NCBI GenBank assembly: GCA_019638615.1
Contig: JAHBTL010000030.1
Location: 1-64,000, forward strand
Direction: 5' to 3'
Length of the DNA: 64,000 bases
Source: Chitinophagaceae bacterium
GTDB taxonomy: Bacteria > Bacteroidota > Bacteroidia > Chitinophagales > Chitinophagaceae
A program made the position numbers and the translations under genes. Position 1 is the first letter of the stretch. Each line of letters opens with the position of its first letter. Shown piece after piece: positions 1 through 64,000 of the stretch. The notes below the pieces were generated by a model. That model was not told the origin of the DNA, did not search any database, and saw only the letters and a program-made list of their open reading frames with translations.

Positions 1-4
1 CGAT

Positions 5-57
5 GTGAGGAGAAGCAATCTCAACGATTGACCTTAGGTTGGGACTGCTTCTCCCAC
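5..57. repeat. Imperfect long hairpin, REP-like interspersed palindrome
   Basis: Bases 9-17 pair perfectly with 46-54. The stem continues inward after one mismatch (19-25 with 38-44, one G-U pair) and outward with one bulged A (5-7 with 55-57). The apical loop is about 12 bases. There is no T-run after it, so it is not a typical terminator. The arm carrying GAAGCAATCTC resembles the palindromic interspersed repeats found between genes in many bacteria, but I judge this from memory of the motif. No gene is visible in bases 1-204. Confidence 0.5.
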
Positions 58-204
58 CCAAACATTCGTTCAATTCAAAATGCTTATCCGGACGGTATCG
101 CAGTGTAAAAGTATTTTATCCATGGCAATGCTACTTTTTTTAACCAGGTAACATTTCCCATATCAAAGGTTTTATAGATGAATCTTCAATCACACCTCTG
201 ATTT

Positions 205-459
205 ATGAACCCGTTAAAAATGAAATTACTACATATCTGCTTCCGTTTCAATGGCGAGGATTACAAAGGCACTGCCTTACCTGTTACAGAAGAAGGCAAG
301 CAGGTACGTTATATTGTTAACATCCCCGGCGTCAGGAAAGATCTTACCCTTGTTGCGGAGGAAGACGAAAGCATCCTGCTGGCATGGAAGGATTATGATA
401 CGGAAGAGGAATCGATGCTGATCGAGATGATTGGCAAAGCCATAGAACGTGCGCAATAA
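205..459 (+). CDS. Small conserved-looking hypothetical protein (84 aa)
   Basis: This is an acidic 84-residue protein without signal peptide or membrane segment. It is likely cytoplasmic, with alternating beta-like segments (HICFRFNGEDYKG, RYIVNIPG) and an acidic helical C-terminus (EESMLIEMIGKAIERAQ). I do not recognise the family. A second ATG at 220 gives a 79-residue version starting MKLLHICF and is an equally good start. It stands alone on the plus strand, followed by about 300 bases without a gene and then a convergent cluster. It is probably a real gene because its composition is protein-like and the opposite-strand frame is not, but nothing in the context indicates a role. Confidence 0.6.
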   Translation: MNPLKMKLLHICFRFNGEDYKGTALPVTEEGKQVRYIVNIPGVRKDLTLVAEEDESILLAWKDYDTEEESMLIEMIGKAIERAQ

Positions 460-763
460 ATGCGTGAATGGCGTCAAAGGGTTATTACACACCTTTGGGA
501 ATAAAAACGGGGAGCCTGGCCCATTAAGATTTGCCCACCGGCATATCAATGCATTTCATCGCAAGTATAGTGTAGCTGGCCGAAATAAGTTTCGGAAGCA
601 AAGGGTGTGTTGCATATTTGTACTGTTAACAACAGCAAATAGCTTATATATCACCCCTTGGTCCTGCCTACCCTAAGCCTGAGGGAAATAAAACCACGCC
701 GCAATGCGTGGTTTTTAATTATAGATGCTGATCAATCATTATTTAACCCGGGAGCATAGCGGT
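460..763. other. Intergenic region without a supported gene
   Basis: A 75-codon open frame overlaps the end of the preceding gene and continues to 676. It has no family features and is probably chance. The only clear structure in the gap is the hairpin at 691-714. Confidence 0.5.
691..714. terminator. Bidirectional rho-independent terminator
   Basis: A perfect 9-bp stem (AAACCACGC, 691-699, with GCGTGGTTT, 706-714) encloses a 6-base loop. On the plus strand it is followed by TTAATT, and on the minus strand by a run of T. It sits between convergent genes and could serve both, mainly the minus-strand transglutaminase cluster. Confidence 0.75.
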
Positions 764-1708
764 CTATTGCTGCTGTCCCGCAAATCCTTCCAGCAATACC
801 TCTTCCGGCAGGTTGGAGGCTTGTACTTCCATTTTTACATTGTTCAGCTCATCAAAAGTGTGCCCGTCTTCGTATCCAACGGAAACATGCACGGAAAGGA
901 CCTGGCGGGCGGGTCCTCTGAAGGCCCCTTTAATAGGCGTACAATCTTTAAAATGCCTGCCTACAGATAATTTGATGTGGTTATTGGTTACCCAGATATT
1001 ATTGGTAGGGTCAATGCCCGCCCAGCCATAGCCTGGTATCCATGCGTCTACCCATGCATGGGTAGCGCCTTCGCCGCGCATGCCGTTTTTATTGGGGCAT
1101 ATATAGCCGCTTACATAACGTGCTGGTATACCCGCCGCGCGCAGCAATTGCAATAAAAGATGGGCAAAATCCTGGCACACGCCTGCCTGGTGCTCCAGTA
1201 TCTCGTCCACCGTGGTTTCAATACTGGTAATGCCTTTAATATACCTGAAATTCTTAAAAATGTATTCAGCAAATTGTTCTGTAACCAGGGCAACACTTTT
1301 CCCAGGCGTAAGGATCTGCTCCGTGATCTCCTGGATCTTCCCGGGCTGCTTCACCTGCTCGGGTTCGCTTAATTCAATTAACTGCAGCCGGCCGGCCTTT
1401 TCTTTCTGCAGCTCTTCAAAGCTGCTGTGAAAATTTACCGATAACTGGTTACCCGGTGTTGTTCTTACCACCAGCCTGCTTTCAATGATAAGCACTTTAT
1501 GGGGATGCAATACATTGAAATTACCTGCTTTGTTTCCCCAATAATCTTTAAACAATTCTATTTTAGGATTCCCTGTTACCTGCACTTCATGCTGCAGGGT
1601 TTCCTGCTCCGGGCAGGTATAGGGATATATTCTTATTTCGTTTATGCTTTCACGTACAGGTCGATCATACTCGTACCTGGTAACGTGATGTATCTTATAA
1701 ATGGGCAT
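764..1708 (-). CDS. Transglutaminase-like family protein
   Basis: This 314-residue cytoplasmic protein has the bacterial transglutaminase N-terminal domain (about residues 1-85) followed by a transglutaminase/protease core. The thiol-protease-like triad is visible as Cys178 in AGVCQDFAH, His217 in GATHAWVDAW and Asp233 in GIDPTNN. The core fold catalyses acyl transfer or peptide hydrolysis, but the substrate in this family is not established. It is the last of three minus-strand genes, behind the alpha-E and ATP-grasp proteins, 14 bases after the alpha-E gene. This trio recurs in many bacteria and is suggested to build or modify a peptide-like product. No signal peptide is present. Confidence 0.9.
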   Translation of the reverse strand: MPIYKIHHVTRYEYDRPVRESINEIRIYPYTCPEQETLQHEVQVTGNPKIELFKDYWGNKAGNFNVLHPHKVLIIESRLVVRTTPGNQLSVNFHSSFEELQKEKAGRLQLIELSEPEQVKQPGKIQEITEQILTPGKSVALVTEQFAEYIFKNFRYIKGITSIETTVDEILEHQAGVCQDFAHLLLQLLRAAGIPARYVSGYICPNKNGMRGEGATHAWVDAWIPGYGWAGIDPTNNIWVTNNHIKLSVGRHFKDCTPIKGAFRGPARQVLSVHVSVGYEDGHTFDELNNVKMEVQASNLPEEVLLEGFAGQQQ

Positions 1709-1722
1709 ACTGACAACCGTAC

Positions 1723-2664
1723 TTATTGGTATGAAAAAAAGTTATGTCCAAGAGCATTGCTAAACTGTAACACTTCCGTCCTGATGCCTTCCAGAAAAGA
1801 TTGCAGGTTGCCACTATTGATATCTTTGGGATCCGTATACTGAATACGACTGTATAAACGTCCGAAACAGCGTATCAGGTCTGTATTTCCCGGCGACTGG
1901 TTTTCTGCAATAATATCTTTCAAATACTTTTCAATTCGCGCCAGCGAATATAAAACAGAATGCGGAAAATCGTCGTTAAACAGTACCTGGTGTAAAACAT
2001 TGTGATTATAGTCCGGGCCCCGGTATGTTTTAAGATGCAGTTCGTATCCCGACAGCGAAAACAAAAGCTCCTTCCACTGGATGATCACTTTTTCTTCGTG
2101 CAGGTTGTAATTGATACGCTGGTAATGTTTGTCTACCACTACGATTATCTCAAAGCAACGTTCAATCAGCTTACCTAAATTCATAAAGCTCCAGCCCAAC
2201 CCGCGGGGCATGGTAACATCGGCCACCCCGGTATACAAAAGACTGTGCTGTGTAAACAGCTGCATCATTTGTATTACATCCTGCTCCACCTGCCGTTCGC
2301 TGATGGTTGAATGATTGATAAGATGATAAAGCGCATTTATTTCTTCCCATACTTCCTTGGTGATATGATCCTGCGCGCCTCTTGCATTTTCCCGGGCACG
2401 TGTAATAATTACCTTTAACGAATTTGGATTGTCTACATCTGTCAGCAACGTGTGAAGCGCGCCTGCTGTGTTACGCTCTAACTGTTGTATGGCTTCGTTG
2501 CCTTTTGTAGTGAATATTTCAAGCACCGGTCTCCAGGTCATGTCGCCCATTACCATATTATCAAGCGAGAGGATATAGTGAGTGGAGGTTGCCCTTAGCA
2601 GGCCATCCGCTCTTTCCATATAACGGCTTAACCAGAATAAAGAATCTGCAATTCTACTAAGCAT
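1723..2664 (-). CDS. Alpha-E domain-containing protein (DUF403)
   Basis: This all-helical protein of 313 residues has the family N-terminus MLSRIADSLFWLSRYMERADGLLRAT. The open frame extends upstream to 2706, but the extra 14 residues (MVHLKFQISNLESS) are translated from a dispersed intergenic repeat, so I place the start at 2664. The alpha-E family has no proven reaction. It is almost always next to a circularly permuted ATP-grasp protein and a transglutaminase-like protein, as here (ATP-grasp gene upstream, transglutaminase gene downstream). No membrane segment is seen. Confidence 0.9.
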   Translation of the reverse strand: MLSRIADSLFWLSRYMERADGLLRATSTHYILSLDNMVMGDMTWRPVLEIFTTKGNEAIQQLERNTAGALHTLLTDVDNPNSLKVIITRARENARGAQDHITKEVWEEINALYHLINHSTISERQVEQDVIQMMQLFTQHSLLYTGVADVTMPRGLGWSFMNLGKLIERCFEIIVVVDKHYQRINYNLHEEKVIIQWKELLFSLSGYELHLKTYRGPDYNHNVLHQVLFNDDFPHSVLYSLARIEKYLKDIIAENQSPGNTDLIRCFGRLYSRIQYTDPKDINSGNLQSFLEGIRTEVLQFSNALGHNFFSYQ

Positions 2665-2673
2665 GGATGATTC

Positions 2674-2700
2674 GAGATTTGAAATTTGAAATTTGAGATG
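2674..2700. repeat. Dispersed word repeat, class A
   Basis: This is a run built from the words GAGATTTGAAATTTG and ATTTGAGATG between the ATP-grasp and alpha-E genes. The same words recur in at least seven other places in the window. It overlaps the false N-terminal extension of the alpha-E gene. Confidence 0.75.
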
Positions 2701-2730
2701 CACCACAGCGGACAGGTTTGAGATCCGGGA

Positions 2731-4179
2731 TTACAAATCCACTACCCAGGTGTCTTTACTTCCGCCTCCCTGCGAGGAGTTAACCACCAGCGATCCTTCT
2801 TTTAAAGCCACACGGGTCAGTCCGCCCGGCACAATCACCACCCCATCGGGGCCGCATAGTGCATAAGGACGAAAATCAACATGCCTTGGCGTAAGCCTGC
2901 CATCAATAAAACAAGGAACGGTAGATAATTTGACAATAGGCTGGGCGATAAAGCTCCTGGGATCTTTTTCAATCTCCAGCTTCGCTTTTTCCCAATCTTC
3001 ATCGCTGATGGAATGCCCCATCACCATACCGTAACCGCCCGACTGGTTGGTTCGTTTCACCACCATCTGCCGTATATTCTTAAACACATGTTCTTTACAA
3101 TCGGGCTCGCTCAACTCGTAAGTGGGCACGTTCTGAAGTATCGGTTCCTCGTTCAGGTAATATCTGATCATCGCCGGCACATAGGCATACACCGCCTTAT
3201 CGTCTGCAACGCCATTGCCTATGGCATTTACAATAGCCACATTGCCCTTCCGGTAGGCGCTCATCAGCCCCGGAACCCCCAATACGCTTTTAGGATTGAA
3301 CATGAGGGGATCAAGATATTCATCATCAATACGGCGGTAAATAACATGCACCTGCTGCAGCCCGTTGGTCGTTTTCATATATACTTTGTGATCGTCTATT
3401 ACCAGATCACGTCCTTCTACCAGTGAAATGCCCATTTGCCTGGCAAGATAGGTATGCTCGTAATAGGCTGAATTGTAAATGCCGGGGGTAAGCAGCACTA
3501 CCGTAGGATTGGAAATTTGCGTTGACGCAAGCTGCAGTAAGATCTGGTAAAGGATCAACGGGTAATTACTGATGAACCTTACATTGTTGGCAGCGAACAT
3601 ATCAGGAAAGATGCGCTTGGTCACTTCCCTGTTCTCAAGCATATAACTAACGCCGGAGGGTGTACGAAGGTTATCTTCGAGTATGTAAAATTTGCCGTCA
3701 TCTCCCCGTATCAGGTCTATCCCTGAGATGTGCACATAAATATCATGCGGCACCCGTATGCCATGCACCTCCCGCAGGTAATGCGGGCAGGAAGCAATGA
3801 GCGTTGCGGGCACCACCTCGTCCTTTAGTATTTGTTGTTCGCTATAAATATCTTTTAAGAAAAGGTTCAGGGCCTTTAAGCGCTGCTGTATGCCTTTTTC
3901 AACAACATCCCACTCCTTCCCGGTAATAATGCGGGGAATGATATCGAATGGAAAAATGCGCTCTATGCCTTTGTTGTCGCTGTAAACGGTAAAGGTGATC
4001 CCCTGGTTCATAAAAAGTTCTGCCGCCAGCACATCTTTTTGCTGCAGGGTGGGCACATCCAGTGTTTCAAAGCCGGCAACCACTTTACCGTAATGACTCC
4101 TGATCTTACCGGCGTCGCACATTTCATCCCAGATGCCGGGGGGACAGGTGTATTCATTTAATAAGTTTTGTAAACTCAT
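2731..4179 (-). CDS. Circularly permuted ATP-grasp type 2 protein
   Basis: This 482-residue cytoplasmic enzyme matches the CP_ATPgrasp family (formerly DUF404/DUF407). Characteristic stretches are GITFTVYSDNKGIERIFPFDIIPRII, IDLIRGDDGKFYILEDNLRTPSGVSYMLENR and VKRTNQSGGYGMVMG, the last probably in the nucleotide-binding region. ATP-grasp enzymes ligate a carboxylate to an amine or thiol through an acyl-phosphate; the substrate of this subgroup is unknown. It is the first gene of the minus-strand trio with alpha-E and transglutaminase proteins, and its 5' side faces a long AT-rich gap that should hold the promoter. Confidence 0.9.
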   Translation of the reverse strand: MSLQNLLNEYTCPPGIWDEMCDAGKIRSHYGKVVAGFETLDVPTLQQKDVLAAELFMNQGITFTVYSDNKGIERIFPFDIIPRIITGKEWDVVEKGIQQRLKALNLFLKDIYSEQQILKDEVVPATLIASCPHYLREVHGIRVPHDIYVHISGIDLIRGDDGKFYILEDNLRTPSGVSYMLENREVTKRIFPDMFAANNVRFISNYPLILYQILLQLASTQISNPTVVLLTPGIYNSAYYEHTYLARQMGISLVEGRDLVIDDHKVYMKTTNGLQQVHVIYRRIDDEYLDPLMFNPKSVLGVPGLMSAYRKGNVAIVNAIGNGVADDKAVYAYVPAMIRYYLNEEPILQNVPTYELSEPDCKEHVFKNIRQMVVKRTNQSGGYGMVMGHSISDEDWEKAKLEIEKDPRSFIAQPIVKLSTVPCFIDGRLTPRHVDFRPYALCGPDGVVIVPGGLTRVALKEGSLVVNSSQGGGSKDTWVVDL

Positions 4180-4509
4180 AAAGCCATCTTTTAAAAGTTG
4201 TTATGGTTCATATCAATTCAATCTGTAAATGAATGTAAAAGAGCAGGCATCCACCCACTTACAGGAACAATGAAGGGGAAAAGCATGTCAATACAGGATT
4301 TCGTCTTTCATTTCCGGGGAAGATCACCAGGGCAACAGCAACGGTTATCAATGAAATTATAACTATTTTCGGAAGTCAGCAAAAATTATAATCATTTTAT
4401 AAATTTTTTTTAAAAAAACAACCTATTCAACACAAAAAATAACAATAAAAAGTAAAAAATGATAGATATTTTTAATTACCATACCACTATTGCTTCCTTC
4501 CTAAAAACA
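4180..4509. other. AT-rich intergenic region, probable promoter region of the ATP-grasp operon
   Basis: There is no gene on either strand. About 4370-4500 is very A/T-rich with long A and T tracts. I found no clear match to the Bacteroidota promoter consensus. Confidence 0.4.
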
Positions 4510-4540
4510 AAAAGCTCCGGGCGATTGGCCCGGAGCTTTT
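4510..4540 (-). terminator. Rho-independent terminator of the 4566-5153 gene
   Basis: A perfect 13-bp stem (4510-4522 with 4528-4540, core GCTCCGGGC / GCCCGGAGC) has a 5-base loop and is followed on the minus strand by TTTT-rich sequence. It lies 26 bases beyond the stop codon of the outer-membrane barrel gene. Confidence 0.9.
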
Positions 4541-4565
4541 GCATGGTAAAAAATATGTAGAAAAT

Positions 4566-5153
4566 CTATTCGTTGTTTCCGCCAAAAGTGTAAGACAGCC
4601 CGATATGAAAGCCGCCGAGCTTTATTTTTCCATCGTTTTTTGCAATGCTGGGGATGCCGAAGTTATACCTGGCGCCGATACCCAAACCGTTTGAAAGCTT
4701 GTAGCCTGCTCCAAGTCCCCATGAGAAATTGATGCCTTTGAATTGGTCTTTTACACTTGAAGAATAGCTATCGCCATCAGCACTGATAGATGCCTTTGCA
4801 CTCGTCAAAATACCAATCTGCGGGCCGGTTTCAGCATAAAACCCGGACGTATGGTTATACTGTACAAGTACAGGGATATTAACATAACCTGCTTTTAGTT
4901 TAGCTTTATAATCCTCTTCCTTGCTGCTGGATCCTTCCAGTGAATACAGGAGTTCTGCCTGGACACTAACGGCATCAGCTACCTTATAGTTTACCAATCC
5001 GCCACCTGCAAAACCCAACAGGAAGTCGTTATCGCCGGCGTCAGAACCGGAAAATTTTGTCAGGTTGATACCTGCCTTTACACCATATGTAAGTTGAGCC
5101 TGGGTAAAAGATGCAATAATAGTAAACGCTGAAAGAAAAATGATCTTTTTCAT
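4566..5153 (-). CDS. Outer-membrane beta-barrel protein (porin family, PF13568-like)
   Basis: The 195-residue precursor has a signal peptide (MKKIIFLSAFTIIASFTQAQ). The mature part has alternating strands typical of a small 8-stranded barrel, beginning LTYGVKAGINLTKFSG and ending with the aromatic strand GGFHIGLSYTFGGNNE. Such proteins sit in the outer membrane; their roles are mostly unknown. It forms a single-gene unit with its own strong terminator and a long upstream gap. Confidence 0.85.
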   Translation of the reverse strand: MKKIIFLSAFTIIASFTQAQLTYGVKAGINLTKFSGSDAGDNDFLLGFAGGGLVNYKVADAVSVQAELLYSLEGSSSKEEDYKAKLKAGYVNIPVLVQYNHTSGFYAETGPQIGILTSAKASISADGDSYSSSVKDQFKGINFSWGLGAGYKLSNGLGIGARYNFGIPSIAKNDGKIKLGGFHIGLSYTFGGNNE

Positions 5154-5947
5154 AATTGTGTTTAGTTTTGAATTTAACGGCCAAACTAATGTTTTATTGG
5201 CTATTTATCATTGTTTTATAAAAAATTTTCAAAAAATCGTACAATTACCAGCTTTAATAATGGAAATCATAGTAAAAACAACATGCTTTTCCATTACACA
5301 TAATTATAAATATTAATACAATGTACAGTTGATTGATTACTATCAGTTTACTGGCTGAGACCGTGGATGTGATGTGATCATTACCGCAGGTGGGGGAATT
5401 TTGCCTCCTGCATTTGTTTTATCCATTATTTATTTCTCCGCAATGTCTCTCCGTGCAAAGCCTCTCATCCCGACAGGGGCTTCACAGCCAGGCATCTATC
5501 TATATGAAGGGGAGACCCCGGCGAGTCAGGCGTATCTGCTTCCGTGAAAAAACATTATAGAAAAAGCCGCAGGTGCGCAGATGAAGCGGGAGAGAATTTT
5601 TCTCACCGAAGGTAAATCTGTTGGGGAAGGGTTCTATTGTTCATAATAGTTACTTCTGTCTATCATCCCTTAGGCTTTAGAATATTATGCTGAAATGTGG
5701 TACAATGCCCGGCAGATTTCTCCCTCGCAAAAGTTATACTAAACTATAGTGTTCCTGTTGGCCCGGCCGAAATGACGGTAAGGTAAGCTGTCTGATATGT
5801 ATTGGCAGCGCCTTTTGGTGCATTGATCTAAAACGTTGCAGCATGCCTGACGAATCCGCCGGGCAGTAGTGCAAAAGCCCCCGGTGCGACTTGAAGCGTC
5901 ATGATTCCGGTTCTTTCCAGCCTCTCCCGTAGAAAACTTTCTGCAAA
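5154..5947. other. Long intergenic region (about 790 bases) with nothing recognised
   Basis: No open frame of useful length, tRNA or known RNA motif is seen. The left 150 bases are A/T-rich and probably hold the promoter of the barrel gene. The middle (about 5340-5640) is more G/C-rich with no long perfect inverted repeat that I can find. It could hold a decayed gene or an RNA, but I have no positive evidence for either. Confidence 0.4.
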
Positions 5948-6508
5948 CTATTTAGGCGCTTCCGTTCCGGATAACGCACCTCCAATGGCATGCATAATAT
6001 TCGACACGGGTCCTTCCATCTTATTGGTTCTGTCGTCCAGGCTGTCATCGCCCAGTAATTTTCCTAACTGCAGGGAGGCTGGCAGATGTGTTAAAATAGC
6101 ATGCCTTTGTCCCGCCAGGTAGCTGCGTATTTTATCGGCCGAAGGATCCGGGCTTACAGCATTCAGTACAATGGCAGCCGCTTCCCGGGTAATTTTTTCC
6201 ATAGTATTTTCCGCTGCCGCCGCTGAAACCCCTGAATATTCAACAATGCTCCCGGTTACCTGGTTTTTCTTACCCATGAATAAATCTTCCAGGCTTACAG
6301 GTGATTGGTCAAGCACCTGCACCGCGCCGGTATCTGACTTTGTAAATACCAAAAGCGCCGTAAGTACAGCAGGAACAGCCGCCTGCGCCAGCTTTCCATC
6401 GCCGGATAACGCTTCAACATGCTTTACTTCCTGCGAATTAGGATCCACCTTTTCAATAGGACCGTGTCCAAGTTGTTGTCTCACGGCCTCCAGAATATTT
6501 TCAGCCAT
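5948..6508 (-). CDS. Hypothetical protein, resembles DUF937/YidB-like helical proteins
   Basis: The protein has 186 residues and no signal peptide. It is Ala-rich and helical (AAVPAVLTALLVF, AAAAENTMEKITREAAAIVLNAV) and ends in HAIGGALSGTEAPK. The pattern of amphipathic helices with a Leu-Leu-Gly-Asp-Asp segment (LGKLLGDDSLDDRTNKMEG) resembles bacterial DUF937 proteins, which have no known reaction. I recognise this only loosely. It stands alone, with dispersed repeats upstream. Confidence 0.65.
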   Translation of the reverse strand: MAENILEAVRQQLGHGPIEKVDPNSQEVKHVEALSGDGKLAQAAVPAVLTALLVFTKSDTGAVQVLDQSPVSLEDLFMGKKNQVTGSIVEYSGVSAAAAENTMEKITREAAAIVLNAVSPDPSADKIRSYLAGQRHAILTHLPASLQLGKLLGDDSLDDRTNKMEGPVSNIMHAIGGALSGTEAPK

Positions 6509-6560
6509 ACAATAAAATTTATATTAAGCAGTAAGAAAAGCGTGCCATAAATCGTTAGCA

Positions 6561-6672
6561 GGTTTGAGGTTACAGGTTGCAGGATATTTGAGATTTGATA
6601 TTTGAAATTGGAATACATATATCTAATACCTGCTATCTCCAAGGTTGGAAATAATTTCAAATATCAAATCAG
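6561..6672. repeat. Dispersed word repeats, two inverted class A copies and one class D copy
   Basis: The words GAGGTTACAGGTTGCAGG (class D) and ATATTTGAGATTTGATATTTG (class A) are followed, about 40 bases later, by a class A copy in the opposite orientation (TTTCAAATATCAAATC at about 6655-6670). The cluster fills the gap between the DUF937-like and VWA genes. Confidence 0.7.
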
Positions 6673-6691
6673 TCATCCGCAATGGTTCATA

Positions 6692-8647
6692 TTACCTGCT
6701 GCTCATCGATATGTCTGTATCTTCAATTTTAACTTTTACTAAACTTCCTGCTTTTTGTACCAGCGAAATAAACTCTTTCCTGTAGCCTTCGGTATCGCCG
6801 GCAGTAGCTGAGCCTGCCAGTGCAAGTACGCTGTTGAAAGATGAATTTTGCCTAAACCCGGAATTACGGAGCAACATGCCGAACTGGGCAACTGCTGCAG
6901 CAAAACGAAAATTATCCGAGGTATTCCGCACCGCTGTATTACTGTCCTTTACCGTATATTCTATCAGCTCACTTATATCGGCATCGGGTTTTTTGTAACG
7001 GAATTTAATCGTCATCAGCTCATCGGAGACTGTTGTATTTTGATGCGGCATCGACTGGTATTTCAGGGGATCCACTTTTTCAATAAAATCGCTTTTTACC
7101 CCTGCCGGGATGATTTCATACAAGGCTGTTACGGAATGTCCGCTGCCTAATTCACCTGCATCTTTTTGGTCGTTGTTGAAATCTTCTTTGTGTAACATAC
7201 GGTTTTCATATCCTATCAGGCGATAAGCCTGCACTTTGGCAGGATTAAATTCTACCTGCAGCTTAACGTCTTTGGCAATGGTAAAAAGCGTTCCGCCAAA
7301 TTCATGCACCAGTACTTTTTTAGCTTCACGCATATCATCTATATATGCATGATTGCCGTTGCCTTTGTCTGCCAGCTTCTGCATTTTATTGTCTTTGTAA
7401 TTGCCCATTCCATAACCCAGCACGGTAAGAAACACACCACTCTTGCGTTCCTGCTCTATCAGCCTTTCCATTTCCGCATCGCTGCTGGCGCCTACATTAA
7501 AGTCGCCGTCTGTACAAAGTATTACCCTGTTATTCCCTCCCTGCCTGAAATTTTCGCGGGCTACTTTGTATGCCAGTTGTATACCGGCGCCTCCTGCCGT
7601 AGATCCTCCGGCTTCAAGACGGTCAATGGCATCTTTAATGGTTTGTTTGCCGGCTCCCGAAGTAGCAGGCAATACCAGCCCGGCGTTGCCGGCATATACC
7701 ACTATCGCCACCCTGTCGTTTTCGCGCAACTGATCTGTCAACAGTTTCATGGATTGCTTAACAAGCGGAAGCTTGTTGTCATCTTCCATGGAACCTGATA
7801 CGTCGATCAGGAAAACAAGATTGGAGGACGGAAGGTTTTCGGTGGGGATTTTTTTGCCCTGCAGGTTTACCAGTACCAGGCGATGCTGCTCATTCCACGG
7901 GGCAGCGGCTGTTTCGGTATGAACGGCAAACGGATGCTGCTGGGTGGGTTGGGGGAATTTATATTGAAAATAATTGATCATTTCTTCAATTCTTACAGCG
8001 CCTGCCGGCGGTAATTGTCCCTGGTTGAGGTAACGCCTGATATTGCTGTAAGATGCCGCGTCTACATCGATCGAAAAGGTGGAGAGCGGATTATCCTTTA
8101 CAGCTAAAAACCTGTTTTCAACGATGCCGTCATAATCTTCGGTATTAAAAGCTGAATCATTGGTATTGACATAACCGTTGTATGCAGGATCCGGAGCTGG
8201 TTTCATATCACGTGCTATTGCAAAAGCCTGCCTCCTTGCCTGGACGGCAGAAGTAACGAATAATTCCCTATCGGCTACTGCCGCAGGATTCGTTCGGTTC
8301 ATTTTTTTTGATTCAACAGGTGCCGCCACCACTGCTTCGTCCAGCTTTTTTTCAATAGGTGCTAATTCAACCTGCACAAATGATTTCCCGGTAAGCCTGA
8401 TCTCCTTTGTTTCATACCCGATACAGGACACAAACAAAACCGCATCGGCTTTTTTCACCGTAATGGTAAAATTTCCATTAACATCGCTTTGTACCATATT
8501 GCCTGTTCCCTTCTCGGCAACAGATGCATATTGCAGGACGTTCCCGTTGTTGTCTTTAACATTTCCTTTAACCGTTAGCGGGGCTTTGGGCAAAAAAGCC
8601 ATGGCTGTTATCAGCAGCACAGTGCTGCATGCAATAATGTACTTCAT
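6692..8647 (-). CDS. von Willebrand factor type A protein with carboxypeptidase-like regulatory domain (YfbK-like)
   Basis: The predicted start at 8647 gives 651 residues beginning with a signal peptide (MKYIIACSTVLLITAMAFLP). The open frame reaches 8686, but that adds 13 residues before the signal sequence. A carboxypeptidase-regulatory-like (TonB-plug-type) domain covers about residues 22-100 (VKGNVKDNNGNVLQYASVAEKG...GYETKEIRL). A YfbK-type linker follows (NPLSTFSIDVDAASYSNIRRYLNQGQLPP), then a VWA domain with the metal-binding MIDAS motif DVSGSM (about 282-287) and a C-terminal DUF3520-like part. VWA proteins bind other proteins through a metal ion. It is divergent from the ECF sigma gene, 124 bases apart, which suggests shared regulation. 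Confidence 0.9.
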   Translation of the reverse strand: MKYIIACSTVLLITAMAFLPKAPLTVKGNVKDNNGNVLQYASVAEKGTGNMVQSDVNGNFTITVKKADAVLFVSCIGYETKEIRLTGKSFVQVELAPIEKKLDEAVVAAPVESKKMNRTNPAAVADRELFVTSAVQARRQAFAIARDMKPAPDPAYNGYVNTNDSAFNTEDYDGIVENRFLAVKDNPLSTFSIDVDAASYSNIRRYLNQGQLPPAGAVRIEEMINYFQYKFPQPTQQHPFAVHTETAAAPWNEQHRLVLVNLQGKKIPTENLPSSNLVFLIDVSGSMEDDNKLPLVKQSMKLLTDQLRENDRVAIVVYAGNAGLVLPATSGAGKQTIKDAIDRLEAGGSTAGGAGIQLAYKVARENFRQGGNNRVILCTDGDFNVGASSDAEMERLIEQERKSGVFLTVLGYGMGNYKDNKMQKLADKGNGNHAYIDDMREAKKVLVHEFGGTLFTIAKDVKLQVEFNPAKVQAYRLIGYENRMLHKEDFNNDQKDAGELGSGHSVTALYEIIPAGVKSDFIEKVDPLKYQSMPHQNTTVSDELMTIKFRYKKPDADISELIEYTVKDSNTAVRNTSDNFRFAAAVAQFGMLLRNSGFRQNSSFNSVLALAGSATAGDTEGYRKEFISLVQKAGSLVKVKIEDTDISMSSR

Positions 8648-8744
8648 ACAATGATTTTTAAAAGTGTATTTTGTTTTTAGATGCAACGGGGAAATGCATT
8701 ACACAAATCCTTTTATAATTTTTACATATACCGGCATTGCCCGT

Positions 8745-8752
8745 TATCTTTG
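8745..8752 (+). promoter_or_regulatory. Predicted -7 box of the ECF sigma gene
   Basis: TATCTTTG is an exact match to the Bacteroidota -7 consensus TAnnTTTG and lies 20 bases before the TTG start at 8772. The -33 TTG is not conserved at the expected distance. Confidence 0.55.
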
Positions 8753-8771
8753 AAGAGGCGGACGTTATCAA

Positions 8772-9347
8772 TTGAATTTCATCAAAAACATATCAGCCAC
8801 GGCAGATAATGATGCAGACCAGGTTGCCCTGTACCGGCAAACCGGAGATCTGAAAATATTATCAAATCTTTACCAGCGTTATATGGAGCTGGTATATGGC
8901 GTTTGCTTAAAATATTTTAAAGATCCTGAGCGGAGCCGCGACGCGGTAATGAATATTTTTGAAGAGCTGATCACCAAGCTTACCATACACGAAGTCAGTA
9001 ACTTTAAGAGCTGGCTGCATACGCTCGCCCGTAATCATTGCCTGATGCAATTGCGCACGCCTAAAAACATAAAAACCACCGAATTGAACCCGGAGTATAT
9101 GCAATCGGCGGAAACAGTGCATCTGAATGGTGTGTTTGAGCGGGAGGAACAACTGCAGCTCCTGGAAAAATGTTTGCAGGCATTGTCTGCCGAACAAAAA
9201 CAAACAGTTGAGCTGTTTTACCTGCAACAAAAATGTTATAACGAAATTGCAGATATAACGGGCTTTGACTGGAATAAAGTGAGAAGCTTTATACAGAACG
9301 GAAGGCGAAATCTTAAAAACTGCATGGAGCAAAACGAACAAGACTGA
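8772..9347 (+). CDS. RNA polymerase sigma factor, ECF (sigma-70 family)
   Basis: This 191-residue protein has region 2 (about 28-100: YQRYMELVYGVCLKYFKDPERSRDAVMNIFEELITKL...SWLHTLARNHCLMQLR) and region 4 (about 130-185: LEKCLQALSAEQKQTVELFYLQQKCYNEIADITGFDWNKVRSFIQNGRRNLKNCM). The start is TTG, supported by an exact -7 box 20 bases upstream. ECF factors redirect RNA polymerase to specific promoters when released by an anti-sigma partner. The next gene, 8 bases downstream, is the likely membrane partner, and the VWA gene is divergent. Confidence 0.92.
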   Translation: MNFIKNISATADNDADQVALYRQTGDLKILSNLYQRYMELVYGVCLKYFKDPERSRDAVMNIFEELITKLTIHEVSNFKSWLHTLARNHCLMQLRTPKNIKTTELNPEYMQSAETVHLNGVFEREEQLQLLEKCLQALSAEQKQTVELFYLQQKCYNEIADITGFDWNKVRSFIQNGRRNLKNCMEQNEQD

Positions 9348-9355
9348 TGTAAGAA

Positions 9356-10693
9356 ATGCAAGGGGATAACAACCATATTAAAACCTATACGGCACAGGAT
9401 ATTGACCGGTACCTGAACCGGCAGATGTCTGCGGCTGAAATGCACGCCCTGGAAAAAGCGGCGCTGGAGGATCCTTTTTTAGCGGAAGCCATTGAGGGAT
9501 ATGTAAACACGCCTCCCGGTTCCGTTCAAAAGGATATTGAAAAACTGGTATCGGCGCTGGATGAAAAAACCGCTACCCGGGTAGTAAGCATCGGCTTTAA
9601 AAAATGGATGTGGAGCGCAGCAGCCGCCGTTATTATTTTGTTGGGCGTTGCAACCACCTGGTACTGGCTTCGTCCGTCGGCCGACAGTCCTATCGCGGAA
9701 CAAAAGGAAACACCGGCAACACCCCGGGTGGAGCCCGGCATTGCAAAAGACAGCGCCGGTCCGGCAACTGCTCCTGCCGGGGAATCTACTGCCATTCCTT
9801 CGCCAACAGAAAAAAAAGCAGTTCCCTCACCGCTTCCTTCGGCAACACTTGCTGATGAAAACGCCGAGAAGAGTCCTGCCAGGCGAGAAGAGGATTATAA
9901 AAAAACAGATACCGTAAAAAGTAAAGCACAGCCTGCGGAAAAAGAAAAAGAATTGGAGGCCGCATCTAAGGAACCTGATAACCTGTATCTTAAAAGAAAA
10001 CAAACAACGGATATTCCCAGGGGTGATGTGGCTGCCGCAGCCGCACAGGCAGAAGACCAAAGATCGGTTTCGGGATATTTTGCCCCCCGTATATTCAGCG
10101 GCAAAATTACAGACGACAAAAACAAAACCCTGCCTTTTGTAAACATCAGCATACCCAATACTCCCGCAAGCACCTACAGCGATGCACAAGGGAATTTTCG
10201 TTTAACCAGCGCCGATACACAGCTTGTTGTACAGCTTAAATCGGTTGGGTTTGAAGAGAAAAAAGTAACGCTCTATTCCAATGTTTCCAACAACATGGTT
10301 CAGCTTATGCCCAGTGAAAATTCACTGGCGGAAATAACGGTGACAGGTTACGGAATAAACAGGAAAAAAAACATGCCGGCGGCAAAACAGGTAAAACAAG
10401 AAGAAGCGGATAAGGAGCAGGAAGCAGAACCGAAAGACGGATGGGCCGCTTACGACGCCTATATGATGAACAACTCAAGGCTGCCGGATGCCAACGGCCA
10501 TTCGGCTTTAAAAGGCACCGTCGAGCTTTCTTTTATCGTTAATAAGTATGGCGTTCTTTCCGATTTCCGGGTGGAGTTGTCGTCCTGCGCTGTATGCGAA
10601 AAAGAAGCCGTAAGATTGATCAAAGAGGGACCTGCCTGGAAGCTTGTATCCGGCGACAAACCCGCCCGTGTAACGCTTACCATGCATTTTTAA
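9356..10693 (+). CDS. Membrane protein with anti-sigma-like N-terminus, carboxypeptidase-like domain and TonB C-terminal domain
   Basis: The protein has 445 residues. The cytoplasmic N-terminus (IDRYLNRQMSAAEMHALEKAALEDPFLAEAIEGY) is the motif found in many Bacteroidota anti-sigma-like proteins. One membrane helix lies at about 84-105 (WMWSAAAAVIILLGVATTWYWL). A long Pro/Ala/Glu/Lys linker follows in the periplasm, then a carboxypeptidase-regulatory-like domain (about 240-320: FSGKITDDKNKTLPFVNISIPN...). It ends in a TonB C-terminal-like domain (about 375-445: GHSALKGTVELSFIVNKYGVLSDFRVELSSC...). It follows the ECF gene by 8 bases, so it most likely holds that sigma factor and may link its release to outer-membrane events. 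An anti-sigma activity is inferred, not shown. Confidence 0.85.
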   Translation: MQGDNNHIKTYTAQDIDRYLNRQMSAAEMHALEKAALEDPFLAEAIEGYVNTPPGSVQKDIEKLVSALDEKTATRVVSIGFKKWMWSAAAAVIILLGVATTWYWLRPSADSPIAEQKETPATPRVEPGIAKDSAGPATAPAGESTAIPSPTEKKAVPSPLPSATLADENAEKSPARREEDYKKTDTVKSKAQPAEKEKELEAASKEPDNLYLKRKQTTDIPRGDVAAAAAQAEDQRSVSGYFAPRIFSGKITDDKNKTLPFVNISIPNTPASTYSDAQGNFRLTSADTQLVVQLKSVGFEEKKVTLYSNVSNNMVQLMPSENSLAEITVTGYGINRKKNMPAAKQVKQEEADKEQEAEPKDGWAAYDAYMMNNSRLPDANGHSALKGTVELSFIVNKYGVLSDFRVELSSCAVCEKEAVRLIKEGPAWKLVSGDKPARVTLTMHF

Positions 10694-10699
10694 TTAAGG

Positions 10700-10818
10700 T
10701 ATCGGCAGTCAGCTATCAGCTATGAGCGATTAGCTATCGGCAGTCAGCCTTTAGCTATAAGCCTGATACCCCACACCTGACACCTCATTTCAAAATCTCA
10801 AATATCTAATATCTCTTC
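10700..10818. repeat. Dispersed word repeats, classes B, E and A in series
   Basis: Three word types follow each other: a run of GTCAGCTATCAGC-like words (class B, about 10704-10760, with ATCGGCAGTCAGC occurring twice), CACACCTGACACCTCA (class E), and AAAATCTCAAATATCTAAT (class A). The stretch is non-coding and ends just before the promoter of the DUF2911 gene. Confidence 0.75.
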
Positions 10819-10821
10819 CGT

Positions 10822-10852
10822 TTTGCCGCAATTACTGTAAACATTATCTTCG
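10822..10852 (+). promoter_or_regulatory. Predicted promoter of the DUF2911 gene
   Basis: TTTG at 10822-10825 and TATCTTCG at 10845-10852 are separated by 19 bases. This matches the Bacteroidota consensus TTTG-N19-TAnnTTTG at all but one position. The start codon lies 27 bases downstream. Confidence 0.65.
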
Positions 10853-10879
10853 CTTTTCTGTTAAACTAAAACTCAGCAC

Positions 10880-11713
10880 ATGAAAAAGATTTTATTACTT
10901 GCCGCTTTTTCAGGATTTATTTGCTTTTCACAGGCGCAGCAATTAAAAACACCTGCCCCCTCTCCTTTGCAGGTGACCAAACAGGATTTTGGATTAGCAA
11001 GCGTTGAAGTTTCATATTCACGCCCTGCCGTGAAAGGCAGGACCATTTTCGGAGACCTCGTTCCTTACGGAAAAGTTTGGCGCACCGGAGCGAATGCTGC
11101 CACTACCATTACATTCGGAGACGATGTAACTTTTGGCGGACAAAAAGTTCCTGCAGGCAAATACGGCTTGCTTACCATTCCGGAAGCGTCTCAATGGACA
11201 GTGATTTTAAGCAAGCAACTGAATGTAACCAGTCCCGCGGCTTACAAACAAGACCAGGATGTGGTAAGAATAAAAGTAGACGCTCACAATATGCAGTTTT
11301 CACTTGAATCGTTCCTGATCTCTTTCGACAAAGTATTGCCTTCTTCTATGGACCTGATCATCGGCTGGGACAAAACCATTGTAGTCGTTCCCATAACAAC
11401 CGATGTAAACGGCAAGGTTTCAGCTCAGATCAGTTCGCTGGAAGGCAAACCTGATTTTCCTTACTTTACAGCCGCTATGTTTTACCTGGAAAATGGAAAG
11501 GATCTGAACAAGGCATTAACATGGTTCGACAAAGCCAGCCAGGAATCTCCCGATGCCTTCTGGATACTTTATCAAAAAGCGCAGTGCCAGGCCAAACTGG
11601 GAAAAAGCAAAGACGCTATTGCCACCGCTACAAAATCAAAAACACTGGCCTCTACAGCCAAGAACGATGATTATGTGGCATTGAATGATAAATTACTGGC
11701 CAGCCTGAAATAA
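10880..11713 (+). CDS. DUF2911 domain-containing secreted protein with C-terminal TPR-like part
   Basis: The 277-residue precursor has a signal peptide (MKKILLLAAFSGFICFSQAQQ). A DUF2911 domain (about 30-170) follows, with the family signatures SYSRPAVKGRTIFGDLVPYGKVWRTGANAATTI and VPAGKYGLLTIPEASQWTVILSK. The C-terminal 90 residues are helical and TPR-like (AMFYLENGKDLNKALTWFDKASQESPDAFWILYQKAQCQAKLGKSKDAI). The function of DUF2911 is unknown; the protein should be periplasmic. It is a single-gene unit with its own promoter and terminator. Confidence 0.92.
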   Translation: MKKILLLAAFSGFICFSQAQQLKTPAPSPLQVTKQDFGLASVEVSYSRPAVKGRTIFGDLVPYGKVWRTGANAATTITFGDDVTFGGQKVPAGKYGLLTIPEASQWTVILSKQLNVTSPAAYKQDQDVVRIKVDAHNMQFSLESFLISFDKVLPSSMDLIIGWDKTIVVVPITTDVNGKVSAQISSLEGKPDFPYFTAAMFYLENGKDLNKALTWFDKASQESPDAFWILYQKAQCQAKLGKSKDAIATATKSKTLASTAKNDDYVALNDKLLASLK

Positions 11714-11737
11714 AAATTTCATTTCTTATATACCATC

Positions 11738-11757
11738 AGCCACGCCCCAGCGTGGCT
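11738..11757 (+). terminator. Rho-independent terminator of the DUF2911 gene
   Basis: A perfect 8-bp stem (AGCCACGC, 11738-11745, with GCGTGGCT, 11750-11757) has a 4-base loop and is followed by a run of T. It starts 25 bases after the stop codon. Confidence 0.9.
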
Positions 11758-11769
11758 TTTTTATGGCAC

Positions 11770-11915
11770 ACAGAATATTTGAGATGAGATATTTGAAATT
11801 TGAGATAAGTATTTGTTACGGTACAAGTTGCAGGTTTCAGGATGAACCTCATCTCAAATCTCAAATTTCAAATCAAAAATCAGAAATACCTAACACCTCA
11901 CACCTCACTTACAAA
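11770..11915. repeat. Dispersed word repeats, classes A, D and E
   Basis: Two opposite class A copies (ATATTTGAAATTTGAGAT at about 11790 and ATCTCAAATCTCAAATTTC at about 11851) flank an ACAAGTTGCAGG-like class D word. A class E word follows (CACCTCACACCTCACTTAC, about 11894). The last bases overlap the 3' end of the small cysteine-rich gene. An open frame through this stretch is only repeat translation. Confidence 0.75.
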
Positions 11916-12132
11916 CCCCGCAACTTCCTCCTTCCTTGCTGCAATGCCTGCAGGCGGAGCAACTTTTACACGCCGTGCAGTTTTTTTTGCCGGTACAGGT
12001 AGCTGCTTCATGGCTGCTACAGGCAGCTTGGGTTACAGTATCACCAGCCCGGGTAATATGGCTCGCCAGTAAAAGCAACATGGCAGGCAATGTAATGACC
12101 AGTAAAAAAAGTTTAAGTTTTTTAGCTATCAT
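11905..12132 (-). CDS. Small cysteine-rich exported protein (75 aa)
   Basis: The 75-residue protein has a basic start and a hydrophobic helix (MIAKKLKLFLLVITLPAMLLLLASHI) that could be a signal peptide or anchor. It is followed by a cysteine-rich tail with nine Cys: 38, 46, then 52-55-58-61-64 as five Cys spaced every third residue, then 71 and 74 in GGSCGVCK. A regular CxxCxxCxxCxxC ladder suggests metal binding or disulfides. I do not recognise a named family. It stands between repeats and purine nucleoside phosphorylase. That the ladder is intact and the stop follows at once argues for a real gene. Confidence 0.65.
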   Translation of the reverse strand: MIAKKLKLFLLVITLPAMLLLLASHITRAGDTVTQAACSSHEAATCTGKKNCTACKSCSACRHCSKEGGSCGVCK

Positions 12133-12326
12133 AGCAAACGGTTCAGGGTATGAAAACTTTATACAACCGGATATAACGGATTTTTCAAAAGTGAAGTATC
12201 AGGCTTTCGGCCAATGAACCAAAAACTTCGACCAAAATTGCCTGGGCTGGGTCGTTCGGTGCCGGTATACCATGATCATAGGTTCATTATGCCTGGTGCA
12301 ATGCTTTCACACACCTGTTCAATCCT

Positions 12327-12334
12327 TATCTTTG
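12327..12334 (+). promoter_or_regulatory. Predicted -7 box of purine nucleoside phosphorylase
   Basis: TATCTTTG is an exact TAnnTTTG match, 18 bases before the ATG at 12353. No TTG stands at the expected -33 distance. Confidence 0.5.
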
Positions 12335-12352
12335 CCGCCATAAAATAACACC

Positions 12353-13174
12353 ATGAGCGACTGGCTCAATAAAATAAAAGAGGCAGCCGGTTTCATCAGG
12401 GCCAGCTACGATCAACCCGTTGAAGTAGCTGTTATACTGGGAAGCGGGCTGGGCAATTTTATAAAAGAAATTAATGTTGAAAAAGAAATAGGGTATAACG
12501 AAATACCTCATTTCCCAGTTTCAACGGTACAGGGGCATTCAGGGCGCCTGGTATTCGGCAATATCGATGGTAAAAAAGTGCTGGCAATGGCCGGCAGGTT
12601 TCACTATTACGAAGGTTACAGCGCCGCAGAAGTGGCTTTTCCTATCAGGGTAATGAAGCTGCTGGGGGTCCAAACCTTGCTGATCAGCAATGCTGCGGGA
12701 GGAGTCAATACTTCTTTTAAGGTGGGAGATATCATCATTATCAATGACCATATCAGCTTTGCCACGATCAATCCTTTGATCGGCAAAAACGAAGCCTCAT
12801 TCGGAACCCGCTTTCCCGATATGAGTGAGCCTTATGCGAAGGAAATTATCAGCAAAGCAAAAAAAATCGCGATCCGGCTTGGCTATGATGTAAAAGAAGG
12901 GGTCTATTTTGGCGTTACCGGTCCTACATTTGAAACACGCGCTGAGTATAAAATGATCCATCAGTTAGGAGGCGATATTGTGGGAATGAGCACCGTTCAG
13001 GAAGTAATAGTTGCTGTGCATGCGGGCATGAAGGTTTTTGGCATGAGCATAGTTACGGATGTAGGTATACGCGACGACGACAATGTTATTACACACCAGG
13101 ATGTGCTGGCTGCCGCTGCCGCCGCCGAACCTAAGTTTTCAGCTATATTCAAAGAGTTAGTTAAAGCTGTTTGA
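12353..13174 (+). CDS. punA: Purine-nucleoside phosphorylase
   Basis: This 273-residue cytoplasmic enzyme belongs to the trimeric PNP/MTAP class. It splits purine (deoxy)nucleosides with phosphate to the base and (deoxy)ribose 1-phosphate in purine salvage. Visible motifs are the phosphate loop VILGSGLGNFIKEI (about 27-40), GRFHYYEGY, the class signature LLISNAAGGVNTSFKVGDIIIINDHI (about 106-131), the substrate-binding GPTFETRAEYKMIHQLGGDIVGMSTVQEVIVA (about 188-219) and the late SIVTDVG stretch. Length is normal for the class. It is probably monocistronic, with an exact -7 box upstream and a porin gene downstream. Confidence 0.95.
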   Translation: MSDWLNKIKEAAGFIRASYDQPVEVAVILGSGLGNFIKEINVEKEIGYNEIPHFPVSTVQGHSGRLVFGNIDGKKVLAMAGRFHYYEGYSAAEVAFPIRVMKLLGVQTLLISNAAGGVNTSFKVGDIIIINDHISFATINPLIGKNEASFGTRFPDMSEPYAKEIISKAKKIAIRLGYDVKEGVYFGVTGPTFETRAEYKMIHQLGGDIVGMSTVQEVIVAVHAGMKVFGMSIVTDVGIRDDDNVITHQDVLAAAAAAEPKFSAIFKELVKAV

Positions 13175-13248
13175 TTTAGCTATTTTTTGCCGGGCATTGC
13201 ACCAATTTCAGGTATTTTCGCCGGCTATTGATAGTAAGCTTTCTGCAT

Positions 13249-15291
13249 TTGAACAAAACAATTACATATATACTGCTGGCAGTGTTAATGGGCATAGCTG
13301 TTCCTGCGCTGTCTCAGCGCCTGCCCGGCAGGCTGGGCAATCTCGGAGGTATGGGCCGGGGGGGTGGTGGCCGGGGGGGAGGCGATTCTTTAAAATTTGA
13401 ACACCGCGATCCTTTTTCCGATTCGGTGAGCATTCGTTTCAAGTATCTCGATTCGGTACGCTCATTCACATTCGATTCTTCTCTTATTGATTACTACATT
13501 AAGGTTCCCCTGAAATCCGAATATGTGTGGCTGGGCAACAATGGCACGGCAACCAAATCACTGGTTTTTACGCCGTTCACCAAACCCGGATGGGACCATG
13601 GATTTCATGCATTTGATGCATATGCCTTTAACATTGCAAACACATTCTTTTACAATACAACCCGCCCTTTTACCGAGCTGGATTACCAGATAGGAAGCGG
13701 GTCTGAGCAATTCATTAATGTAGTACACACACAAAATATCAAGCCCAACTGGAATTTCGCATTCCAGTTCAGGCTCATCAATGTACCCGGCTTTTTTAAA
13801 AGCCAGAACACCAATCACTCCAACCTGCGTTTTAATACCAATTACCAGTCGCCCAACAAACGTTACAATATATACTTCATTGCTTTGCGTAACAGTTTGC
13901 AGGCTGCGGAAAACGGAGGTATACAAAACGACAGCTTTATGACGAATAAGTCGGATGTATACTATGATCGCTTTAATATCCCCATTAACATTGCAAGCAA
14001 AGCTTCTTATTCGCGCGATTTTTTTAATACTACCCTTAAAACCGGTAATAAATATACCAGCTTCAACCTCCTGATAAGACAGCAATACGATTTGGGTAAA
14101 AAAGATTCACTGGTCACTGATTCCACTGTCATCAGGCTTTTTTACCCCAGGTTCCGGTTTGAGCATACTCTGCAATACAATAGTTTCAGGTTCCTTTTCC
14201 AGGATGTGTCGCCTGATACCGCATTTTATGTGAAAAATTATAAAATGTATGGTACGCCGGCTATTCCCCTTGCTCCCCCGGATATTACAGATACCCTGCG
14301 ATTCAGCAATACCTGGAGCGAAGTCACGAACGACTTTTCGATTTACCAGTTCCCGGATATAAAAAATCAACAGCAGTTTTTAAAAGTAGGCGCCAGCCTG
14401 CAAAACCTTGCAGTTTTGTGGAACGACACTGTCAGGGACCGGCCATTCAATATTTTTCTTCATGGTGAATACAGGAATCGTACAAAAAATAAAAAATGGG
14501 ATATGGCAGCCTACGGGCAATTTTATGCAGCCGGTTTTAATGCCGGCGATTATAATGCCTATATCAGCCTGCAAAGACTGATCAGCAAAAAAATCGGATC
14601 TTTACAAATAGGTTTCCAGAATACCAACCGCACTCCTTCTTATCTTATGCGCAATGCAACTGGTTTTCCGGTTGCAACGCCTACGGTGGGTACCAACAAG
14701 GAGAATATAACGCAGTTGTTTGGTACGCTGCAATTGCCATTTCTCCAGGCAGAGCTGGGGGCGCATTATTACCTGGTGAGTAACTATACTTATTTCAAGA
14801 ATTTTTATGAAGTCGAACAAAGCGGTGTTTTTAATATCCTGCAAATAAGAGGGAGCAAGGATTTCCGGATCAGCAGGCACTGGCACTGGTACCTGGACAT
14901 CATATTGCAGCAAAAAGCAGGCAATTCCCCCGTCAATATCCCGCTGCTATATACACGAAACAGGCTGGTTTTCCAGGGGCAGTTTTTCAGGAACCTCAAT
15001 ATTGCCACAGGGCTGGACAGCCGTTATTATACCGCTTATACGCCGGATAATTATTCACCGATAATAGGCCAGTTTTTCCCGCAGGATAGTATAAGTATCT
15101 CTAACCTGCCCGATATAGCTGCGTTTGTTCATTTCCGTATCCGCAGCTTCAGCTCATTTATACGGCTGGAAAACCTCAATACCATTGATTTTAATGGATT
15201 CTCTTTCACGAACAATAACTTTGCGGCCCCGTTGTACCCTTACCAGGGACTTTTGTTTAAATTGGGTATTTTCTGGAATTTTGTGAACTAG
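13249..15291 (+). CDS. Putative porin (Porin_10 family)
   Basis: This outer-membrane barrel protein has about 680 residues. I favour the TTG at 13249, which starts directly at the signal peptide NKTITYILLAVLMGIAVPALSQ; another TTG at 13228 adds 7 residues. A Gly-rich stretch (GGMGRGGGGRGGG) follows the cleavage site. The rest is a long series of amphipathic strands typical of Porin_10 (for example EYVWLGNNGTATKSLVFTPF and TELDYQIGSGSEQFINVVHTQNIKPNWNFAFQF), ending in the aromatic strand GLLFKLGIFWNFVN. Substrate is unknown. It lies 74 bases after the PNP stop and may be read in part from the same promoter. Confidence 0.85.
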   Translation: MNKTITYILLAVLMGIAVPALSQRLPGRLGNLGGMGRGGGGRGGGDSLKFEHRDPFSDSVSIRFKYLDSVRSFTFDSSLIDYYIKVPLKSEYVWLGNNGTATKSLVFTPFTKPGWDHGFHAFDAYAFNIANTFFYNTTRPFTELDYQIGSGSEQFINVVHTQNIKPNWNFAFQFRLINVPGFFKSQNTNHSNLRFNTNYQSPNKRYNIYFIALRNSLQAAENGGIQNDSFMTNKSDVYYDRFNIPINIASKASYSRDFFNTTLKTGNKYTSFNLLIRQQYDLGKKDSLVTDSTVIRLFYPRFRFEHTLQYNSFRFLFQDVSPDTAFYVKNYKMYGTPAIPLAPPDITDTLRFSNTWSEVTNDFSIYQFPDIKNQQQFLKVGASLQNLAVLWNDTVRDRPFNIFLHGEYRNRTKNKKWDMAAYGQFYAAGFNAGDYNAYISLQRLISKKIGSLQIGFQNTNRTPSYLMRNATGFPVATPTVGTNKENITQLFGTLQLPFLQAELGAHYYLVSNYTYFKNFYEVEQSGVFNILQIRGSKDFRISRHWHWYLDIILQQKAGNSPVNIPLLYTRNRLVFQGQFFRNLNIATGLDSRYYTAYTPDNYSPIIGQFFPQDSISISNLPDIAAFVHFRIRSFSSFIRLENLNTIDFNGFSFTNNNFAAPLYPYQGLLFKLGIFWNFVN

Positions 15292-15413
15292 GCAGAACGA
15301 TCTTTTAACTTTTTAACCGGAAAGGAACATGATACTCCGTAAAATATGCGCTTCTTTCTTTAACTTCCTGAAAGCGATTTTTGTAAAAAAAGATTGCTGC
15401 AGGTGAATTCATT

Positions 15414-15550
15414 AGAAATTTGAGATTTGAGATTTTCAACCACGGAGTCACTAAGACACGGCGGTACACAAAGACAATCCGAACCTACAGACCGGTATCG
15501 TCATCTGCATGCGAAAAATACACCCCATTTCAAATCTCGAATTTCAAATA
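15414..15550. repeat. Dispersed word repeats, classes A and C, before prfB
   Basis: A class A run (AAATTTGAGATTTGAGATTTT, 15416-15436) precedes a class C run of the type CCACGGAGTCACTAAGACACGG (about 15440-15475). A second class A copy in the opposite orientation (CATTTCAAATCTCGAATTTC) ends at about 15550, right at the prfB promoter. An open frame starting at 15427 is translation of these repeats joined to the first prfB codons. Confidence 0.75.
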
Positions 15551-15556
15551 AACAGT

Positions 15557-15564
15557 TATTTTTG
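15557..15564 (+). promoter_or_regulatory. Predicted -7 box of prfB
   Basis: TATTTTTG is an exact TAnnTTTG match ending only 6 bases before the ATG at 15571. If used, the message would be leaderless or nearly so. The -33 element is not evident because a repeat copy occupies that place. Confidence 0.45.
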
Positions 15565-15570
15565 CCCGCT

Positions 15571-16669
15571 ATGACACAGGAACAAATAAAAGATATGAGG
15601 TCCCGTTTGGCGGGATTGGGGAGGTTTCTTTGACGTCGCTAACAGACGTGATAAGATAGCCAACGATAAACAATTAACGCTCTCGCCGGGGTTCTGGGAC
15701 GACAATGAACGCGCAACACAAATCCTGAAGGATATTAAGCTGAACGAATATTGGGTAAAGCTGTTTGAAGATGTGCATACTGCTATTGAAGACTTTGCCG
15801 TTCTGTTTGATTTCTGGAAGGAAGGAGAATGTACTGAAGAAGAAGCAAGGGCGGCTTACGATGCAGCGCTTCAACTGATAGAAGACGCTGAATTTAAAAG
15901 CACGCTTAACCAGCCCGAAGATGAATTGCCCGCAGTACTGCAGATTAACAGTGGCGCAGGCGGCACAGAAAGCCAGGATTGGGCAGAAATGCTTGCACGC
16001 ATGTACAGGATGTATGGCGAAAAGCAGGGCTGGAGCGTTACCGAGCTCGACTGGCAGGAAGGTGATGGCGCCGGCATTAAATCGGCCACGCTGCAATTTG
16101 AAGGTCCCTTTGCATACGGATTCCTTAAATCGGAAAGCGGTGTTCACAGGCTGGTACGCATTTCTCCTTTCGACAGCAATGCGCGCAGGCATACTTCCTT
16201 TGCCTCCGTGTATATTTACCCGTTAGTAGACGATTCTATTGAAATTGAAGTAAGTCCCGCCGACCTGGAATGGGAGTTTTACAGGAGTGGTGGTAAAGGC
16301 GGGCAAAACGTAAACAAAGTAGAAACCGCCGTGCGCCTGAAGCATATTCCATCGGGTATTATAGTAGAATGCCAGCAATCGCGTACGCAGGGAGAGAACA
16401 GGGAAAAGGCATTGAAGATGTTAAAAAGTCGCCTGTACGAGGAAGAAATGCGCAAACGTGAGGAGTTGAAAAATGCCAACAATGCCAACAAGAAAAAAAT
16501 TGAATGGGGCAGCCAGATCCGCTCTTATGTGTTCCATCCCTATAAAATGATCAAAGATCACCGCACCGATTACGAGGTTGGCAATGTACAACCCGTTATG
16601 GACGGAGAGCTGGATGGATTTATCAAAGCCTACCTGATGATGGAAAAAGAAACGGAAGCAGGCTCATAG
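15571..16669 (+). CDS. prfB: Peptide chain release factor 2, programmed +1 frameshift at codon 21
   Basis: RF2 recognises UGA and UAA and releases the finished peptide. The gene is joined 15571-15630 plus 15632-16669. Twenty codons ([20 protein letters not shown]) end at an in-frame TGA at 15631, and the slippery CTT-TGA-C at 15628-15634 lets the ribosome skip one T and continue [20 protein letters not shown] stretch at 15618-15624, three bases before CTT, is the Shine-Dalgarno-like stimulator. The product is 365 residues, the usual RF2 length. The anticodon-like SPF motif (about 198-200) and the catalytic GGQ (about 243-245 in [17 protein letters not shown]) are intact. The frameshift autoregulates synthesis: low RF2 favours shifting. 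Confidence 0.97.
15618..15634 (+). promoter_or_regulatory. prfB programmed +1 frameshift site
   Basis: It consists of a GGGGAGG Shine-Dalgarno-like element, a three-base spacer TTT, and the slippery CTTTGAC with the in-frame TGA. Layout and spacing match the classical prfB recoding site. Confidence 0.95.
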
Positions 16670-16715
16670 CCCGGATAACGGGAAACAGGTTATCATTATT
16701 AAATGCCATGAATCT

Positions 16716-17840
16716 TTATACAGACAGCCTGCCGTCATAATCTTTTCGTCCGTCGTCGGCAGGCAGGGGAAACTTCACCGGGGCGTTGTCGCGCCCGGAG
16801 CGATATACCGCAGTAAACAATTCAACGGTATTTCTTCCCGTACCGCCATCTACAGGCGGTTCACGATCATGTATAACCGCATCGTAAAAATCTTCATGCT
16901 GCTTTAAGAAAGTATCGTCAACCGGTTTGACAGCATTATAAAAATCAGTGTCTTCTTTATGCCATTCGTCTAGCAAATGCTCCTCACCGGGCACTGTCCA
17001 TATATCATTATAAGGAACATCTACACCCGTTTGTCCCGGCAGCAGCATAGCGCCGCCATCCAGTTGCGCGCCTACAGAAGCGCCATTAGCGCCATGTATG
17101 TGAATCTTTCCATATAACCCAGGCTTTATTGAATTACTTACGACGATGTTGCCCAGTCCCCCATTTTTAAATTTTACAATTGCGAGCGCGGTGTCCTCTA
17201 TTTCCACATAGGGGTGATTAAAATTGCGCCATATGCCGTACACTTCTTCCACGGGGCCCATCAGCCACAGCAATATCTCCAGCTGGTGCGAAGTCTGGTT
17301 TACCATTACACCGCCTCCTTCCGTACTCCATTTACCACGCCAGGGATCACTTTCGTAATAGTTTTTATCGCGCCATCCCAATACATTTACAGTGCCCAGT
17401 ACAGGCGCTCCTATTTTATTTTGATCTATAGCATTCTTTAAGCGTTGAACACAGCGAAGGTACCTGCGCTGGCTGATCATGCCCAGCTTCACGCCGGCCT
17501 GTTTACAGGCATTGATCATCCGGTCGCAATCTCCAAGCGATGATGCCAATGGTTTTTCTACCAGACAATGAGCGCCCGCCGCCGCAGCTTCCAACACAGG
17601 TTCTATATGGTACGGGTGGGGAGTACATATTACCACAGCCTGCACGCGTTCACGTTTAATCATTGCCGTTATATCATCGTACGCAGAAATGTTGTACCGG
17701 TCTGCAAATGATTTTGCCTTGTCTATATCCCTGCTGTAAGCGGCTACACACACGGCGTTCCGTGTTTTTTGTAAAGCCGACAGGTGCCAGTGACTTACTT
17801 TGCCACATCCTATAATAGCCGCTCTGATTTTTTCAGACAT
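16716..17840 (-). CDS. Gfo/Idh/MocA family oxidoreductase
   Basis: This 374-residue NAD(P)-dependent dehydrogenase has an N-terminal Rossmann fold (AAIIGCGKVSHWHLSAL, about 7-23) and the family EKP motif (HCLVEKPLASSLGD, Lys as catalytic residue). The C-terminal sugar-binding domain contains WSTEGGGVMVNQTSHQLEILLWLMG. Such enzymes oxidise or reduce sugars, inositols or their derivatives. No Tat signal is present, so it is cytoplasmic. It is divergent from D-galactonate dehydratase, which makes a role in sugar-acid or galactose-related catabolism plausible, but the substrate cannot be read from sequence. Confidence 0.9.
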   Translation of the reverse strand: MSEKIRAAIIGCGKVSHWHLSALQKTRNAVCVAAYSRDIDKAKSFADRYNISAYDDITAMIKRERVQAVVICTPHPYHIEPVLEAAAAGAHCLVEKPLASSLGDCDRMINACKQAGVKLGMISQRRYLRCVQRLKNAIDQNKIGAPVLGTVNVLGWRDKNYYESDPWRGKWSTEGGGVMVNQTSHQLEILLWLMGPVEEVYGIWRNFNHPYVEIEDTALAIVKFKNGGLGNIVVSNSIKPGLYGKIHIHGANGASVGAQLDGGAMLLPGQTGVDVPYNDIWTVPGEEHLLDEWHKEDTDFYNAVKPVDDTFLKQHEDFYDAVIHDREPPVDGGTGRNTVELFTAVYRSGRDNAPVKFPLPADDGRKDYDGRLSV

Positions 17841-17894
17841 ATTTCAATTTGAAAGGTTGAATATACTTAAAAAATTAAACGTGCTCACCGAAGG

Positions 17895-17902
17895 CAAATA
17901 TA
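17895..17902 (-). promoter_or_regulatory. Predicted -7 box of the Gfo/Idh/MocA gene
   Basis: On the minus strand it reads TATATTTG, an exact TAnnTTTG match, about 55 bases before the start at 17840. No clear -33 TTG is seen at 19-20 bases. Confidence 0.45.
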
Positions 17903-17980
17903 CCCTAAACACATTATTTTTATGGAAGACAGCAGGCGGATAAGAACAGATGACAATGATCTGCTACAAAATAAAACAGC

Positions 17981-19156
17981 ATGGAAATAAAACCTGGCTT
18001 TACAATAATTGTTGAAAAGATTGAACTGTTTAAATTACCACCCAGGTGGGTATTCCTGAAAATATATACCAACCAGCCGGGACTTGTTGGCTGGGGAGAA
18101 CCGGTAATTGAAGGCAGAAGCGATACGGTAATGGCTGCTGTAAAAGAATTATCGTCTTATATCATCGGGCAACCGGTAGATAATATCGAAAATATTTGGC
18201 AAACCCTGTACAGAGGAGGATTTTACAGGGGCGGCCCCATCCTGATGAGCGCTATTTCGGGCATAGACCAGGCATTATGGGATATAAAAGGCAAGGCGCT
18301 GAACCGGCCGGTATATGATTTATTGGGTGGCGCAGTACGGAATAAAATGAAAATATATGGCTGGATAGGCGGCGACAAACCCTCGAATATAGCGGAAGCT
18401 GCCAGGAAACGCCTGGATGCAGGATTTACAGCCGTGAAAATGAATGGCACAGCCGAAATGGAATGGATCGATACACCTCAAAAAATACAGGAGGCGGTAA
18501 ACAGAGCCGCTGCCGTAAGAGCAGAAGTAGGCCCGGAAGTAGGCATCGGTATCGACTTTCACGGAAGAGTACATAAAGGAATGGCCAAAGTGTTGGCTAA
18601 AGAGCTGGAGCCGTTTAAACTGATGTTTATCGAAGAACCGGTACTGGCAGAAAACAATGAAGCGTTGAAAGCCATCCAGTCACTTGTATCTACCCCCATT
18701 GCTACAGGCGAAAGAATGTTCAGCCGCTGGGACTTCAAACAGATTTTTATGGACGGAACAGTAGATATTATACAACCGGACCTCAGCCATGCAGGCGGCA
18801 TCACCGAAGTAAAGAAAATCGCTGCGATGGCTGAAGCGTATGATGTAGCGCTGGCGCCGCATTGCCCGCTTGGTCCTATTTCTTTTGCATCTGCTCTGCA
18901 GATCGACTTTAATGCGATCAATGCTTTTATCCAGGAAAGCAGTATCGGTATTCATTACAACGAAGGAGCAGACCTGCTGGATTATCTTACCAATGCCGAA
19001 GACTTCCAGATAAAAGACGGCTATATAGCCTTGCTGCAAAAACCAGGGTTAGGTGCGGAAATCAATGAAGAGCTTGTAAAAGAATTAAGCAGGAACCCAC
19101 CCGACTGGAAGAACCCATTGTGGTATAATGCGGATGGATCTGTTACAGAATGGTAA
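17981..19156 (+). CDS. dgoD: D-galactonate dehydratase (enolase superfamily)
   Basis: This 391-residue cytoplasmic enzyme dehydrates D-galactonate to 2-dehydro-3-deoxy-D-galactonate. Metal ligands and catalytic residues of the DgoD group are in place with a constant offset of 9 from the E. coli enzyme: Asp192 and His194 in GIDFHGR, Glu218 in FIEEPV, Glu244 in [13 protein letters not shown] and His294 in [20 protein letters not shown] is also conserved. It is divergent from the Gfo/Idh/MocA dehydrogenase, 140 bases apart, and that enzyme might supply its sugar acid. No kinase or aldolase of the pathway lies in the window. Confidence 0.93.
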
Positions 19157-19171
19157 AATAAATTTTTAGAT

Positions 19172-19834
19172 TCAGCCACAGATGCGCTGATTAAACGTCC
19201 TCAATACCAGCTCCTGCAAAATTGCTTCACAGGGTGCTTTCATATCCAGGGTTGGAACAGGCAGGGTAAAAATGATCCGGTTGTTGTCAGGCAACGCATA
19301 TCCTTCGCAGTGATCATAGTAATGAAGCAAACCTTCTACCGTTCCCTCCACATTGCCTGCCGCAAACATTGTTGTAATAGCCTTCACCGTCCCCTCCCCC
19401 AGTCTGGCTGACAATTTTTGCAGGCAATCACAAAAAAGCAATGGATCCGATGCGCGGATCTGTTTCGATAACCGTTCAAGACGAATTGATTTTTCAGTAT
19501 CAAGCCATATAACAGGCGCAGAGACCATTCGCTCCCACAGCCAGCCGGGTAAAGTAAGATTGCCTATTCTTTTCAATTCCTGTTCAATAAAAACGGGACC
19601 TGCACTATCGAGGCTTTGCCAGTATTTTTTCAGTGTTTTATGAAATTGGTAGGAAGAAGGCTGGGAAGCATGCTTCAGCCGTGCAAACGCAGAACCGTCG
19701 TGGCAACACAATTCCTCCAGGTTTACGACCTGTTGCCCGACATTGCGAAGATGATGTAACAATTCCGTTTTACCGGAACCTGTTAAACCACCCAATAAAT
19801 ACACCGGAGAAGAAATGCTGGAAAAAGAAATCAT
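19172..19834 (-). CDS. Stand-alone P-loop domain related to tRNA 2-selenouridine synthase MnmH (rhodanese part missing)
   Basis: This 220-residue protein aligns with the C-terminal nucleotide-binding half of MnmH (SelU/YbbB). The Walker A motif is GGLTGSGKTELLHHL (about 15-29), followed by the family stretches GQQVVNLEELCCHDGSAFARL and QPSSYQFHKTL, and IEQELKRIG in place of the usual EDES-type motif. Full-length MnmH of about 350 residues starts with a rhodanese domain that carries the catalytic Cys; no trace of it is found upstream on the minus strand. MnmH makes 2-selenouridine or geranylated 2-thiouridine in tRNA anticodons. This form either works with a separate rhodanese or has another role. 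It is convergent with dgoD, with a 15-base gap. Confidence 0.85.
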   Translation of the reverse strand: MISFSSISSPVYLLGGLTGSGKTELLHHLRNVGQQVVNLEELCCHDGSAFARLKHASQPSSYQFHKTLKKYWQSLDSAGPVFIEQELKRIGNLTLPGWLWERMVSAPVIWLDTEKSIRLERLSKQIRASDPLLFCDCLQKLSARLGEGTVKAITTMFAAGNVEGTVEGLLHYYDHCEGYALPDNNRIIFTLPVPTLDMKAPCEAILQELVLRTFNQRICG

Positions 19835-20187
19835 AAAAAAAATACCCGTTTAGGGAGAATTTGTTCTATAACGTTGTGTTCAACTTTGTCGAGACTTACT
19901 GAAGAGGACCGGAACTTATGAACCGGAAGAACTGCTACTGAAAGAACCAACTTTGCATACTAACTTCGATCTGAAAGACTCAAATATCAACTTTATTACG
20001 GGGTTTGAACTCTTTCCGTTCCAAATGCGGTAACCACCTGGTCTTGTTCTTAGTACCTAATAAAGATACAACGCGCAAAAATAGTTTGCAAGCATCTGAA
20101 TAACTTTTTTGTAAATTTCCTCAGGGTTGTCAGCCTTTAATACAGCCTGTTATGTAATATTGCGCACACCAAGCCGTTAGCACTGCA
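19835..20187. other. Intergenic region with a possible 200-base leader or small RNA on the minus strand
   Basis: There is no open frame of useful length. A promoter-like pair (20061-20091) points left, so a leader of about 200 bases would precede the MnmH-like start. Just before that ATG the minus strand has CCC-TAAAC-GGG followed by a run of eight T (19835-19842), which resembles a weak intrinsic terminator. I could not match the sequence to a known RNA family. Confidence 0.4.
20061..20091 (-). promoter_or_regulatory. Predicted promoter pointing toward the MnmH-like gene
   Basis: On the minus strand, TTG (20091-20089) is separated by 20 bases from TATCTTTA (20068-20061). This matches the Bacteroidota consensus at seven of the eight -7 positions, with the same spacing as the rpsA promoter. 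Confidence 0.55.
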
Positions 20188-22686
20188 ATGTTTATCAAGC
20201 GAACTTTACCGTTTATACTGTTCCTCATTTGCGGCAGTTCATTTGCACAGCAAAAAAGTGCGGTCATTTCCGGCAGGGTTGTAGATGACAATGAAAAGGA
20301 ATTGCCGGGTGTATCGGTAATGGTACTGGGCAAGCAAAGCGGCGTTATCACATCCGACTCCGGCAGCTTTTCAATAAAAGTTCCCGCCAACCGGGCAATT
20401 GCGCTTGTTTTTTCCGCAGCGGGGTTTCATACTGTTCAGCGCAATTTTTACCTGAATGAAAATGAACAGGAAACAGTTGTGATCAGGCTCAACAAAACAA
20501 CCCGGGTATTGCAGGAGGTAATTATTAAAGATGAACGCGAAAGAAGAGAAAGCGGGCTGGTAAAACTGAATCCTAAAAACGCGTTGTCTATGCCATCGGT
20601 TACCGGCGGGGTAGAAAGTCTTATCAAGATATTCGTAGGCAGTAACAATGAGCTCACTTCGCAATATTCGGTGCGGGGAGGCAACTACGATGAAAACCTG
20701 GTATATGTGAACGATTTTGAAATTTTCCGTCCCTACCTGGTGCGGAGCGGGCAGCAGGAAGGATTAAGCTTTATCAATCCTGAACTTACAGGAAATATTC
20801 TTTTTTACAACGGGGGGTTCCAGGCAAAATATGGCGACAAAATGAGCAGTGTGCTGGACGTTCAATACAAAAAGCCCAGGCAAGCCGGAGGTTCTGCCTA
20901 TATCAGCTTGCTGGAACAGGGAGCGCATGTGGAGGGCATATCCAAAAATGAAAAATTTACTTACCTGGTTGGGATCCGAAACCGCTCGAACCGCAACCTG
21001 CTCAGCTCACAGGAAACAAAGGGAAATTATGTTCCTTCTTCGGCAGACATACAGGCGCTGCTTACTTACCGGCTCAATACAACCTGGCAGCTTGAGCTGT
21101 TGGGCAACTTTTCCCGCACCCGGTTTTCTTTAATACCGGAAGAGGCAAAACTTACTTCCTCCGTTTTGTCACCATTGTTCAGCACCCACCTGGGTCTTGA
21201 TATTTTTTTTGAAGGAAGGGAATGGGATCAGTACAGCACAAGCATGATCGGCTTTTCTGCGCAACAGCAACTCAATGCAAAAGTGAAATTAAAATGGATG
21301 GCAAGCCGGTTTGAGAACCGGGAGCAGGAAGCATATGATATTTCGGGAGCTTACCTGTTTGGCGAAAGAAGCTTCGATAAATCGCAGCCTGAATTTGGCA
21401 CCATTACCAATCCTTTGGGTGCAGGCGTTTTTATGAATCATGCACGCAACAATTTAAGCATCCGGAATATTAATCTTTCGCATAAAGGTTCGTGGGATAA
21501 TAAAAGCCATTTTGTGCAGTGGGGATTGAGCGCAGAGCAAACTTCCATAAAAGATAAATTATCGGAATGGGAAGCGCAGGATTCAGCAGGGTATACGCTT
21601 CCCTACAATACAAACCAGCTTACATTACACAAAGTTATCCGCTCCGATGCAGACCTGGATATCACTAAACTATCAGGCTACATCCAGGACAATATAACAA
21701 TGGGCGAAAAGTTTACTGTACAGGGCGGTTTGCGATTTAATTACAACTCATTGAACAAAGAGTGGCTGGTATCTCCCCGTTTACAGCTATCATGGCTGCC
21801 CGATGCCGAAAAGGACTGGGTATTTAAAATAGCGGCAGGCTCTTACGACCAACCTCCGTTTTACAGGGAACTGAGAAGATACAACGGAACACTTAATACC
21901 GCACTCAAAGCACAGCGAAGCTGGCAGGTAAGCGCGGGAGCGGAGCACAATTTTAAATCGTGGAGCCGGCCTACCAGGATGACCATTGAGGCCTATTACA
22001 AAAACATGTGGAATGTAGATGTGTATGATATAGACAATGTACGGATCCGCTATGCCGGAAACAACAACGCCAAGGCGTACACAACAGGTATTGAACTGAG
22101 GCTCTTCAGCGAATTGGTTAAAGATGCGGAAAGCTGGGTAAGCATCGGACTGATGCGCAGCAGGGAAAAGATAGATGATTTTTACTATTACCGGTATAAG
22201 AATGCAGCCGGGGAATTGATTACTGCTCAAACAGAAGACCAGGCAGTGACCGACAGCGTTCGTTTCGATAAGGGTTGGATGAGGCGGCCTGCCGACAGGC
22301 TGGTGACCTTTGGATTGTTCTTCCAGGATTATCTTACAACCAACAAAAACTTTAAAGTACATCTCAATGCAGTATACGGAACCAATATGCCTTACAATAT
22401 TCCCGGTAGCATACGGTACCGCAACGCGCTTATCATAGAGCCTTATATACGTGCAGACATCGGCTTCAGCGCACTTTTATTAAGCGATGATAAAACAAAC
22501 AGGAGAAGCCATCACCCCTTCCGGAAATTTGAAAATATATGGGCAAGCTTCGAAGTGTTCAACCTGCTTGATCGCGATAATACCATTTCCTATATGCTGA
22601 TCAAGGATTTTTCCAATACCGTATATACAATGCCCAACAGGTTAACACCGCGTTTGCTTAATATCAAATTATTGGCAAGGTTTTAG
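20188..22686 (+). CDS. TonB-dependent receptor with N-terminal carboxypeptidase-like domain
   Basis: The 832-residue outer-membrane receptor has a signal peptide (MFIKRTLPFILFLICGSSFAQQ). A carboxypeptidase-regulatory-like domain covers about 25-115 (VISGRVVDDNEKELPGVSVMVLGKQSGVITSDSGSFSIKVP). The plug follows (about 120-240: LIKIFVGSNNELTSQYSVRGGNYDENLVYVNDFEIFRPY...GGFQAKYGDKMSSVLDVQYKKP), then a long barrel ending LTPRLLNIKLLARF. It has no adjacent SusD, so it belongs to the single-receptor class that imports siderophores, cofactors or other small ligands. Substrate is unknown. It stands alone, 122 bases before phoH. Confidence 0.92.
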   Translation: MFIKRTLPFILFLICGSSFAQQKSAVISGRVVDDNEKELPGVSVMVLGKQSGVITSDSGSFSIKVPANRAIALVFSAAGFHTVQRNFYLNENEQETVVIRLNKTTRVLQEVIIKDERERRESGLVKLNPKNALSMPSVTGGVESLIKIFVGSNNELTSQYSVRGGNYDENLVYVNDFEIFRPYLVRSGQQEGLSFINPELTGNILFYNGGFQAKYGDKMSSVLDVQYKKPRQAGGSAYISLLEQGAHVEGISKNEKFTYLVGIRNRSNRNLLSSQETKGNYVPSSADIQALLTYRLNTTWQLELLGNFSRTRFSLIPEEAKLTSSVLSPLFSTHLGLDIFFEGREWDQYSTSMIGFSAQQQLNAKVKLKWMASRFENREQEAYDISGAYLFGERSFDKSQPEFGTITNPLGAGVFMNHARNNLSIRNINLSHKGSWDNKSHFVQWGLSAEQTSIKDKLSEWEAQDSAGYTLPYNTNQLTLHKVIRSDADLDITKLSGYIQDNITMGEKFTVQGGLRFNYNSLNKEWLVSPRLQLSWLPDAEKDWVFKIAAGSYDQPPFYRELRRYNGTLNTALKAQRSWQVSAGAEHNFKSWSRPTRMTIEAYYKNMWNVDVYDIDNVRIRYAGNNNAKAYTTGIELRLFSELVKDAESWVSIGLMRSREKIDDFYYYRYKNAAGELITAQTEDQAVTDSVRFDKGWMRRPADRLVTFGLFFQDYLTTNKNFKVHLNAVYGTNMPYNIPGSIRYRNALIIEPYIRADIGFSALLLSDDKTNRRSHHPFRKFENIWASFEVFNLLDRDNTISYMLIKDFSNTVYTMPNRLTPRLLNIKLLARF

Positions 22687-22808
22687 GTATTCACATCCTG
22701 TTGATAATTTATTTGATGGAATTATGAAGCTGAATCATTAAATTTGATTCAATGGATGGTTAGCCTGTACATTATTGAAGACTATTGTGAACATAAAACC
22801 GAACCTAC

Positions 22809-23819
22809 TTGACAGAAACAATCATTAACCTGGAAACCGTTAACCCTACTGAATTTTTTGGCGTTAACAACGGCAAATTAGACCTCCTCAAGAAAAAATT
22901 TCCTCTACTTAAGATCCTTAGCCGCGGTACACAAATCAAGTTAAGCGGTGCACCGGAACAGGTAGAATCAGCAAAAGAAAAAATAGAATTACTGATCCAG
23001 TACCTGGAAAGGAACGGACATGTAAGTGAGAATTACTTTGAACAGATACTGGGCGGGGATGATGCAGAAACGGTAGATAATTTTATTGAGCGTAACCCCA
23101 ATGAGGTTTTGGTATTTGGCCCCAATGGAAAAAGCGTACGTGCCAGAACAGCCAATCAAAAGCGTTTGGTTACCGCGGCCGATAAAAACGATGTTGTTTT
23201 TGCAATAGGACCTGCCGGCACCGGTAAAACCTATACAGCAGTAGCGCTGGCCGTGCGTGCGTTAAAAAACAAGTCTGTAAAAAAGATCATTCTTACACGT
23301 CCCGCGGTAGAGGCAGGCGAGAGCCTGGGATTTTTGCCCGGCGATCTGAAAGAAAAAATAGATCCTTACCTGCGCCCGCTGTACGATGCGCTGGATGACA
23401 TGATACCCGCGGATAAGCTGGGATATTATATGAGCACACGCGTAATTGAAATTGCCCCGCTGGCCTATATGCGCGGACGCACGCTTGACAATGCTTTTAT
23501 AATATTAGACGAAGCGCAAAATGCTACGGATCTGCAGATAAAAATGTTCCTTACCCGCATAGGCGCCAATGCCAAGGCTATTATTACCGGCGATCTTACG
23601 CAGGTAGATCTGCCCAAGCATCAACGCAGCGGGCTTGAAAAAGCAACCCGCATCCTCAGGAATATTGATGGCATTACGCATATTGAGCTTGATGAAGATG
23701 ACGTGGTACGCCACCGCCTGGTGAAAGCCATTATCAGGGCGTACGATAAAGATTTTGAACGCCAGGAAGAGCTGCAGAAAACAAGGGAAAGGGAGAAAGA
23801 AAAAGAGAAAAACAAATAA
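22809..23819 (+). CDS. PhoH family protein
   Basis: This 336-residue cytoplasmic ATPase has a short KH-like N-terminal region (about 30-70). The P-loop core has Walker A GPAGTGKT at about 134-141, Walker [11 protein letters not shown] at about 231-240, and the characteristic [34 protein letters not shown]. The C-terminus is a highly charged helical tail ([18 protein letters not shown]). PhoH proteins bind and hydrolyse ATP and are linked to RNA metabolism and ribosome-associated functions. The start codon is TTG at 22809, since no ATG fits the family N-terminus. It is convergent with rpsA. Confidence 0.93.
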
Positions 23820-23891
23820 AAGCCGGTGAGCTGCTAAAAAGATATTGCAGGTATCGTATCATCCTTTTCAACCAGTTTCATACACATAAAA

Positions 23892-23922
23892 AAATCCGGT
23901 TTGTTTTGAACAAACCGGATTT
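23892..23922. terminator. Strong bidirectional terminator between phoH and rpsA
   Basis: A 14-bp stem (23892-23905 with 23909-23922; core AAATCCGGTTTG / CAAACCGGATTT) has a 3-base loop. The minus strand continues with a run of seven T, which fits termination of rpsA. The plus-strand side is TGTATTTTA, which fits phoH less well. Confidence 0.9.
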
Positions 23923-23944
23923 GTATTTTAAGAAGCCTGCTTAT

Positions 23945-25867
23945 TTATTCTGCAGCTTTGTCTTCAGGTTTAACATCACCACCCTGCTCCATCTTCTTTT
24001 TCAGCTCCGCAAGAACACCCAAATCGCCCAGTGTAGTTTTTTCTACCTTGCCCTGGATGTCTTTAACAGCCTTCTTCGTCTTGGCAGCTTCTGCCTTCCG
24101 TTCTTTGTTGATCGCTTCTTTTTCATCGGCCTTTGCCTGCTCCCAGATACGGGTATGGCTCAGTACGATCCTCTTTTCATTCCTGTCAAACTCAATCACC
24201 ATGAACTGGTTGGTTTCGTCCGCACCGATGGTTTTACCATCTTCTTTTGCAAGATGACGATTGGGTGCAAAGCCTTCCAATCCATAGGACAACTGAACTA
24301 CAGCACCTTTTTCATCCTTTTTAATTACAGTGCCTTCGTGTATAGTACCTACTGCAAAAGTATCCTGCAATGCATTCCAGGGATCTTCTTCCAGTTGTTT
24401 ATGACCCAACTGCAGCTTACGGTTGTCCTTGTCAATGCCAAGAATGATCACTTCAATGTCGCTGCCCACTTTCGTATACTCGCTGGGGTGATTAAAGCGT
24501 TTCAACCAGCTCAGGTCGCTGATATGGATCATACCGCCAATGCCCGGCTCAAGCTCAACAAACACACCATAAGGAGTGATGTTTTTCACCAGTCCTTTAT
24601 GACGGCTTTCAACCGGGTATTTGTTTTCGATCTCGTTCCAGGGATCGGGAGTAAGCTGCTTGATAGACAGGCTCATCTTACGGGAATCCTTATCAAGCGT
24701 TACGATCTTGGCTTCATGCTCATCGCCTAATTTAAAGAACTCTTTCGCATTGATAGGCGTATTGGCCCAGGTAATTTCACTTACGTGAACAAGCCCTTCC
24801 ACACCGGGAAGTATTTCAAGGAATGCGCCATAATCTTCAATATTCACCACTTTTCCTTTCACCACTTTTCCTTCGCTGATGGTTTCAGGCAAAGTATCCC
24901 ATGGATGAGGAGTAAGCTGTTTCAAACCGAGGCTGATGCGTTTTTTATCATCATCAAAATCAAGCACAACAACGTTCAGCTTCTGATCCATCTTCAATAC
25001 TTCGCTCGGATGGCTGATACGCCCCCAACTGATATCTGTGATGTACAACAAGCCGTCCAGTCCACCCAGGTCAAGAAATGCACCGAAGTCGGTGATATTC
25101 TTAATCGTTCCTTCAAGCACCTGTCCTTTTTCGAGCTTGCTGATGATCTCCGCACGCTGCGCTTCGATATCGCTTTCAATAAGCGCTTTGTGAGATACAA
25201 CAGCGTTCTTGATGGTTTCGTTGATCTTAACTACTTTGAACTCCATTGTTTTGCCAACAAACTGATCGTAATCCGTTACAGGCTTAACGTCAATTTGTGA
25301 ACCAGGTAAGAAGGTTTCCATACCAAATACATCCACGATCAGGCCACCTTTTGTTTTGCTGGTAACGATCCCCGTAACCACTTCGCCTGTCTTGTGTATT
25401 TCAACGATGCGCTCCCATGCACGTGTAATACGGGCCTGTTTGCGGCTAAGGTGAAGATGTCCTTCCCTGTCTTCTTTTTCTACCACCATCACTTCCACTA
25501 CATCGCCTACCTTAAGTCCGGGAATATCGCGGAATTCATTTAAAGAAACCAATCCATCGCTTTTAAAACCTATGTTTACTACAACATCTGTTTTAGTTAA
25601 TCCTACTACAACACCTTCTACCATTTCGTTATCGGTAATGGTCTTGAAAGTGCCTTCGTACACAGAATCGTACTTTTCTTTTTCTTCTTTGCTGTAAGCA
25701 GAAACATTGCGTTTGTCGATGCTCCAGTCGAAGTCATCGTGAGCGGTTTCAGGTTCAACCGCTACAGGTGCATTTGTTATCGCTGCAGGCGCCTGGGCCA
25801 CCTCCTGTACATCAGCGTTTGAGCCTGCCTCTTCAACAGGCGAGTTAACAATTTGATTATCTGACAT
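23945..25867 (-). CDS. rpsA: 30S ribosomal protein S1
   Basis: This 640-residue RNA-binding ribosomal protein recruits mRNA to the 30S subunit. Six S1 (OB-fold) repeats follow an acidic N-terminal tail, with typical openings such as VEGVVVGLTKTDVVVNIGFKSDGLVSLNEF, VLEGTIKNITDFGAFLDLGGLDGLLYITDISWGRI, VVKGKVVNIEDYGAFLEILPGVEGLVHVSEITW and HKGLVKNITPYGVFVELEPGIGGMIHISDLSWLKR. The open frame reaches 25945, but an exact promoter lies inside that extension and MSDNQIVNS is a natural start, so I use 25867. The C-terminus is Lys/Glu-rich. In Bacteroidota, where Shine-Dalgarno pairing is little used, S1 and A-rich leaders are thought to matter more for initiation. Confidence 0.97.
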   Translation of the reverse strand: MSDNQIVNSPVEEAGSNADVQEVAQAPAAITNAPVAVEPETAHDDFDWSIDKRNVSAYSKEEKEKYDSVYEGTFKTITDNEMVEGVVVGLTKTDVVVNIGFKSDGLVSLNEFRDIPGLKVGDVVEVMVVEKEDREGHLHLSRKQARITRAWERIVEIHKTGEVVTGIVTSKTKGGLIVDVFGMETFLPGSQIDVKPVTDYDQFVGKTMEFKVVKINETIKNAVVSHKALIESDIEAQRAEIISKLEKGQVLEGTIKNITDFGAFLDLGGLDGLLYITDISWGRISHPSEVLKMDQKLNVVVLDFDDDKKRISLGLKQLTPHPWDTLPETISEGKVVKGKVVNIEDYGAFLEILPGVEGLVHVSEITWANTPINAKEFFKLGDEHEAKIVTLDKDSRKMSLSIKQLTPDPWNEIENKYPVESRHKGLVKNITPYGVFVELEPGIGGMIHISDLSWLKRFNHPSEYTKVGSDIEVIILGIDKDNRKLQLGHKQLEEDPWNALQDTFAVGTIHEGTVIKKDEKGAVVQLSYGLEGFAPNRHLAKEDGKTIGADETNQFMVIEFDRNEKRIVLSHTRIWEQAKADEKEAINKERKAEAAKTKKAVKDIQGKVEKTTLGDLGVLAELKKKMEQGGDVKPEDKAAE

Positions 25868-25902
25868 GATATTAAACCCAATGGCTTTAAAAATTGGGAC
25901 GG

Positions 25903-25933
25903 CAAAGGTACGTTTAAATATAACAACCGGCAA
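25903..25933 (-). promoter_or_regulatory. Predicted rpsA promoter
   Basis: On the minus strand, TTG (25933-25931), 20 bases, then TACCTTTG (25910-25903) exactly match the Bacteroidota housekeeping consensus. The start codon follows 35 bases after the -7 box. This site fixes the rpsA start and calibrates the spacing used for the other promoter calls. Confidence 0.8.
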
Positions 25934-26238
25934 GGAAAACATCACTTTTCTTGAGGCTTATTTCATTCATAAAGAACTGATTTTCATATAATTGAGAACG
26001 CCTCTTTCAACATCTGTGACACTGACAACCTAAAACAGGAAGAATACTATTGCCTGCCGGTTCCAGGATTGCCGAAACCAGCCATCCCCGATTTTGAAAA
26101 ACTTTTGTTTTACGAATGGGGTTTTCCCGTTTAAAAAATATATGCCTGCTCGTAAAAATTTTATATTTTGCCGGCACTATCAAAAAGTATAATATTAAAA
26201 CCTGAATATTCGTTGGTAGTTCACAACAACCCATCTGT
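25934..26238. other. Divergent intergenic region between rpsA and the DinB-like gene
   Basis: No gene is supported. A minus-strand open frame (26007-26246) overlaps the next gene's start and has no family features. The A/T-rich part at about 26130-26235 should hold the promoter of the plus-strand gene. Confidence 0.4.
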
Positions 26239-26688
26239 ATGATCACTCAACATCTCATTCCGCTTTTTCAAAAAGACCTGGACAGATTAAAAGAAGAAAT
26301 TGAACTTTATTCAAAAGACGAACAACTATGGCAGCTAAAAGGGAGTATGAATAAAGCTCCCGGAAATATTTGCCTGCAGCTCGCAGGAAGTCTTCAACAT
26401 TATATCGGAGCGGTATTGGGAGATTCTGGTTATGTACGCAATAAAGACGCAGAGCTCCGGATTAAAAATGTACCCAGGGGCAAACTGTTGGAAGACATTG
26501 CGTCTGCCAGGGCGGCAGTTACAGATGCGCTGGAGCAATTATCTAAAAACGAGCTGGCCAAAAATTACCCGTTACCTGTTTTTGAAGAGGCAGTGACCAC
26601 GGAGTATTATCTTATTTATTTGCTGAACGATCTCAACTTTAATATCGGCCAGATCAGTTGCCACAGGCAGATGCTGGAAGGGATATAA
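26239..26688 (+). CDS. DinB-like (DUF1572) protein
   Basis: This 149-residue four-helix-bundle protein resembles the DinB/DUF1572 family: MITQHLIPLFQKDLDRLKEEIELY...APGNICLQLAGSLQHYIGAVLGDSGYVRNKD...EYYLIYLLNDLNFNIGQISCHRQMLEGI. His54 in LQHYIG and His144 in SCHRQ could be two of the three metal ligands of the fold. Members are often thiol-dependent transferases or stress-related proteins; no reaction can be assigned here. It is a single gene divergent from rpsA. Confidence 0.88.
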   Translation: MITQHLIPLFQKDLDRLKEEIELYSKDEQLWQLKGSMNKAPGNICLQLAGSLQHYIGAVLGDSGYVRNKDAELRIKNVPRGKLLEDIASARAAVTDALEQLSKNELAKNYPLPVFEEAVTTEYYLIYLLNDLNFNIGQISCHRQMLEGI

Positions 26689-26732
26689 GATTTGAAATTC
26701 GAAATTTGAGATTTGCCAGCAGGTTTGAGATA
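26688..26732. repeat. Dispersed word repeat, class A
   Basis: The words GATTTGAAATTCGAAATTTG, GAGATTTG and GGTTTGAGATAT start at the very stop codon of the DinB-like gene. This is the rightmost class A copy in the window. Confidence 0.7.
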
Positions 26733-26827
26733 TAAATCACTGCTATCCTTTTTGCTCCTTTAATATATTTTACAGCAGTCGCCTGAGACAAGACAATGGT
26801 GCTAAGCACACCTGCCTGACGCATAAA

Positions 26828-26858
26828 AAGGTCTTTCCTTATTACAGGGAAAGACCTT
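26828..26858 (-). terminator. Terminator of the spherulin-4 gene
   Basis: A perfect 11-bp stem (AAGGTCTTTCC, 26828-26838, with GGAAAGACCTT, 26848-26858) is followed on the minus strand by a T-rich tail. It lies 22 bases beyond the stop codon of the gene ending at 26880. Confidence 0.85.
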
Positions 26859-26879
26859 AACACCGTAGCTAAATAATCA

Positions 26880-28226
26880 TTAATAATGTTGTTTCAGGTA
26901 GCTGACTTCATTCAAAAAATAGGAAGGTAGCATATCCCAGGGATGGGGATTCAGGATATCTGATGTAACATAGATCCACCCCGCATTCCGGAAATACGCA
27001 TTATCAATATATGATTTGTATTGTGTGGAGCTTACATTATAGGGAAGTACGCCAAAGTTTTCGCGGTCGTAGTTCAATGTCCATGGATCAGGATTCCATG
27101 TTTCAAAAAAGGAGCCATTCTCATAAGTAATCAATACATCAACAACAGGATCTCCGTTGTAAACTAAAAAGCTTTCCGGGACATTGGAGCCGGGATTCGC
27201 TACCACCAGTGAATGCGGATCATGATGATCATTAATATATTCATATATCTGCTGGTAGTAGGGCTCTTTACCGGGTGTCCAGTTTGTGAGGTTGGTCATC
27301 TGGTCAAGAAAAATACCTTCTATATTAGGATACCAGGCATACCACTTATCAATATTGGACTTTACAGTATTTATAGGAATATTGCCAAAATCGGTATCTA
27401 CATACCCGATGGGATGCCCACCGGCGCTAATGAAATTGTTGATAGCAGTAACATAAGCCGGATCCGCAGCAGCTCCCGGTCCGCTGGCCGGGTTAATGAT
27501 CGCCCAAACACGATCCTGCTGGACTGCAGCAGCAGCATTGAGCGTATTCCAATAACCCGGTGAAGTAACGGGGTTAAAATAAGCAGGAACCAGTACATTC
27601 AACTGATCTGTTAAACCGGTTGGCGGAGGCGTTCCGAATATAGCAGCATTTCCCGAAACAGGTATACGGCTTCTGAGGGCAAAAGAGCTATTGATATCCC
27701 AGGCGCCTACTCTTATAGCATTTGCCACTGTTCCAAGAGCTGACTTAAATACGCTTACCTCCAGCACCGTACTGCCTGCAACTGATGCCACGGAGGTGGC
27801 TCCTAAAGCGTTCCATGTAAACCCTGTTCCTGTAGAGGAAAACAGCGCTCCGTTCTCAATAAGAAAGTCGAAGCCTTCAGACGTCCACACATCTGCATTA
27901 AATCCTGTAAGGGCATTATAATCTGCATCAATAAAAAGGTCATAATAAGGCCCCATACCGGTTCCCTGAACCAGGAAATAGAACTTTGAAGCGTCATGCG
28001 CTACTTTCAATACCGTTGTGCTTTGCCCGGTGGCAGTAGCAACAGCAGGCACTCCTGCCCAATCTGAGGCATTACCGTCAACTGTTATAGATACAAAAGA
28101 CGGTGAACCCGAAGAACGCGCTGATTTAGCTGACATTGCAGCATCCTCTACAAAACGGGCATTCTTGGTACAGGAAACGATTCCAAGTAAACCCACGATG
28201 AACGTGTTTAAAATAAGCCTTTTCAT
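26880..28226 (-). CDS. Spherulin-4 (GH135-like) family lipoprotein with N-terminal CBM9-like domain
   Basis: The 448-residue lipoprotein precursor has its lipobox Cys at about 19 (LLGIVSC). Residues about 44-190 look like a CBM9/DOMON-type ligand-binding domain (ITVDGNASDWAGVPAVATA...DLFIDADYNALTGF...EVSVFKSALG). Residues about 208-448 match the spherulation-specific family 4 barrel: LNVLVPAYFNPVTSPGYWNTLN, VWAIINPASGPG, AGGHPIGYVDTDFGNIP, NIEGIFLDQMTN. The fungal member Sph3 (GH135) hydrolyses galactosaminogalactan. Sph3 has an Asp-Glu pair where this protein has Asp308-Gln309, so activity is uncertain. It lies 342 bases after the preceding gene of the sugar locus and has its own terminator, so it may have its own promoter. 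Confidence 0.85.
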   Translation of the reverse strand: MKRLILNTFIVGLLGIVSCTKNARFVEDAAMSAKSARSSGSPSFVSITVDGNASDWAGVPAVATATGQSTTVLKVAHDASKFYFLVQGTGMGPYYDLFIDADYNALTGFNADVWTSEGFDFLIENGALFSSTGTGFTWNALGATSVASVAGSTVLEVSVFKSALGTVANAIRVGAWDINSSFALRSRIPVSGNAAIFGTPPPTGLTDQLNVLVPAYFNPVTSPGYWNTLNAAAAVQQDRVWAIINPASGPGAAADPAYVTAINNFISAGGHPIGYVDTDFGNIPINTVKSNIDKWYAWYPNIEGIFLDQMTNLTNWTPGKEPYYQQIYEYINDHHDPHSLVVANPGSNVPESFLVYNGDPVVDVLITYENGSFFETWNPDPWTLNYDRENFGVLPYNVSSTQYKSYIDNAYFRNAGWIYVTSDILNPHPWDMLPSYFLNEVSYLKQHY

Positions 28227-28568
28227 AAATTGAAGGTTTTAGTTAAAGAAAAATGTTTAGAAATTTTCCGGCAGGCATTGTGATATGACGCCATTACAAT
28301 ATCTTCCCAGAGAGTAAAAGGAATGTAGCTCCGGGCACAATCACCCGGTTTCTTATAAGTTCAGGAGTTGTTTTTACAATAATCTATGACATAGTATCCT
28401 TCGGGGCACTAGTAGTGAGACGGGAGTACGGAACAGGTATAGCGCAATTTTATTGCTGGCTGTATCTTTTGATCAGTATTTTAATGTAAGCTTTGGCTGT
28501 TCAAAAAGAATAATCAATCGGTTGATATGGCTTCTTTCCATTATTCATCAATAATTTTCACGCGGTGC
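28227..28568. other. Intergenic region upstream of the spherulin-4 gene
   Basis: These 342 bases have no open frame, clear hairpin or consensus promoter that I can point to. The length, unusual inside this otherwise tightly packed locus, suggests a separate promoter for the spherulin-4 gene. Confidence 0.4.
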
Positions 28569-28931
28569 TCACAGCGGAGCAGCGTTCACAACGAATGCTT
28601 CTTTCTCCTTGTTAAAATCCAGGATTTTATAAAACTCAATTTTTACCTGTCTTATAAACGGCGCCTGTTGCGCAAATAAAGCTTCATGCGCCTCGTTTTC
28701 TTTGAACAGGTCAAGGGCTTTGCAAGCTGTTCCCATATCGGGAAATTCACACTGCCATATCAATGCGTTTACCGGTTCACCGGCAGAAAGCACCTGCATT
28801 CTTTTACCTTCAGGCAAACCCGGTTGACTTTTTTCCAGTCGTGCAAAGTCCTGCTCCAATGCCATGAAGGCTTCTTCATGGCAGGGATCGAACTGCTGGA
28901 TGATGCGCATTACAATACTCATGTCTTTCAT
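28569..28931 (-). CDS. Small dimeric alpha/beta-barrel (NIPSNAP-like) protein
   Basis: This 120-residue cytoplasmic protein has the pattern of a ferredoxin-like dimeric alpha/beta barrel: a first strand (MSIVMRIIQQFDP), helix (HEEAFMALEQDFARLEKS), strands (RMQVLSAGEPVNALIWQCEFPD), helix (MGTACKALDLFKENEAHEALFAQQAPFI) and last strand (QVKIEFYKILDF). Such domains bind small ligands or act as mono-oxygenases or isomerase-like enzymes. I cannot name a reaction. It follows the PIG-L gene by 20 bases and is part of the sugar operon, so an accessory role in sugar handling is likely. ATGs at 28919 and 28910 are alternative starts. Confidence 0.7.
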   Translation of the reverse strand: MKDMSIVMRIIQQFDPCHEEAFMALEQDFARLEKSQPGLPEGKRMQVLSAGEPVNALIWQCEFPDMGTACKALDLFKENEAHEALFAQQAPFIRQVKIEFYKILDFNKEKEAFVVNAAPL

Positions 28932-28951
28932 TTTTTAATGATGCTCGTTCC

Positions 28952-29830
28952 TTAGCTGCTGTTTTTTCCGAAAACGTAAACCTGGTCGCAGGGCCTGCCG
29001 GTTGCAAGCAGTTCCTGCAACAGCTTTGCCCGGGTCCGTATCCCTGTTTTATACACTTCTTCTACCTGGCTTATATAATACTTGAAAGCGTAGTGTATCA
29101 TCAGCTCGGGGTCGAACTCAAAGGTTTTTACGGTAAGCGCATGGCGCCGGACAAAATGGTATATCCTTTGTTGCTCTGCCGGAGTTGCGATGCCTCCGTA
29201 AGGTTTATCTTCCTGGAAATAGAAAGTAGCTTTGGCAGCGTCCACTGTTTCAGCAGCAACGGCTATTGCCGCTTCGCGTACAATAAAATGGTCAATGTGT
29301 TCTTTGAATGCCACGGGAAAGACCAGTGCAGTATCCTCCCTGCACGACAATTGTCTTATCCTGTCTTTCATCCTTGCAAATATTTGCTTGTCCTGCTCGT
29401 TAAAGTCTTCGTACATGCCATGCGGGAATTCCATTTCGCTGTCTTCTAAAATTTTACCGCGAACAAAACATTCGTTTTCGCCGACAAGCTCATAAGTATA
29501 ATTAAACACGCCAAGCAATTCATCCAGACAGCCCTGGTCTTCAAGCAGCCTTTTACCTGTTGCCAGCTTGATCCTGTCTAAGCTCTGGTCTGCATTTCCG
29601 GAACCGGTCCTAGCCAGATAATTACTCCGGGAAAACAATATCTTGATATGAAACTTTTTGGTACCTAATAATCCTGCATTGCACAGCTCATTCACATAGC
29701 CTCCAAGCATAAAAAGGAAATCATCGAAGTGAGGTGAGAATACAATGATATTGGACTCGAGGATCACTTTTTCGATTGACGTAACAGCCTCGCCTGTTCT
29801 AATCCATTTTTGTTCGATACTTTCATTCAT
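28952..29830 (-). CDS. PIG-L (LmbE-like) family deacetylase
   Basis: This 292-residue cytoplasmic enzyme has the zinc-site motifs of N-acetylglucosaminyl deacetylases: SPHFDDFLFMLGG (His34, Asp36, Asp37), which replaces the usual PHPDDE, and HIDHF (His178, Asp180, His181). The usual Glu after PHxDD is Phe here. PIG-L enzymes remove the acetyl group from N-acetyl-hexosaminides; the archaeal chitin pathway uses a relative (Dac) together with a GlcN6P deaminase. No signal peptide is seen, so it would act on imported sugar. It lies between the PfkB kinase gene (24 bases upstream) and a small unknown, within the polysaccharide locus. Confidence 0.88.
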   Translation of the reverse strand: MNESIEQKWIRTGEAVTSIEKVILESNIIVFSPHFDDFLFMLGGYVNELCNAGLLGTKKFHIKILFSRSNYLARTGSGNADQSLDRIKLATGKRLLEDQGCLDELLGVFNYTYELVGENECFVRGKILEDSEMEFPHGMYEDFNEQDKQIFARMKDRIRQLSCREDTALVFPVAFKEHIDHFIVREAAIAVAAETVDAAKATFYFQEDKPYGGIATPAEQQRIYHFVRRHALTVKTFEFDPELMIHYAFKYYISQVEEVYKTGIRTRAKLLQELLATGRPCDQVYVFGKNSS

Positions 29831-29854
29831 TGTTTATTGTTTCAATTCTTCAAA

Positions 29855-30931
29855 TTATAGTGAACATTCATTTACCTGCCTGAAAAGGGCCGCAAACCGC
29901 TTCCCTGTGTCTGTGCTTTCAGAGAATGATCTTAATACATTTGCATTGGCGGACGGATGAATCGTATCAGGAGATGTAACAGCATAAGCAGCAAGCAGAT
30001 TTCCCAATGATATAGCATCCGGTTCCGGATCTGCATGAAGGGACAGCCCGCAACACAGTCCACAGATGGTGCCGGACAGAAAAGCGTCTCCTGCTCCGGC
30101 AGTTGATATAGCGTCCACGCGATAAGCCGGCTGATGAAAAATATCGTTGCCGGTAAAAGCATATACTCCGCCCGGTCCATCCGTTACCAAAACGGATATC
30201 GAAGGATTTTCACTGTACAATACCTGCACGCATTGCTCAATAACTTCCGTTTTCGAAACATTGGTTACCGACAGGTTCGAAATACTTTCAGCTTCATCTA
30301 TATTTATAGACAGTATATCGGTTAATGCAAACCCTCCCTGTTCCCTGAAAGCAGCCACTTCACCTGAAAGCAGGGAAGCGATATTCAGGCTTTTTCGTTT
30401 TCTGCCATGCTCCAGCAGCCGGATGCGTGCATCAAGCGGCACTTCAGGCACAGACAATACTATTTCTTTGCCGCTATGATCTGCACCGGAAAAATATTCG
30501 TCAATATCGCCTGCAGTCATCAGGGAGGAAGCGCTATTGCCGGTTGTAATATTTCCTCCCGTTTTGTCGGGGTATTGAAAGCATACGCTGAACAAAGTGC
30601 TGTACCCGGGAATGACTTTTACACCTGCCATATCCATACCCGTTGAACGCATTTGCTCAACCAGCGATTTGCCTGTTTCATCATCTCCTACTTTACCAAC
30701 AGGATGCACGTCAAACCTACCCGGTGCGCCTAAAAGCGTGGCTATATAGTGTAGTATGATATGCTGCTTGCAATAATCTTTGAACGGCAGCAATGCTCCC
30801 AGCCTGCTCTCATTTCTTCCCAGCGTATGATTTTGCTCTAAAAGAAAAAACATACCGGAGCCAATCCCTCCTGTACCAATGATGCTTTTATACGCATAGT
30901 CTTCGGTATGTACAGCGCACAGTTTATTCAT
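29855..30931 (-). CDS. PfkB family carbohydrate kinase
   Basis: This 358-residue cytoplasmic sugar kinase has the PfkB signature 2, ISTAGAGDAFLSGTICG, with catalytic base Asp282. The N-terminal glycine-rich stretch is IIGTGGIGSGMFFL and the ATP-region pattern is VLVTDGPGGVYAF (about 247-259). Its start overlaps the stop of the NagB-like gene by 4 bases (ATGA), which implies translational coupling, and the PIG-L deacetylase follows. The simplest pathway is deacetylation, phosphorylation and deamination of an imported amino sugar. The exact hydroxyl phosphorylated is unknown. Confidence 0.9.
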   Translation of the reverse strand: MNKLCAVHTEDYAYKSIIGTGGIGSGMFFLLEQNHTLGRNESRLGALLPFKDYCKQHIILHYIATLLGAPGRFDVHPVGKVGDDETGKSLVEQMRSTGMDMAGVKVIPGYSTLFSVCFQYPDKTGGNITTGNSASSLMTAGDIDEYFSGADHSGKEIVLSVPEVPLDARIRLLEHGRKRKSLNIASLLSGEVAAFREQGGFALTDILSINIDEAESISNLSVTNVSKTEVIEQCVQVLYSENPSISVLVTDGPGGVYAFTGNDIFHQPAYRVDAISTAGAGDAFLSGTICGLCCGLSLHADPEPDAISLGNLLAAYAVTSPDTIHPSANANVLRSFSESTDTGKRFAALFRQVNECSL

Positions 30932-31833
30932 ATGAACAGGTCTTCAAATTGAAGATCAGGATCTTCTGAAACAGGGTGTGATGCTGTTTCCTTCGTTGCC
31001 GTGATCAATGCATCCGCATGCTCCTGCAGCAACGTTATGGGATACTCGGTCGTTGGTTCAGAAAATAAAGCAACCCTAAGAGCAGTTTGCTTCCAGGCAC
31101 CGGTATCGCTGAACAGTCTTATTTTTTTTGCTGAAAGGCATTCCTTTAATCCCAATGTAACAGACATGGGAGGAACGAACTGGTAAGCCGTACCAAATGT
31201 CCGTTGCGCCAACGCAATGATGGTATCATAATTATTTTCCTGGATGCGGATGGTTGAGTTCCTCAGATCTTCAAGCGTGATGTGGCTAAAGGGATTTCTC
31301 CGGGCCTGGTTGTATGCAATATGCCCGTCCTGTCCCCAGCCCCCGTAAGTGATATCAACAGGCGCCTCATTGATCCTGCTTTTTATTTCGGGGATATTTT
31401 CTGCATTCAGCCAGTGACGGTTTTTAACAGGAACCGCCAGCGCTTCTTTTACCGGGCCATAAAAATGCCTTTCCATGAAACCCCGGAAATTATACGGATG
31501 TCTCCGGGGCAATTCCCTGCCCTGCCAGTCCAGGCATTCGTCCATATGAAAGACCACCAGCTTTTGCAGGCTCACATTTTCAGCATTGACGAGGTCTGTA
31601 AACGGCTTATACCAACAGGATGGTCCACAGGGGATGATCGCCCTCGTTTCCCTGTTTTTTGCATTATTCAGTTGTATCTCATCAACCAGTTCCTGCGCCA
31701 TCAATATTCCCATCGCCCGGGAATCGGCAACAATACGCAACGGTACTTTCCTTTCCGGGTGGTTCTCTAACTGGCCGGAAGGTATCTTACACCAGGTGTA
31801 AAGCTCCTTTGGAGTAATGAATGATTTTGTCAT
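30928..31833 (-). CDS. NagB-like glucosamine/galactosamine-6-phosphate deaminase-isomerase family protein
   Basis: This 301-residue cytoplasmic protein of the NagB/6-phosphogluconolactonase fold shows VFHMDECLDW (Asp98, equivalent of the NagB proton-transfer Asp72) and GGWGQDGHIAYNQA (Asp169, His171). The late stretch MSVTLGLKECLSAKKIRLFSDTGAWKQTALRVALF also follows NagB. The Glu148 of E. coli NagB corresponds to Gln176 here, and the usual G-I-G before DGH is GGWG. NagB converts GlcN6P to Fru6P and ammonia; relatives act on GalN6P. Coupled to the PfkB kinase by a 4-base overlap, 33 bases after the GH36-like gene. The changed residues suggest an altered substrate or mechanism. Confidence 0.85.
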   Translation of the reverse strand: MTKSFITPKELYTWCKIPSGQLENHPERKVPLRIVADSRAMGILMAQELVDEIQLNNAKNRETRAIIPCGPSCWYKPFTDLVNAENVSLQKLVVFHMDECLDWQGRELPRRHPYNFRGFMERHFYGPVKEALAVPVKNRHWLNAENIPEIKSRINEAPVDITYGGWGQDGHIAYNQARRNPFSHITLEDLRNSTIRIQENNYDTIIALAQRTFGTAYQFVPPMSVTLGLKECLSAKKIRLFSDTGAWKQTALRVALFSEPTTEYPITLLQEHADALITATKETASHPVSEDPDLQFEDLFI

Positions 31834-31866
31834 GGCTTTTAAGAATTGTGCAGGCTGTATGAAAGC

Positions 31867-33891
31867 CTACAGCGGAACGGCATCCAGTATTTTTACTTCA
31901 AATGGTTCAAGGGTAATTGTAAAATGACGGCCCTGCGCCACCGGCTGCTCCTTACCTGTTTCTTTTCTTGCATTCGAAAATGCATAATCCGTCATTGCAT
32001 GATCCGGGATATCAAACAGGCGGGCAACATCCACCTCGAAACTTTGCTTTTTATCTGAAGGATTTCTCAGGCTCACGTACCCGCCTTTTTCCGACCAGGC
32101 TGCATAGCCGTATACTTCGTCTTTTGCAGGATCGCCGCCCACCCAATGTACATCAGGCATCAGGTCTGCTTTGCTTCTTGCCCATTCAATTGCCTGCTTC
32201 AGGCAATCCCAGTTTGCCGTATTCAGCTTATGCGGGTTCACATACATTTCCTGCAGGCTTGTGCCTGTTGCAAAAAACGACCAGATCTCATCTGCTATAT
32301 CCTTGTCATCCATTTCCAGCTTACCCGGAATGCCCTGGTCAGCAATGCACAGCCCGTGATACATCAATGCGCTTAAAGGGTAAAAGGGCGCCCGTTGCAC
32401 TACATTCCGGTATGTCTGCCCGTCCCTGTAATTCATCCACTGCTGGCGTTTGGGGCCTTTACCGCCAAGACCGGTGTCATCTCCTGCCCGCCAGATCACA
32501 TCACCGTGATACAGCCAGTAAACAGAAGGCCATGTGCCGATGGTGAGGCTCAGGAAAAGATCAGGCTTTAAAGCGCGTAATTCATGAATAAGCCGGAGCA
32601 TGGCTTCCACATCTTTCTGATATTGACCGGTAACGCCACCGGTACCATTGCCTGCACCAAGCCCGTCAAACTTAAACATGGATACATTGTATTTTTTAAT
32701 GAAGTCAGCCGTTACTTCGCTGAACCGTTTGTAATAAACAGGGCCGGCTAATGAAAACCCGTTCTCATTGGTTTCGAAAGGCGGATTTTGCTTTGCGCCA
32801 TATTCCAGGCGTTGCGGCTTGCGGATATCATATCCACCCCAGGGCGACATCCATACACCGATGCCGGCCCCATATTGCAGGGCAGCATTCCTTACATTGG
32901 TAAATCCGTCCGGGAACCCTTTATGGAACTGCCAGAGTGTTTTATAATCATCCCAGCCATCATCAAACAAAAAGGCATTCATGGGAACATTTCTTTTCGT
33001 AATAAGGCTGTCGCCCCATACTTTGATCCTGTCCAGGCACAGGCTGTCGTTCAGGATTCTGTCTGCATAAGATAGGTCGTACCAGGAATTATAATGCAGC
33101 AACTGGCGATAGGTATTTGTTCTTTCCCGCTCTAAATAGTAAAGAAACCCCCTGCGCAACTGTTTTGCAGGCGTAACGCCCCATACTGAACTGACTGCAA
33201 ATGTTTCGCCGGGCACAAGCGGCAGGGCACGGGGCAACAACAGCACAGACACGGTTTTGCTTTGCTCAAATTTGCTCAATGGATTTTCCACGGCAAAGAA
33301 CATCGTTTGGTATGTTACAGGCGACCCATCAACTGTGCCCTGTTTTTTTACCGGGATGGCGGCAGGGAAACTGATCACCCGGAATTTTGTAATGTCAATT
33401 TCCTTACCGGGCGTAAAGGAAAGCGTTTGCCTGACATAATTGGAGCCGTTTCTAAGCTCCGCTTTCCATTCTACCTGTAAAGCAGTTTGAGCATTTTCCA
33501 ATACTGCTGTTACCATTTTCCCATCTGCACGCCGGCCTTCTGTTCTTTCACCGGGATCACCCGGCAGGCTGGCAGCAGTTACCTCATCCTTCAGCGTAAA
33601 ATCATTGGAAGTGAGCAGGGTTCCATTGGCAAGCAGCAACGAGAACAGGGGCGTACCTGCCGGAAGTGTTACGGCCTGTTTGTTTACTTTATCGCGGAAA
33701 GCGGCCAGCCGGATTTTTTTGTTTGCCTGCCGGATCTCCATTTTTAAAATATCATTTTCCAGCACTGCCTGCTGCGCTTCCGACACAACGGTTGCGTTGC
33801 CCGGCTGCTTACCCAGGTATGATACCTGGGCGTTCGATATAGAGACGGTAGTGATTGTACACAATAGTAAAATAAAGGCTTTGCGTATCAT
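31867..33891 (-). CDS. GH36-like alpha-glycosidase (alpha-galactosidase / alpha-N-acetylgalactosaminidase type)
   Basis: The 674-residue exported enzyme has a signal peptide (MIRKAFILLLCTITTVSISNAQ). The N-terminal beta-sandwich (about 25-245) is followed by a clan GH-D-like barrel with LFDDGWDDY (Asp310-Asp311), GIGVWMSPWGGY, the probable nucleophile Asp409 in MFKFDGLGAGNG and a probable acid/base Asp in WRAGDDTGLGG (about 471-472). A C-terminal beta domain (about 590-674) follows. Proteins of this type are sometimes annotated as enterotoxin by old homology. The clan cleaves alpha-linked galactose or GalNAc with retention. It sits between the PKD lipoprotein and NagB-like genes, 11 and 33 bases away. 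Confidence 0.8.
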   Translation of the reverse strand: MIRKAFILLLCTITTVSISNAQVSYLGKQPGNATVVSEAQQAVLENDILKMEIRQANKKIRLAAFRDKVNKQAVTLPAGTPLFSLLLANGTLLTSNDFTLKDEVTAASLPGDPGERTEGRRADGKMVTAVLENAQTALQVEWKAELRNGSNYVRQTLSFTPGKEIDITKFRVISFPAAIPVKKQGTVDGSPVTYQTMFFAVENPLSKFEQSKTVSVLLLPRALPLVPGETFAVSSVWGVTPAKQLRRGFLYYLERERTNTYRQLLHYNSWYDLSYADRILNDSLCLDRIKVWGDSLITKRNVPMNAFLFDDGWDDYKTLWQFHKGFPDGFTNVRNAALQYGAGIGVWMSPWGGYDIRKPQRLEYGAKQNPPFETNENGFSLAGPVYYKRFSEVTADFIKKYNVSMFKFDGLGAGNGTGGVTGQYQKDVEAMLRLIHELRALKPDLFLSLTIGTWPSVYWLYHGDVIWRAGDDTGLGGKGPKRQQWMNYRDGQTYRNVVQRAPFYPLSALMYHGLCIADQGIPGKLEMDDKDIADEIWSFFATGTSLQEMYVNPHKLNTANWDCLKQAIEWARSKADLMPDVHWVGGDPAKDEVYGYAAWSEKGGYVSLRNPSDKKQSFEVDVARLFDIPDHAMTDYAFSNARKETGKEQPVAQGRHFTITLEPFEVKILDAVPL

Positions 33892-33902
33892 GATCGTTCT
33901 TG

Positions 33903-34775
33903 TTACAGTTTAATAGTAAGGAATTGAGAGGTAGGCAGGTGACTGACCGGAACGGAGCCGTCCGAGGCATAAGTTATGGGATTATCGTCCATCAGGGCAA
34001 AACTGAGCTGACCTGTGGGATTACCCAGGGCGCTCCGCTGGATGGAGAACTCGATAGCCGCCACATCATCTGTTATGATTCTCCTGGAGAATTTCATAGC
34101 ATTCTCGAACTTGGCAACCTCAGACCAGGACCAGGCAGCAGGGTCTGTACCCTGGTGGGCATATATTGATCCAATGCTCAGGTTAGGGTTGTCCATGTTG
34201 TAAGTGCCCTGGCATAGAAACTCTGCGCCTGATCCTGCCGGGTAGAACCATACGCTGAAACCTGTAGCGGGATTGTTGTCCTTGTTAATGTATAAGGTAA
34301 ACATGCCGAAGTCCATATCCTCAACCCCTTCTACATAAAAAAAGACGTTTTCCGCCGATGCAAAAGTCTTGACCGCTTTTATCGTACCTCCGGTACCATC
34401 ATCATTCTCCTTTGTATATTCCACATGCTCCCAATCCGCAAACTCCCCGTCAATTTTAATGTTCGGTCCAATAATGGTAACGGTATCAACGAATGTATTA
34501 CTCTCCGCACCGTTCTTTACCGTGAGGCTCACTAAGAATGGTCCCTTCTGGTGATAAATATGAGAGGGGTTCCGTGCGGTTGCGGGATCAGAACCATCCC
34601 CAAAATCCCAGGAATATTCTTTGGCGTTGGTGGAAAAGTTGGTAAAGCTTGCCTGAAAGCCATCTACTACATAACTGAATACTGCTTTCGTTCCGTTTCC
34701 GCCATCATTTTTTTTGCAGGAGCTTCCTGCTAAAAGAACAAGGAAAAGCATGGATATGACTGTGTATGTTTTCAT
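33903..34775 (-). CDS. PKD-domain surface lipoprotein with CBM9-like domain
   Basis: The lipoprotein has about 290 residues, starting MKTYTVISMLFLVLLAGSSC with lipid-Cys at about 20. An in-frame ATG at 34796 adds 7 residues. A PKD domain (about 30-102) shows the typical KEYSWDFGDGSDPATARNPSHIYHQKGPFLVSLTV. A CBM9/DOMON-like domain follows (about 105-290: IKIDGEFADWEHVEYTKE...FTLYINKDNNPATGF...AAIEFSIQRSALG), similar in layout to the N-terminal domain of the spherulin-4 protein of the same locus. It stands where SusE/SusF-type glycan-binding proteins usually do, so surface binding of the polymer is the likely role. Confidence 0.82.
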   Translation of the reverse strand: MKTYTVISMLFLVLLAGSSCKKNDGGNGTKAVFSYVVDGFQASFTNFSTNAKEYSWDFGDGSDPATARNPSHIYHQKGPFLVSLTVKNGAESNTFVDTVTIIGPNIKIDGEFADWEHVEYTKENDDGTGGTIKAVKTFASAENVFFYVEGVEDMDFGMFTLYINKDNNPATGFSVWFYPAGSGAEFLCQGTYNMDNPNLSIGSIYAHQGTDPAAWSWSEVAKFENAMKFSRRIITDDVAAIEFSIQRSALGNPTGQLSFALMDDNPITYASDGSVPVSHLPTSQFLTIKL

Positions 34776-34796
34776 TTTATTTTGTATTGAAATCAA

Positions 34797-36209
34797 TTAA
34801 TCGGTTGTGATCTTTAACTGGCAGTTGAGCTTGTTTAAGCCTTTATCTGTATATTCCACACCCGTATTGGCCATGCGTATCGAGTATTCGGGCCGGTTGT
34901 CCAGGCTTGCAGACGCATCAGCGATCTTCAGGTAAAGGTCATACGTACCGGCAGGCAGGCCTGCAAGTGATATCTTTTCATCAACAGCCAGCGTGCCGGA
35001 TGGTTTGCATTTCCGGATATCTGCCGTAAGCGCAAAAGCATGTTCTGCTCCATCGGACTGGCGTTTTAAAACCAGGCTGCTGGTCTTGCGGTTGTACACA
35101 GGTGCATACCCGCTGTTCTTTAAGTTTATCTGGATACTGAGGTCTTTATCTTTAGTTACTTCACCAGGGAAACGCACACTTGCCAGGCTCAGGCGGTAAC
35201 CCATATTGCGTTGAAATTCCTCAAAGCAGCCCGAGCTTTTCCAGGCATCTATGGTGGGCTTGTACCAGTTAAGATTTAAATAAGACCATCTCAGCCTTTT
35301 CATTTCATTAATGGCTTTTTCGCAGGAAGGAGTGCCCTCAAGCGGCGGGCAGGTTTCTCCACCTGCAGGCACGTATAAGGTTTCGTTGGCGATATACGTT
35401 TTGTCTGCCTCCACATCCACATACGTTCCGTAATCGGTAGCACCCGTTAAAAAACAGTTGTTATAATGTCCCACCCTGGCGCTCCCCTGGCCGGAGTAGG
35501 CGCTGCCTGCATCAACAGGGGTTTTTGTTTCAAAAATGGCCTGCTTGATGGCCGGCGTACGCACCTGCAGCATAATTTCGGCCGGGATTGAAGCCATCAT
35601 TTTACCAAGCACCTTTTTCATGTTTTCGGGAGTGGTGAGATTATTGGTAGAGCTGTGCCATTCGCCCCAGGGTCCAACAAATCCTCCCTGTAAAAAGGCT
35701 ATTACATCTTTGTTCGCTTCAAAAAGTGGTTTCAACTGGTCAAGATGCATTTCTATGGTAGATAAAGGTGCGTCCTCTTCCCCGTTGTAATGCACATACT
35801 CAATCCCTGTATAAGCAAAGCACAACACTACTTTAAGCCCTGCTTCACGCAACAGGTCAAAATCTGTCTGCATCAGGCTGAGCTGCTTTTCACTCAAAGG
35901 CGCATCCTTAAATTTTTCAAAATAGTAATTGCGATGCACCAGGCTTACCTTCTCTGTTTTCAAACGTTGCAGCTCCAGCTTGCTGAGCGGCGCTCCTTCA
36001 GAAGCTACCGTAAAGAGGTACATAAATCCCCGTTCGGGATTGGCAATGATTTCCGTTGACTCCTGGTACTGCTTTTCAACAAAGCCTTCATTTGGATCAG
36101 CGCCCTTTGAAGATTTTTTACAGGCCATCAGCAACAGGGGCGCCAATAAATAGACGACCATTGCCGGCAACTGCCGTATCAGCAGGCGTTTATGTGTAGA
36201 TTGTTTCAT
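34797..36209 (-). CDS. DUF4874/DUF4832 lipoprotein, putative glycosidase-like
   Basis: The 470-residue lipoprotein has its lipobox Cys at about 30 (LLLMAC). The N-terminal DUF4874 part (about 48-200) has NPERGFMYLFTVASEG, the stretch RNYYFEKFKDAPLSEKQL and LREAGLKVVLCFAYTG, a barrel-like pattern. The DUF4832 part (about 200-470) follows, with GFVGPWGEWHSSTNN, NYGWRLSLASVRFP-like NMGYRLSLASVRFPGEV and a C-terminal beta-sandwich (DLSIQINLKNSGYAPVYNRKTSSLVLK). Acidic residues in EYVHYNGEED and GEWHS could be catalytic, but no activity is established for these families. It lies 11 bases after susD in the alpha-glycan locus. Confidence 0.85.
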   Translation of the reverse strand: MKQSTHKRLLIRQLPAMVVYLLAPLLLMACKKSSKGADPNEGFVEKQYQESTEIIANPERGFMYLFTVASEGAPLSKLELQRLKTEKVSLVHRNYYFEKFKDAPLSEKQLSLMQTDFDLLREAGLKVVLCFAYTGIEYVHYNGEEDAPLSTIEMHLDQLKPLFEANKDVIAFLQGGFVGPWGEWHSSTNNLTTPENMKKVLGKMMASIPAEIMLQVRTPAIKQAIFETKTPVDAGSAYSGQGSARVGHYNNCFLTGATDYGTYVDVEADKTYIANETLYVPAGGETCPPLEGTPSCEKAINEMKRLRWSYLNLNWYKPTIDAWKSSGCFEEFQRNMGYRLSLASVRFPGEVTKDKDLSIQINLKNSGYAPVYNRKTSSLVLKRQSDGAEHAFALTADIRKCKPSGTLAVDEKISLAGLPAGTYDLYLKIADASASLDNRPEYSIRMANTGVEYTDKGLNKLNCQLKITTD

Positions 36210-36220
36210 GCGTTCCGGTA

Positions 36221-37690
36221 TTAATTATATCCCTGGTTCTGAATGAATTTGCCTTTGCCCTCGCTTACCGTTTTGAGGGAGAACGGAAGCACCACCTTAA
36301 ACTCCTCCGTTGTTGTAGCATGTTTCACAATACGCGCTCTTTCAAGGAACTTTCCATGCCGGATCAGGTCTGCCCGGTACTGCCCGTTCTCGCACCAGAA
36401 CTCATGGCTTCTTTCTGTAAGTAACAGGTCATTAAATGCGTTGAGTGTATTATAGTCCGCTAATTGTTTATCATTCAACTGCGCTCTCCTGCGCACAATG
36501 TTTACCAACTCCATCGCTTCTGCCGCGGGGTTACCGCCTTCATTAGCAATGGCTTCTGCTTTTGACAGCAGCACATCAGCATACCGGTATACAATAATAT
36601 CCACGGTAGATAAAGCGGTGGTCCGTTTGTCATCGGGATTTACTTTTAACGGTATAGGCCCCAGGTCCATCACGTTGCCCGGGTTTGTTCTGCTGTACAC
36701 TATACCATCAGTACCGGTATATTGTGTGATCAGCATTGTTTTGCGGGCATCGGCCGGTTCAAAGGAATCATAGAACCACCAGGTGCTTTGCACGGTCTGG
36801 TAGCCGCCCAGCGGTGCATAGTTCTGCGGCAGCGCATACATTTGCCAGGAGCTTTCGCTGGTGCCTTCATAATTACAGGGGATGGCCCAGATCACCTCTT
36901 TGCTTTTTTTAGCGCCATCGAGGCTCCACAGCCCAACATAATCATTGCTGAGTGAAAAATAATTATAGGCAATGATCTCATCGCAAACCTGGCGCACTTT
37001 AGCCCACTGCTTTTCATGCAGGTAAAGCCTGATCAGCACCATTTTTGCCAGTGCCTTGCTGAACCGGCCGTATTCCGCTGCCGCAGGGGCGGGAAGGTCT
37101 TTAGCCGCTTCTGTAAGATCCGCTTCAATAAATGCAACCATTTCCTCATTAGAGAGGCGCGCCAGCGGCTCTTCAACAAGCGGGTTTTTCAATACTTCCA
37201 AAGGAGCTACCACAATGGGGCCGTAAAGGTCAAAGAGATTATAACAAAGCAATCCTCTTGCACAGCGCACTTCTGCAATGGCAGCTTTTTTAACCTCCTC
37301 GTCAAGCGAAGAATTTTGGATCTGGTCAATGGTCAGCGTCATCCGGCTGATCTTATTGTAAAAATTGTCGTAGAAATAAGTTACGCCTTCAACGTCTGTG
37401 GGCGTGTAGTTCAGTAGCGACAATTTCTGCTGGGACCCGTATTTCCCTACAAGAATCTCGGTGGTATTATCCATCCATATCAATCCCCTTTCTGTTTGTC
37501 CGTTTATTCCATCCCACCAGGAACCGCGGAGGGGGTAGTAGCAGGCATTCACAAGGGCCTGTATATCTTCCCTGGAGTTGGGGAAAATGCTGGGATTTAT
37601 TTCTGAGTAATCTTTGGAAACGAGGCGTTTGGTGCAACCCGTACCGCATATCACGAAGATCACTAAAATGGTGAAAGCTATTTTTTTCAT
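36221..37690 (-). CDS. SusD/RagB family glycan-binding lipoprotein (locus 1)
   Basis: The 489-residue outer-membrane lipoprotein has its lipid-Cys at about 19 (FVICGTGC). The N-terminal TPR-like region includes ALVNACYYPLRGSWWDGINGQTERGLIWMDN, with aromatic residues typical of glycan contact. The C-terminal RagB/SusD signature is FNDLLLTERSHEFWCENGQYRADLIRHGKFLE. SusD forms the lid on the SusC barrel and captures the oligosaccharide. It follows susC by 27 bases and precedes the DUF4832 gene by 11 bases. Confidence 0.95.
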   Translation of the reverse strand: MKKIAFTILVIFVICGTGCTKRLVSKDYSEINPSIFPNSREDIQALVNACYYPLRGSWWDGINGQTERGLIWMDNTTEILVGKYGSQQKLSLLNYTPTDVEGVTYFYDNFYNKISRMTLTIDQIQNSSLDEEVKKAAIAEVRCARGLLCYNLFDLYGPIVVAPLEVLKNPLVEEPLARLSNEEMVAFIEADLTEAAKDLPAPAAAEYGRFSKALAKMVLIRLYLHEKQWAKVRQVCDEIIAYNYFSLSNDYVGLWSLDGAKKSKEVIWAIPCNYEGTSESSWQMYALPQNYAPLGGYQTVQSTWWFYDSFEPADARKTMLITQYTGTDGIVYSRTNPGNVMDLGPIPLKVNPDDKRTTALSTVDIIVYRYADVLLSKAEAIANEGGNPAAEAMELVNIVRRRAQLNDKQLADYNTLNAFNDLLLTERSHEFWCENGQYRADLIRHGKFLERARIVKHATTTEEFKVVLPFSLKTVSEGKGKFIQNQGYN

Positions 37691-37717
37691 ACTTAATATT
37701 CTTTTCTGGTTTGAATG

Positions 37718-40700
37718 TTAAAAGCTGAAATTGGCGCCAATGGTATAGGTTCGTACAAACGGGTAAGCGGCAGTGTACGAGTCCGTCTCCGGGTCCACGC
37801 CTTTGTAAGGCGTAATCACAAACAGGTTATTGGCATCAAGATGAAGGTTGACGGAGCTGAATAATTTACCCACCCATTTTTGCGGCAGCTCATAGCCTAT
37901 GGAAATATTCTGCAGCCTCACAAACCAGGCATCTTCCAAAAAGAAATTGCCCGAACCATAAGGAGACCAGCCAAAGAAAGAGCTGGGCTGGGTAGTGGAA
38001 GGACGATCAGGCGTCCAGCGGTTCTTTACCGTGCGCAGCCCGTTGTACCCGTATTTATTAATGCCGTCTGCCGATACGCCATACGTAACATAGTTAGGAT
38101 CATTCATTCTCCTTCCGAACATGGAATTGAAATCAATACCAAGCGTGAAATTTTTATACCTGAATCGGTTGGTCATTCCGGCTATAAGCCCCGGGTCGCT
38201 CGTTCCTATCATGCGGGTATCGGCATCGTCAATCCTGCCATCGGGCTTGCCTGTTCTGATGAACCTCCCATCCGGGTCTACTACAGGATTGCCGTTTGCA
38301 TCCCGCTCGTAACCGTCAATATCGCTGATCTTGATCATTCCCGGCAAAAGCCCGGGCTGGGCAGGCACTGTTTCTCCTGTTTGCATAATACCATCTGACA
38401 TGCGGGTGTATATAGCTCTTATCGGGTCTGTGGCATTCTGGTATATTGCCGGCTTCCAGTCAGGGGCTCTCTCTTTCCAGGTATCTTTAAATTTAGACAC
38501 GGTAACGATCGTTCTCCATTCAAAATCCTTTGCCTGGAGTGTACGGAGGTTGAGGGTCACTTCAAACCCTTTGCTGCGGGTGGAGCCGATATTGGCAATA
38601 ATGCTGTTGATCTCATGGTAAGAATTAAGCGGTTTGATATCCAGCAAATCGGATATCACCTTATCATACACTTCTATGGAACCACTGAGCCTGCCACTGA
38701 GCATTGCAAAGTCGAGCCCGATATTCATCTCTGTAGTGGTTTCCCATTTCAGATCCGGGTTTTCCAGTCGTGCAGGAGAAACGCCGATCGTAATATCATC
38801 ATTGCCGGAGAGATAGGCAGGATACGCCATATAAGCGGCAAAGGCGTTGCTCCCTATAGAAGCATTACCTGTTTGCCCGTAACCGGCCCTGAGCTTAAGC
38901 TGTGAAATGGTGTTTTTCAAAGGCTCAAAGAATTTTTCCTCTGCCACATTCCAGCCCAGCGCTACAGCAGGGAATGTTGCCCATTTATGATTCCTGGCAA
39001 ATACACTGGCGCCGTCGGTACGTATGCTGAAAGAAGCCATGTAACGATCCCGGAAATTATAATTCAACCTTCCGAAATAAGAAGCGATCACATTTTCAAC
39101 ACGGGAAGAGCTCACTGTTTTGGTTCCTGTACCTGCATTGAGATTATTCCATAAAAAGGCGTCGGTAATAAAACCACTGTTACCTTCATTGGCGTAAGCT
39201 GTTTTGGTTTGCTGTTCGGATACGCCTGCCAGCACGTCAAGCTGGTGGGAACCGGCGATGCTTGTATTGTAATGGATCGTGCCTTCCACCAGGTAATCAT
39301 TGCGGTCAATGCTCCCGATCGTGGCTCTCCCATTCTCCTTGGCGCCGTATAATGTGGTGCGTGGCAGATAATTCGATCTTGAGGTATATCCTCTGTCCAG
39401 ACCGCCTTTCAGCCTGATCACAAGCCCCTTTACCGGGCTGATGTCCAGCGCGGAATTCAGCAGCATGCGCTCAATCACGCCCTTGTCGGTAATGGTTAAC
39501 AGGGAGTAGGGATTGGGCTGGGTAGCCAGCTCCGGGTTGAGCGGATAACTCCCGTCGTCATCAATGGGCAGGATATGCGGACCCTGCTGGATACCAGCCC
39601 TGATGACCCCGGAATTTTCAAACTGACCGGCGCCTAACTGGCTGTTATCGTTATTGATACGGCTTCCGGTAAGACTGATGCCCAGCTTTACATATTGGTT
39701 GAACTGCTGGTCGAGATTGCCGCGAAACGAATATCTTTTCATTGCTGAGTTGCTGATAATGCCCTGCTGGTCGAAATAATTGCCTGAAACGAGGTATTTG
39801 GTATTTTTTGTCCCCCCGGTCACTGAAATATTGTGTTGTTGTGTACGTCCGTTCCTTGTCACCAGGTCTATCCAGTCGGTACCGCGGCCTACATTATTAA
39901 TCGCATTTTGGGTATAGCGCTGATGATAGTCTCCGGCAACAGGGTTGGCCATTGCTTCTTCCACCGTTTTTGTTCCGAACGGGGCTACATTGTTCTCAAA
40001 CAGCCATTGCTCCCAGGCTGCTTCATTGCGTACCTGCATCCATTCGTTCAGGGGCAGCACATCAAAAGAGTTGCTGTAGCGCTGGAAAGAAAAATTATTG
40101 GAATACTGTACCGTAGCCCTTCCTTCCGCACCTCTTTTGGTGGTGATCAATATAACGCCATTGGCGGCGCGGGCGCCGTAAATAGAAGTGGAGCTGGCAT
40201 CTTTCAGGATGTCTATAGATTCAATGTCGTTGGGATTAAAAGAATTGAGTATGCTTTGGGTGCCTGCCTGGTAACGGCCGCCATTGTCCGGCTGCTGCAG
40301 GTCTGATATAGGAAATCCATCCACCACGATAAGCGGCTCATTGCTGGCATTGATAGAGCCTGCGCCCCTGATCAGGATATCAAGCCCTCCGCCCGGCTGT
40401 GCGCTGTTTTGCCGGATCATAACGCCGGCGGCCTTCCCCTGCAGCATGTGGCCCACATCAGGCGCGGAGGAAAGTACAAGGTCTTTTGCTTTTACGGAAG
40501 AAACAGCGCCGGTCAGGTTCTTCTTGCGCTGGGTGCCGTAACCTACCACCACCACCTCATCCAGAGACCTGTCTTTTGCGGCAAGTATAATGTTGATCGT
40601 GGTCCTGCCATTTATATCTTCCGTAACATCTGCATAACCCGTATAGCTGAAAACAAGCCGGCCATTGGCAGGAGCAGTTATCTGGTAACCGCCTTCTTCA

Positions 40701-40870
40701 TTGGTGGATGTGCCGGATGTGCCTCCCTGCACGATTACAGAAACGCCCGGAAGCGGCCTGCCGTCCTCCCCTGCCGTTACTTTACCGGAAACCGTTACCT
40801 GTTGTGCATATACCATGTTGCCTGAAATGGTGAGCAGGAATAACAACACCCGGGTCGTGAAATATTTCAT
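37718..40870 (-). CDS. SusC/RagA family TonB-linked outer-membrane protein (locus 1)
   Basis: This TonB-dependent transporter of about 1050 residues imports oligosaccharides together with SusD. The open frame extends to 41032, but the predicted promoter and one operator lie around and inside that extension. The signal peptide begins at MKYFTTRVLLFLLTISGNMVYAQQ, so I place the start at 40870. A carboxypeptidase-like domain (VSGKVTAGEDGRPLPGVSVIVQGG) is followed by the SusC motif LDEVVVVGYGTQRKKNLTGAVSSV. The plug contains LQGKAAGVMIRQNSAQPGGGLDILIRGAGSINASNEPLIVVDGFPI, and the large barrel ends TYTIGANFSF. It is the first gene of the alpha-glycan locus, with a LacI-type regulator upstream. Confidence 0.95.
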   Translation of the reverse strand: MKYFTTRVLLFLLTISGNMVYAQQVTVSGKVTAGEDGRPLPGVSVIVQGGTSGTSTNEEGGYQITAPANGRLVFSYTGYADVTEDINGRTTINIILAAKDRSLDEVVVVGYGTQRKKNLTGAVSSVKAKDLVLSSAPDVGHMLQGKAAGVMIRQNSAQPGGGLDILIRGAGSINASNEPLIVVDGFPISDLQQPDNGGRYQAGTQSILNSFNPNDIESIDILKDASSTSIYGARAANGVILITTKRGAEGRATVQYSNNFSFQRYSNSFDVLPLNEWMQVRNEAAWEQWLFENNVAPFGTKTVEEAMANPVAGDYHQRYTQNAINNVGRGTDWIDLVTRNGRTQQHNISVTGGTKNTKYLVSGNYFDQQGIISNSAMKRYSFRGNLDQQFNQYVKLGISLTGSRINNDNSQLGAGQFENSGVIRAGIQQGPHILPIDDDGSYPLNPELATQPNPYSLLTITDKGVIERMLLNSALDISPVKGLVIRLKGGLDRGYTSRSNYLPRTTLYGAKENGRATIGSIDRNDYLVEGTIHYNTSIAGSHQLDVLAGVSEQQTKTAYANEGNSGFITDAFLWNNLNAGTGTKTVSSSRVENVIASYFGRLNYNFRDRYMASFSIRTDGASVFARNHKWATFPAVALGWNVAEEKFFEPLKNTISQLKLRAGYGQTGNASIGSNAFAAYMAYPAYLSGNDDITIGVSPARLENPDLKWETTTEMNIGLDFAMLSGRLSGSIEVYDKVISDLLDIKPLNSYHEINSIIANIGSTRSKGFEVTLNLRTLQAKDFEWRTIVTVSKFKDTWKERAPDWKPAIYQNATDPIRAIYTRMSDGIMQTGETVPAQPGLLPGMIKISDIDGYERDANGNPVVDPDGRFIRTGKPDGRIDDADTRMIGTSDPGLIAGMTNRFRYKNFTLGIDFNSMFGRRMNDPNYVTYGVSADGINKYGYNGLRTVKNRWTPDRPSTTQPSSFFGWSPYGSGNFFLEDAWFVRLQNISIGYELPQKWVGKLFSSVNLHLDANNLFVITPYKGVDPETDSYTAAYPFVRTYTIGANFSF

Positions 40871-41017
40871 GGTGATTTTTTTTATTGCGGTGAAGATGTA
40901 AGGAATACGGATAGTCATTTTCAAGGGGAAGAAAGGGAGCCTGTCAGGCGCCGGACCGGGTGAGCAGGCACCCGGAAATAACTGTACATTGAACATATGC
41001 AGATCGTTTTGAGTTAA

Positions 41018-41035
41018 ACTGTTTTCGTACACAGT
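41018..41035. promoter_or_regulatory. LacI-type operator-like palindrome O1
   Basis: ACTGTTTTCGTACACAGT is an imperfect palindrome centred on CG with 7 of 9 base pairs symmetric. It lies at the expected transcription start of susC. It shares TCGTACACAG with the second palindrome 56 bases upstream. A central CpG and a half site ending ACA are typical of LacI-family operators. Confidence 0.65.
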
Positions 41036-41039
41036 ACCG

Positions 41040-41070
41040 GAAAATTATAACAAATGCATAAACAAACCAA
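41040..41070 (-). promoter_or_regulatory. Predicted susC promoter, locus 1
   Basis: On the minus strand, TTG (41070-41068), 20 bases, then TAATTTTC (41047-41040) match the Bacteroidota consensus except for the last -7 base, with the same 20-base spacing as the rpsA promoter. The two operator-like palindromes flank and overlap it. Confidence 0.6.
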
Positions 41071-41096
41071 ATTTTTGTGTTCGTACACAGAAATTT
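41069..41096. promoter_or_regulatory. LacI-type operator-like palindrome O2
   Basis: This 28-base palindrome is centred on CG at 41082-41083 with 12 of 14 pairs symmetric (core TGTGTTCGTACACA). It overlaps the -33 element of the susC promoter. Its centre is 56 bases from that of O1. Confidence 0.7.
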
Positions 41097-41444
41097 ATTT
41101 TACGATACGTGCACGATGCTTTGTGTAATTAAGCGGTAAAGCCCGGATAGCGGCCTTCTTTTCCGGGGGTTATGCTATAACGGCTCTGCGTACCAACTTC
41201 TGTGAAGCTAAAAGGACTTATACCACCGTGAGTTTTGGGTCTTAGCCAGGTCAGAAAAGTATATTTCACGCAGCCCTGCCTGCCGGCAGGCTGAAGGCGA
41301 AGTCCACAAAGAAGCATTTGCTGTGAACGCTGCTCCGCAGTGAACGCCGCGGGAAAATTATTGATGAAATATTGGAAAGAAAATATATCACCCTGTTGAT
41401 TATCATTTTTGAACGCCCAAAACCCATGTTATACCCGGAAGATA

Positions 41445-42542
41445 TTATGGTAACCCCAGAACTGCAGGCTTGTCTTTATCAATAAAGTAGTTGATATTTT
41501 CTTTTGTAACGATATCCAGCGGGAGATACTTTATTTCTTCTACCTTTCTCTTAAAAACCAGGTGCTCCGTAAGCTGGTAGATGCCCCAATAGCCCTGCGC
41601 CCTTGCATTTTGATTGATCAAAAAGCTGATCCGCCCTTTTTCAAGAAAATAAAGGTTAGGAGGTATAAGGTCATAACCGATTACAGACGGGTGTTCAATA
41701 TGTCTTTGTTCAAGATATTTGGCAACCTCGTAGGCCTTGCAGGTAGTAACAAAGATGCTGGCAAGATCAGGATGGTCTTCAATAATTTCATCGAGCGGCT
41801 TTATGAATGCAGCAGTATTTGCCCGGTTCAACTGCACACTGATAATATTAAACTGGCCATCGAGGTTGTTCTGAAAAAAATAATTCCTGAATCCTTTTTC
41901 TTTTTTCTGCAAATGTGCAGAATTGCTGATGTCCTCATCTATATGGGCAATAAGCACCGTGCAGGGCTTATGTTGTCCGTAATGGATCAATTTGCCGGCA
42001 AGCAGTCCGCTTTGATAGGAGTCCTGTCCTATATAGCTTAAGGGGTCGTACTCCGCGATCTGGGTATTAAAAAGAACAAAGGGAATGTTCATTTTTTTCC
42101 ACTTCTCAAAAAAAGCAAGGCTTTCATGGTAAAAGATGGGAGACACCAGGATGCCATCGGGCTTATTTTTTGTTAATGCATTGGCATTGTCAATAAAGGA
42201 TTGCTTATCAGACGGATCAAATATATATTCCGTAACCCTGATCCCGTATTGCTTAAGGTCTTTGGCAGCCTTGGCAATGCCCTGCTGCGGTTCAAGCCAG
42301 TAAGAATCAACATGCGCATCGGGCACCAGGGCGGCAATTATATGTTTTTTGCTTGAAACAAGGGCCCGGGCCATAAGATTAGGCTCATAATGCATCTCCT
42401 GGAGCGCCTTCATCACCTTGTCGTGCTTTTTCACAGAAACATTGCCCCTGTTGTGCAAAACACGGTCTACCGTGCCAACAGACACGCCTGCTTTCAAAGC
42501 AATATCTTTTATCCGGACTACAGGATCATTGGTAATCTTCAT
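41445..42542 (-). CDS. LacI family transcriptional regulator
   Basis: This 365-residue DNA-binding protein has the LacI helix-turn-helix at about 9-60 (RIKDIALKAGVSVGTVDRVLHNRGNVSVKKHDKVMKALQEMHYEPNLMARALVSS). A periplasmic-binding-protein-type effector domain follows (about 66-345), of the kind seen in regulators of sugar loci (IAALVPDAHVDSYWLEPQQGIAKAA). It lies upstream of and in the same direction as susC, and two palindromes with central CG flank the susC promoter. It is therefore the probable repressor of the alpha-glycan locus, released by an imported mono- or oligosaccharide. Confidence 0.93.
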   Translation of the reverse strand: MKITNDPVVRIKDIALKAGVSVGTVDRVLHNRGNVSVKKHDKVMKALQEMHYEPNLMARALVSSKKHIIAALVPDAHVDSYWLEPQQGIAKAAKDLKQYGIRVTEYIFDPSDKQSFIDNANALTKNKPDGILVSPIFYHESLAFFEKWKKMNIPFVLFNTQIAEYDPLSYIGQDSYQSGLLAGKLIHYGQHKPCTVLIAHIDEDISNSAHLQKKEKGFRNYFFQNNLDGQFNIISVQLNRANTAAFIKPLDEIIEDHPDLASIFVTTCKAYEVAKYLEQRHIEHPSVIGYDLIPPNLYFLEKGRISFLINQNARAQGYWGIYQLTEHLVFKRKVEEIKYLPLDIVTKENINYFIDKDKPAVLGLP

Positions 42543-42724
42543 GTCTTTGCATTCATAATAGCAGGGCTAAAATAAAATATTCCGGGGAACAAACGCAAAA
42601 TGCACCCAAACATTCGCCGTAAAGTGGCGGGAAATGAAAGACAATCCCTCGTAACACTGCACTGCCACAGCACTGCGCGTACGCTCTTGTTCCTGCAGAG
42701 AAACCCTGCTCAGCATTTTAAACG

Positions 42725-43269
42725 CTAGTCTATAGTCTGGATAGCCGTCTTTAAATCAAAATCAATCAGGCAGGTTTCACTTAATTTAAAGTGGAAAGGG
42801 GGGAAAATTTGCTTGTATTTGTTATCAACCAGCTCATATACTTCCGCAGAATTAGTATCAGGGTCTGCCATTAAATAATATTTTACTCCGCAGAATTCAT
42901 AAAGGCTGAACTTGGTATTCCTGTCTTTTAACTGGGTGGATTTCGAAAATATTTCTATAATTAAAACCGGGGCCTGGTAATATGGCCCTCAGGGTCTAAA
43001 TCACCGCACGCAATTGAAATATCAGGCCGCACAATATTGGTCTCATCTATTATCCAGTCCTGCTCAAACAAAACCCTGTAATTGCAGTATAATTTATTTT
43101 TACGTAAGGCAATATTGAAATAAGTATATAAATCGCCGCTCATCAATTGATGTTTGTTAAATGGCGAGGGGCTCATGGCAACCGGTATCCCTTTGATCAG
43201 TTCCCAATCGCCTTCCCACAATTTCCGGTCATTGATGGTATAAGTTGGTATATACAGGTCTGGTATCAT
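42725..43269 (-). pseudogene. Uma2 family (DUF820) restriction-endonuclease-like gene, frameshifted
   Basis: The first 102 codons (42961-43269) encode the Uma2 N-terminus: LYIPTYTINDRKLWEGDWELIKGIPVAMSPSPFNKHQLMSGDLYTYF...IIDETNIVRPDISIACGDLDPEGHITRP. They then stop at TAA just after a CCCCGG run at about 42968-42973. The family sequence resumes in another frame as PVLIIEIFSKSTQLKDRNTKFSLYEFCGVKYYLMADPDTNSAEVYELV and runs to TAG at 42725. Restoring one base would give about 181 residues, the normal Uma2 length. It could be a real pseudogene, a sequencing error or slippage at the C run. The PD-(D/E)XK-type residues (RPDIS, IIEIFSKST) are split between the halves. Confidence 0.85.
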
Positions 43270-43531
43270 GCTTTATCAAAGATAAATTAAAAGGGATGAT
43301 AATCATCAGCAAGGGTAGCACCTATGGTACATAAAGGCTTATTGTTGTTATTATTCTGCCAACGGATAACCTCTGCGAGGTATACTAACAACTTACTTTT
43401 TGGTCACCCGTAACCTGCTTGTAACCACCGACATATCCTACCTGCCTTCTGTATCGCAGATGCATCCGGCTTAGGCACCTGGATGACGCTAATATAACAT
43501 TCCTATATTTGTTGTTTCTGGCGGGGAAAAT

Positions 43532-45316
43532 ATGAACCAACTGATTAAGAAAATATACCAGTACTTTTCTCATTTGCTGCGTGTGCGGTTAAGCAAAGTG
43601 CAATATATGATGGTGGTATCGGTGATTGTAGGATTTGTATCGGGATTAGCGGCGGTACTGCTTAAAACAGTGGTACACTATATTCAGCACTGGATAGAAG
43701 TCATCCCTGTTTCAAAATTTTCTTATTTATTATTTCCTGCCATTGGCTTGTTGCTCACTGTTTTTATTGTGAAGCATTTTTTCGGCGATTGGCTCGAAAA
43801 AGGCATCCCTATGGTATTGAAAGCGATTGCGGGGCGGTCATCTTTTATACCCTTAAAGCATACCTATGCGCATATCGTTACCAGTTCTTTAACAGTAGGC
43901 TTTGGCGGATCGGTGGGACTGGAAGCGCCTATTGTAGCTACAGGTTCGGCAATTGGTTCAAATATTGCCCGCCTGAATGAAGTGAATTACCGGGAGCGCA
44001 CTTTGCTTATAGCCTGTGGCGCGGCAGCGGGTATTGCAGCAGTATTTAATGCGCCTATAGCCGGTGTAATATTTGCCATTGAAGTTTTGCTTACGGATAC
44101 TGTAGTAGTGAGCTATTTCATACCGCTTATTACTGCTACCGTAACCGGCGTGCTCTGCTCCAAAATTATTCTGAATGAATCCATCCTTTTCAACTTTACG
44201 CTCAAGCAAAGCTTTAATTACCACAATACGCCGTTTTATATACTGCTTGGTATGCTGGCAGGATTTATTTCGCTATACTATGCAAGGGTATATAAAAAAA
44301 CAGAAGGGTATATACATCGCCGTAAAATGAATAATTATGCCCGGGCGGTCATGTCGGGACTCATACTGCTTGTACTCTATTTTTTATTGCCGCCTTTGTT
44401 TGGCGAAGGATATGAACATGTAAAGCTTATTGCAAACGACCAGCTTGAAAATGTCAGCGATAACACAACCATACTTTCTTATTTGCAAAAAGAGTGGGGT
44501 ATTATTTTGTTTACCGGATTCATTGTGTTGATGAAGCCGGTGGCGGCCGGCATTACCATAGGAGGAGGAGGCAATGGCGGCAATTTCGCCCCTTCCCTGT
44601 TCGCGGGCTCCTATCTCGGTTTTTTCTTTTCTAAAATATGCAATGCCACGGGTTGGGTTCACCTTCCTGAAGGGAACTTTTCACTCGTAGGAATGGCTGG
44701 CGTTTTAAGCGGGGTAATGTATTGCCCGCTGACAGGCGTTTTTTTAATCGCCGAAATCACCAACGGCTATGAATTATTCATCCCTTTGATGATCGTATCT
44801 TCTATTGCTTTTTTCATCGTAAAGCAATACGAGCGTTATTCAATGGACACGAAGCAACTGGCGGAGCAGGGACAGATATTTACCCATCAGAAAGAAAAGA
44901 ATATCCTTACCACCATCAGCCTTAGTGAAATGCTGCAGGATAATTATGATACTATAATGATCGATAAAAAATTATCAGACCTGGTTGAGCTGGTGAAGCG
45001 GAGCGAGAAAAACATTTACGCTGTGGTTGACAGATCCGGAAAATTTACAGGCATCGTTGAGCTGAATGACATTAAGCAGAAATTATTTGAACCGCAGTTC
45101 TATCATTCCATTTCAGTAAAGTCCATGATGAAAAAGCCCCCTGCTGTTTTGTATGAAGATGAAAACATGCTTACTGCTATGGAGAAGTTTGATATCAGCC
45201 ATAGTTGGTATTTACCGGTGCTCACCGGGGAAAAAAGCTTTGTGGGCTTTATCTCCAAAACAAAGGTCTTTAATAAATACAGGGAGATACTGGCAGAGCA
45301 GGGAGATTTGTATTGA
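43532..45316 (+). CDS. ClC-type chloride channel/transporter with CBS domains
   Basis: This 594-residue inner-membrane protein has the ClC core (about 25-440) and two C-terminal CBS repeats (about 465-590). Selectivity motifs are GFGGSVGLEAP with the gating Glu131, GGNGGNFAPSLF (about 347-357) and the Tyr of NGYELFIP. The proton glutamate of the E. coli exchanger (Glu203) aligns with Val185 in FAIEVLL, as in eukaryotic ClC channels. Some bacterial exchangers also lack this Glu, so channel behaviour is only a possibility. It is a single gene, convergent with the PepSY gene. Confidence 0.93.
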   Translation: MNQLIKKIYQYFSHLLRVRLSKVQYMMVVSVIVGFVSGLAAVLLKTVVHYIQHWIEVIPVSKFSYLLFPAIGLLLTVFIVKHFFGDWLEKGIPMVLKAIAGRSSFIPLKHTYAHIVTSSLTVGFGGSVGLEAPIVATGSAIGSNIARLNEVNYRERTLLIACGAAAGIAAVFNAPIAGVIFAIEVLLTDTVVVSYFIPLITATVTGVLCSKIILNESILFNFTLKQSFNYHNTPFYILLGMLAGFISLYYARVYKKTEGYIHRRKMNNYARAVMSGLILLVLYFLLPPLFGEGYEHVKLIANDQLENVSDNTTILSYLQKEWGIILFTGFIVLMKPVAAGITIGGGGNGGNFAPSLFAGSYLGFFFSKICNATGWVHLPEGNFSLVGMAGVLSGVMYCPLTGVFLIAEITNGYELFIPLMIVSSIAFFIVKQYERYSMDTKQLAEQGQIFTHQKEKNILTTISLSEMLQDNYDTIMIDKKLSDLVELVKRSEKNIYAVVDRSGKFTGIVELNDIKQKLFEPQFYHSISVKSMMKKPPAVLYEDENMLTAMEKFDISHSWYLPVLTGEKSFVGFISKTKVFNKYREILAEQGDLY

Positions 45317-45329
45317 GGAGGCATGGACA

Positions 45330-45390
45330 ACGGGCTGCCGGCAGCCATCCACTGGCGGCTGATAGCCGAATGCTGACAGCTTCTGACTCC
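45330..45390. repeat. Dispersed word repeat, class B
   Basis: GCTGCCGGCAGCC, GGCGGCTGATAGCCGAATGC and TGACAGCTTCTGAC fill the gap between the convergent ClC and PepSY genes. On the opposite strand they read like the GTCAGCTATCAGC words at about 10704-10760. Confidence 0.55.
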
Positions 45391-45394
45391 CCTA

Positions 45395-46756
45395 CTAAGC
45401 TTTGCGTTTTCCTTTCTTTTTAAGCTTATTCAGCCATATCAAGGTTCCGGTTATAGGCAATGTTGTGGCAACCAGGCACGACAGGAAGTACAACAGCTTT
45501 GTAAAGCCGCCATATACATTTCCCACATGCAGGGCTTTAATAGAGCCTGCAATGCGTTCGTTGAATGGCTTTTCTTTAAAAATATCTTTTTTAGTTACAA
45601 CGGCGGTATATTGATCCAGCGTTAGCCTGTCGCCGGCCGCAGGAGCGAAAAATCCCGTTTTAGTTTTACTTACACTCACCGGCGCCTTTTCATCGGCCGG
45701 TAAATTGATCATATAATTACCCTTATAAGGCAATACTTTATCTGCCGTTTCTATGTAAGCTGCAATGCTCAGTCGCTGTTTTTTTGCTATCTCCGCCGTG
45801 TCAAAAAACACTGCCGCCATAGCAGTATTGCCGGCTACATTCAGCTCCCTGCCGGCATCTGTCTCCTTTTTTGCCGCCATTGCTCCTGCCGGTCCGGAAC
45901 CATCTCCCCGACCGCGGTCTTCATCGCGGGCATTACCGGCTTTTGCCGGGCCGCCTTCACCGGGTCGTCCCATGCCTTCCTGCCGGGGCTTGTAGGTTCC
46001 CAATGTTTTCTGCAAGCCATCCCTGTACCATTCAAACGACCATTGCGGGCCGGTTAAACCCATCAGTAATAAAAAGATCAGGGAATAAAACGCGAGCGTG
46101 TTATGCAGGTCGTGATTGATCCGTTTCCAGTTACCATTCCACTTTATTTTTAAGCCTTGCTTCCATGTTCTTATTTTTTGGGGAAACCATATTACCAAAC
46201 CGGTAATGCAGCCGAGCGTAAAAACAATGGTTGTCCAGCCTGAAATTTTACTGCCCAGTTCCCGGTTGGTCATGCCTGCTATAAGAGGCTTTTCCACCTT
46301 ATCCAATAATAACCAACGGTGCAGACTGAACAGGGTGCTCATGAACTCTTTAGTACCATTTTTCTCCTGCGAGTTACCCGTAATTTCGCCCGTATACGGA
46401 TTTACCATATACGAAGTGCCAAACCTTGATTTATCGTCTTTTTTTCTTGTATTGAACTGGTAGGTCCTTTCGGGGTCGGCGGGTATAGTAACTCCCGTTA
46501 CATCCCCTCCGGAAGCCTGCTTTACGATCTCTATAAATTCATCAGGACTCCTGCGTTCCAGGTTGGCGGGCTTTTCAACCTTGTATAAATGAGGAGCAGT
46601 CATTTCTGTAAGCTCAGTATTATAGGTATATACCGTACCGCTAAAGCAAATAACAATTACTATTAATCCACTGGCGAGGCCCAGCCACAAATGAATATCA
46701 TTAAACAGCTTTCGTGTTTTTTGCCATAACGATTTCTTTTTTACAGACCGTATCAT
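45395..46756 (-). CDS. PepSY-associated transmembrane protein
   Basis: This 453-residue inner-membrane protein has about four membrane segments (about 21-42 LWLGLASGLIVIVICFSGTVY; about 178-200 GWTTIVFTLGCITGLVIWFP; about 225-245 LAFYSLIFLLLMGLTG; about 420-443). A PepSY-like periplasmic region lies between the first two. Conserved His residues flank helices (DIHLW, LHRWL, DLHNTL). A Gly/Arg/Glu-rich low-complexity loop (about 255-300) is unusual. Family members are often co-located with TonB receptors and are proposed to reduce or help import metal chelates. It lies 145 bases downstream of the SusC/SusD pair on the same strand, beyond a terminator. Confidence 0.88.
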   Translation of the reverse strand: MIRSVKKKSLWQKTRKLFNDIHLWLGLASGLIVIVICFSGTVYTYNTELTEMTAPHLYKVEKPANLERRSPDEFIEIVKQASGGDVTGVTIPADPERTYQFNTRKKDDKSRFGTSYMVNPYTGEITGNSQEKNGTKEFMSTLFSLHRWLLLDKVEKPLIAGMTNRELGSKISGWTTIVFTLGCITGLVIWFPQKIRTWKQGLKIKWNGNWKRINHDLHNTLAFYSLIFLLLMGLTGPQWSFEWYRDGLQKTLGTYKPRQEGMGRPGEGGPAKAGNARDEDRGRGDGSGPAGAMAAKKETDAGRELNVAGNTAMAAVFFDTAEIAKKQRLSIAAYIETADKVLPYKGNYMINLPADEKAPVSVSKTKTGFFAPAAGDRLTLDQYTAVVTKKDIFKEKPFNERIAGSIKALHVGNVYGGFTKLLYFLSCLVATTLPITGTLIWLNKLKKKGKRKA

Positions 46757-46822
46757 GCTGTCATTTTTTATAACGTGGAAAAACCTTTTTTAATTATCGG
46801 ACGCTTCCTATAAATCAAAAAC

Positions 46823-46844
46823 CGGGTTGAATTACTTCAACCCG
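46823..46844 (-). terminator. Terminator after the locus 2 susD
   Basis: A perfect 9-bp stem (CGGGTTGAA, 46823-46831, with TTCAACCCG, 46836-46844) has a 4-base loop and is followed on the minus strand by TTTTTG. It separates the SusD-like gene from the PepSY gene. Confidence 0.85.
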
Positions 46845-46901
46845 ATGATCATTAATATGCAAGCAACCATTATTTTTTGCGAAGCAAATAAATCGTTTTT
46901 T

Positions 46902-48464
46902 TTATTTATCCCAAAATACGGTAGAGCTAAAAGGATCTATCGTACCCTGCTTTGCCACTTCCTGGCCATTGCCTGTTATTTCAGATTGCCTGTATGTTAA
47001 CCTTAATGGCCTGAATGAGGGATCAGCATTCGGACTTCTTAATGACTGAGGTATAGCGGGAATGCCTAACCGACGGTAATCGCTCCATGCCTCAAAGCCG
47101 TTAATGGTATTCAATGCAAGCCATTTTTGTTCTATTATCCTTTCTATTTTGTCAGAAGCGGTCTCCAGCTTTACTTCATCCTGCTCAATATATCCGGCAA
47201 AACCACCGGCTGCTTCCATGTAGGCAAACGACTCCTGTATCGCCAGTCCATACAACTCAGCCGCATTGCCGTCGATCCATCCCCGCTCGGCTGCTTCCGC
47301 CTGCAAAAACAAGCTTTCAAAAGAACCCATTAATACAGATGATTGTGTGGCACTTTTGAACAACGCTGCGGGTTGTCCCCCGTTTTCTTCCGGGCCTAAA
47401 AATGCGGAAGTATTTTTCATTGAAAAGTCCGCGTCTTCGGTACCAAGCGGAGCGCCTGCATATTCACCGGTAGCGGTTGCTTTAGCATATATTTTTTCCA
47501 GGCGCGGGTCATTCAGGCTCTTGTATTTCTCTACCAAAAATTCCGTGGGACGAATCGTATTATAATTACTGGTCAACGCGCCTATGGCTGTACGGTAATA
47601 CGTTTCCCATAAAGGATTTTGTAACCCTGCCGTACCGGCAATATACCCCGGGTTTATCAACGCGCTTTGCCCGGCGCCCAGGAAACCGCTCCCATCCGTT
47701 GCTATCTTAGCCAGCTCATCGCTTATATATGAGGCGTTGCCGGTTTCGCTCTGCCGGAGCAATGCCCGCAGCTTTACCGTATTGGCGAACTTTATCCATT
47801 TGGCAATATCCCCTTTGAACATAATATCGTCTGCTCCCGGTTTCTTTGAAAAAGCATCTGCGCTTTTAATATCGGCGATGCCGGAAGTAATAAGATTAAC
47901 CGATTTATCGTACACCGCTTTGCCATCTTCAAAAGCAGGGGTAGCGTTCTCCGTTCCCTGCAACGCTTCATCGAACGGCACATTGTTGTACAGGTCTACC
48001 AGGCGCATAAAATGCCAGCCCTGCATAATTTTAGCTATACCCGCGTATACCAGGTCGCCATCGGTGGTCGCCTTTGTTTCAATGTTTTTGTAGTTGGTAA
48101 GGATCTTATAAATATCTTCCCAAAAATTCCTTCCATCCCTGTCGGATGCCATCGCGCCAACCGCATAGGTTTCTTCCAGCAAAAACAAGCTTGCCGCCCC
48201 AGGACCATCCGTTGCTTTAGACCAGTAACCGGCCCATACAGCACCAAGCTGATTGAGTGACCCGCTAACGCCCGGGGAATTAGAGATGCCTATCACTTCA
48301 ATATTTACGGAACTAACCAACGCGTTGGGCAATATCTGCTCTACCGGCACATCAGAGCTCGCATTGGGGTTTTCATTAACATCCAAAAATTTAGAGCAGG
48401 AGCTGAAGAGCTGCATCACCGCTACAGCTTTTATTAAAATATATTTCGAAAATCTTTTCATCAT
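46902..48464 (-). CDS. SusD/RagB family lipoprotein (SusD-like_2 group, locus 2)
   Basis: The 520-residue precursor has its lipid-Cys at about 23 (LFSSC). Typical group features are FLDVNENPNASSDVPVEQILPNALVSS near the N-terminus and the C-terminal stretch IIEQKWLALNTINGFEAWSDYRRLGIPAIPQS. The group pairs with SusC-type receptors and is not limited to polysaccharides; some pairs import peptides, siderophores or other ligands. It lies 30 bases after its susC. The adjacent PepSY protein and divergent AraC regulator favour a non-glycan, possibly metal-related ligand. Confidence 0.93.
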   Translation of the reverse strand: MMKRFSKYILIKAVAVMQLFSSCSKFLDVNENPNASSDVPVEQILPNALVSSVNIEVIGISNSPGVSGSLNQLGAVWAGYWSKATDGPGAASLFLLEETYAVGAMASDRDGRNFWEDIYKILTNYKNIETKATTDGDLVYAGIAKIMQGWHFMRLVDLYNNVPFDEALQGTENATPAFEDGKAVYDKSVNLITSGIADIKSADAFSKKPGADDIMFKGDIAKWIKFANTVKLRALLRQSETGNASYISDELAKIATDGSGFLGAGQSALINPGYIAGTAGLQNPLWETYYRTAIGALTSNYNTIRPTEFLVEKYKSLNDPRLEKIYAKATATGEYAGAPLGTEDADFSMKNTSAFLGPEENGGQPAALFKSATQSSVLMGSFESLFLQAEAAERGWIDGNAAELYGLAIQESFAYMEAAGGFAGYIEQDEVKLETASDKIERIIEQKWLALNTINGFEAWSDYRRLGIPAIPQSLRSPNADPSFRPLRLTYRQSEITGNGQEVAKQGTIDPFSSTVFWDK

Positions 48465-48494
48465 TTAAATATTAGTCATTCAACAGTCATTCAG

Positions 48495-51400
48495 TTAAAA
48501 ACCAACGTTCACGCTGAACCCGAACATACGGGTAGGAGGTAAATGTCTCCAGCTCAGGTAACCTTCGCTGCTTCCTCCGGCATAAACAAATTCAGGATCG
48601 TTATAAATATTATCGCTGTGCCATATTGAAAACAGGTTCCGTCCTATTAAAGCAATGCCGGCGGTTTTAACCAGTTTCTGCTTTGCCAACAGGTTAGCAG
48701 GCAGGTTATACCCTATCTGTAATTCGCGCAGCTTAAAAAAGTTGGCGCTTACCGCATAGGTAGATTGCACAGGACCCACATACGAGGTAAAGTACGCCCT
48801 GTCGCCCGCTACAGGCACTGCATTCGCTTCAAACTTACCGGCTTCCGTTTCTACCACGGAACCGGGTATTACAAAAGGCTGGCGGTCGTACGCGATCGTC
48901 AGCGGGCTCGTTCCATCCTGGATCATGCGGTTAGCGGCTTCGCTGTATACTACGGCGCCGAGGCGGTAATCAAACTGCGCGCCTATGTGAAATCCTTTGA
49001 AATCAAAGCTGGTATGAAAGCCCAATTGCCAGGGAGGTGTACCGGTGCCCGCATTATACAGTTCTGTTGTACTTACCGGCAAGCCCGTTGTTCCGTTCAC
49101 AATGATATTACCGTTGGGATCTCTTTTATAATCATAAAACATAAAAGTGTTATAAGGCGATCCTATCACTACGTAGTTCTGCCTGAAAGTGTGGAGCGCA
49201 TCCAGCTCTCCATAAATTTTCTGCACTTTGTTGTCCATGTGGTACATGGTAACACCCATATTCCATCGTACATTCCTTTTACGGATCACATCGCCGCTCA
49301 CCCCGACTTCGTAAATATTATTGCTCACTTCAAAGGCATTCACCAGTGCGGTACCATAGCCGGTAGATCCGGGTATATCTGTTTGTATGATGCCATCGGT
49401 AGATAAAGAATACGCGTATGTAAGATCAACATTGAGACGGTTGTTGAAAAACCCGAGCTGTGTTCCCACTTCATAAGAAGTTACAAATTCTGGCTTCATA
49501 TTAAAGTTGGGATAGTTTGTACCCAAAGAGAAACCAGGGAGTGTACCAAAAGGAAACCCATTGGTTTGGCTGTAAGTATTGTTCAACGCGTAGGGAGAGA
49601 TGCCATTTACATTACCTGTACGGTTATACGAAGCAAACAGCTTTCCAAAGCCTAACACATTGTTCTTTAAGCCCGGAAAAGCATCGGTAAAAATAAAGGT
49701 AGCACCCACGCCGGGATAGAAATAAGAACGATTGTCTGGATTCAATACAGATACCCACTCGTTTCTGCCGGTAAGGGTTACAAACAAATAATTATCGTAA
49801 CCAGCAGTCAACTCGCCATATACAGCGGTTTGCCTGTATTGTGTAATGGATGAGCTGCCGCTTAACTGGCCTGTACTGTTGCCCGGGTTAAAAATTCCGG
49901 GAACAACCAACGCGTTCGCACCAACACTGTTCGCTTTTGTATCATCGGTCCGCAGGTTATTGCCTACAAGCAGACGTGTACTGAACTTTCCAAAGTCTTT
50001 ATTGAAGTTAAGGATGAGGTCGCTGTTTATCCTCCTGAAATCGCGGGAGCCGTCTGTTACACTTCCGGCTATATTCGTGCGCCCGGGGGTAGTATAAGTG
50101 AACTTACCGGTTGTATTGCGTGTTTGCTCATTGCGATTGTACAGGCCCACCCTGTATATAGCGCTGAACCACGATGTAAACTGATAGTTCAATTCCACGT
50201 TCGCATTCAATGTTTGCTGGTTGGTTAAAGTACGCTGGTTGGCCGCATTAAAATAAGGATTCGGCTGGTTGGTGCTATACCAATAGTTCGGGTTGGCATA
50301 CGGCACATTTTCCCAATCACGTATCTCATCATAAGGTATATGCGCGGGGTGCCTGTATACTGTAGACCATGGTTCGCTCGGAGTGACATCGTTGCGATTG
50401 TATACATAATTCACATTAAACAGCGTGGTAAGCTTTCCGAACTTACGCGAAGCATTAAAGCGAACGCCTGTCCTGGAATTTTTATCGCCTTCAATAATAC
50501 CTTTTGTAAGCACATTTTGCGCGGAGAGGAAAAATGTACTTACCTCATCGCCGCCGGAAAATGAAACATCTGTTTGTGTTGTTGCTCCCGTATTAAAGAA
50601 ATCTTTGCGGGCGTCTTTAGCTGCCGTATAAGGCAGTTCCCACTGGCTGCCATCAGGCAAAGCAGCTCCTACAGCTTTCAGGCTCCCGTCGTAAGCAGGA
50701 CCCCATGAACGGTATTCGGTAGGACTATAGTTACCATTTACACCATTGCCATATACTGTTTGCTGTTCGGGCAAACGCATTATATTTTCAAATAAAGTAG
50801 TATTGGATACAGCGATTTTCTGCCTTCCGGCTTTTCCTTTTTTAGTAGTGATCATAAGCACGCCGTTCACTCCTTCGGAGCCGTAAACTGCCGCGGCATT
50901 GGCTCCTTTCAGCACGTTAATGCTTTCAATATCATTCGGATTGATCCTGTTGATCTCGGGAACCGGAGTACCGTCCACCACATACAATGGAGAATTTTCG
51001 CCGCTATGTGACCGTATCCCCCGAAGATTCACCTGCACATCAGGATCCACCTTGCTGTCAAACATATTGATCCTTAATCCTGCTACTTTACTTGCCAGGC
51101 CCAGGATTGGATTGACAGGTTTTCCCTGGTTCAGTTCGGCATTGCCCACTTCCTGGCTTGAGGTAGCCAGCTCCCTGGCAGCCCTTTTTATACCCAGCAC
51201 ACCGGTTACCACTATTTCAGAAAGCTGCTTATTTGCTGAAACAAGCGCTAATGTGATGGTTTTTGTTTCAGGCCTTACCACGAACTCCGCAGTAGCATAA
51301 GCAATATGTGTAATCTCAAGCACCTGCCCGTTCTGAATGGCAATAGCAAACCTTCCTTCCGTATCACTCAATGCGGAAACAGAAGTGCCTCTTACTGCAA

Positions 51401-51533
51401 TACTGGCATTTTCCACCGGAATACCCGTATTATCATCTTTTAATTGCCCCGAAATGACACGTTGCTGGGCGGATGAAGCAAAAACTGAAAGAAAAAAGAC
51501 AATCAAAAAAAGTAGTTTTCTAAACATTCGCAT
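48495..51533 (-). CDS. SusC/RagA family TonB-linked outer-membrane protein (locus 2)
   Basis: The 1012-residue precursor has a signal peptide (MFRKLLFLIVFFLSVFASSAQQ, with MRM or M as start). A carboxypeptidase-like domain (ISGQLKDDNTGIPVENASIAVRG) is followed by LSEIVVTGVLGIKRAARELATSSQEV. The plug contains VNLRGIRSHSGENSPLYVVDGTPVPEINRINPNDIESINVLKGANAAAVYGSEG, and the barrel ends TRMFGFSVNVGF. It imports a ligand together with the SusD-like protein encoded 30 bases downstream. No glycosidase lies in this unit, and the divergent regulator is AraC-type. Confidence 0.95.
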   Translation of the reverse strand: MRMFRKLLFLIVFFLSVFASSAQQRVISGQLKDDNTGIPVENASIAVRGTSVSALSDTEGRFAIAIQNGQVLEITHIAYATAEFVVRPETKTITLALVSANKQLSEIVVTGVLGIKRAARELATSSQEVGNAELNQGKPVNPILGLASKVAGLRINMFDSKVDPDVQVNLRGIRSHSGENSPLYVVDGTPVPEINRINPNDIESINVLKGANAAAVYGSEGVNGVLMITTKKGKAGRQKIAVSNTTLFENIMRLPEQQTVYGNGVNGNYSPTEYRSWGPAYDGSLKAVGAALPDGSQWELPYTAAKDARKDFFNTGATTQTDVSFSGGDEVSTFFLSAQNVLTKGIIEGDKNSRTGVRFNASRKFGKLTTLFNVNYVYNRNDVTPSEPWSTVYRHPAHIPYDEIRDWENVPYANPNYWYSTNQPNPYFNAANQRTLTNQQTLNANVELNYQFTSWFSAIYRVGLYNRNEQTRNTTGKFTYTTPGRTNIAGSVTDGSRDFRRINSDLILNFNKDFGKFSTRLLVGNNLRTDDTKANSVGANALVVPGIFNPGNSTGQLSGSSSITQYRQTAVYGELTAGYDNYLFVTLTGRNEWVSVLNPDNRSYFYPGVGATFIFTDAFPGLKNNVLGFGKLFASYNRTGNVNGISPYALNNTYSQTNGFPFGTLPGFSLGTNYPNFNMKPEFVTSYEVGTQLGFFNNRLNVDLTYAYSLSTDGIIQTDIPGSTGYGTALVNAFEVSNNIYEVGVSGDVIRKRNVRWNMGVTMYHMDNKVQKIYGELDALHTFRQNYVVIGSPYNTFMFYDYKRDPNGNIIVNGTTGLPVSTTELYNAGTGTPPWQLGFHTSFDFKGFHIGAQFDYRLGAVVYSEAANRMIQDGTSPLTIAYDRQPFVIPGSVVETEAGKFEANAVPVAGDRAYFTSYVGPVQSTYAVSANFFKLRELQIGYNLPANLLAKQKLVKTAGIALIGRNLFSIWHSDNIYNDPEFVYAGGSSEGYLSWRHLPPTRMFGFSVNVGF

Positions 51534-51662
51534 TTCTTTAATTTCGCCTGTAGCTGTTAGTTATAATATTTTCGGCTGCAAATTTCCCATTGAACAGTTA
51601 CACAATACGGAAAAATAATTACGTGAAAAGGAGAAGTGCCGGTATTACCGGATCGGAAAGAA

Positions 51663-51684
51663 ATATTTCGCATTTCGGAAATAT
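51663..51684. promoter_or_regulatory. Palindrome with CGCATTTCG core, possible AraC site
   Basis: ATATTTC (51663-51669) and GAAATAT (51678-51684) form a 7-bp inverted repeat around GCATTTCG. The word CGCATTTCG recurs in front of the porin-Rieske-imelysin operon at 61743. Confidence 0.45.
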
Positions 51685-51727
51685 GTTTTACAATAATGTG
51701 ACATTTTTGTAAGTAGAATACCAATGT

Positions 51728-51819
51728 CGTTTACTTAAGATGTTGGTGACAGCACCAACATCGGTGATCGCCGTTACGGGTGTTGTCATACGCAGCTACA
51801 CTGAAACGTTAAGTAAACG
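51728..51819. repeat. Nested inverted repeat, about 92 bases
   Basis: The outer arms CGTTTACTTAA (51728-51738) and TTAAGTAAACG (51809-51819) are perfect 11-base inverted copies. Inside the left part lies a perfect 10-bp hairpin (GATGTTGGTG, 51739-51748, with CACCAACATC, 51753-51762; 4-base loop). It has no T-run and no coding capacity. Confidence 0.6.
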
Positions 51820-51879
51820 GCGTTGAAATAAAACACCATTATACTTGTTGCCATGTGAGCGTATTTTTAATGTAAGCAA

Positions 51880-52971
51880 ATGAACAACAACCCTCTTAGT
51901 ACATTAACCAGGTCGGATCTTTGCCGGTATCATCAGCCGGTAAGCGCGGCTAGTACGGCTTACTCCGACTTTTTTACACTCAAAGAACATGAAGTAATTG
52001 AAAGGGAACGTTTTCAGAAAATGAAGACAACCACCAATCTCTGCAAAGAATTTTTAATTCCGGGCATTCATTTCATGCACTTTATCTGCGAAAAAGCCCA
52101 GCAGGAAGAAATGGCTTTTAAAAGCAAGGAGCCCTATATCAGCATGGTTTTTTGCCTTAAGAACCATTGCACCTATATCAACCAGCTCACCAATACCACT
52201 TTCGCCGATGTGAACTACAATGAGCACAGCCTTCTCTTTATATCGAACCAGGAAACTAAAATACAATGGCAGAGTGAGCCGGGGGCTGAAGTTTTTATTA
52301 TTAATCTGACCATTGATTATTTCAAAAGATTTATCCCGCAAAACCATCCTCTATACCAGCTATTTGAAAGCACTGTGTACGAAAACATCCCCGCTACATT
52401 GGGCGAGTATACGTTACAGATAGCGCCCCGCATGCTTACGCTGATGTACGAGATCACACAGAGCGAACAGAAGCGTTATTACAAGCGGATGCTCATAAAA
52501 TCGAAAGTGATTGAGCTGCTGATGCTGCAACTGGAGCAGTTCGAAAAAGCAGGAGAAAGAACCACTGCAGAGCTGTTGCATAATATCCATGTAGAGAAGA
52601 TGTACCTGGCGAGAGATATTATTACTTCCAACCTGGGCAAATCCTGCTCCATCCTTGATCTTGCGCAGCAAATAGGCACCAACGATTGCTACCTGAAGAA
52701 ACATTTCAAGCAGGTTTTCGGAACTACCGTATACGGATACCTGCAAAAAGAGAGAATGGAAAGATCAAGAAAGCTGCTGCTGGAAGGTGAGAAAAAGATC
52801 TCGGAAATAGCCCGCCTGGCGGGGTACAAGCATGCCTCTCATTTTACCACGGCATTTAAAAAGCATTTCGGATACCTGCCTAATAAAATAAAAGCAATCC
52901 TGCTGTCGCTTTTAAGCGAGCCGGAAGTATTATATTTATTTGAAACGCCTGCTTTGTTCGCCCGTTATTGA
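51880..52971 (+). CDS. AraC family transcriptional regulator
   Basis: This 363-residue regulator has a C-terminal pair of helix-turn-helix motifs (about 250-340: SILDLAQQIGTNDCYLKKHFKQVFGTTVYGYLQKERMERSRKLLLEGEKKISEIARLAGYKHASHFTTAFKKHFGYLPNKIK). The N-terminal effector part (about 50-220) resembles PchR-like siderophore regulators. The first 47 residues may be an over-extension, with MKTTTNLCKEF at 52021 as an alternative start. It is divergent from the locus 2 susC, which it probably controls. Its stop region overlaps the GH16 gene tail-to-tail by 7 bases. Confidence 0.92.
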   Translation: MNNNPLSTLTRSDLCRYHQPVSAASTAYSDFFTLKEHEVIERERFQKMKTTTNLCKEFLIPGIHFMHFICEKAQQEEMAFKSKEPYISMVFCLKNHCTYINQLTNTTFADVNYNEHSLLFISNQETKIQWQSEPGAEVFIINLTIDYFKRFIPQNHPLYQLFESTVYENIPATLGEYTLQIAPRMLTLMYEITQSEQKRYYKRMLIKSKVIELLMLQLEQFEKAGERTTAELLHNIHVEKMYLARDIITSNLGKSCSILDLAQQIGTNDCYLKKHFKQVFGTTVYGYLQKERMERSRKLLLEGEKKISEIARLAGYKHASHFTTAFKKHFGYLPNKIKAILLSLLSEPEVLYLFETPALFARY

Positions 52972-53774
52972 TACACCCGCACCCAGTCTACCTGCATCGC
53001 CTGCGGGAATATACTATCATCTATTCCCCTGGAGCCTCCCCAATCACCCCCTACAGCCATATTCATCAGCAAGTGAAAACGTTGATCAAAGGGCCATTCC
53101 CGGTATGTCTTTTTTTCGTTGGGATATGTGAAATACAATTCCTGATCAATAAAGATCTTTATTTCATTTTCATCCCAATCCAGCGTATACACATGGAATG
53201 CTTCAGACAAATCGCTGCGAAAAGTATTTTTTCCCTTCTGCGTACCAATCCTGTGGTTGTATGCATCGGTATGCACTGTGCCAAAAACAGAATCGGGTAA
53301 ATAACCTACATGTTCCATGATATCAATTTCACCACTCTTCGGCCAATCGCCATATTTCCAGTCGGTAGGCAACATCCAGATGGCAGGCCACAAGCCGCGC
53401 CCCTTAGGCATTTTCGCCTTTATTTCCATGCGCCCGTATTTCCAGTCGCCTTTATTTTTACTTGTAAACCTTGCAGAGGTATAGGAAGCGCCTTCAAAAT
53501 TTTCTTTAATGGCTGTAATATTCAATATACCATTTTTCACCGATGCATTTTCCAATCTGCCTTCCGTATAAAACTGCTTTTCATTGTTTCCCCAGCCATG
53601 CCCGCCTGTATCATAGCTCCATTTTGTACTATCGGGCAAACCGGTATAATCAAATTCATCGCTCCATACTAATTTTCGCTCCGCTGGTTCTTCTTCCTTC
53701 TTTATTTCGGCAGCGCCACAACCAACAAGCATATAGCACACTGTTGACGCAAGCAATAATGTAATTTTTTTCAC
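52965..53774 (-). CDS. GH16 family endo-beta-glucanase lipoprotein (laminarinase-like)
   Basis: The lipoprotein has about 269 residues. The open frame reaches 53852, but the export signal begins at VKKITLLLASTVCYMLVGC, so I use the GTG at 53774; lipid-Cys is about 19. The GH16 fold shows LVWSDEFDYTGLPDSTKWSYDTGGHGWGNNEKQFYT, GLWPAIWMLP and the catalytic motif GEIDIMEHVG (nucleophile Glu149, Asp151, acid/base Glu154, numbered from the GTG). This type of GH16 hydrolyses beta-1,3- or mixed beta-1,3/1,4-glucans with retention. It ends the locus 3 operon, 146 bases after susD, and overlaps the convergent AraC gene by 7 bases. Confidence 0.92.
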   Translation of the reverse strand: MKKITLLLASTVCYMLVGCGAAEIKKEEEPAERKLVWSDEFDYTGLPDSTKWSYDTGGHGWGNNEKQFYTEGRLENASVKNGILNITAIKENFEGASYTSARFTSKNKGDWKYGRMEIKAKMPKGRGLWPAIWMLPTDWKYGDWPKSGEIDIMEHVGYLPDSVFGTVHTDAYNHRIGTQKGKNTFRSDLSEAFHVYTLDWDENEIKIFIDQELYFTYPNEKKTYREWPFDQRFHLLMNMAVGGDWGGSRGIDDSIFPQAMQVDWVRVYQ

Positions 53775-53920
53775 TATTGTAGTTTTTAGGGTTATAAAAC
53801 AAGTATTATATATTTCAGGTGATATATACCTGGAAACAAAATCGCATATCATTCTCCTGTCGCTTCCCGGGCAACCTTTACGATTAAAACCATTTATCTG
53901 TACAAATACAGAATTTGCGC

Positions 53921-55471
53921 TTATTTAAGATTTGAATTCGCATCTTCCTGCGCCTGGGGAACAGGCAAATACTCACTCTGTCCTTTTACAAAGCCCGGAA
54001 GCACGGTAGCCGCCTGGTCAGTTCTTACCAGGTCATTAAAACGCTCTCCCCACCATTCGCAAAGCAGCTCGGCACGACGTTCGTCCAATACCTGCTGTAA
54101 GGTAACATTTGTGAGCGCATCCAGTTTTGCACGGGTGCGTACTATATTGAATACATCGTCTGCATTCTGGCCTTTTCTAATCTTTGCTTCTGCATTTGTT
54201 AACAATACTTCGGCGTACCTGATCACACGTACATTGTTATTGCCACCGTAATCCTGCCTCCCTTCCGACATTTGTGATTTTGGAAAATAAGATTTACCAT
54301 TAAAATATTTCTTCTTGCCGGCATTGCCTGAAACAGCATCCCCATCAGGTGTAACAAAAGTAGTATTAGGTTCACCGTCAACACCACAACGCTGTATGGT
54401 CGTTCTCAATCTAAGCGTATCATTCCTTGACGTTAAAAAGTCAACCGCTTTTTGAGTAGGTACCATCCAGCCTGGACCTGTTATTGGCGCACCGAAAGTA
54501 TTTTCGGGCCCCTGGAATAAATAGAAATTGCCCCATGTTTCATTGGCTCCCCCGGAAGTAACAATGTCACCTGTTCCTATGCCAAAATCAGAATATTGAA
54601 ATTCCAGGATGGCCTCATTGCATAACTTGCCCGGTTTTTTAAATAACTGGTAATAATCAGGAAATAAAGAAAATTTATTGCTGGCAATAATCTGGTTGGT
54701 ACAATCCAACACAACATCCCAATAAGGACTTCCATTGTCGTTACCTGCAAGGTCCATAGCTGCTTTGGCCTTTAACATCAATGCTGTATATTTTGTTATT
54801 GCTCCCTGGCGCGGCGCTGCCACTTCATTGGGCCTGGCATCCTCAAGATTGGCAATACAAAAATCCATTTCTTCAATCACATGCTTTTTCAAATCCTCTA
54901 CGCTGCTTTTGGTAGCGTTTGCTAAATTATTGGGATCGTTGCTTTCTATACCAAGAATAGGCGCTGATCCAAAATGTCTTGAGATCCAAAAATGGGCAAG
55001 CGCCCTGAAGAACCTTACCTCTGCCTGGTATTGCAAAAGGAGCTTTGCATTTTGAGCATCTCCCGCCGAAATATTCTTGCCAAACTCTTCTAGTTCTGCC
55101 AGCGCAGAATTGGCTCCCAATACAACACCATACAAACTGATCCACATGTCATTAATTCCCCAATAACCTTTAACTGTTACATTATTCTGGAAATTGTGAA
55201 TGGCTATCTGCCCGGCATCATCATTGCCGGGTTCTGATTCATCACTGCGTACGGTTATCATGGCAACGCTGATCCATTTACCAAACGTTCCACTGCTTGC
55301 AGTGCGGTAAACTCCGGATACCGGCCTGTACATCAATGATAAATTCGCATAATCAATTTCGGTAGCAGGCGCCTGGTTTTGCAATGGCTGATCTAAAAAA
55401 TTTTTAGAGCATCCTGCCAAAATGGAGATCATTACCCCCAGCGCTATGATAAGTTTATATTGCTGTTTCAT
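53921..55471 (-). CDS. SusD/RagB family glycan-binding lipoprotein (locus 3)
   Basis: The 516-residue precursor has its lipid-Cys at about 21 (SILAGC). It carries the N-terminal SusD motif FLDQPLQNQAPATEIDYANLSLMYRPVSGVYR and the C-terminal signature LQQVLDERRAELLCEWWGERFNDLVRTDQAATVLPGF. It binds oligosaccharide at the cell surface with the SusC encoded 46 bases upstream. The GH16 gene downstream suggests a beta-glucan ligand. Confidence 0.95.
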   Translation of the reverse strand: MKQQYKLIIALGVMISILAGCSKNFLDQPLQNQAPATEIDYANLSLMYRPVSGVYRTASSGTFGKWISVAMITVRSDESEPGNDDAGQIAIHNFQNNVTVKGYWGINDMWISLYGVVLGANSALAELEEFGKNISAGDAQNAKLLLQYQAEVRFFRALAHFWISRHFGSAPILGIESNDPNNLANATKSSVEDLKKHVIEEMDFCIANLEDARPNEVAAPRQGAITKYTALMLKAKAAMDLAGNDNGSPYWDVVLDCTNQIIASNKFSLFPDYYQLFKKPGKLCNEAILEFQYSDFGIGTGDIVTSGGANETWGNFYLFQGPENTFGAPITGPGWMVPTQKAVDFLTSRNDTLRLRTTIQRCGVDGEPNTTFVTPDGDAVSGNAGKKKYFNGKSYFPKSQMSEGRQDYGGNNNVRVIRYAEVLLTNAEAKIRKGQNADDVFNIVRTRAKLDALTNVTLQQVLDERRAELLCEWWGERFNDLVRTDQAATVLPGFVKGQSEYLPVPQAQEDANSNLK

Positions 55472-55517
55472 AATTTTCGTTTTAACATTAAATGATATTC
55501 ACTGATTTAGTTTCACA

Positions 55518-58500
55518 TTAAAAAGTTGCTCTCACTCCCAGGCTGTATGTTGCTGAAACAGGATACACATTTACATCGTATCCCAAGCCTGTTACTTCCG
55601 GCGTAAACCCATTGTATTTCGTGAACATAAACGGTCTGTCGGCTGTAGCAAATATGCGCATGTTGATCGGTGATTTTTTATCATTTAGTTTAAAATTGTA
55701 TCCCAGTTGTATATTCTGTATACGCAGGTAGGCGCCACTTTCTGTAAAAAAGGAATTGCTCACTTTAAACCAGCCATCCCTGAGTGCATATGCGGATGGA
55801 TATTCGTTGGTAGAACCCGGGGCAGTCCAGAGTCCGCTTGCAAATTTCTCATCAATATTAAGGGAAGTGGATGCCTTATATAATTTTCCGCGATTCAGGT
55901 TGTGTATTTTATTACCTGCCACACCCTGGAAAAAAATACTGAAATCAAAGTTTGCATATTGCAGCCCGATATTAAAACCGTAGGTAACCTTAGGCAGGTA
56001 GTGACCAATATTTACACGATCTTCATTCCCCAACACGCCATCTCCATTCTGATCTTTGTATTTCGGAAACCCAGGCTGGATTTTGGATATAGCCGTTGCA
56101 TTGTAGTTAGAAGCTACAGGGTCTCTGCTGATCTCTTCTTCTGTTTGATATACCCCGATAAACTCATACCCGTAAAAATAATTGATAGGCTGCCCTACTA
56201 CGATGCGGTTGGGAAACTCTGCCATCCATTCGGGAAATCCGGCTGTTGAACTGGGGAGCGTTCCTAAACTGGTTACTTTATTTTTAAGCGTTGAGAGATT
56301 ACCGCCGATCTGGTAACCCAACTTGCCCACTTTATCGCTCCAGTTCAAAGTAATATCAAACCCGCTGTTCACCATATCGGCCCAATTGCCATAAATAGAG
56401 GTATAAGTAAAGGCAAAGGGCCTGTTAAATGCCGCTCCGGTTGTTTTGCGGTTATAGTAATCAACCGATCCCTTTAACCTGTTTCTAAGCACTTCAAAGT
56501 CTATACCACCATCCCATTCGGTTACTACTTCCCAGCCGATGCTGGTATAGAACCTGTTAACCGTATATCCCGGCAGGTACTGACCATCTGAAGCACCGGT
56601 ACTGCCAAATATTGCAGAGGATGGATTTCCGCTATTTACGATTGCATACCCGGCGTTGGCATTTACACCATCATTTCCTAATTTACCCCAACTTCCGCGC
56701 AATTTCAAAAAGTCGAAGATCTTCTGGTTTGCCATAAAATTTTCGCCGGACAGGACCCAACCTAAACCAACGGAAGGAAAATAACCCCATTTTTCCTGGT
56801 ATTTGGAGCTGCCATCGGCCCGCCATGTAGCAGTTAACAGGTATTTATTATCAAAATCATAAGTAACTCTCGTAAAGAAGGAAAGATTTGCATTGCGGCT
56901 TCCGTCTTCGTTGTATCCTCCCTGGTCTCTTGTACCCTGGGTAACATACCAGGATTCTTCTATAGCAGGTACGCCGGTAGCAGCACCCCACAGCGTTCTC
57001 CATCTCTCTTCCCTGGCAGATTGCCCCAGTAGTACCGACCAATGGTGTGCACCCCGGCTATCTTTATAAGTAAGTAAATTGTCGAGGATATAATTGGTAT
57101 TCCGCTCCTGGGTAGACCGTAAATTAGAAACCGTAACTGCTGTACCCGGCCCCAGATTATGTTCAGGACTATAATTAAATCTCTGACCGGAGGAATACAA
57201 CTGGGTCAATTGTGAGCGTAAAACGATTTTATTCTGCCAGAAATTTGCCTCGGCATATACACTTGGCAATACCTGGAATGCCTTTAGCCTGTCATAATTA
57301 TAGTATGCAGTGGCCACCGGGTTGGCATCATCTCCTCTGCCTATTACTGCCCCTGAAGCAAATTTTACAGGAAATGCGTTTGTGTTATTTTCGTCATACA
57401 CGGGGAATAGCGGCGAAGATGAATAAGCCTGTGCGAAAGCTGCATTATTGGGACTAAATGTGGTTGAGTTGGTAAGATGTGCAGTAAACCCCATTTTCAA
57501 CCAGGGAAAAGCTTTAGCTTCCATTTGCACACGGATATTGTACCGCTTGAAGCTGTTCAGGGCCTCCATGATGCCGTTCTGATACGTGTAATTAAGGCCA
57601 ACCGTATAGGAAACTTTATCGCTGCCGCCTTGCACATCCACACCATGATTGGTAATTAAAGCCCGGTCACGAAGCAACTCCCCATACCAATCGGTACTGG
57701 TAGTGGGAGCGATTCCCGAGCCGCCGAATCTTTCAGCCGAAAGGCGGGCCGTGGAGCTATCCGGGGTGGTTGCCCTTTGTAAAGAAAAAGAGGTATACTG
57801 CTCACCGTTAGCCATTTTAAGCCTGTTTACAGGAGTTTGAAATCCTACGTAACCATTATATGTTACGCGGGTTTTCATATTAAGTCTGCCTTTTTTGGTT
57901 GTAATCAATACTACACCGTTGGCGGCACGCACACCATAAATAGCTGCACCTGAAGCGTCTTTCAGAACCGACATCTCCGCAATGTCCGCAGGGTTCAAAA
58001 AGCTGATATCGTTAACAAACATTCCATCCACCACATATAATGGGTTTTCATTATTAAATGACCCCACTCCGCGTATACGCACATTGGGGGAGCTACCCGG
58101 AGCACCATTGCTTACCACCTGAACACCGGGAACGCTTCCCTGTAGAGCCTCCATGGGCGTGGCAGTAGTACGTTTCATCATTTCTTCCGTATTCACGGTC
58201 GTAACAGGCGCCGTGAGATCTCCCTTCCTTTGGGTGCCGTACCCTATTATTACTACTTCTTCCAGTTTCTTGTCGCCCACTTCCAGTTCAAAATCCTGGG
58301 TACCGCTACCGGTTATTACTCTTTCCATCGTAGCCATACCCGTATACGATACTACCAGTACACTCCCGCTCCGGGGTACTGTAATGGAAAAAGCTCCTTC
58401 CGTATCAGTAACAGTAGCTGCTCCGCCGTCTTTTACGGCAATACTGGCGCCGGGCAGCGGTTCACCGGTCGATTTATTGGTTACTTTACCTGTAACCTGC

Positions 58501-58580
58501 AATGTCTGGGCAAATGTGTTGAGAGGAAATAAATGAATGATACTGATTGTGCATAACAGCAAAACAATGTTACGTCTCAT
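55518..58580 (-). CDS. SusC/RagA family TonB-linked outer-membrane protein (locus 3)
   Basis: The precursor has about 1020 residues from MRRNIVLLLCTISIIHLFPLNTFAQ; the open frame reaches 58646, but those 22 extra residues precede the signal peptide. A carboxypeptidase-like domain (VTGKVTNKSTGEPLPGASIAVKDGG) is followed by LEEVVIIGYGTQRKGDLTAPVTTV. The plug contains LQGSVPGVQVVSNGAPGSSPNVRIRGVGSFNNENPLYVVDGMFVNDI, and the barrel ends ATYSLGVRATF. It is the first gene of the susC-susD-GH16 operon and divergent from the sensor-regulator at 58777. Confidence 0.95.
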   Translation of the reverse strand: MRRNIVLLLCTISIIHLFPLNTFAQTLQVTGKVTNKSTGEPLPGASIAVKDGGAATVTDTEGAFSITVPRSGSVLVVSYTGMATMERVITGSGTQDFELEVGDKKLEEVVIIGYGTQRKGDLTAPVTTVNTEEMMKRTTATPMEALQGSVPGVQVVSNGAPGSSPNVRIRGVGSFNNENPLYVVDGMFVNDISFLNPADIAEMSVLKDASGAAIYGVRAANGVVLITTKKGRLNMKTRVTYNGYVGFQTPVNRLKMANGEQYTSFSLQRATTPDSSTARLSAERFGGSGIAPTTSTDWYGELLRDRALITNHGVDVQGGSDKVSYTVGLNYTYQNGIMEALNSFKRYNIRVQMEAKAFPWLKMGFTAHLTNSTTFSPNNAAFAQAYSSSPLFPVYDENNTNAFPVKFASGAVIGRGDDANPVATAYYNYDRLKAFQVLPSVYAEANFWQNKIVLRSQLTQLYSSGQRFNYSPEHNLGPGTAVTVSNLRSTQERNTNYILDNLLTYKDSRGAHHWSVLLGQSAREERWRTLWGAATGVPAIEESWYVTQGTRDQGGYNEDGSRNANLSFFTRVTYDFDNKYLLTATWRADGSSKYQEKWGYFPSVGLGWVLSGENFMANQKIFDFLKLRGSWGKLGNDGVNANAGYAIVNSGNPSSAIFGSTGASDGQYLPGYTVNRFYTSIGWEVVTEWDGGIDFEVLRNRLKGSVDYYNRKTTGAAFNRPFAFTYTSIYGNWADMVNSGFDITLNWSDKVGKLGYQIGGNLSTLKNKVTSLGTLPSSTAGFPEWMAEFPNRIVVGQPINYFYGYEFIGVYQTEEEISRDPVASNYNATAISKIQPGFPKYKDQNGDGVLGNEDRVNIGHYLPKVTYGFNIGLQYANFDFSIFFQGVAGNKIHNLNRGKLYKASTSLNIDEKFASGLWTAPGSTNEYPSAYALRDGWFKVSNSFFTESGAYLRIQNIQLGYNFKLNDKKSPINMRIFATADRPFMFTKYNGFTPEVTGLGYDVNVYPVSATYSLGVRATF

Positions 58581-58776
58581 AAGCAAACAATTAATAGCAG
58601 TTATTAATAATATTACAAGATAATCGTTACACATAAAGCTATTCAAAATAGGCCTACGGTTGAATTTATACCCTACATCAATACTACATCACTACACCCA
58701 GACATCAATTTTTATGCCTCTTCAATACTACAACGCGGAATAATTTATTCTAATTTAGTATTATCTTTCTGCCTGT

Positions 58777-61692
58777 ATGAAACCGATGATTGCTTTATTG
58801 ACTGCTTTACTCTTCCTTTTTGAGGGGTATACCCAAAACACGATCGGGTTACCGGAAATTATCAATTACTCCAAGCAGGCATATCAGGCGGGAACACAAA
58901 ACTGGGATATTTGCCAGGACACCAACGGCATATTGTATTTTGCTAATAATGAGGGGCTTATGAGTTTTGATGGAACTTACTGGAAGATATATCCCCTTCC
59001 CAATAGAACCATTGTACGATCGGTTGCCACAGCACATGACCATAAAATATATGTCGGTGGGCAGGATGAAATAGGCTATTTTTCTCCCAACCGGCAGGGA
59101 GTGCTTGAATATCACAGCATTAAACATCTTATCCCGGAAAGGAACCGGTCGTTTGCCGATGTTTGGGATATCGTTTGCGTTGATAAGCAGGTATTCTTCA
59201 GATCTAACAACCAGATTTTGCAGTTGTCCGGCAACAGGATCACAGTTTATCCTGCCACCAACTGGTTGTATATGGGAACCACTCCCGATGTTTTTATCGC
59301 CCAGGATGTTGACAGGGGAATACTGCGCTTTGAGAAAGGCGTATGGTTGCCGTTTATTACCAACGAACAGTTGCCTGAAAGAATGTTAATAACCGCCGCG
59401 CTGCGGGGCGGAAAAGACAGCACATTGATCATCACTTTAAAACACGGCATTTATTTATACACCCGTAACCAGTTCAGGCCCTTTGCCTCGCCAGCTATTT
59501 CCACCATTGCCGGCTACTATATTTATGGAGCTGCTGCTATTAACGATGAGCATATTGCATTGGCCACTACGCAAAAAGGCTGCATTGTGATTGATAAAAA
59601 AGGGAACCAGGTACAACTGTTTTCGGGACAGGAAGGACTGCAGAACAACAATGTGCTAAGCATTTATTCAGACAGGAAGAGCAATCTTTGGCTGGGGCTT
59701 GATCACGGAATAGGGTTTATTGCCTACAACAGCGCCATTAAAAACATATACCCCGATAAGGAAAATGAAGGAGCGGGCTATTCGTCTATTGTGCATAACA
59801 ACCGGCTTTATATTGCTACTACCAACGGACTATACCAGGCGCCCCTGTACAATAACCCCGACCTGAGTTTTGTAAAAGGAAATTTTAAACAGGTGCATGG
59901 CGCCGGCGGACAGGTATGGAACCTTTCGGAAGTTAATGGCAAACTCCTTGCAGGGCATCATGAAGGGGTATGGGAAATAAAAGATAACGAGGCTGTACCG
60001 CTTGACAAAAGCACCGGTTTCTGGACTTTTTTACCCCTGAATGCTATACTCCCTTCTCCGGTAGTGGTTGCGGGAACCTATGACGGCATCCGGTTGTACG
60101 ATTATGCAAAAGGACAGATATCAAAGGAGTACAAAGAAGCCAGGTTTGAATCAGCCAGGTTCGTGGCCATCAATAACAATGATATATGGGTATCGCACCC
60201 GTATAAAGGCATCTACCGCGTACGCCTGAACGAAAACGGGGAACCTGTAGTTGAGAAATATGGTGAAAAGGAGGGTATCGACCTTACAACCAACGGCAAT
60301 TATGTATTTAAAGTAAGGAACAGTATTGTAGCGGCTACAGAAAAAGGCATCTATGAATACAACCCTCAAACCGATCGTTTTGAACCCTCTGAATATTTCA
60401 ATGCTATTTTTGGTAACAGGATAGTCCGTTATTTAAAAGAAGACGGGGCTGGCAACATCTGGTTTGTGTTTGACAAAACACTGGGCATAATCGATGTGAG
60501 TGAATCAAAGCCGCAGGTAATCTATATTCCCGAACTCAACCGTAAAATAGTAAGTGGGCTGGAACAGGTTTATCCCGTAGACCTCAATAATATTTTTGTA
60601 GGCGGTGAAAAAGGTTTTTTTCATATTAACTACGCAAAATATAAAAAGCAGCATCCTGCCATACAGGTACTGATACGGCAGGTGGAAGCCTTTTATAAAA
60701 CCGACAGCCTCTTGTTTGGCGGCTATTTTGCCAATGTCAACGAACCCCAGGTGCAGCGGCAGCGGGCATCCGTATCATCCAACTGGAACTCTTTTCGCTT
60801 TGAATTTGCAGCGCCATTGTATGAACAACAATCCAATATAGAATACAGCTACTACCTGAAAGGCTACGACAGTTACTGGAGCGAATGGAATAATAAAACA
60901 GAGAAGGAATATGCTCACCTGCCTGCAGGTACCTACAATTTTGAAGTAAAGGCCCGCAACAACCTCGGCAACGAATCGGCGGTATATACCTATTCTTTTG
61001 TTATACTGCCACCCTGGTACCAAACCTGGTGGGCGTATACATTGTATGGCTGCCTGCTTTTATATGCTGCTTACACCTTATACCGGTGGCAAAAACAAAA
61101 ATTTTACCGGCAACGTTTGCGATACGAGGAGAAGCAAAAAAGATTGCACGACCTGCATCAACTGGAGCTCGAAAAAAATGAAAAGGAAATCGTAACGCTG
61201 CGCAACGAAAAGCTGGAAGCGGAAATACAACATAAAAACAAAGAAATGGCTTCTGCCACCATGCACCTGGTAAAAAAAGGCGAGTTGATCACCCGCCTGC
61301 GCGATGAATTGCAGAAGCTGATGAAAAACACGGAAGATGACAAGCTGCTGGAAGCGTTGAAAAAAATGATAAAAACCCTTGACGAGGAAGATAAAATGGA
61401 TGCAGACTGGGAGCATTTTACCATACATTTTGATAAAGCCCACAACGATTTTTTTGTTGCTTTAAAGGAAAAACACAGCAATCTTACCCCCAACGAACTC
61501 AAGCTGTGCGCCTACCTGCGCATGAACCTCAGCACCAAAGAGATGGCACAACTTATGAACATTTCCGTAAGGGGTGTTGAAATAAGCCGGTACAGGCTGA
61601 GAAAAAAACTGAAGATATCTTCAGAAACCAACCTGTTCACTTATTTACTTGATTTTCATGGAACGGAACCTGCCAGCACAACAAAACGGTGA
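58777..61692 (+). CDS. Membrane sensor-regulator: beta-propeller, Y_Y_Y domain and LuxR-type HTH
   Basis: The protein has 971 residues. After a signal peptide (MKPMIALLTALLFLFEGYTQ) comes a two-component-regulator-type propeller in the periplasm (about 25-640, repeats such as WDICQDTNGILYFANNEGLMSFDG and VLSIYSDRKSNLWLGLDHG). A Y_Y_Y domain follows (about 680-745, YSYYLKGYDSYWSEWNNKTEKEYAHLPAGTYNFEVKARN), one membrane helix (about 752-770) and a coiled coil (about 775-850). The C-terminal LuxR/GerE-like helix-turn-helix is LTPNELKLCAYLRMNLSTKEMAQLMNISVRGVEISRYRLRKKL. There is no histidine kinase domain, so it signals directly, like SusR. It is divergent from locus 3 and probably activates it on sensing a beta-glucan oligosaccharide. 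Confidence 0.93.
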   Translation: MKPMIALLTALLFLFEGYTQNTIGLPEIINYSKQAYQAGTQNWDICQDTNGILYFANNEGLMSFDGTYWKIYPLPNRTIVRSVATAHDHKIYVGGQDEIGYFSPNRQGVLEYHSIKHLIPERNRSFADVWDIVCVDKQVFFRSNNQILQLSGNRITVYPATNWLYMGTTPDVFIAQDVDRGILRFEKGVWLPFITNEQLPERMLITAALRGGKDSTLIITLKHGIYLYTRNQFRPFASPAISTIAGYYIYGAAAINDEHIALATTQKGCIVIDKKGNQVQLFSGQEGLQNNNVLSIYSDRKSNLWLGLDHGIGFIAYNSAIKNIYPDKENEGAGYSSIVHNNRLYIATTNGLYQAPLYNNPDLSFVKGNFKQVHGAGGQVWNLSEVNGKLLAGHHEGVWEIKDNEAVPLDKSTGFWTFLPLNAILPSPVVVAGTYDGIRLYDYAKGQISKEYKEARFESARFVAINNNDIWVSHPYKGIYRVRLNENGEPVVEKYGEKEGIDLTTNGNYVFKVRNSIVAATEKGIYEYNPQTDRFEPSEYFNAIFGNRIVRYLKEDGAGNIWFVFDKTLGIIDVSESKPQVIYIPELNRKIVSGLEQVYPVDLNNIFVGGEKGFFHINYAKYKKQHPAIQVLIRQVEAFYKTDSLLFGGYFANVNEPQVQRQRASVSSNWNSFRFEFAAPLYEQQSNIEYSYYLKGYDSYWSEWNNKTEKEYAHLPAGTYNFEVKARNNLGNESAVYTYSFVILPPWYQTWWAYTLYGCLLLYAAYTLYRWQKQKFYRQRLRYEEKQKRLHDLHQLELEKNEKEIVTLRNEKLEAEIQHKNKEMASATMHLVKKGELITRLRDELQKLMKNTEDDKLLEALKKMIKTLDEEDKMDADWEHFTIHFDKAHNDFFVALKEKHSNLTPNELKLCAYLRMNLSTKEMAQLMNISVRGVEISRYRLRKKLKISSETNLFTYLLDFHGTEPASTTKR

Positions 61693-61742
61693 ATGTAATC
61701 GCAATCCACCTGTCGTACCTCTATTGATCGTAGCTTCGTTTC

Positions 61743-61764
61743 CGCATTTCGCAAACGCATTTCC
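61743..61764. promoter_or_regulatory. Direct repeats CGCATTTCG / CGCATTTCC before the porin operon
   Basis: Two copies, 61743-61751 and 61756-61764, lie 13 bases apart, about 60-80 bases before the start of the porin gene. The first copy is identical to the core of the palindrome at 51663-51684. Confidence 0.45.
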
Positions 61765-61821
61765 GTATAGCGTAAATGAAATAGCGTTTTCTCATGTCAA
61801 TTTTGCAATAATAAATACAGT

Positions 61822-63072
61822 ATGACTGTCGAAAAAAGCTGGTATAGCCTTTATCTTTTTGCATTTTTCAGTTTCACTGCGGTAATCTCTCAGGCACAGG
61901 TTCTTACAGGCGAAGACAGTTTATACGCCGGGCTCGTTTCCAGTGAACAGGCCACTATTCTTTCCGGCTATGGCGAAGCAAAATATTCTTTAGATACAAA
62001 AACAAAAAATGCCGAAGCCTCGCTGAGCAGGGTTGTTTTGTTTATAGGACATAAGTTCAATAAAAAAATTTCTCTTTTCACGGAGCTGGAGCTTGAAGAT
62101 GCATTGGTGATAGGGCAGGCAGGCGATGAAGCCGGTATTGGCAAGGGCGGTATCAGCATGGAGCAGGCTTTCCTGAAATTCAATATCAACCCGACAACCT
62201 ATATTGTTGCGGGCTTATTCATTCCCCGCATTGGATTTATAAATGAAAATCATTTGCCTACCACCTTTAACGGGGTAGATCGCCCGTTCCTGGAAGAACT
62301 GATCATCCCGTCTACATGGCGCGAGATAGGTGCAGGCATATACGGCGGGGTTAAAAATGTGGCGGGGTTGAATTACAGTTTTGCGGTAACCAATGGCTTA
62401 AACGCTGCGGGATTCAGTAATGGCAGCGGTATACGCGGCGGAAGACAACTGGGGTCTGCTGCATCAGGGCTTGGACTGGGCGCTTCCGGGTCGTTGTTGT
62501 ATTACATAAATAATTTTCGTTTGCAGCTTTCCGCTTATATCGGTGGCTCTACTGCGGTTGAGAAAAGAATAGCCGATAGCCTCCAGTTAAACAGCGGGGC
62601 GTTCGGCAACCCGGTCATGCTCGGAGAGCTCAATGCACAGTATAGCAGCAAAGGGTGGAGCGCCAGGGCTATAGTAAGCGCCATTAACATCCCCAATGCT
62701 TCGAATATCAACAAAGCTTATGCCAACAACACGCCCGAAAGCATTTACGGCGGCTATGCGGAACTGGCGTATGATCTTTTATACGCAACACATAAGGATG
62801 CAAAAAAACTGGCGGTTTTTGGCAGGTACGAATCAATGAACCTGGGAGCAACCCTGCCTGTAAATGGTATAAAAAATGATGCAAATACGCAACAATACAT
62901 TGTAGGCGGGCTTACATACAAGCCTATACGCGGTGTTGCAATAAAAGCCGATTATGTTTATCGTATAACGGGAGAGCCGAATCCCGTATTGATCATTACC
63001 CCTTTTCCGCAGGTTATACCTTATTATACGCACAATGGATTTTTAAACCTGGGTATTGCCTATAATTTTTAA
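61822..63072 (+). CDS. Porin-like outer-membrane protein of an iron-related operon
   Basis: The 416-residue precursor has a signal peptide (about residues 1-26, ending VISQAQ). The rest is beta-barrel-like: SGYGEAKYSLDTKTKNAEASLSRVVLFIGHKFNKKISLFTELELEDALV and a C-terminal aromatic strand, YYTHNGFLNLGIAYNF. It resembles phosphate-selective-porin or OprO/P-like barrels in layout, but I cannot assign a substrate. It is the first gene of an operon with a Rieske protein (3 bases downstream) and an imelysin lipoprotein. Confidence 0.85.
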   Translation: MTVEKSWYSLYLFAFFSFTAVISQAQVLTGEDSLYAGLVSSEQATILSGYGEAKYSLDTKTKNAEASLSRVVLFIGHKFNKKISLFTELELEDALVIGQAGDEAGIGKGGISMEQAFLKFNINPTTYIVAGLFIPRIGFINENHLPTTFNGVDRPFLEELIIPSTWREIGAGIYGGVKNVAGLNYSFAVTNGLNAAGFSNGSGIRGGRQLGSAASGLGLGASGSLLYYINNFRLQLSAYIGGSTAVEKRIADSLQLNSGAFGNPVMLGELNAQYSSKGWSARAIVSAINIPNASNINKAYANNTPESIYGGYAELAYDLLYATHKDAKKLAVFGRYESMNLGATLPVNGIKNDANTQQYIVGGLTYKPIRGVAIKADYVYRITGEPNPVLIITPFPQVIPYYTHNGFLNLGIAYNF

Positions 63073-63075
63073 TGA

Positions 63076-63498
63076 ATGCAAACAAGAAGGAAGTTTTTAA
63101 AAGCAGGATGTATACACTGTGCAGCGATGCTGGGAGCCGGGATGCTTTTAGAAAGTTGCAGCAGCGGCATACACCTGTATAAAGCGCCATCCGCTTCTCC
63201 CCGGTTAATGGTGCCTCTGCAGGAATTTATGCCCGATAAAAATATGATCATAGTGCGAACGAAAGATCTCGAGAATGATATCCTGCTGGTGAAAAAAGGA
63301 GAGCATTACAATGCCTTATACCTGCAATGCACGCACGAAGGCGTTGGTTTAAGCGCTATGGCTACGAAGATTGTTTGCACTGCACATGGAAGTGTATTTG
63401 ACCTGGATGGGAATGTAGTAAAAGAGCCCGCTTTAAAGCCGCTCCGCAAATTTGAAACAACCCTTATTGAAAACAACGTCCTTATCAATTTAACATAA
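63076..63498 (+). CDS. Rieske [2Fe-2S] protein with Tat signal
   Basis: The 140-residue protein starts with a twin-arginine signal (TRRKFLKAGCIHCAAMLGAG), so it is exported folded with its cluster. The Rieske ligands are Cys85-x-His87 in LQCTHEG and Cys101-x-x-His104 in VCTAHGSVFDLDGNV. It should transfer electrons in the periplasm. A Cys-rich segment just after the signal (LLESCSS) could be a lipid-attachment site. It lies between the porin and imelysin genes, 3 bases after the porin stop. Confidence 0.93.
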   Translation: MQTRRKFLKAGCIHCAAMLGAGMLLESCSSGIHLYKAPSASPRLMVPLQEFMPDKNMIIVRTKDLENDILLVKKGEHYNALYLQCTHEGVGLSAMATKIVCTAHGSVFDLDGNVVKEPALKPLRKFETTLIENNVLINLT

Positions 63499-63510
63499 AA
63501 AAGAAATATC

Positions 63511-64000
63511 ATGACAAAAGCAACAAGCATAGCACTTGCACTTATTGCATCCGCAGGTATTATGATGTCATCATGCAAAAAGGATGATAACAATGAAAAT
63601 ACAGATACAACCGCGTTAAAATCGTTAATTCTGCAGAATGTAGCCAATAGGGTCTGTCTTGACAGCTACCAGGACCTGTGGTCGAAAACCAATGATTTAC
63701 TATCTGCTGTAAATGATTTAACAGCATCAGCTACCGACGATAACCTCAATAAATGCCGGAATCTCTGGAGAAGCTCCCGCGAAACCTGGGAACGCTCTGA
63801 AGCATGGTTGTTTGGCCCGGTAGACGCGGATAAGATTGACCCGAGAATTGATACCTGGCCGGTTGATTTTAATGATCTTAATTTGGTTCTGGAAAGTTCG
63901 GATGTGCTGGATGAAGCATATATTGACGGGTTAGATGAAGAACATGATGCCTTGAAAGGATTTCATCCTATTGAATATTTATTATGGGGAGTTAATGGAG
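63511..64000 (+). CDS. Imelysin (EfeO/IrpA-like) family lipoprotein, 3' end outside the window
   Basis: The first 163 codons are present and the frame is open at the right edge. The lipobox Cys is at about 22 (IMMSSC). The imelysin core begins with LKSLILQNVANRVCLDSYQDLWSKTNDLLSAV, and the family motif GxHxxE appears as GFHPIEYLLWG near residue 150-160. Imelysin-like proteins are iron-regulated cell-surface or periplasmic proteins related to EfeO, and bind iron or haem. It starts 12 bases after the Rieske gene. No frameshift is seen. Confidence 0.92.
   Translation, partial: MTKATSIALALIASAGIMMSSCKKDDNNENTDTTALKSLILQNVANRVCLDSYQDLWSKTNDLLSAVNDLTASATDDNLNKCRNLWRSSRETWERSEAWLFGPVDADKIDPRIDTWPVDFNDLNLVLESSDVLDEAYIDGLDEEHDALKGFHPIEYLLWGVNG

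What the first reader, a model, noticed from the sequence alone, without database searches (positions are those of the whole stretch)
26880..42542. Candidate polysaccharide utilisation locus for an alpha-linked GalNAc-containing polymer (galactosaminogalactan-like)
One strand carries SusC, SusD, a DUF4832 lipoprotein, a PKD/CBM9-like lipoprotein, a GH36-like alpha-glycosidase, a NagB-like deaminase, a PfkB kinase, a PIG-L deacetylase, a small alpha/beta-barrel protein and a spherulin-4 (GH135-like) lipoprotein, under a LacI-type regulator. Established knowledge: fungal Sph3 (GH135) cleaves galactosaminogalactan, GH36 includes alpha-galactosidases and alpha-N-acetylgalactosaminidases, and PIG-L plus a sugar-phosphate deaminase handle amino sugars in archaeal chitin breakdown. 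Inference: surface spherulin-4 and the GH36-like enzyme cut an alpha-Gal/GalNAc polymer, SusCD imports it, and PIG-L, PfkB and NagB-like enzymes convert the amino sugar to a glycolytic intermediate. I do not know of a described Bacteroidota locus with this exact set.
Basis: partly seen in the sequence, partly recalled or inferred. Interest (0 to 1): 0.75.

Follow-up and report, generated by a model that had tools for sequence, protein, structure and literature searches.

The report
Gene cluster for eating GalNAc polymers
This stretch of a Bacteroidota genome looks like a complete kit for cutting up, importing and burning a polymer of the amino sugar N-acetylgalactosamine, probably the sticky matrix polysaccharide of bacterial or fungal biofilms, which would make biofilm glue a food source.

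Summary
The alpha-GalNAc reading gains new evidence. (1) DUF4832 loci of other Bacteroidota often hold known GalNAc genes (GH109, AgaS, hexosamine kinase): 11 of 27 loci, by hallmarks chosen after looking; 3 of 5 strong AgaS genes lie within 5 kb of a DUF4832 gene, 0.03 expected. (2) The GH36-fold enzyme has a 53% relative in one such locus, and a more distant one ends the Klebsiella aga operon. (3) A published DUF4832 protein from a streptococcal pel operon breaks Pel aggregates; Pel is alpha-1,4-GalNAc/GalN. So DUF4832, not spherulin-4, is probably the main endo-enzyme, and Pel/galactosaminogalactan the likeliest substrate. Weak points: spherulin-4 has Gln for the Glu beside its catalytic Asp; PIG-L and NagB-like score below Pfam cut-offs; the NagB-like protein's closest plasmid relative lies in a nucleoside cluster; 16 of 27 loci lack a hallmark; the window's exact set was not seen in any locus examined. 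Nothing biochemical was tested.

The parts
41445..42542 (-). LacI-family regulator
   Evidence: Pfam LacI 5e-16, Peripla_BP_4 3e-39
37718..41032 (-). SusC/RagA TonB-dependent transporter (likely start near 40870)
   Evidence: NCBIfam OMP_RagA_SusC 8e-249; 55-66% identical SusC in L135, L137, L139, L157
36221..37690 (-). SusD-like lipoprotein
   Evidence: Pfam SusD_RagB 3e-22; 59-68% identical in L135, L137, L139, L157
34797..36209 (-). DUF4874-DUF4832 lipoprotein: predicted surface endo-glycosidase; invariant Glu183 and Glu285
   Evidence: Pfam; alignment of 24; AlphaFold pLDDT 89.2, TIM barrel like GH5/beta-amylase; published Pel-active DUF4832 protein SIR_1591
33903..34796 (-). PKD + CBM9-like lipoprotein, predicted surface glycan-binding protein
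31867..33891 (-). GH36-fold alpha-glycosidase with signal-peptide-like start, predicted periplasmic exo-alpha-GalNAcase; DDGW 310-313, Asp409 and Asp472 invariant
   Evidence: 53% relative in L140; Klebsiella aga operon
30928..31833 (-). NagB-like sugar-phosphate isomerase/deaminase
   Evidence: 1cd5 E 1.9e-13 with D72, D141, H143, R172, K208 matched and E148 to Gln (alignment; multiple alignment); below Pfam cut-off
29855..30931 (-). PfkB-family sugar kinase (ribokinase-like, substrate unknown)
   Evidence: Pfam PfkB 2e-22; best solved relatives ribokinases
28952..29830 (-). PIG-L-like predicted cytosolic de-N-acetylase
   Evidence: Pfam PIG-L E 0.0018, below cut-off; HFDD and HIDH read in the sequence; 1 of 395 genomes, its own
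28569..28931 (-). 120-aa small protein in the same operon, family unidentified
   Evidence: no Pfam hit; 20 bases after PIG-L
26880..28226 (-). Spherulin-4 (GH135-like) lipoprotein with N-terminal CBM9-like module
   Evidence: Pfam 1e-38; Sph3 structures 5d6t/5c5g E 2e-6; N-module matches the PKD protein's C-terminal module, E 2e-6

Best explanation
A polysaccharide utilisation locus for an alpha-linked GalNAc polymer, most likely of the alpha-1,4-(GalNAc/GalN) kind (bacterial Pel or fungal galactosaminogalactan). Inferred steps: the surface DUF4874-DUF4832 glycosidase, helped by spherulin-4 and held to the glycan by the PKD/CBM9-like lipoprotein, cuts the polymer; SusCD imports oligosaccharides; the periplasmic GH36-fold enzyme trims alpha-GalNAc from the ends; GalNAc enters by a transporter encoded elsewhere; in the cytosol the PIG-L-like enzyme removes acetate, PfkB phosphorylates and the NagB-like enzyme deaminates/isomerises, giving tagatose-6-phosphate or a like intermediate that the genome's own AgaS/PfkB/KbaY cluster on contig C67 could finish. 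Shown: gene content, predicted folds, neighbourhood. Inferred: substrate, order and products of every reaction.
For: DUF4832 occurs in 18 of 395 genomes, 29 places, merged to 27 loci; 11 of 27 have a GalNAc hallmark within 10 kb: GH109 (5), AgaS (3), GH36-like (2, window included), APH-type hexosamine-kinase-like gene + GalE only (1). Strong AgaS (E<1e-100) within 5 kb of DUF4832: 3 of 5, expected 0.03 (7 weaker matches left out); GH109 within 10 kb: 5 of 26, expected 0.22. GH31 stands next to DUF4832 in two of these loci. GH36-like relative at 53% in L140 with APH-type kinase, GalE, NagB-PIG-L fusion and mutase; a relative (33% over alignment A1, 36.7% over 76% of the query) ends the Klebsiella aga operon. 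GH36/GH27 fold. Published DUF4832 protein SIR_1591 disrupts S. intermedius Pel aggregates as PelA does (PMC12345266, passages); DUF4832 genes lie in Gram-positive pel clusters (PMC7112168, passages). Spherulin-4 is the GH135 family (Sph3 acts on acetylated GAG: PMC12054363, passages). Same genome: GH20, MFS, NagB-like and PIG-L genes together (L110) and DUF4832, AgaS, PfkB, KbaY together (L165).
Against: 16 of 27 DUF4832 loci show no such hallmark, including an own-genome copy of the core (L137); hallmarks were fixed after looking. Only 2 of 42 GH36-like loci from the genome collection hold AgaS/AgaR relatives; 23 of 42 are Burkholderiaceae (Paraburkholderia 19), where the usual neighbour is a GH35-type gene. 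A Bacteroidota relative in G100, split over two contig ends (35.6% and 29%), had no other window or aga homologue of note nearby (L097, L098; not searched for GH109). Spherulin-4 has DQ where Sph3 and L100 have DE. PIG-L and NagB-like are below family cut-offs; the NagB-like protein's best plasmid match is in a nucleoside cluster. No inner-membrane sugar transporter in the locus. GH109 and GH31 would also suit mucin-type GalNAc. In the SIR_1591 paper its deletion had no phenotype, and the passages I saw show aggregate disruption, not a defined product.
Confidence: 0.62

Rival explanations
1. The locus eats alpha-GalNAc-capped or O-linked glycoproteins (mucin-type or bacterial O-glycans), not a GalNAc homopolymer; the DUF4832 enzyme cuts some other linkage.
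For: GH109 and GH31 genes occur in DUF4832 loci, and in B. theta GH109 and GH31 enzymes serve mucin GalNAc with an APH-type GalNAc kinase (PMC11992087, passages).
Against: No M60-like peptidase, sialidase, fucosidase or beta-galactosidase among the window genes scanned; the DUF4832 and spherulin-4 families both have studied members acting on alpha-1,4-GalNAc polymers.
Confidence: 0.2
2. The locus targets a heteroglycan containing alpha-galactose (for example a lipopolysaccharide or capsule), and the GH36-fold enzyme is an alpha-galactosidase; PIG-L/NagB/PfkB handle another amino sugar released with it.
For: Best solved matches by fold are mostly alpha-galactosidases; in Paraburkholderia the GH36-like gene lies beside a GH35 beta-galactosidase-type gene.
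Against: Close homologue in a locus with an APH-type hexosamine-kinase-like gene (L140) and a relative in the aga operon; no galactokinase or uridylyltransferase among the locus genes scanned.
Confidence: 0.13
3. PIG-L, PfkB and NagB-like genes are an unrelated passenger cassette, e.g. for a pentose or nucleoside-derived sugar.
For: The NagB-like protein's best plasmid relative (38.5%) sits with nucleoside hydrolase, adenosine deaminase and ribokinase genes in Vibrio; PfkB is closest to ribokinases; NagB's Glu148 is Gln.
Against: Tight spacing within the operon; NagB-PIG-L fusion relatives lie within about 8 kb of DUF4832 in four other loci (L139, L140, L155, L157; cut by the stretch end in L139 and L157), and a NagB-like/PIG-L pair lies with GH20 elsewhere in the same genome.
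Confidence: 0.2

Closest known systems
Streptococcus intermedius pel operon enzyme SIR_1591 (DUF4832)
   Same: DUF4832 domain, similar length (468 vs 470 aa), TIM barrel with beta-amylase-like matches in both
   Different: There it sits in a Pel-producing operon of a Gram-positive; here it is a lipoprotein in a SusCD uptake locus. The two sequences were not aligned here
B. thetaiotaomicron PUL BT4240-50 (GH109, GalNAc 1-kinase; PMC11992087)
   Same: Bacteroidota locus for GalNAc glycans; loci L135, L140, L155 here carry APH-type kinases and L139, L155, L157 GH109
   Different: The window has no GH109 and no APH-type kinase; instead a GH36-fold enzyme and PIG-L/NagB-like/PfkB
aga (GalNAc) operon of Klebsiella aerogenes
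   Same: It ends with a homologue of the window's GH36-fold enzyme
   Different: PTS uptake, AgaA and AgaS there; SusCD uptake, PIG-L and NagB-like here
Fungal galactosaminogalactan hydrolase Sph3 (GH135)
   Same: Spherulin4 domain, catalytic Asp kept
   Different: DE to DQ at the active site, N-terminal CBM9-like module, bacterial lipoprotein

Membership tests
Bacteroidota polysaccharide utilisation locus | adjacent SusC and SusD with glycan-active enzymes | tested here: met
   spacing
Bacteroidota polysaccharide utilisation locus | induction by its glycan | not testable with these tools
   needs RNA-seq
GH36 (clan GH-D) | clan GH-D fold | tested here: met
GH36 (clan GH-D) | KxD nucleophile, second Asp about 60-70 residues on, DDGW motif (motifs recalled) | tested here: met
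   K407-x-D409, D472, D310-D311-G312-W313 invariant in 25 and 26 sequences; not checked by superposition
GH36 (clan GH-D) | sequence match to the Melibiase model PF02065 | tested here: not met
   no match with the limit at E 5; five relatives have no Pfam match at E<=1
GH135 / Spherulin4 | Spherulin4 domain over cut-off | tested here: met
   133.6 against 30.2 bits
GH135 / Spherulin4 | active-site Asp-Glu pair and distal Glu of Sph3 | tested here: inconclusive
   Asp kept, next residue Gln not Glu; distal Glu aligned only with bacterial L100
PIG-L de-N-acetylases | Pfam PF02585 over cut-off | tested here: not met
   19.2 against 28.2 bits; hhalign against other PIG-L proteins gives 22.9% probability over 29 columns
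PIG-L de-N-acetylases | metal and base motif HxDD plus distal HxDH (recalled) | tested here: inconclusive
   HFDD aligned with the HPDD of other PIG-L proteins; HIDH is in the sequence, but the alignment did not line it up with their distal HxDH
NagB glucosamine-6-phosphate deaminase | curated nagB cut-off | tested here: not met
   75.1 against 236.9 bits
NagB glucosamine-6-phosphate deaminase | catalytic D72, D141, H143, E148 (recalled roles) | tested here: not met
   first three kept, E148 is Gln
DUF4832 proteins like Pel-active SIR_1591 | DUF4832 domain with TIM barrel and a conserved acid pair | tested here: met
   that the acid pair defines the family is my inference
DUF4832 proteins like Pel-active SIR_1591 | hydrolysis of Pel | not testable with these tools
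   needs enzyme assay

The most novel reading that the evidence does not exclude
A family of Bacteroidota PULs specialised in eating the biofilm-matrix polymer alpha-1,4-(GalNAc/GalN) (Pel and galactosaminogalactan), built on a SusCD-DUF4832-PKD core in which DUF4874-DUF4832 is an unclassified endo-alpha-GalNAc hydrolase family, with interchangeable exo-enzymes (GH36-fold, GH109, GH31) and three interchangeable intracellular GalNAc routes, the window's being a deacetylate-first route by PIG-L, PfkB and NagB-like enzymes.
Probability: 0.42. Interest if true: 0.8.

Novelty: new variant of a known kind. Interest (0 to 1): 0.64.

Why it matters
Pel and galactosaminogalactan are matrix polymers of bacterial and fungal biofilms. 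In the listings of my paper searches I saw no uptake and catabolism locus for them (open-licence library, only the top rows of three of the four lists seen). If true, matrix polymer would be a nutrient for some Bacteroidota, DUF4832 and the GH36-fold family would gain a testable function, and new matrix-degrading enzymes would be at hand. It also suggests a function for a family without a Pfam match whose E. coli members RefSeq names 'enterotoxin'.

Tried and rejected
Link between the 120-aa protein and the 'antibiotic biosynthesis monooxygenase' gene next to the Paraburkholderia GH36-like gene: no detectable similarity. Orthologues of the PIG-L and NagB-like genes as locus markers: PIG-L in 1 of 395 genomes, its own, no plasmid match; NagB-like in the own genus: the other 11 of 12 genomes have matches at 20-33% identity only. 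Window PfkB as an AgaS-associated kinase: only 22-26% to those of L136, L150, L165, E about 0.01. Spherulin-4 as a conserved PUL part: rejected, 4 of 395 genomes; L100 is beside what looks by eye like a kdp cluster. The Draconibacterium relative L018 (54%) gave no hit to the other window genes or the aga genes in its 13.6 kb. DUF4832 on a Spirosoma plasmid has no clear GalNAc neighbour in its gene table. E. coli near-identity search: no match. DUF4832 domains against PDB sequences: only three hits at E<=1, in the C-terminal part of the profile with sorting-domain entries among them. Papers: a study of proteobacterial GalNAc pathways (recalled) is not held; a search joining 'Ast' and glycoside hydrolase gave none. 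The proximity test assumes random, independent placement; the GH109 copies of G407 and G349 are clustered, so its figure is too strong. Hallmarks were found with a query set of my choosing and after looking, so loci counted as 'without' may hold others; several stretches were cut by contig ends, and one weak DUF4832 place (G441:C1:4968926) was not fetched, only covered by the genome-wide AgaS and GH109 searches.


Full report
Observation. From SusC to the 120-aa gene the spacings run from a 4-base overlap to 33 bases, and spherulin-4 follows after 342 bases, so a single operon under the LacI gene is likely (inference). SusD, DUF4832, PKD and spherulin-4 proteins have lipoprotein-like N-termini, the GH36-like protein a plain signal-peptide-like start, and NagB-like, PfkB and PIG-L none (read by eye; no predictor was run).

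Its neighbours elsewhere. In Klebsiella aerogenes a homologue (33% in alignment A1; 36.7% over 76% of the query by tblastn) follows kbaY at the end of the aga operon: agaR divergent, then kbaZ, four PTS genes, nagA/agaA, agaS, kbaY and this gene. In E. coli NGF1 the homologue, named 'enterotoxin' by RefSeq, ends a partly broken cluster with a DeoR regulator and tagatose-bisphosphate aldolase genes; 551 of 5426 E. coli genomes have a match. In Luteibacter and Rhodanobacter it is near AgaR and AgaS relatives, but that is only 2 of the 42 loci. 23 of the 42 are Burkholderiaceae (19 titled Paraburkholderia); there the recurring neighbour, present in 26 of the 45 loci compared, is a gene whose one scanned member is a GH35 beta-galactosidase. 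In the host's order, 11 of 248 genomes had a match, ten of them besides the window's own and none of those full-length in one frame; the G100 gene, split over two contig ends, had no neighbour among the queries used then, bar a weak SusC-like match.

The DUF4832 loci. DUF4832 occurs in 18 of 395 sampled Bacteroidota genomes at 29 places, which I merge to 27 loci (an earlier draw of 198 gave 10). I read the surroundings of 26 of the 27; the missing one is the weak match G441:C1:4968926. SusC and SusD at 55-66% and 59-68% identity with DUF4832 (46-50%) and PKD (37-48%) genes recur in L135, L137, L139 and L157. L140 holds SusC, a SusD-position gene (by eye), PKD, a NagX-like gene (label by eye, no Pfam hit), DUF4832, GalE, the GH36-like gene at 53%, an APH-type kinase, a NagB-PIG-L fusion and a mutase. 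L139 and L157 hold GH109; L155 holds GH109, GH31, an APH-type kinase, GalE, a NagP-like transporter and the NagB-PIG-L fusion; L136, L150 and L165 hold AgaS, PfkB and KbaY relatives; G349 and G407 hold several GH109 genes, with AgaS 17 and 32 kb from DUF4832. With the hallmarks GH109 within 10 kb (5 loci), strong AgaS within 5 kb (3), full-length GH36-like (2, window included) and APH-type kinase with GalE only (1), 11 of 27 loci are GalNAc loci and 16 are not; the hallmarks were fixed after looking. In the 18 genomes, 3 of 5 AgaS matches at E<1e-100 lie within 5 kb of a DUF4832 gene (expected 0.03; 7 weaker matches, E 7e-14 to 2e-6, were left out) and 5 of 26 GH109 matches within 10 kb (expected 0.22), under random placement. 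The full-length GH36-like gene occurs in 2 of 296 Bacteroidota genomes, both times in a DUF4832 locus; five other genomes have only a partial match in longer proteins.

Spherulin-4. The C-terminal half is the Spherulin4 family and resembles Sph3 structures (E 2e-6). Passages of PMC12054363 say Sph3 (GH135) is specific for fully acetylated polymer. The window has GIFLDQ where Sph3 has GIFFDE and bacterial L100 has GIFLDE. I recall that this Glu matters in Sph3; so activity is in doubt. Its N-terminal module resembles the C-terminal module of the PKD protein (E 2e-6) and the PKD proteins of L137 and L135 (E 2e-14, 1e-10), which ties it to this uptake system.

The intracellular module. NagB-like: aligned to E. 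coli NagB it keeps D72, D141, H143, R172 and K208 but has Gln for E148 (residue roles recalled). Its best plasmid relatives are a Vibrio protein (38.5%) in a cluster with nucleoside hydrolase, adenosine deaminase and ribokinase genes, and Haloarcula proteins (29-32%) near aldolase and ketohexokinase genes. PIG-L-like: weak by profile; HFDD aligns with other PIG-L proteins, the distal HIDH is present but was not lined up. PfkB: nearest solved relatives are ribokinases. NagB-PIG-L fusion relatives lie within about 8 kb of DUF4832 in L139, L140, L155 and L157, two of them cut by the stretch end, and a separate NagB-like/PIG-L pair lies with GH20 and an MFS transporter in the same genome (L110). 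So amino-sugar use is likely, but substrates and order are inferred.

Known or new. PULs, GalNAc catabolism by Bacteroidota (PMC11992087, passages: GH109, GH31 and an APH-type GalNAc 1-kinase) and Pel- or GAG-cutting enzymes are known. I saw no paper describing a PUL for Pel or galactosaminogalactan, or this gene set, in the rows listed by four searches (20 of 364; 83: 4 of 4; 95: 15 of 86; 106: 12 of 280; open-licence papers only). I therefore call it a new variant of a known kind.

Noticed in passing
L102 (E. coli NGF1) 12001-13890; L017 11935-13887: Homologues of the window's GH36-fold glycosidase are named 'enterotoxin' or 'Ast' by annotation, yet belong to a glycosidase-like family and, in Klebsiella and E. 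coli, lie with GalNAc/tagatose-type genes; 551 of 5426 E. coli genomes match. The name looks inherited rather than tested; no test was made here.
   Followed up: partly
L137 (own genome contig C18): A second SusC-SusD-DUF4832-PKD set at 48-66% identity in which my queries found no neighbouring GalNAc enzyme.
   Followed up: partly
L165 and L174 (own genome contig C67): AgaS, PfkB and KbaY relatives next to a DUF4832 gene and a sulfatase-modifying-factor-like gene, with GH109, PIG-L and a GH20-like gene (25% by BLAST) about 17-26 kb away: a second GalNAc region in the same genome.
   Followed up: partly
L096 5923-6819; L094 7988-9813; L095 7877-9735: A NagB-superfamily subgroup with PxGP and MDE motifs, in a Vibrio nucleoside cluster and as adjacent divergent pairs in two Haloarcula plasmids near an aldolase; its function is unclear.
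   Followed up: partly
26 of the loci L015-L059, mostly Paraburkholderia and kin: A GH35-type gene recurs with the GH36-like gene, usually convergent and next to it, suggesting a second glycan context for the family (one member scanned).
   Followed up: partly
window 46902-51533 and 53921-58646: A SusC/SusD pair at 46902-51533 (Pfam) and, at 53921-55471, a SusD gene beside a large open frame (55518-58646) not scanned, on the same strand as the locus; their substrates were not looked into.
   Followed up: no
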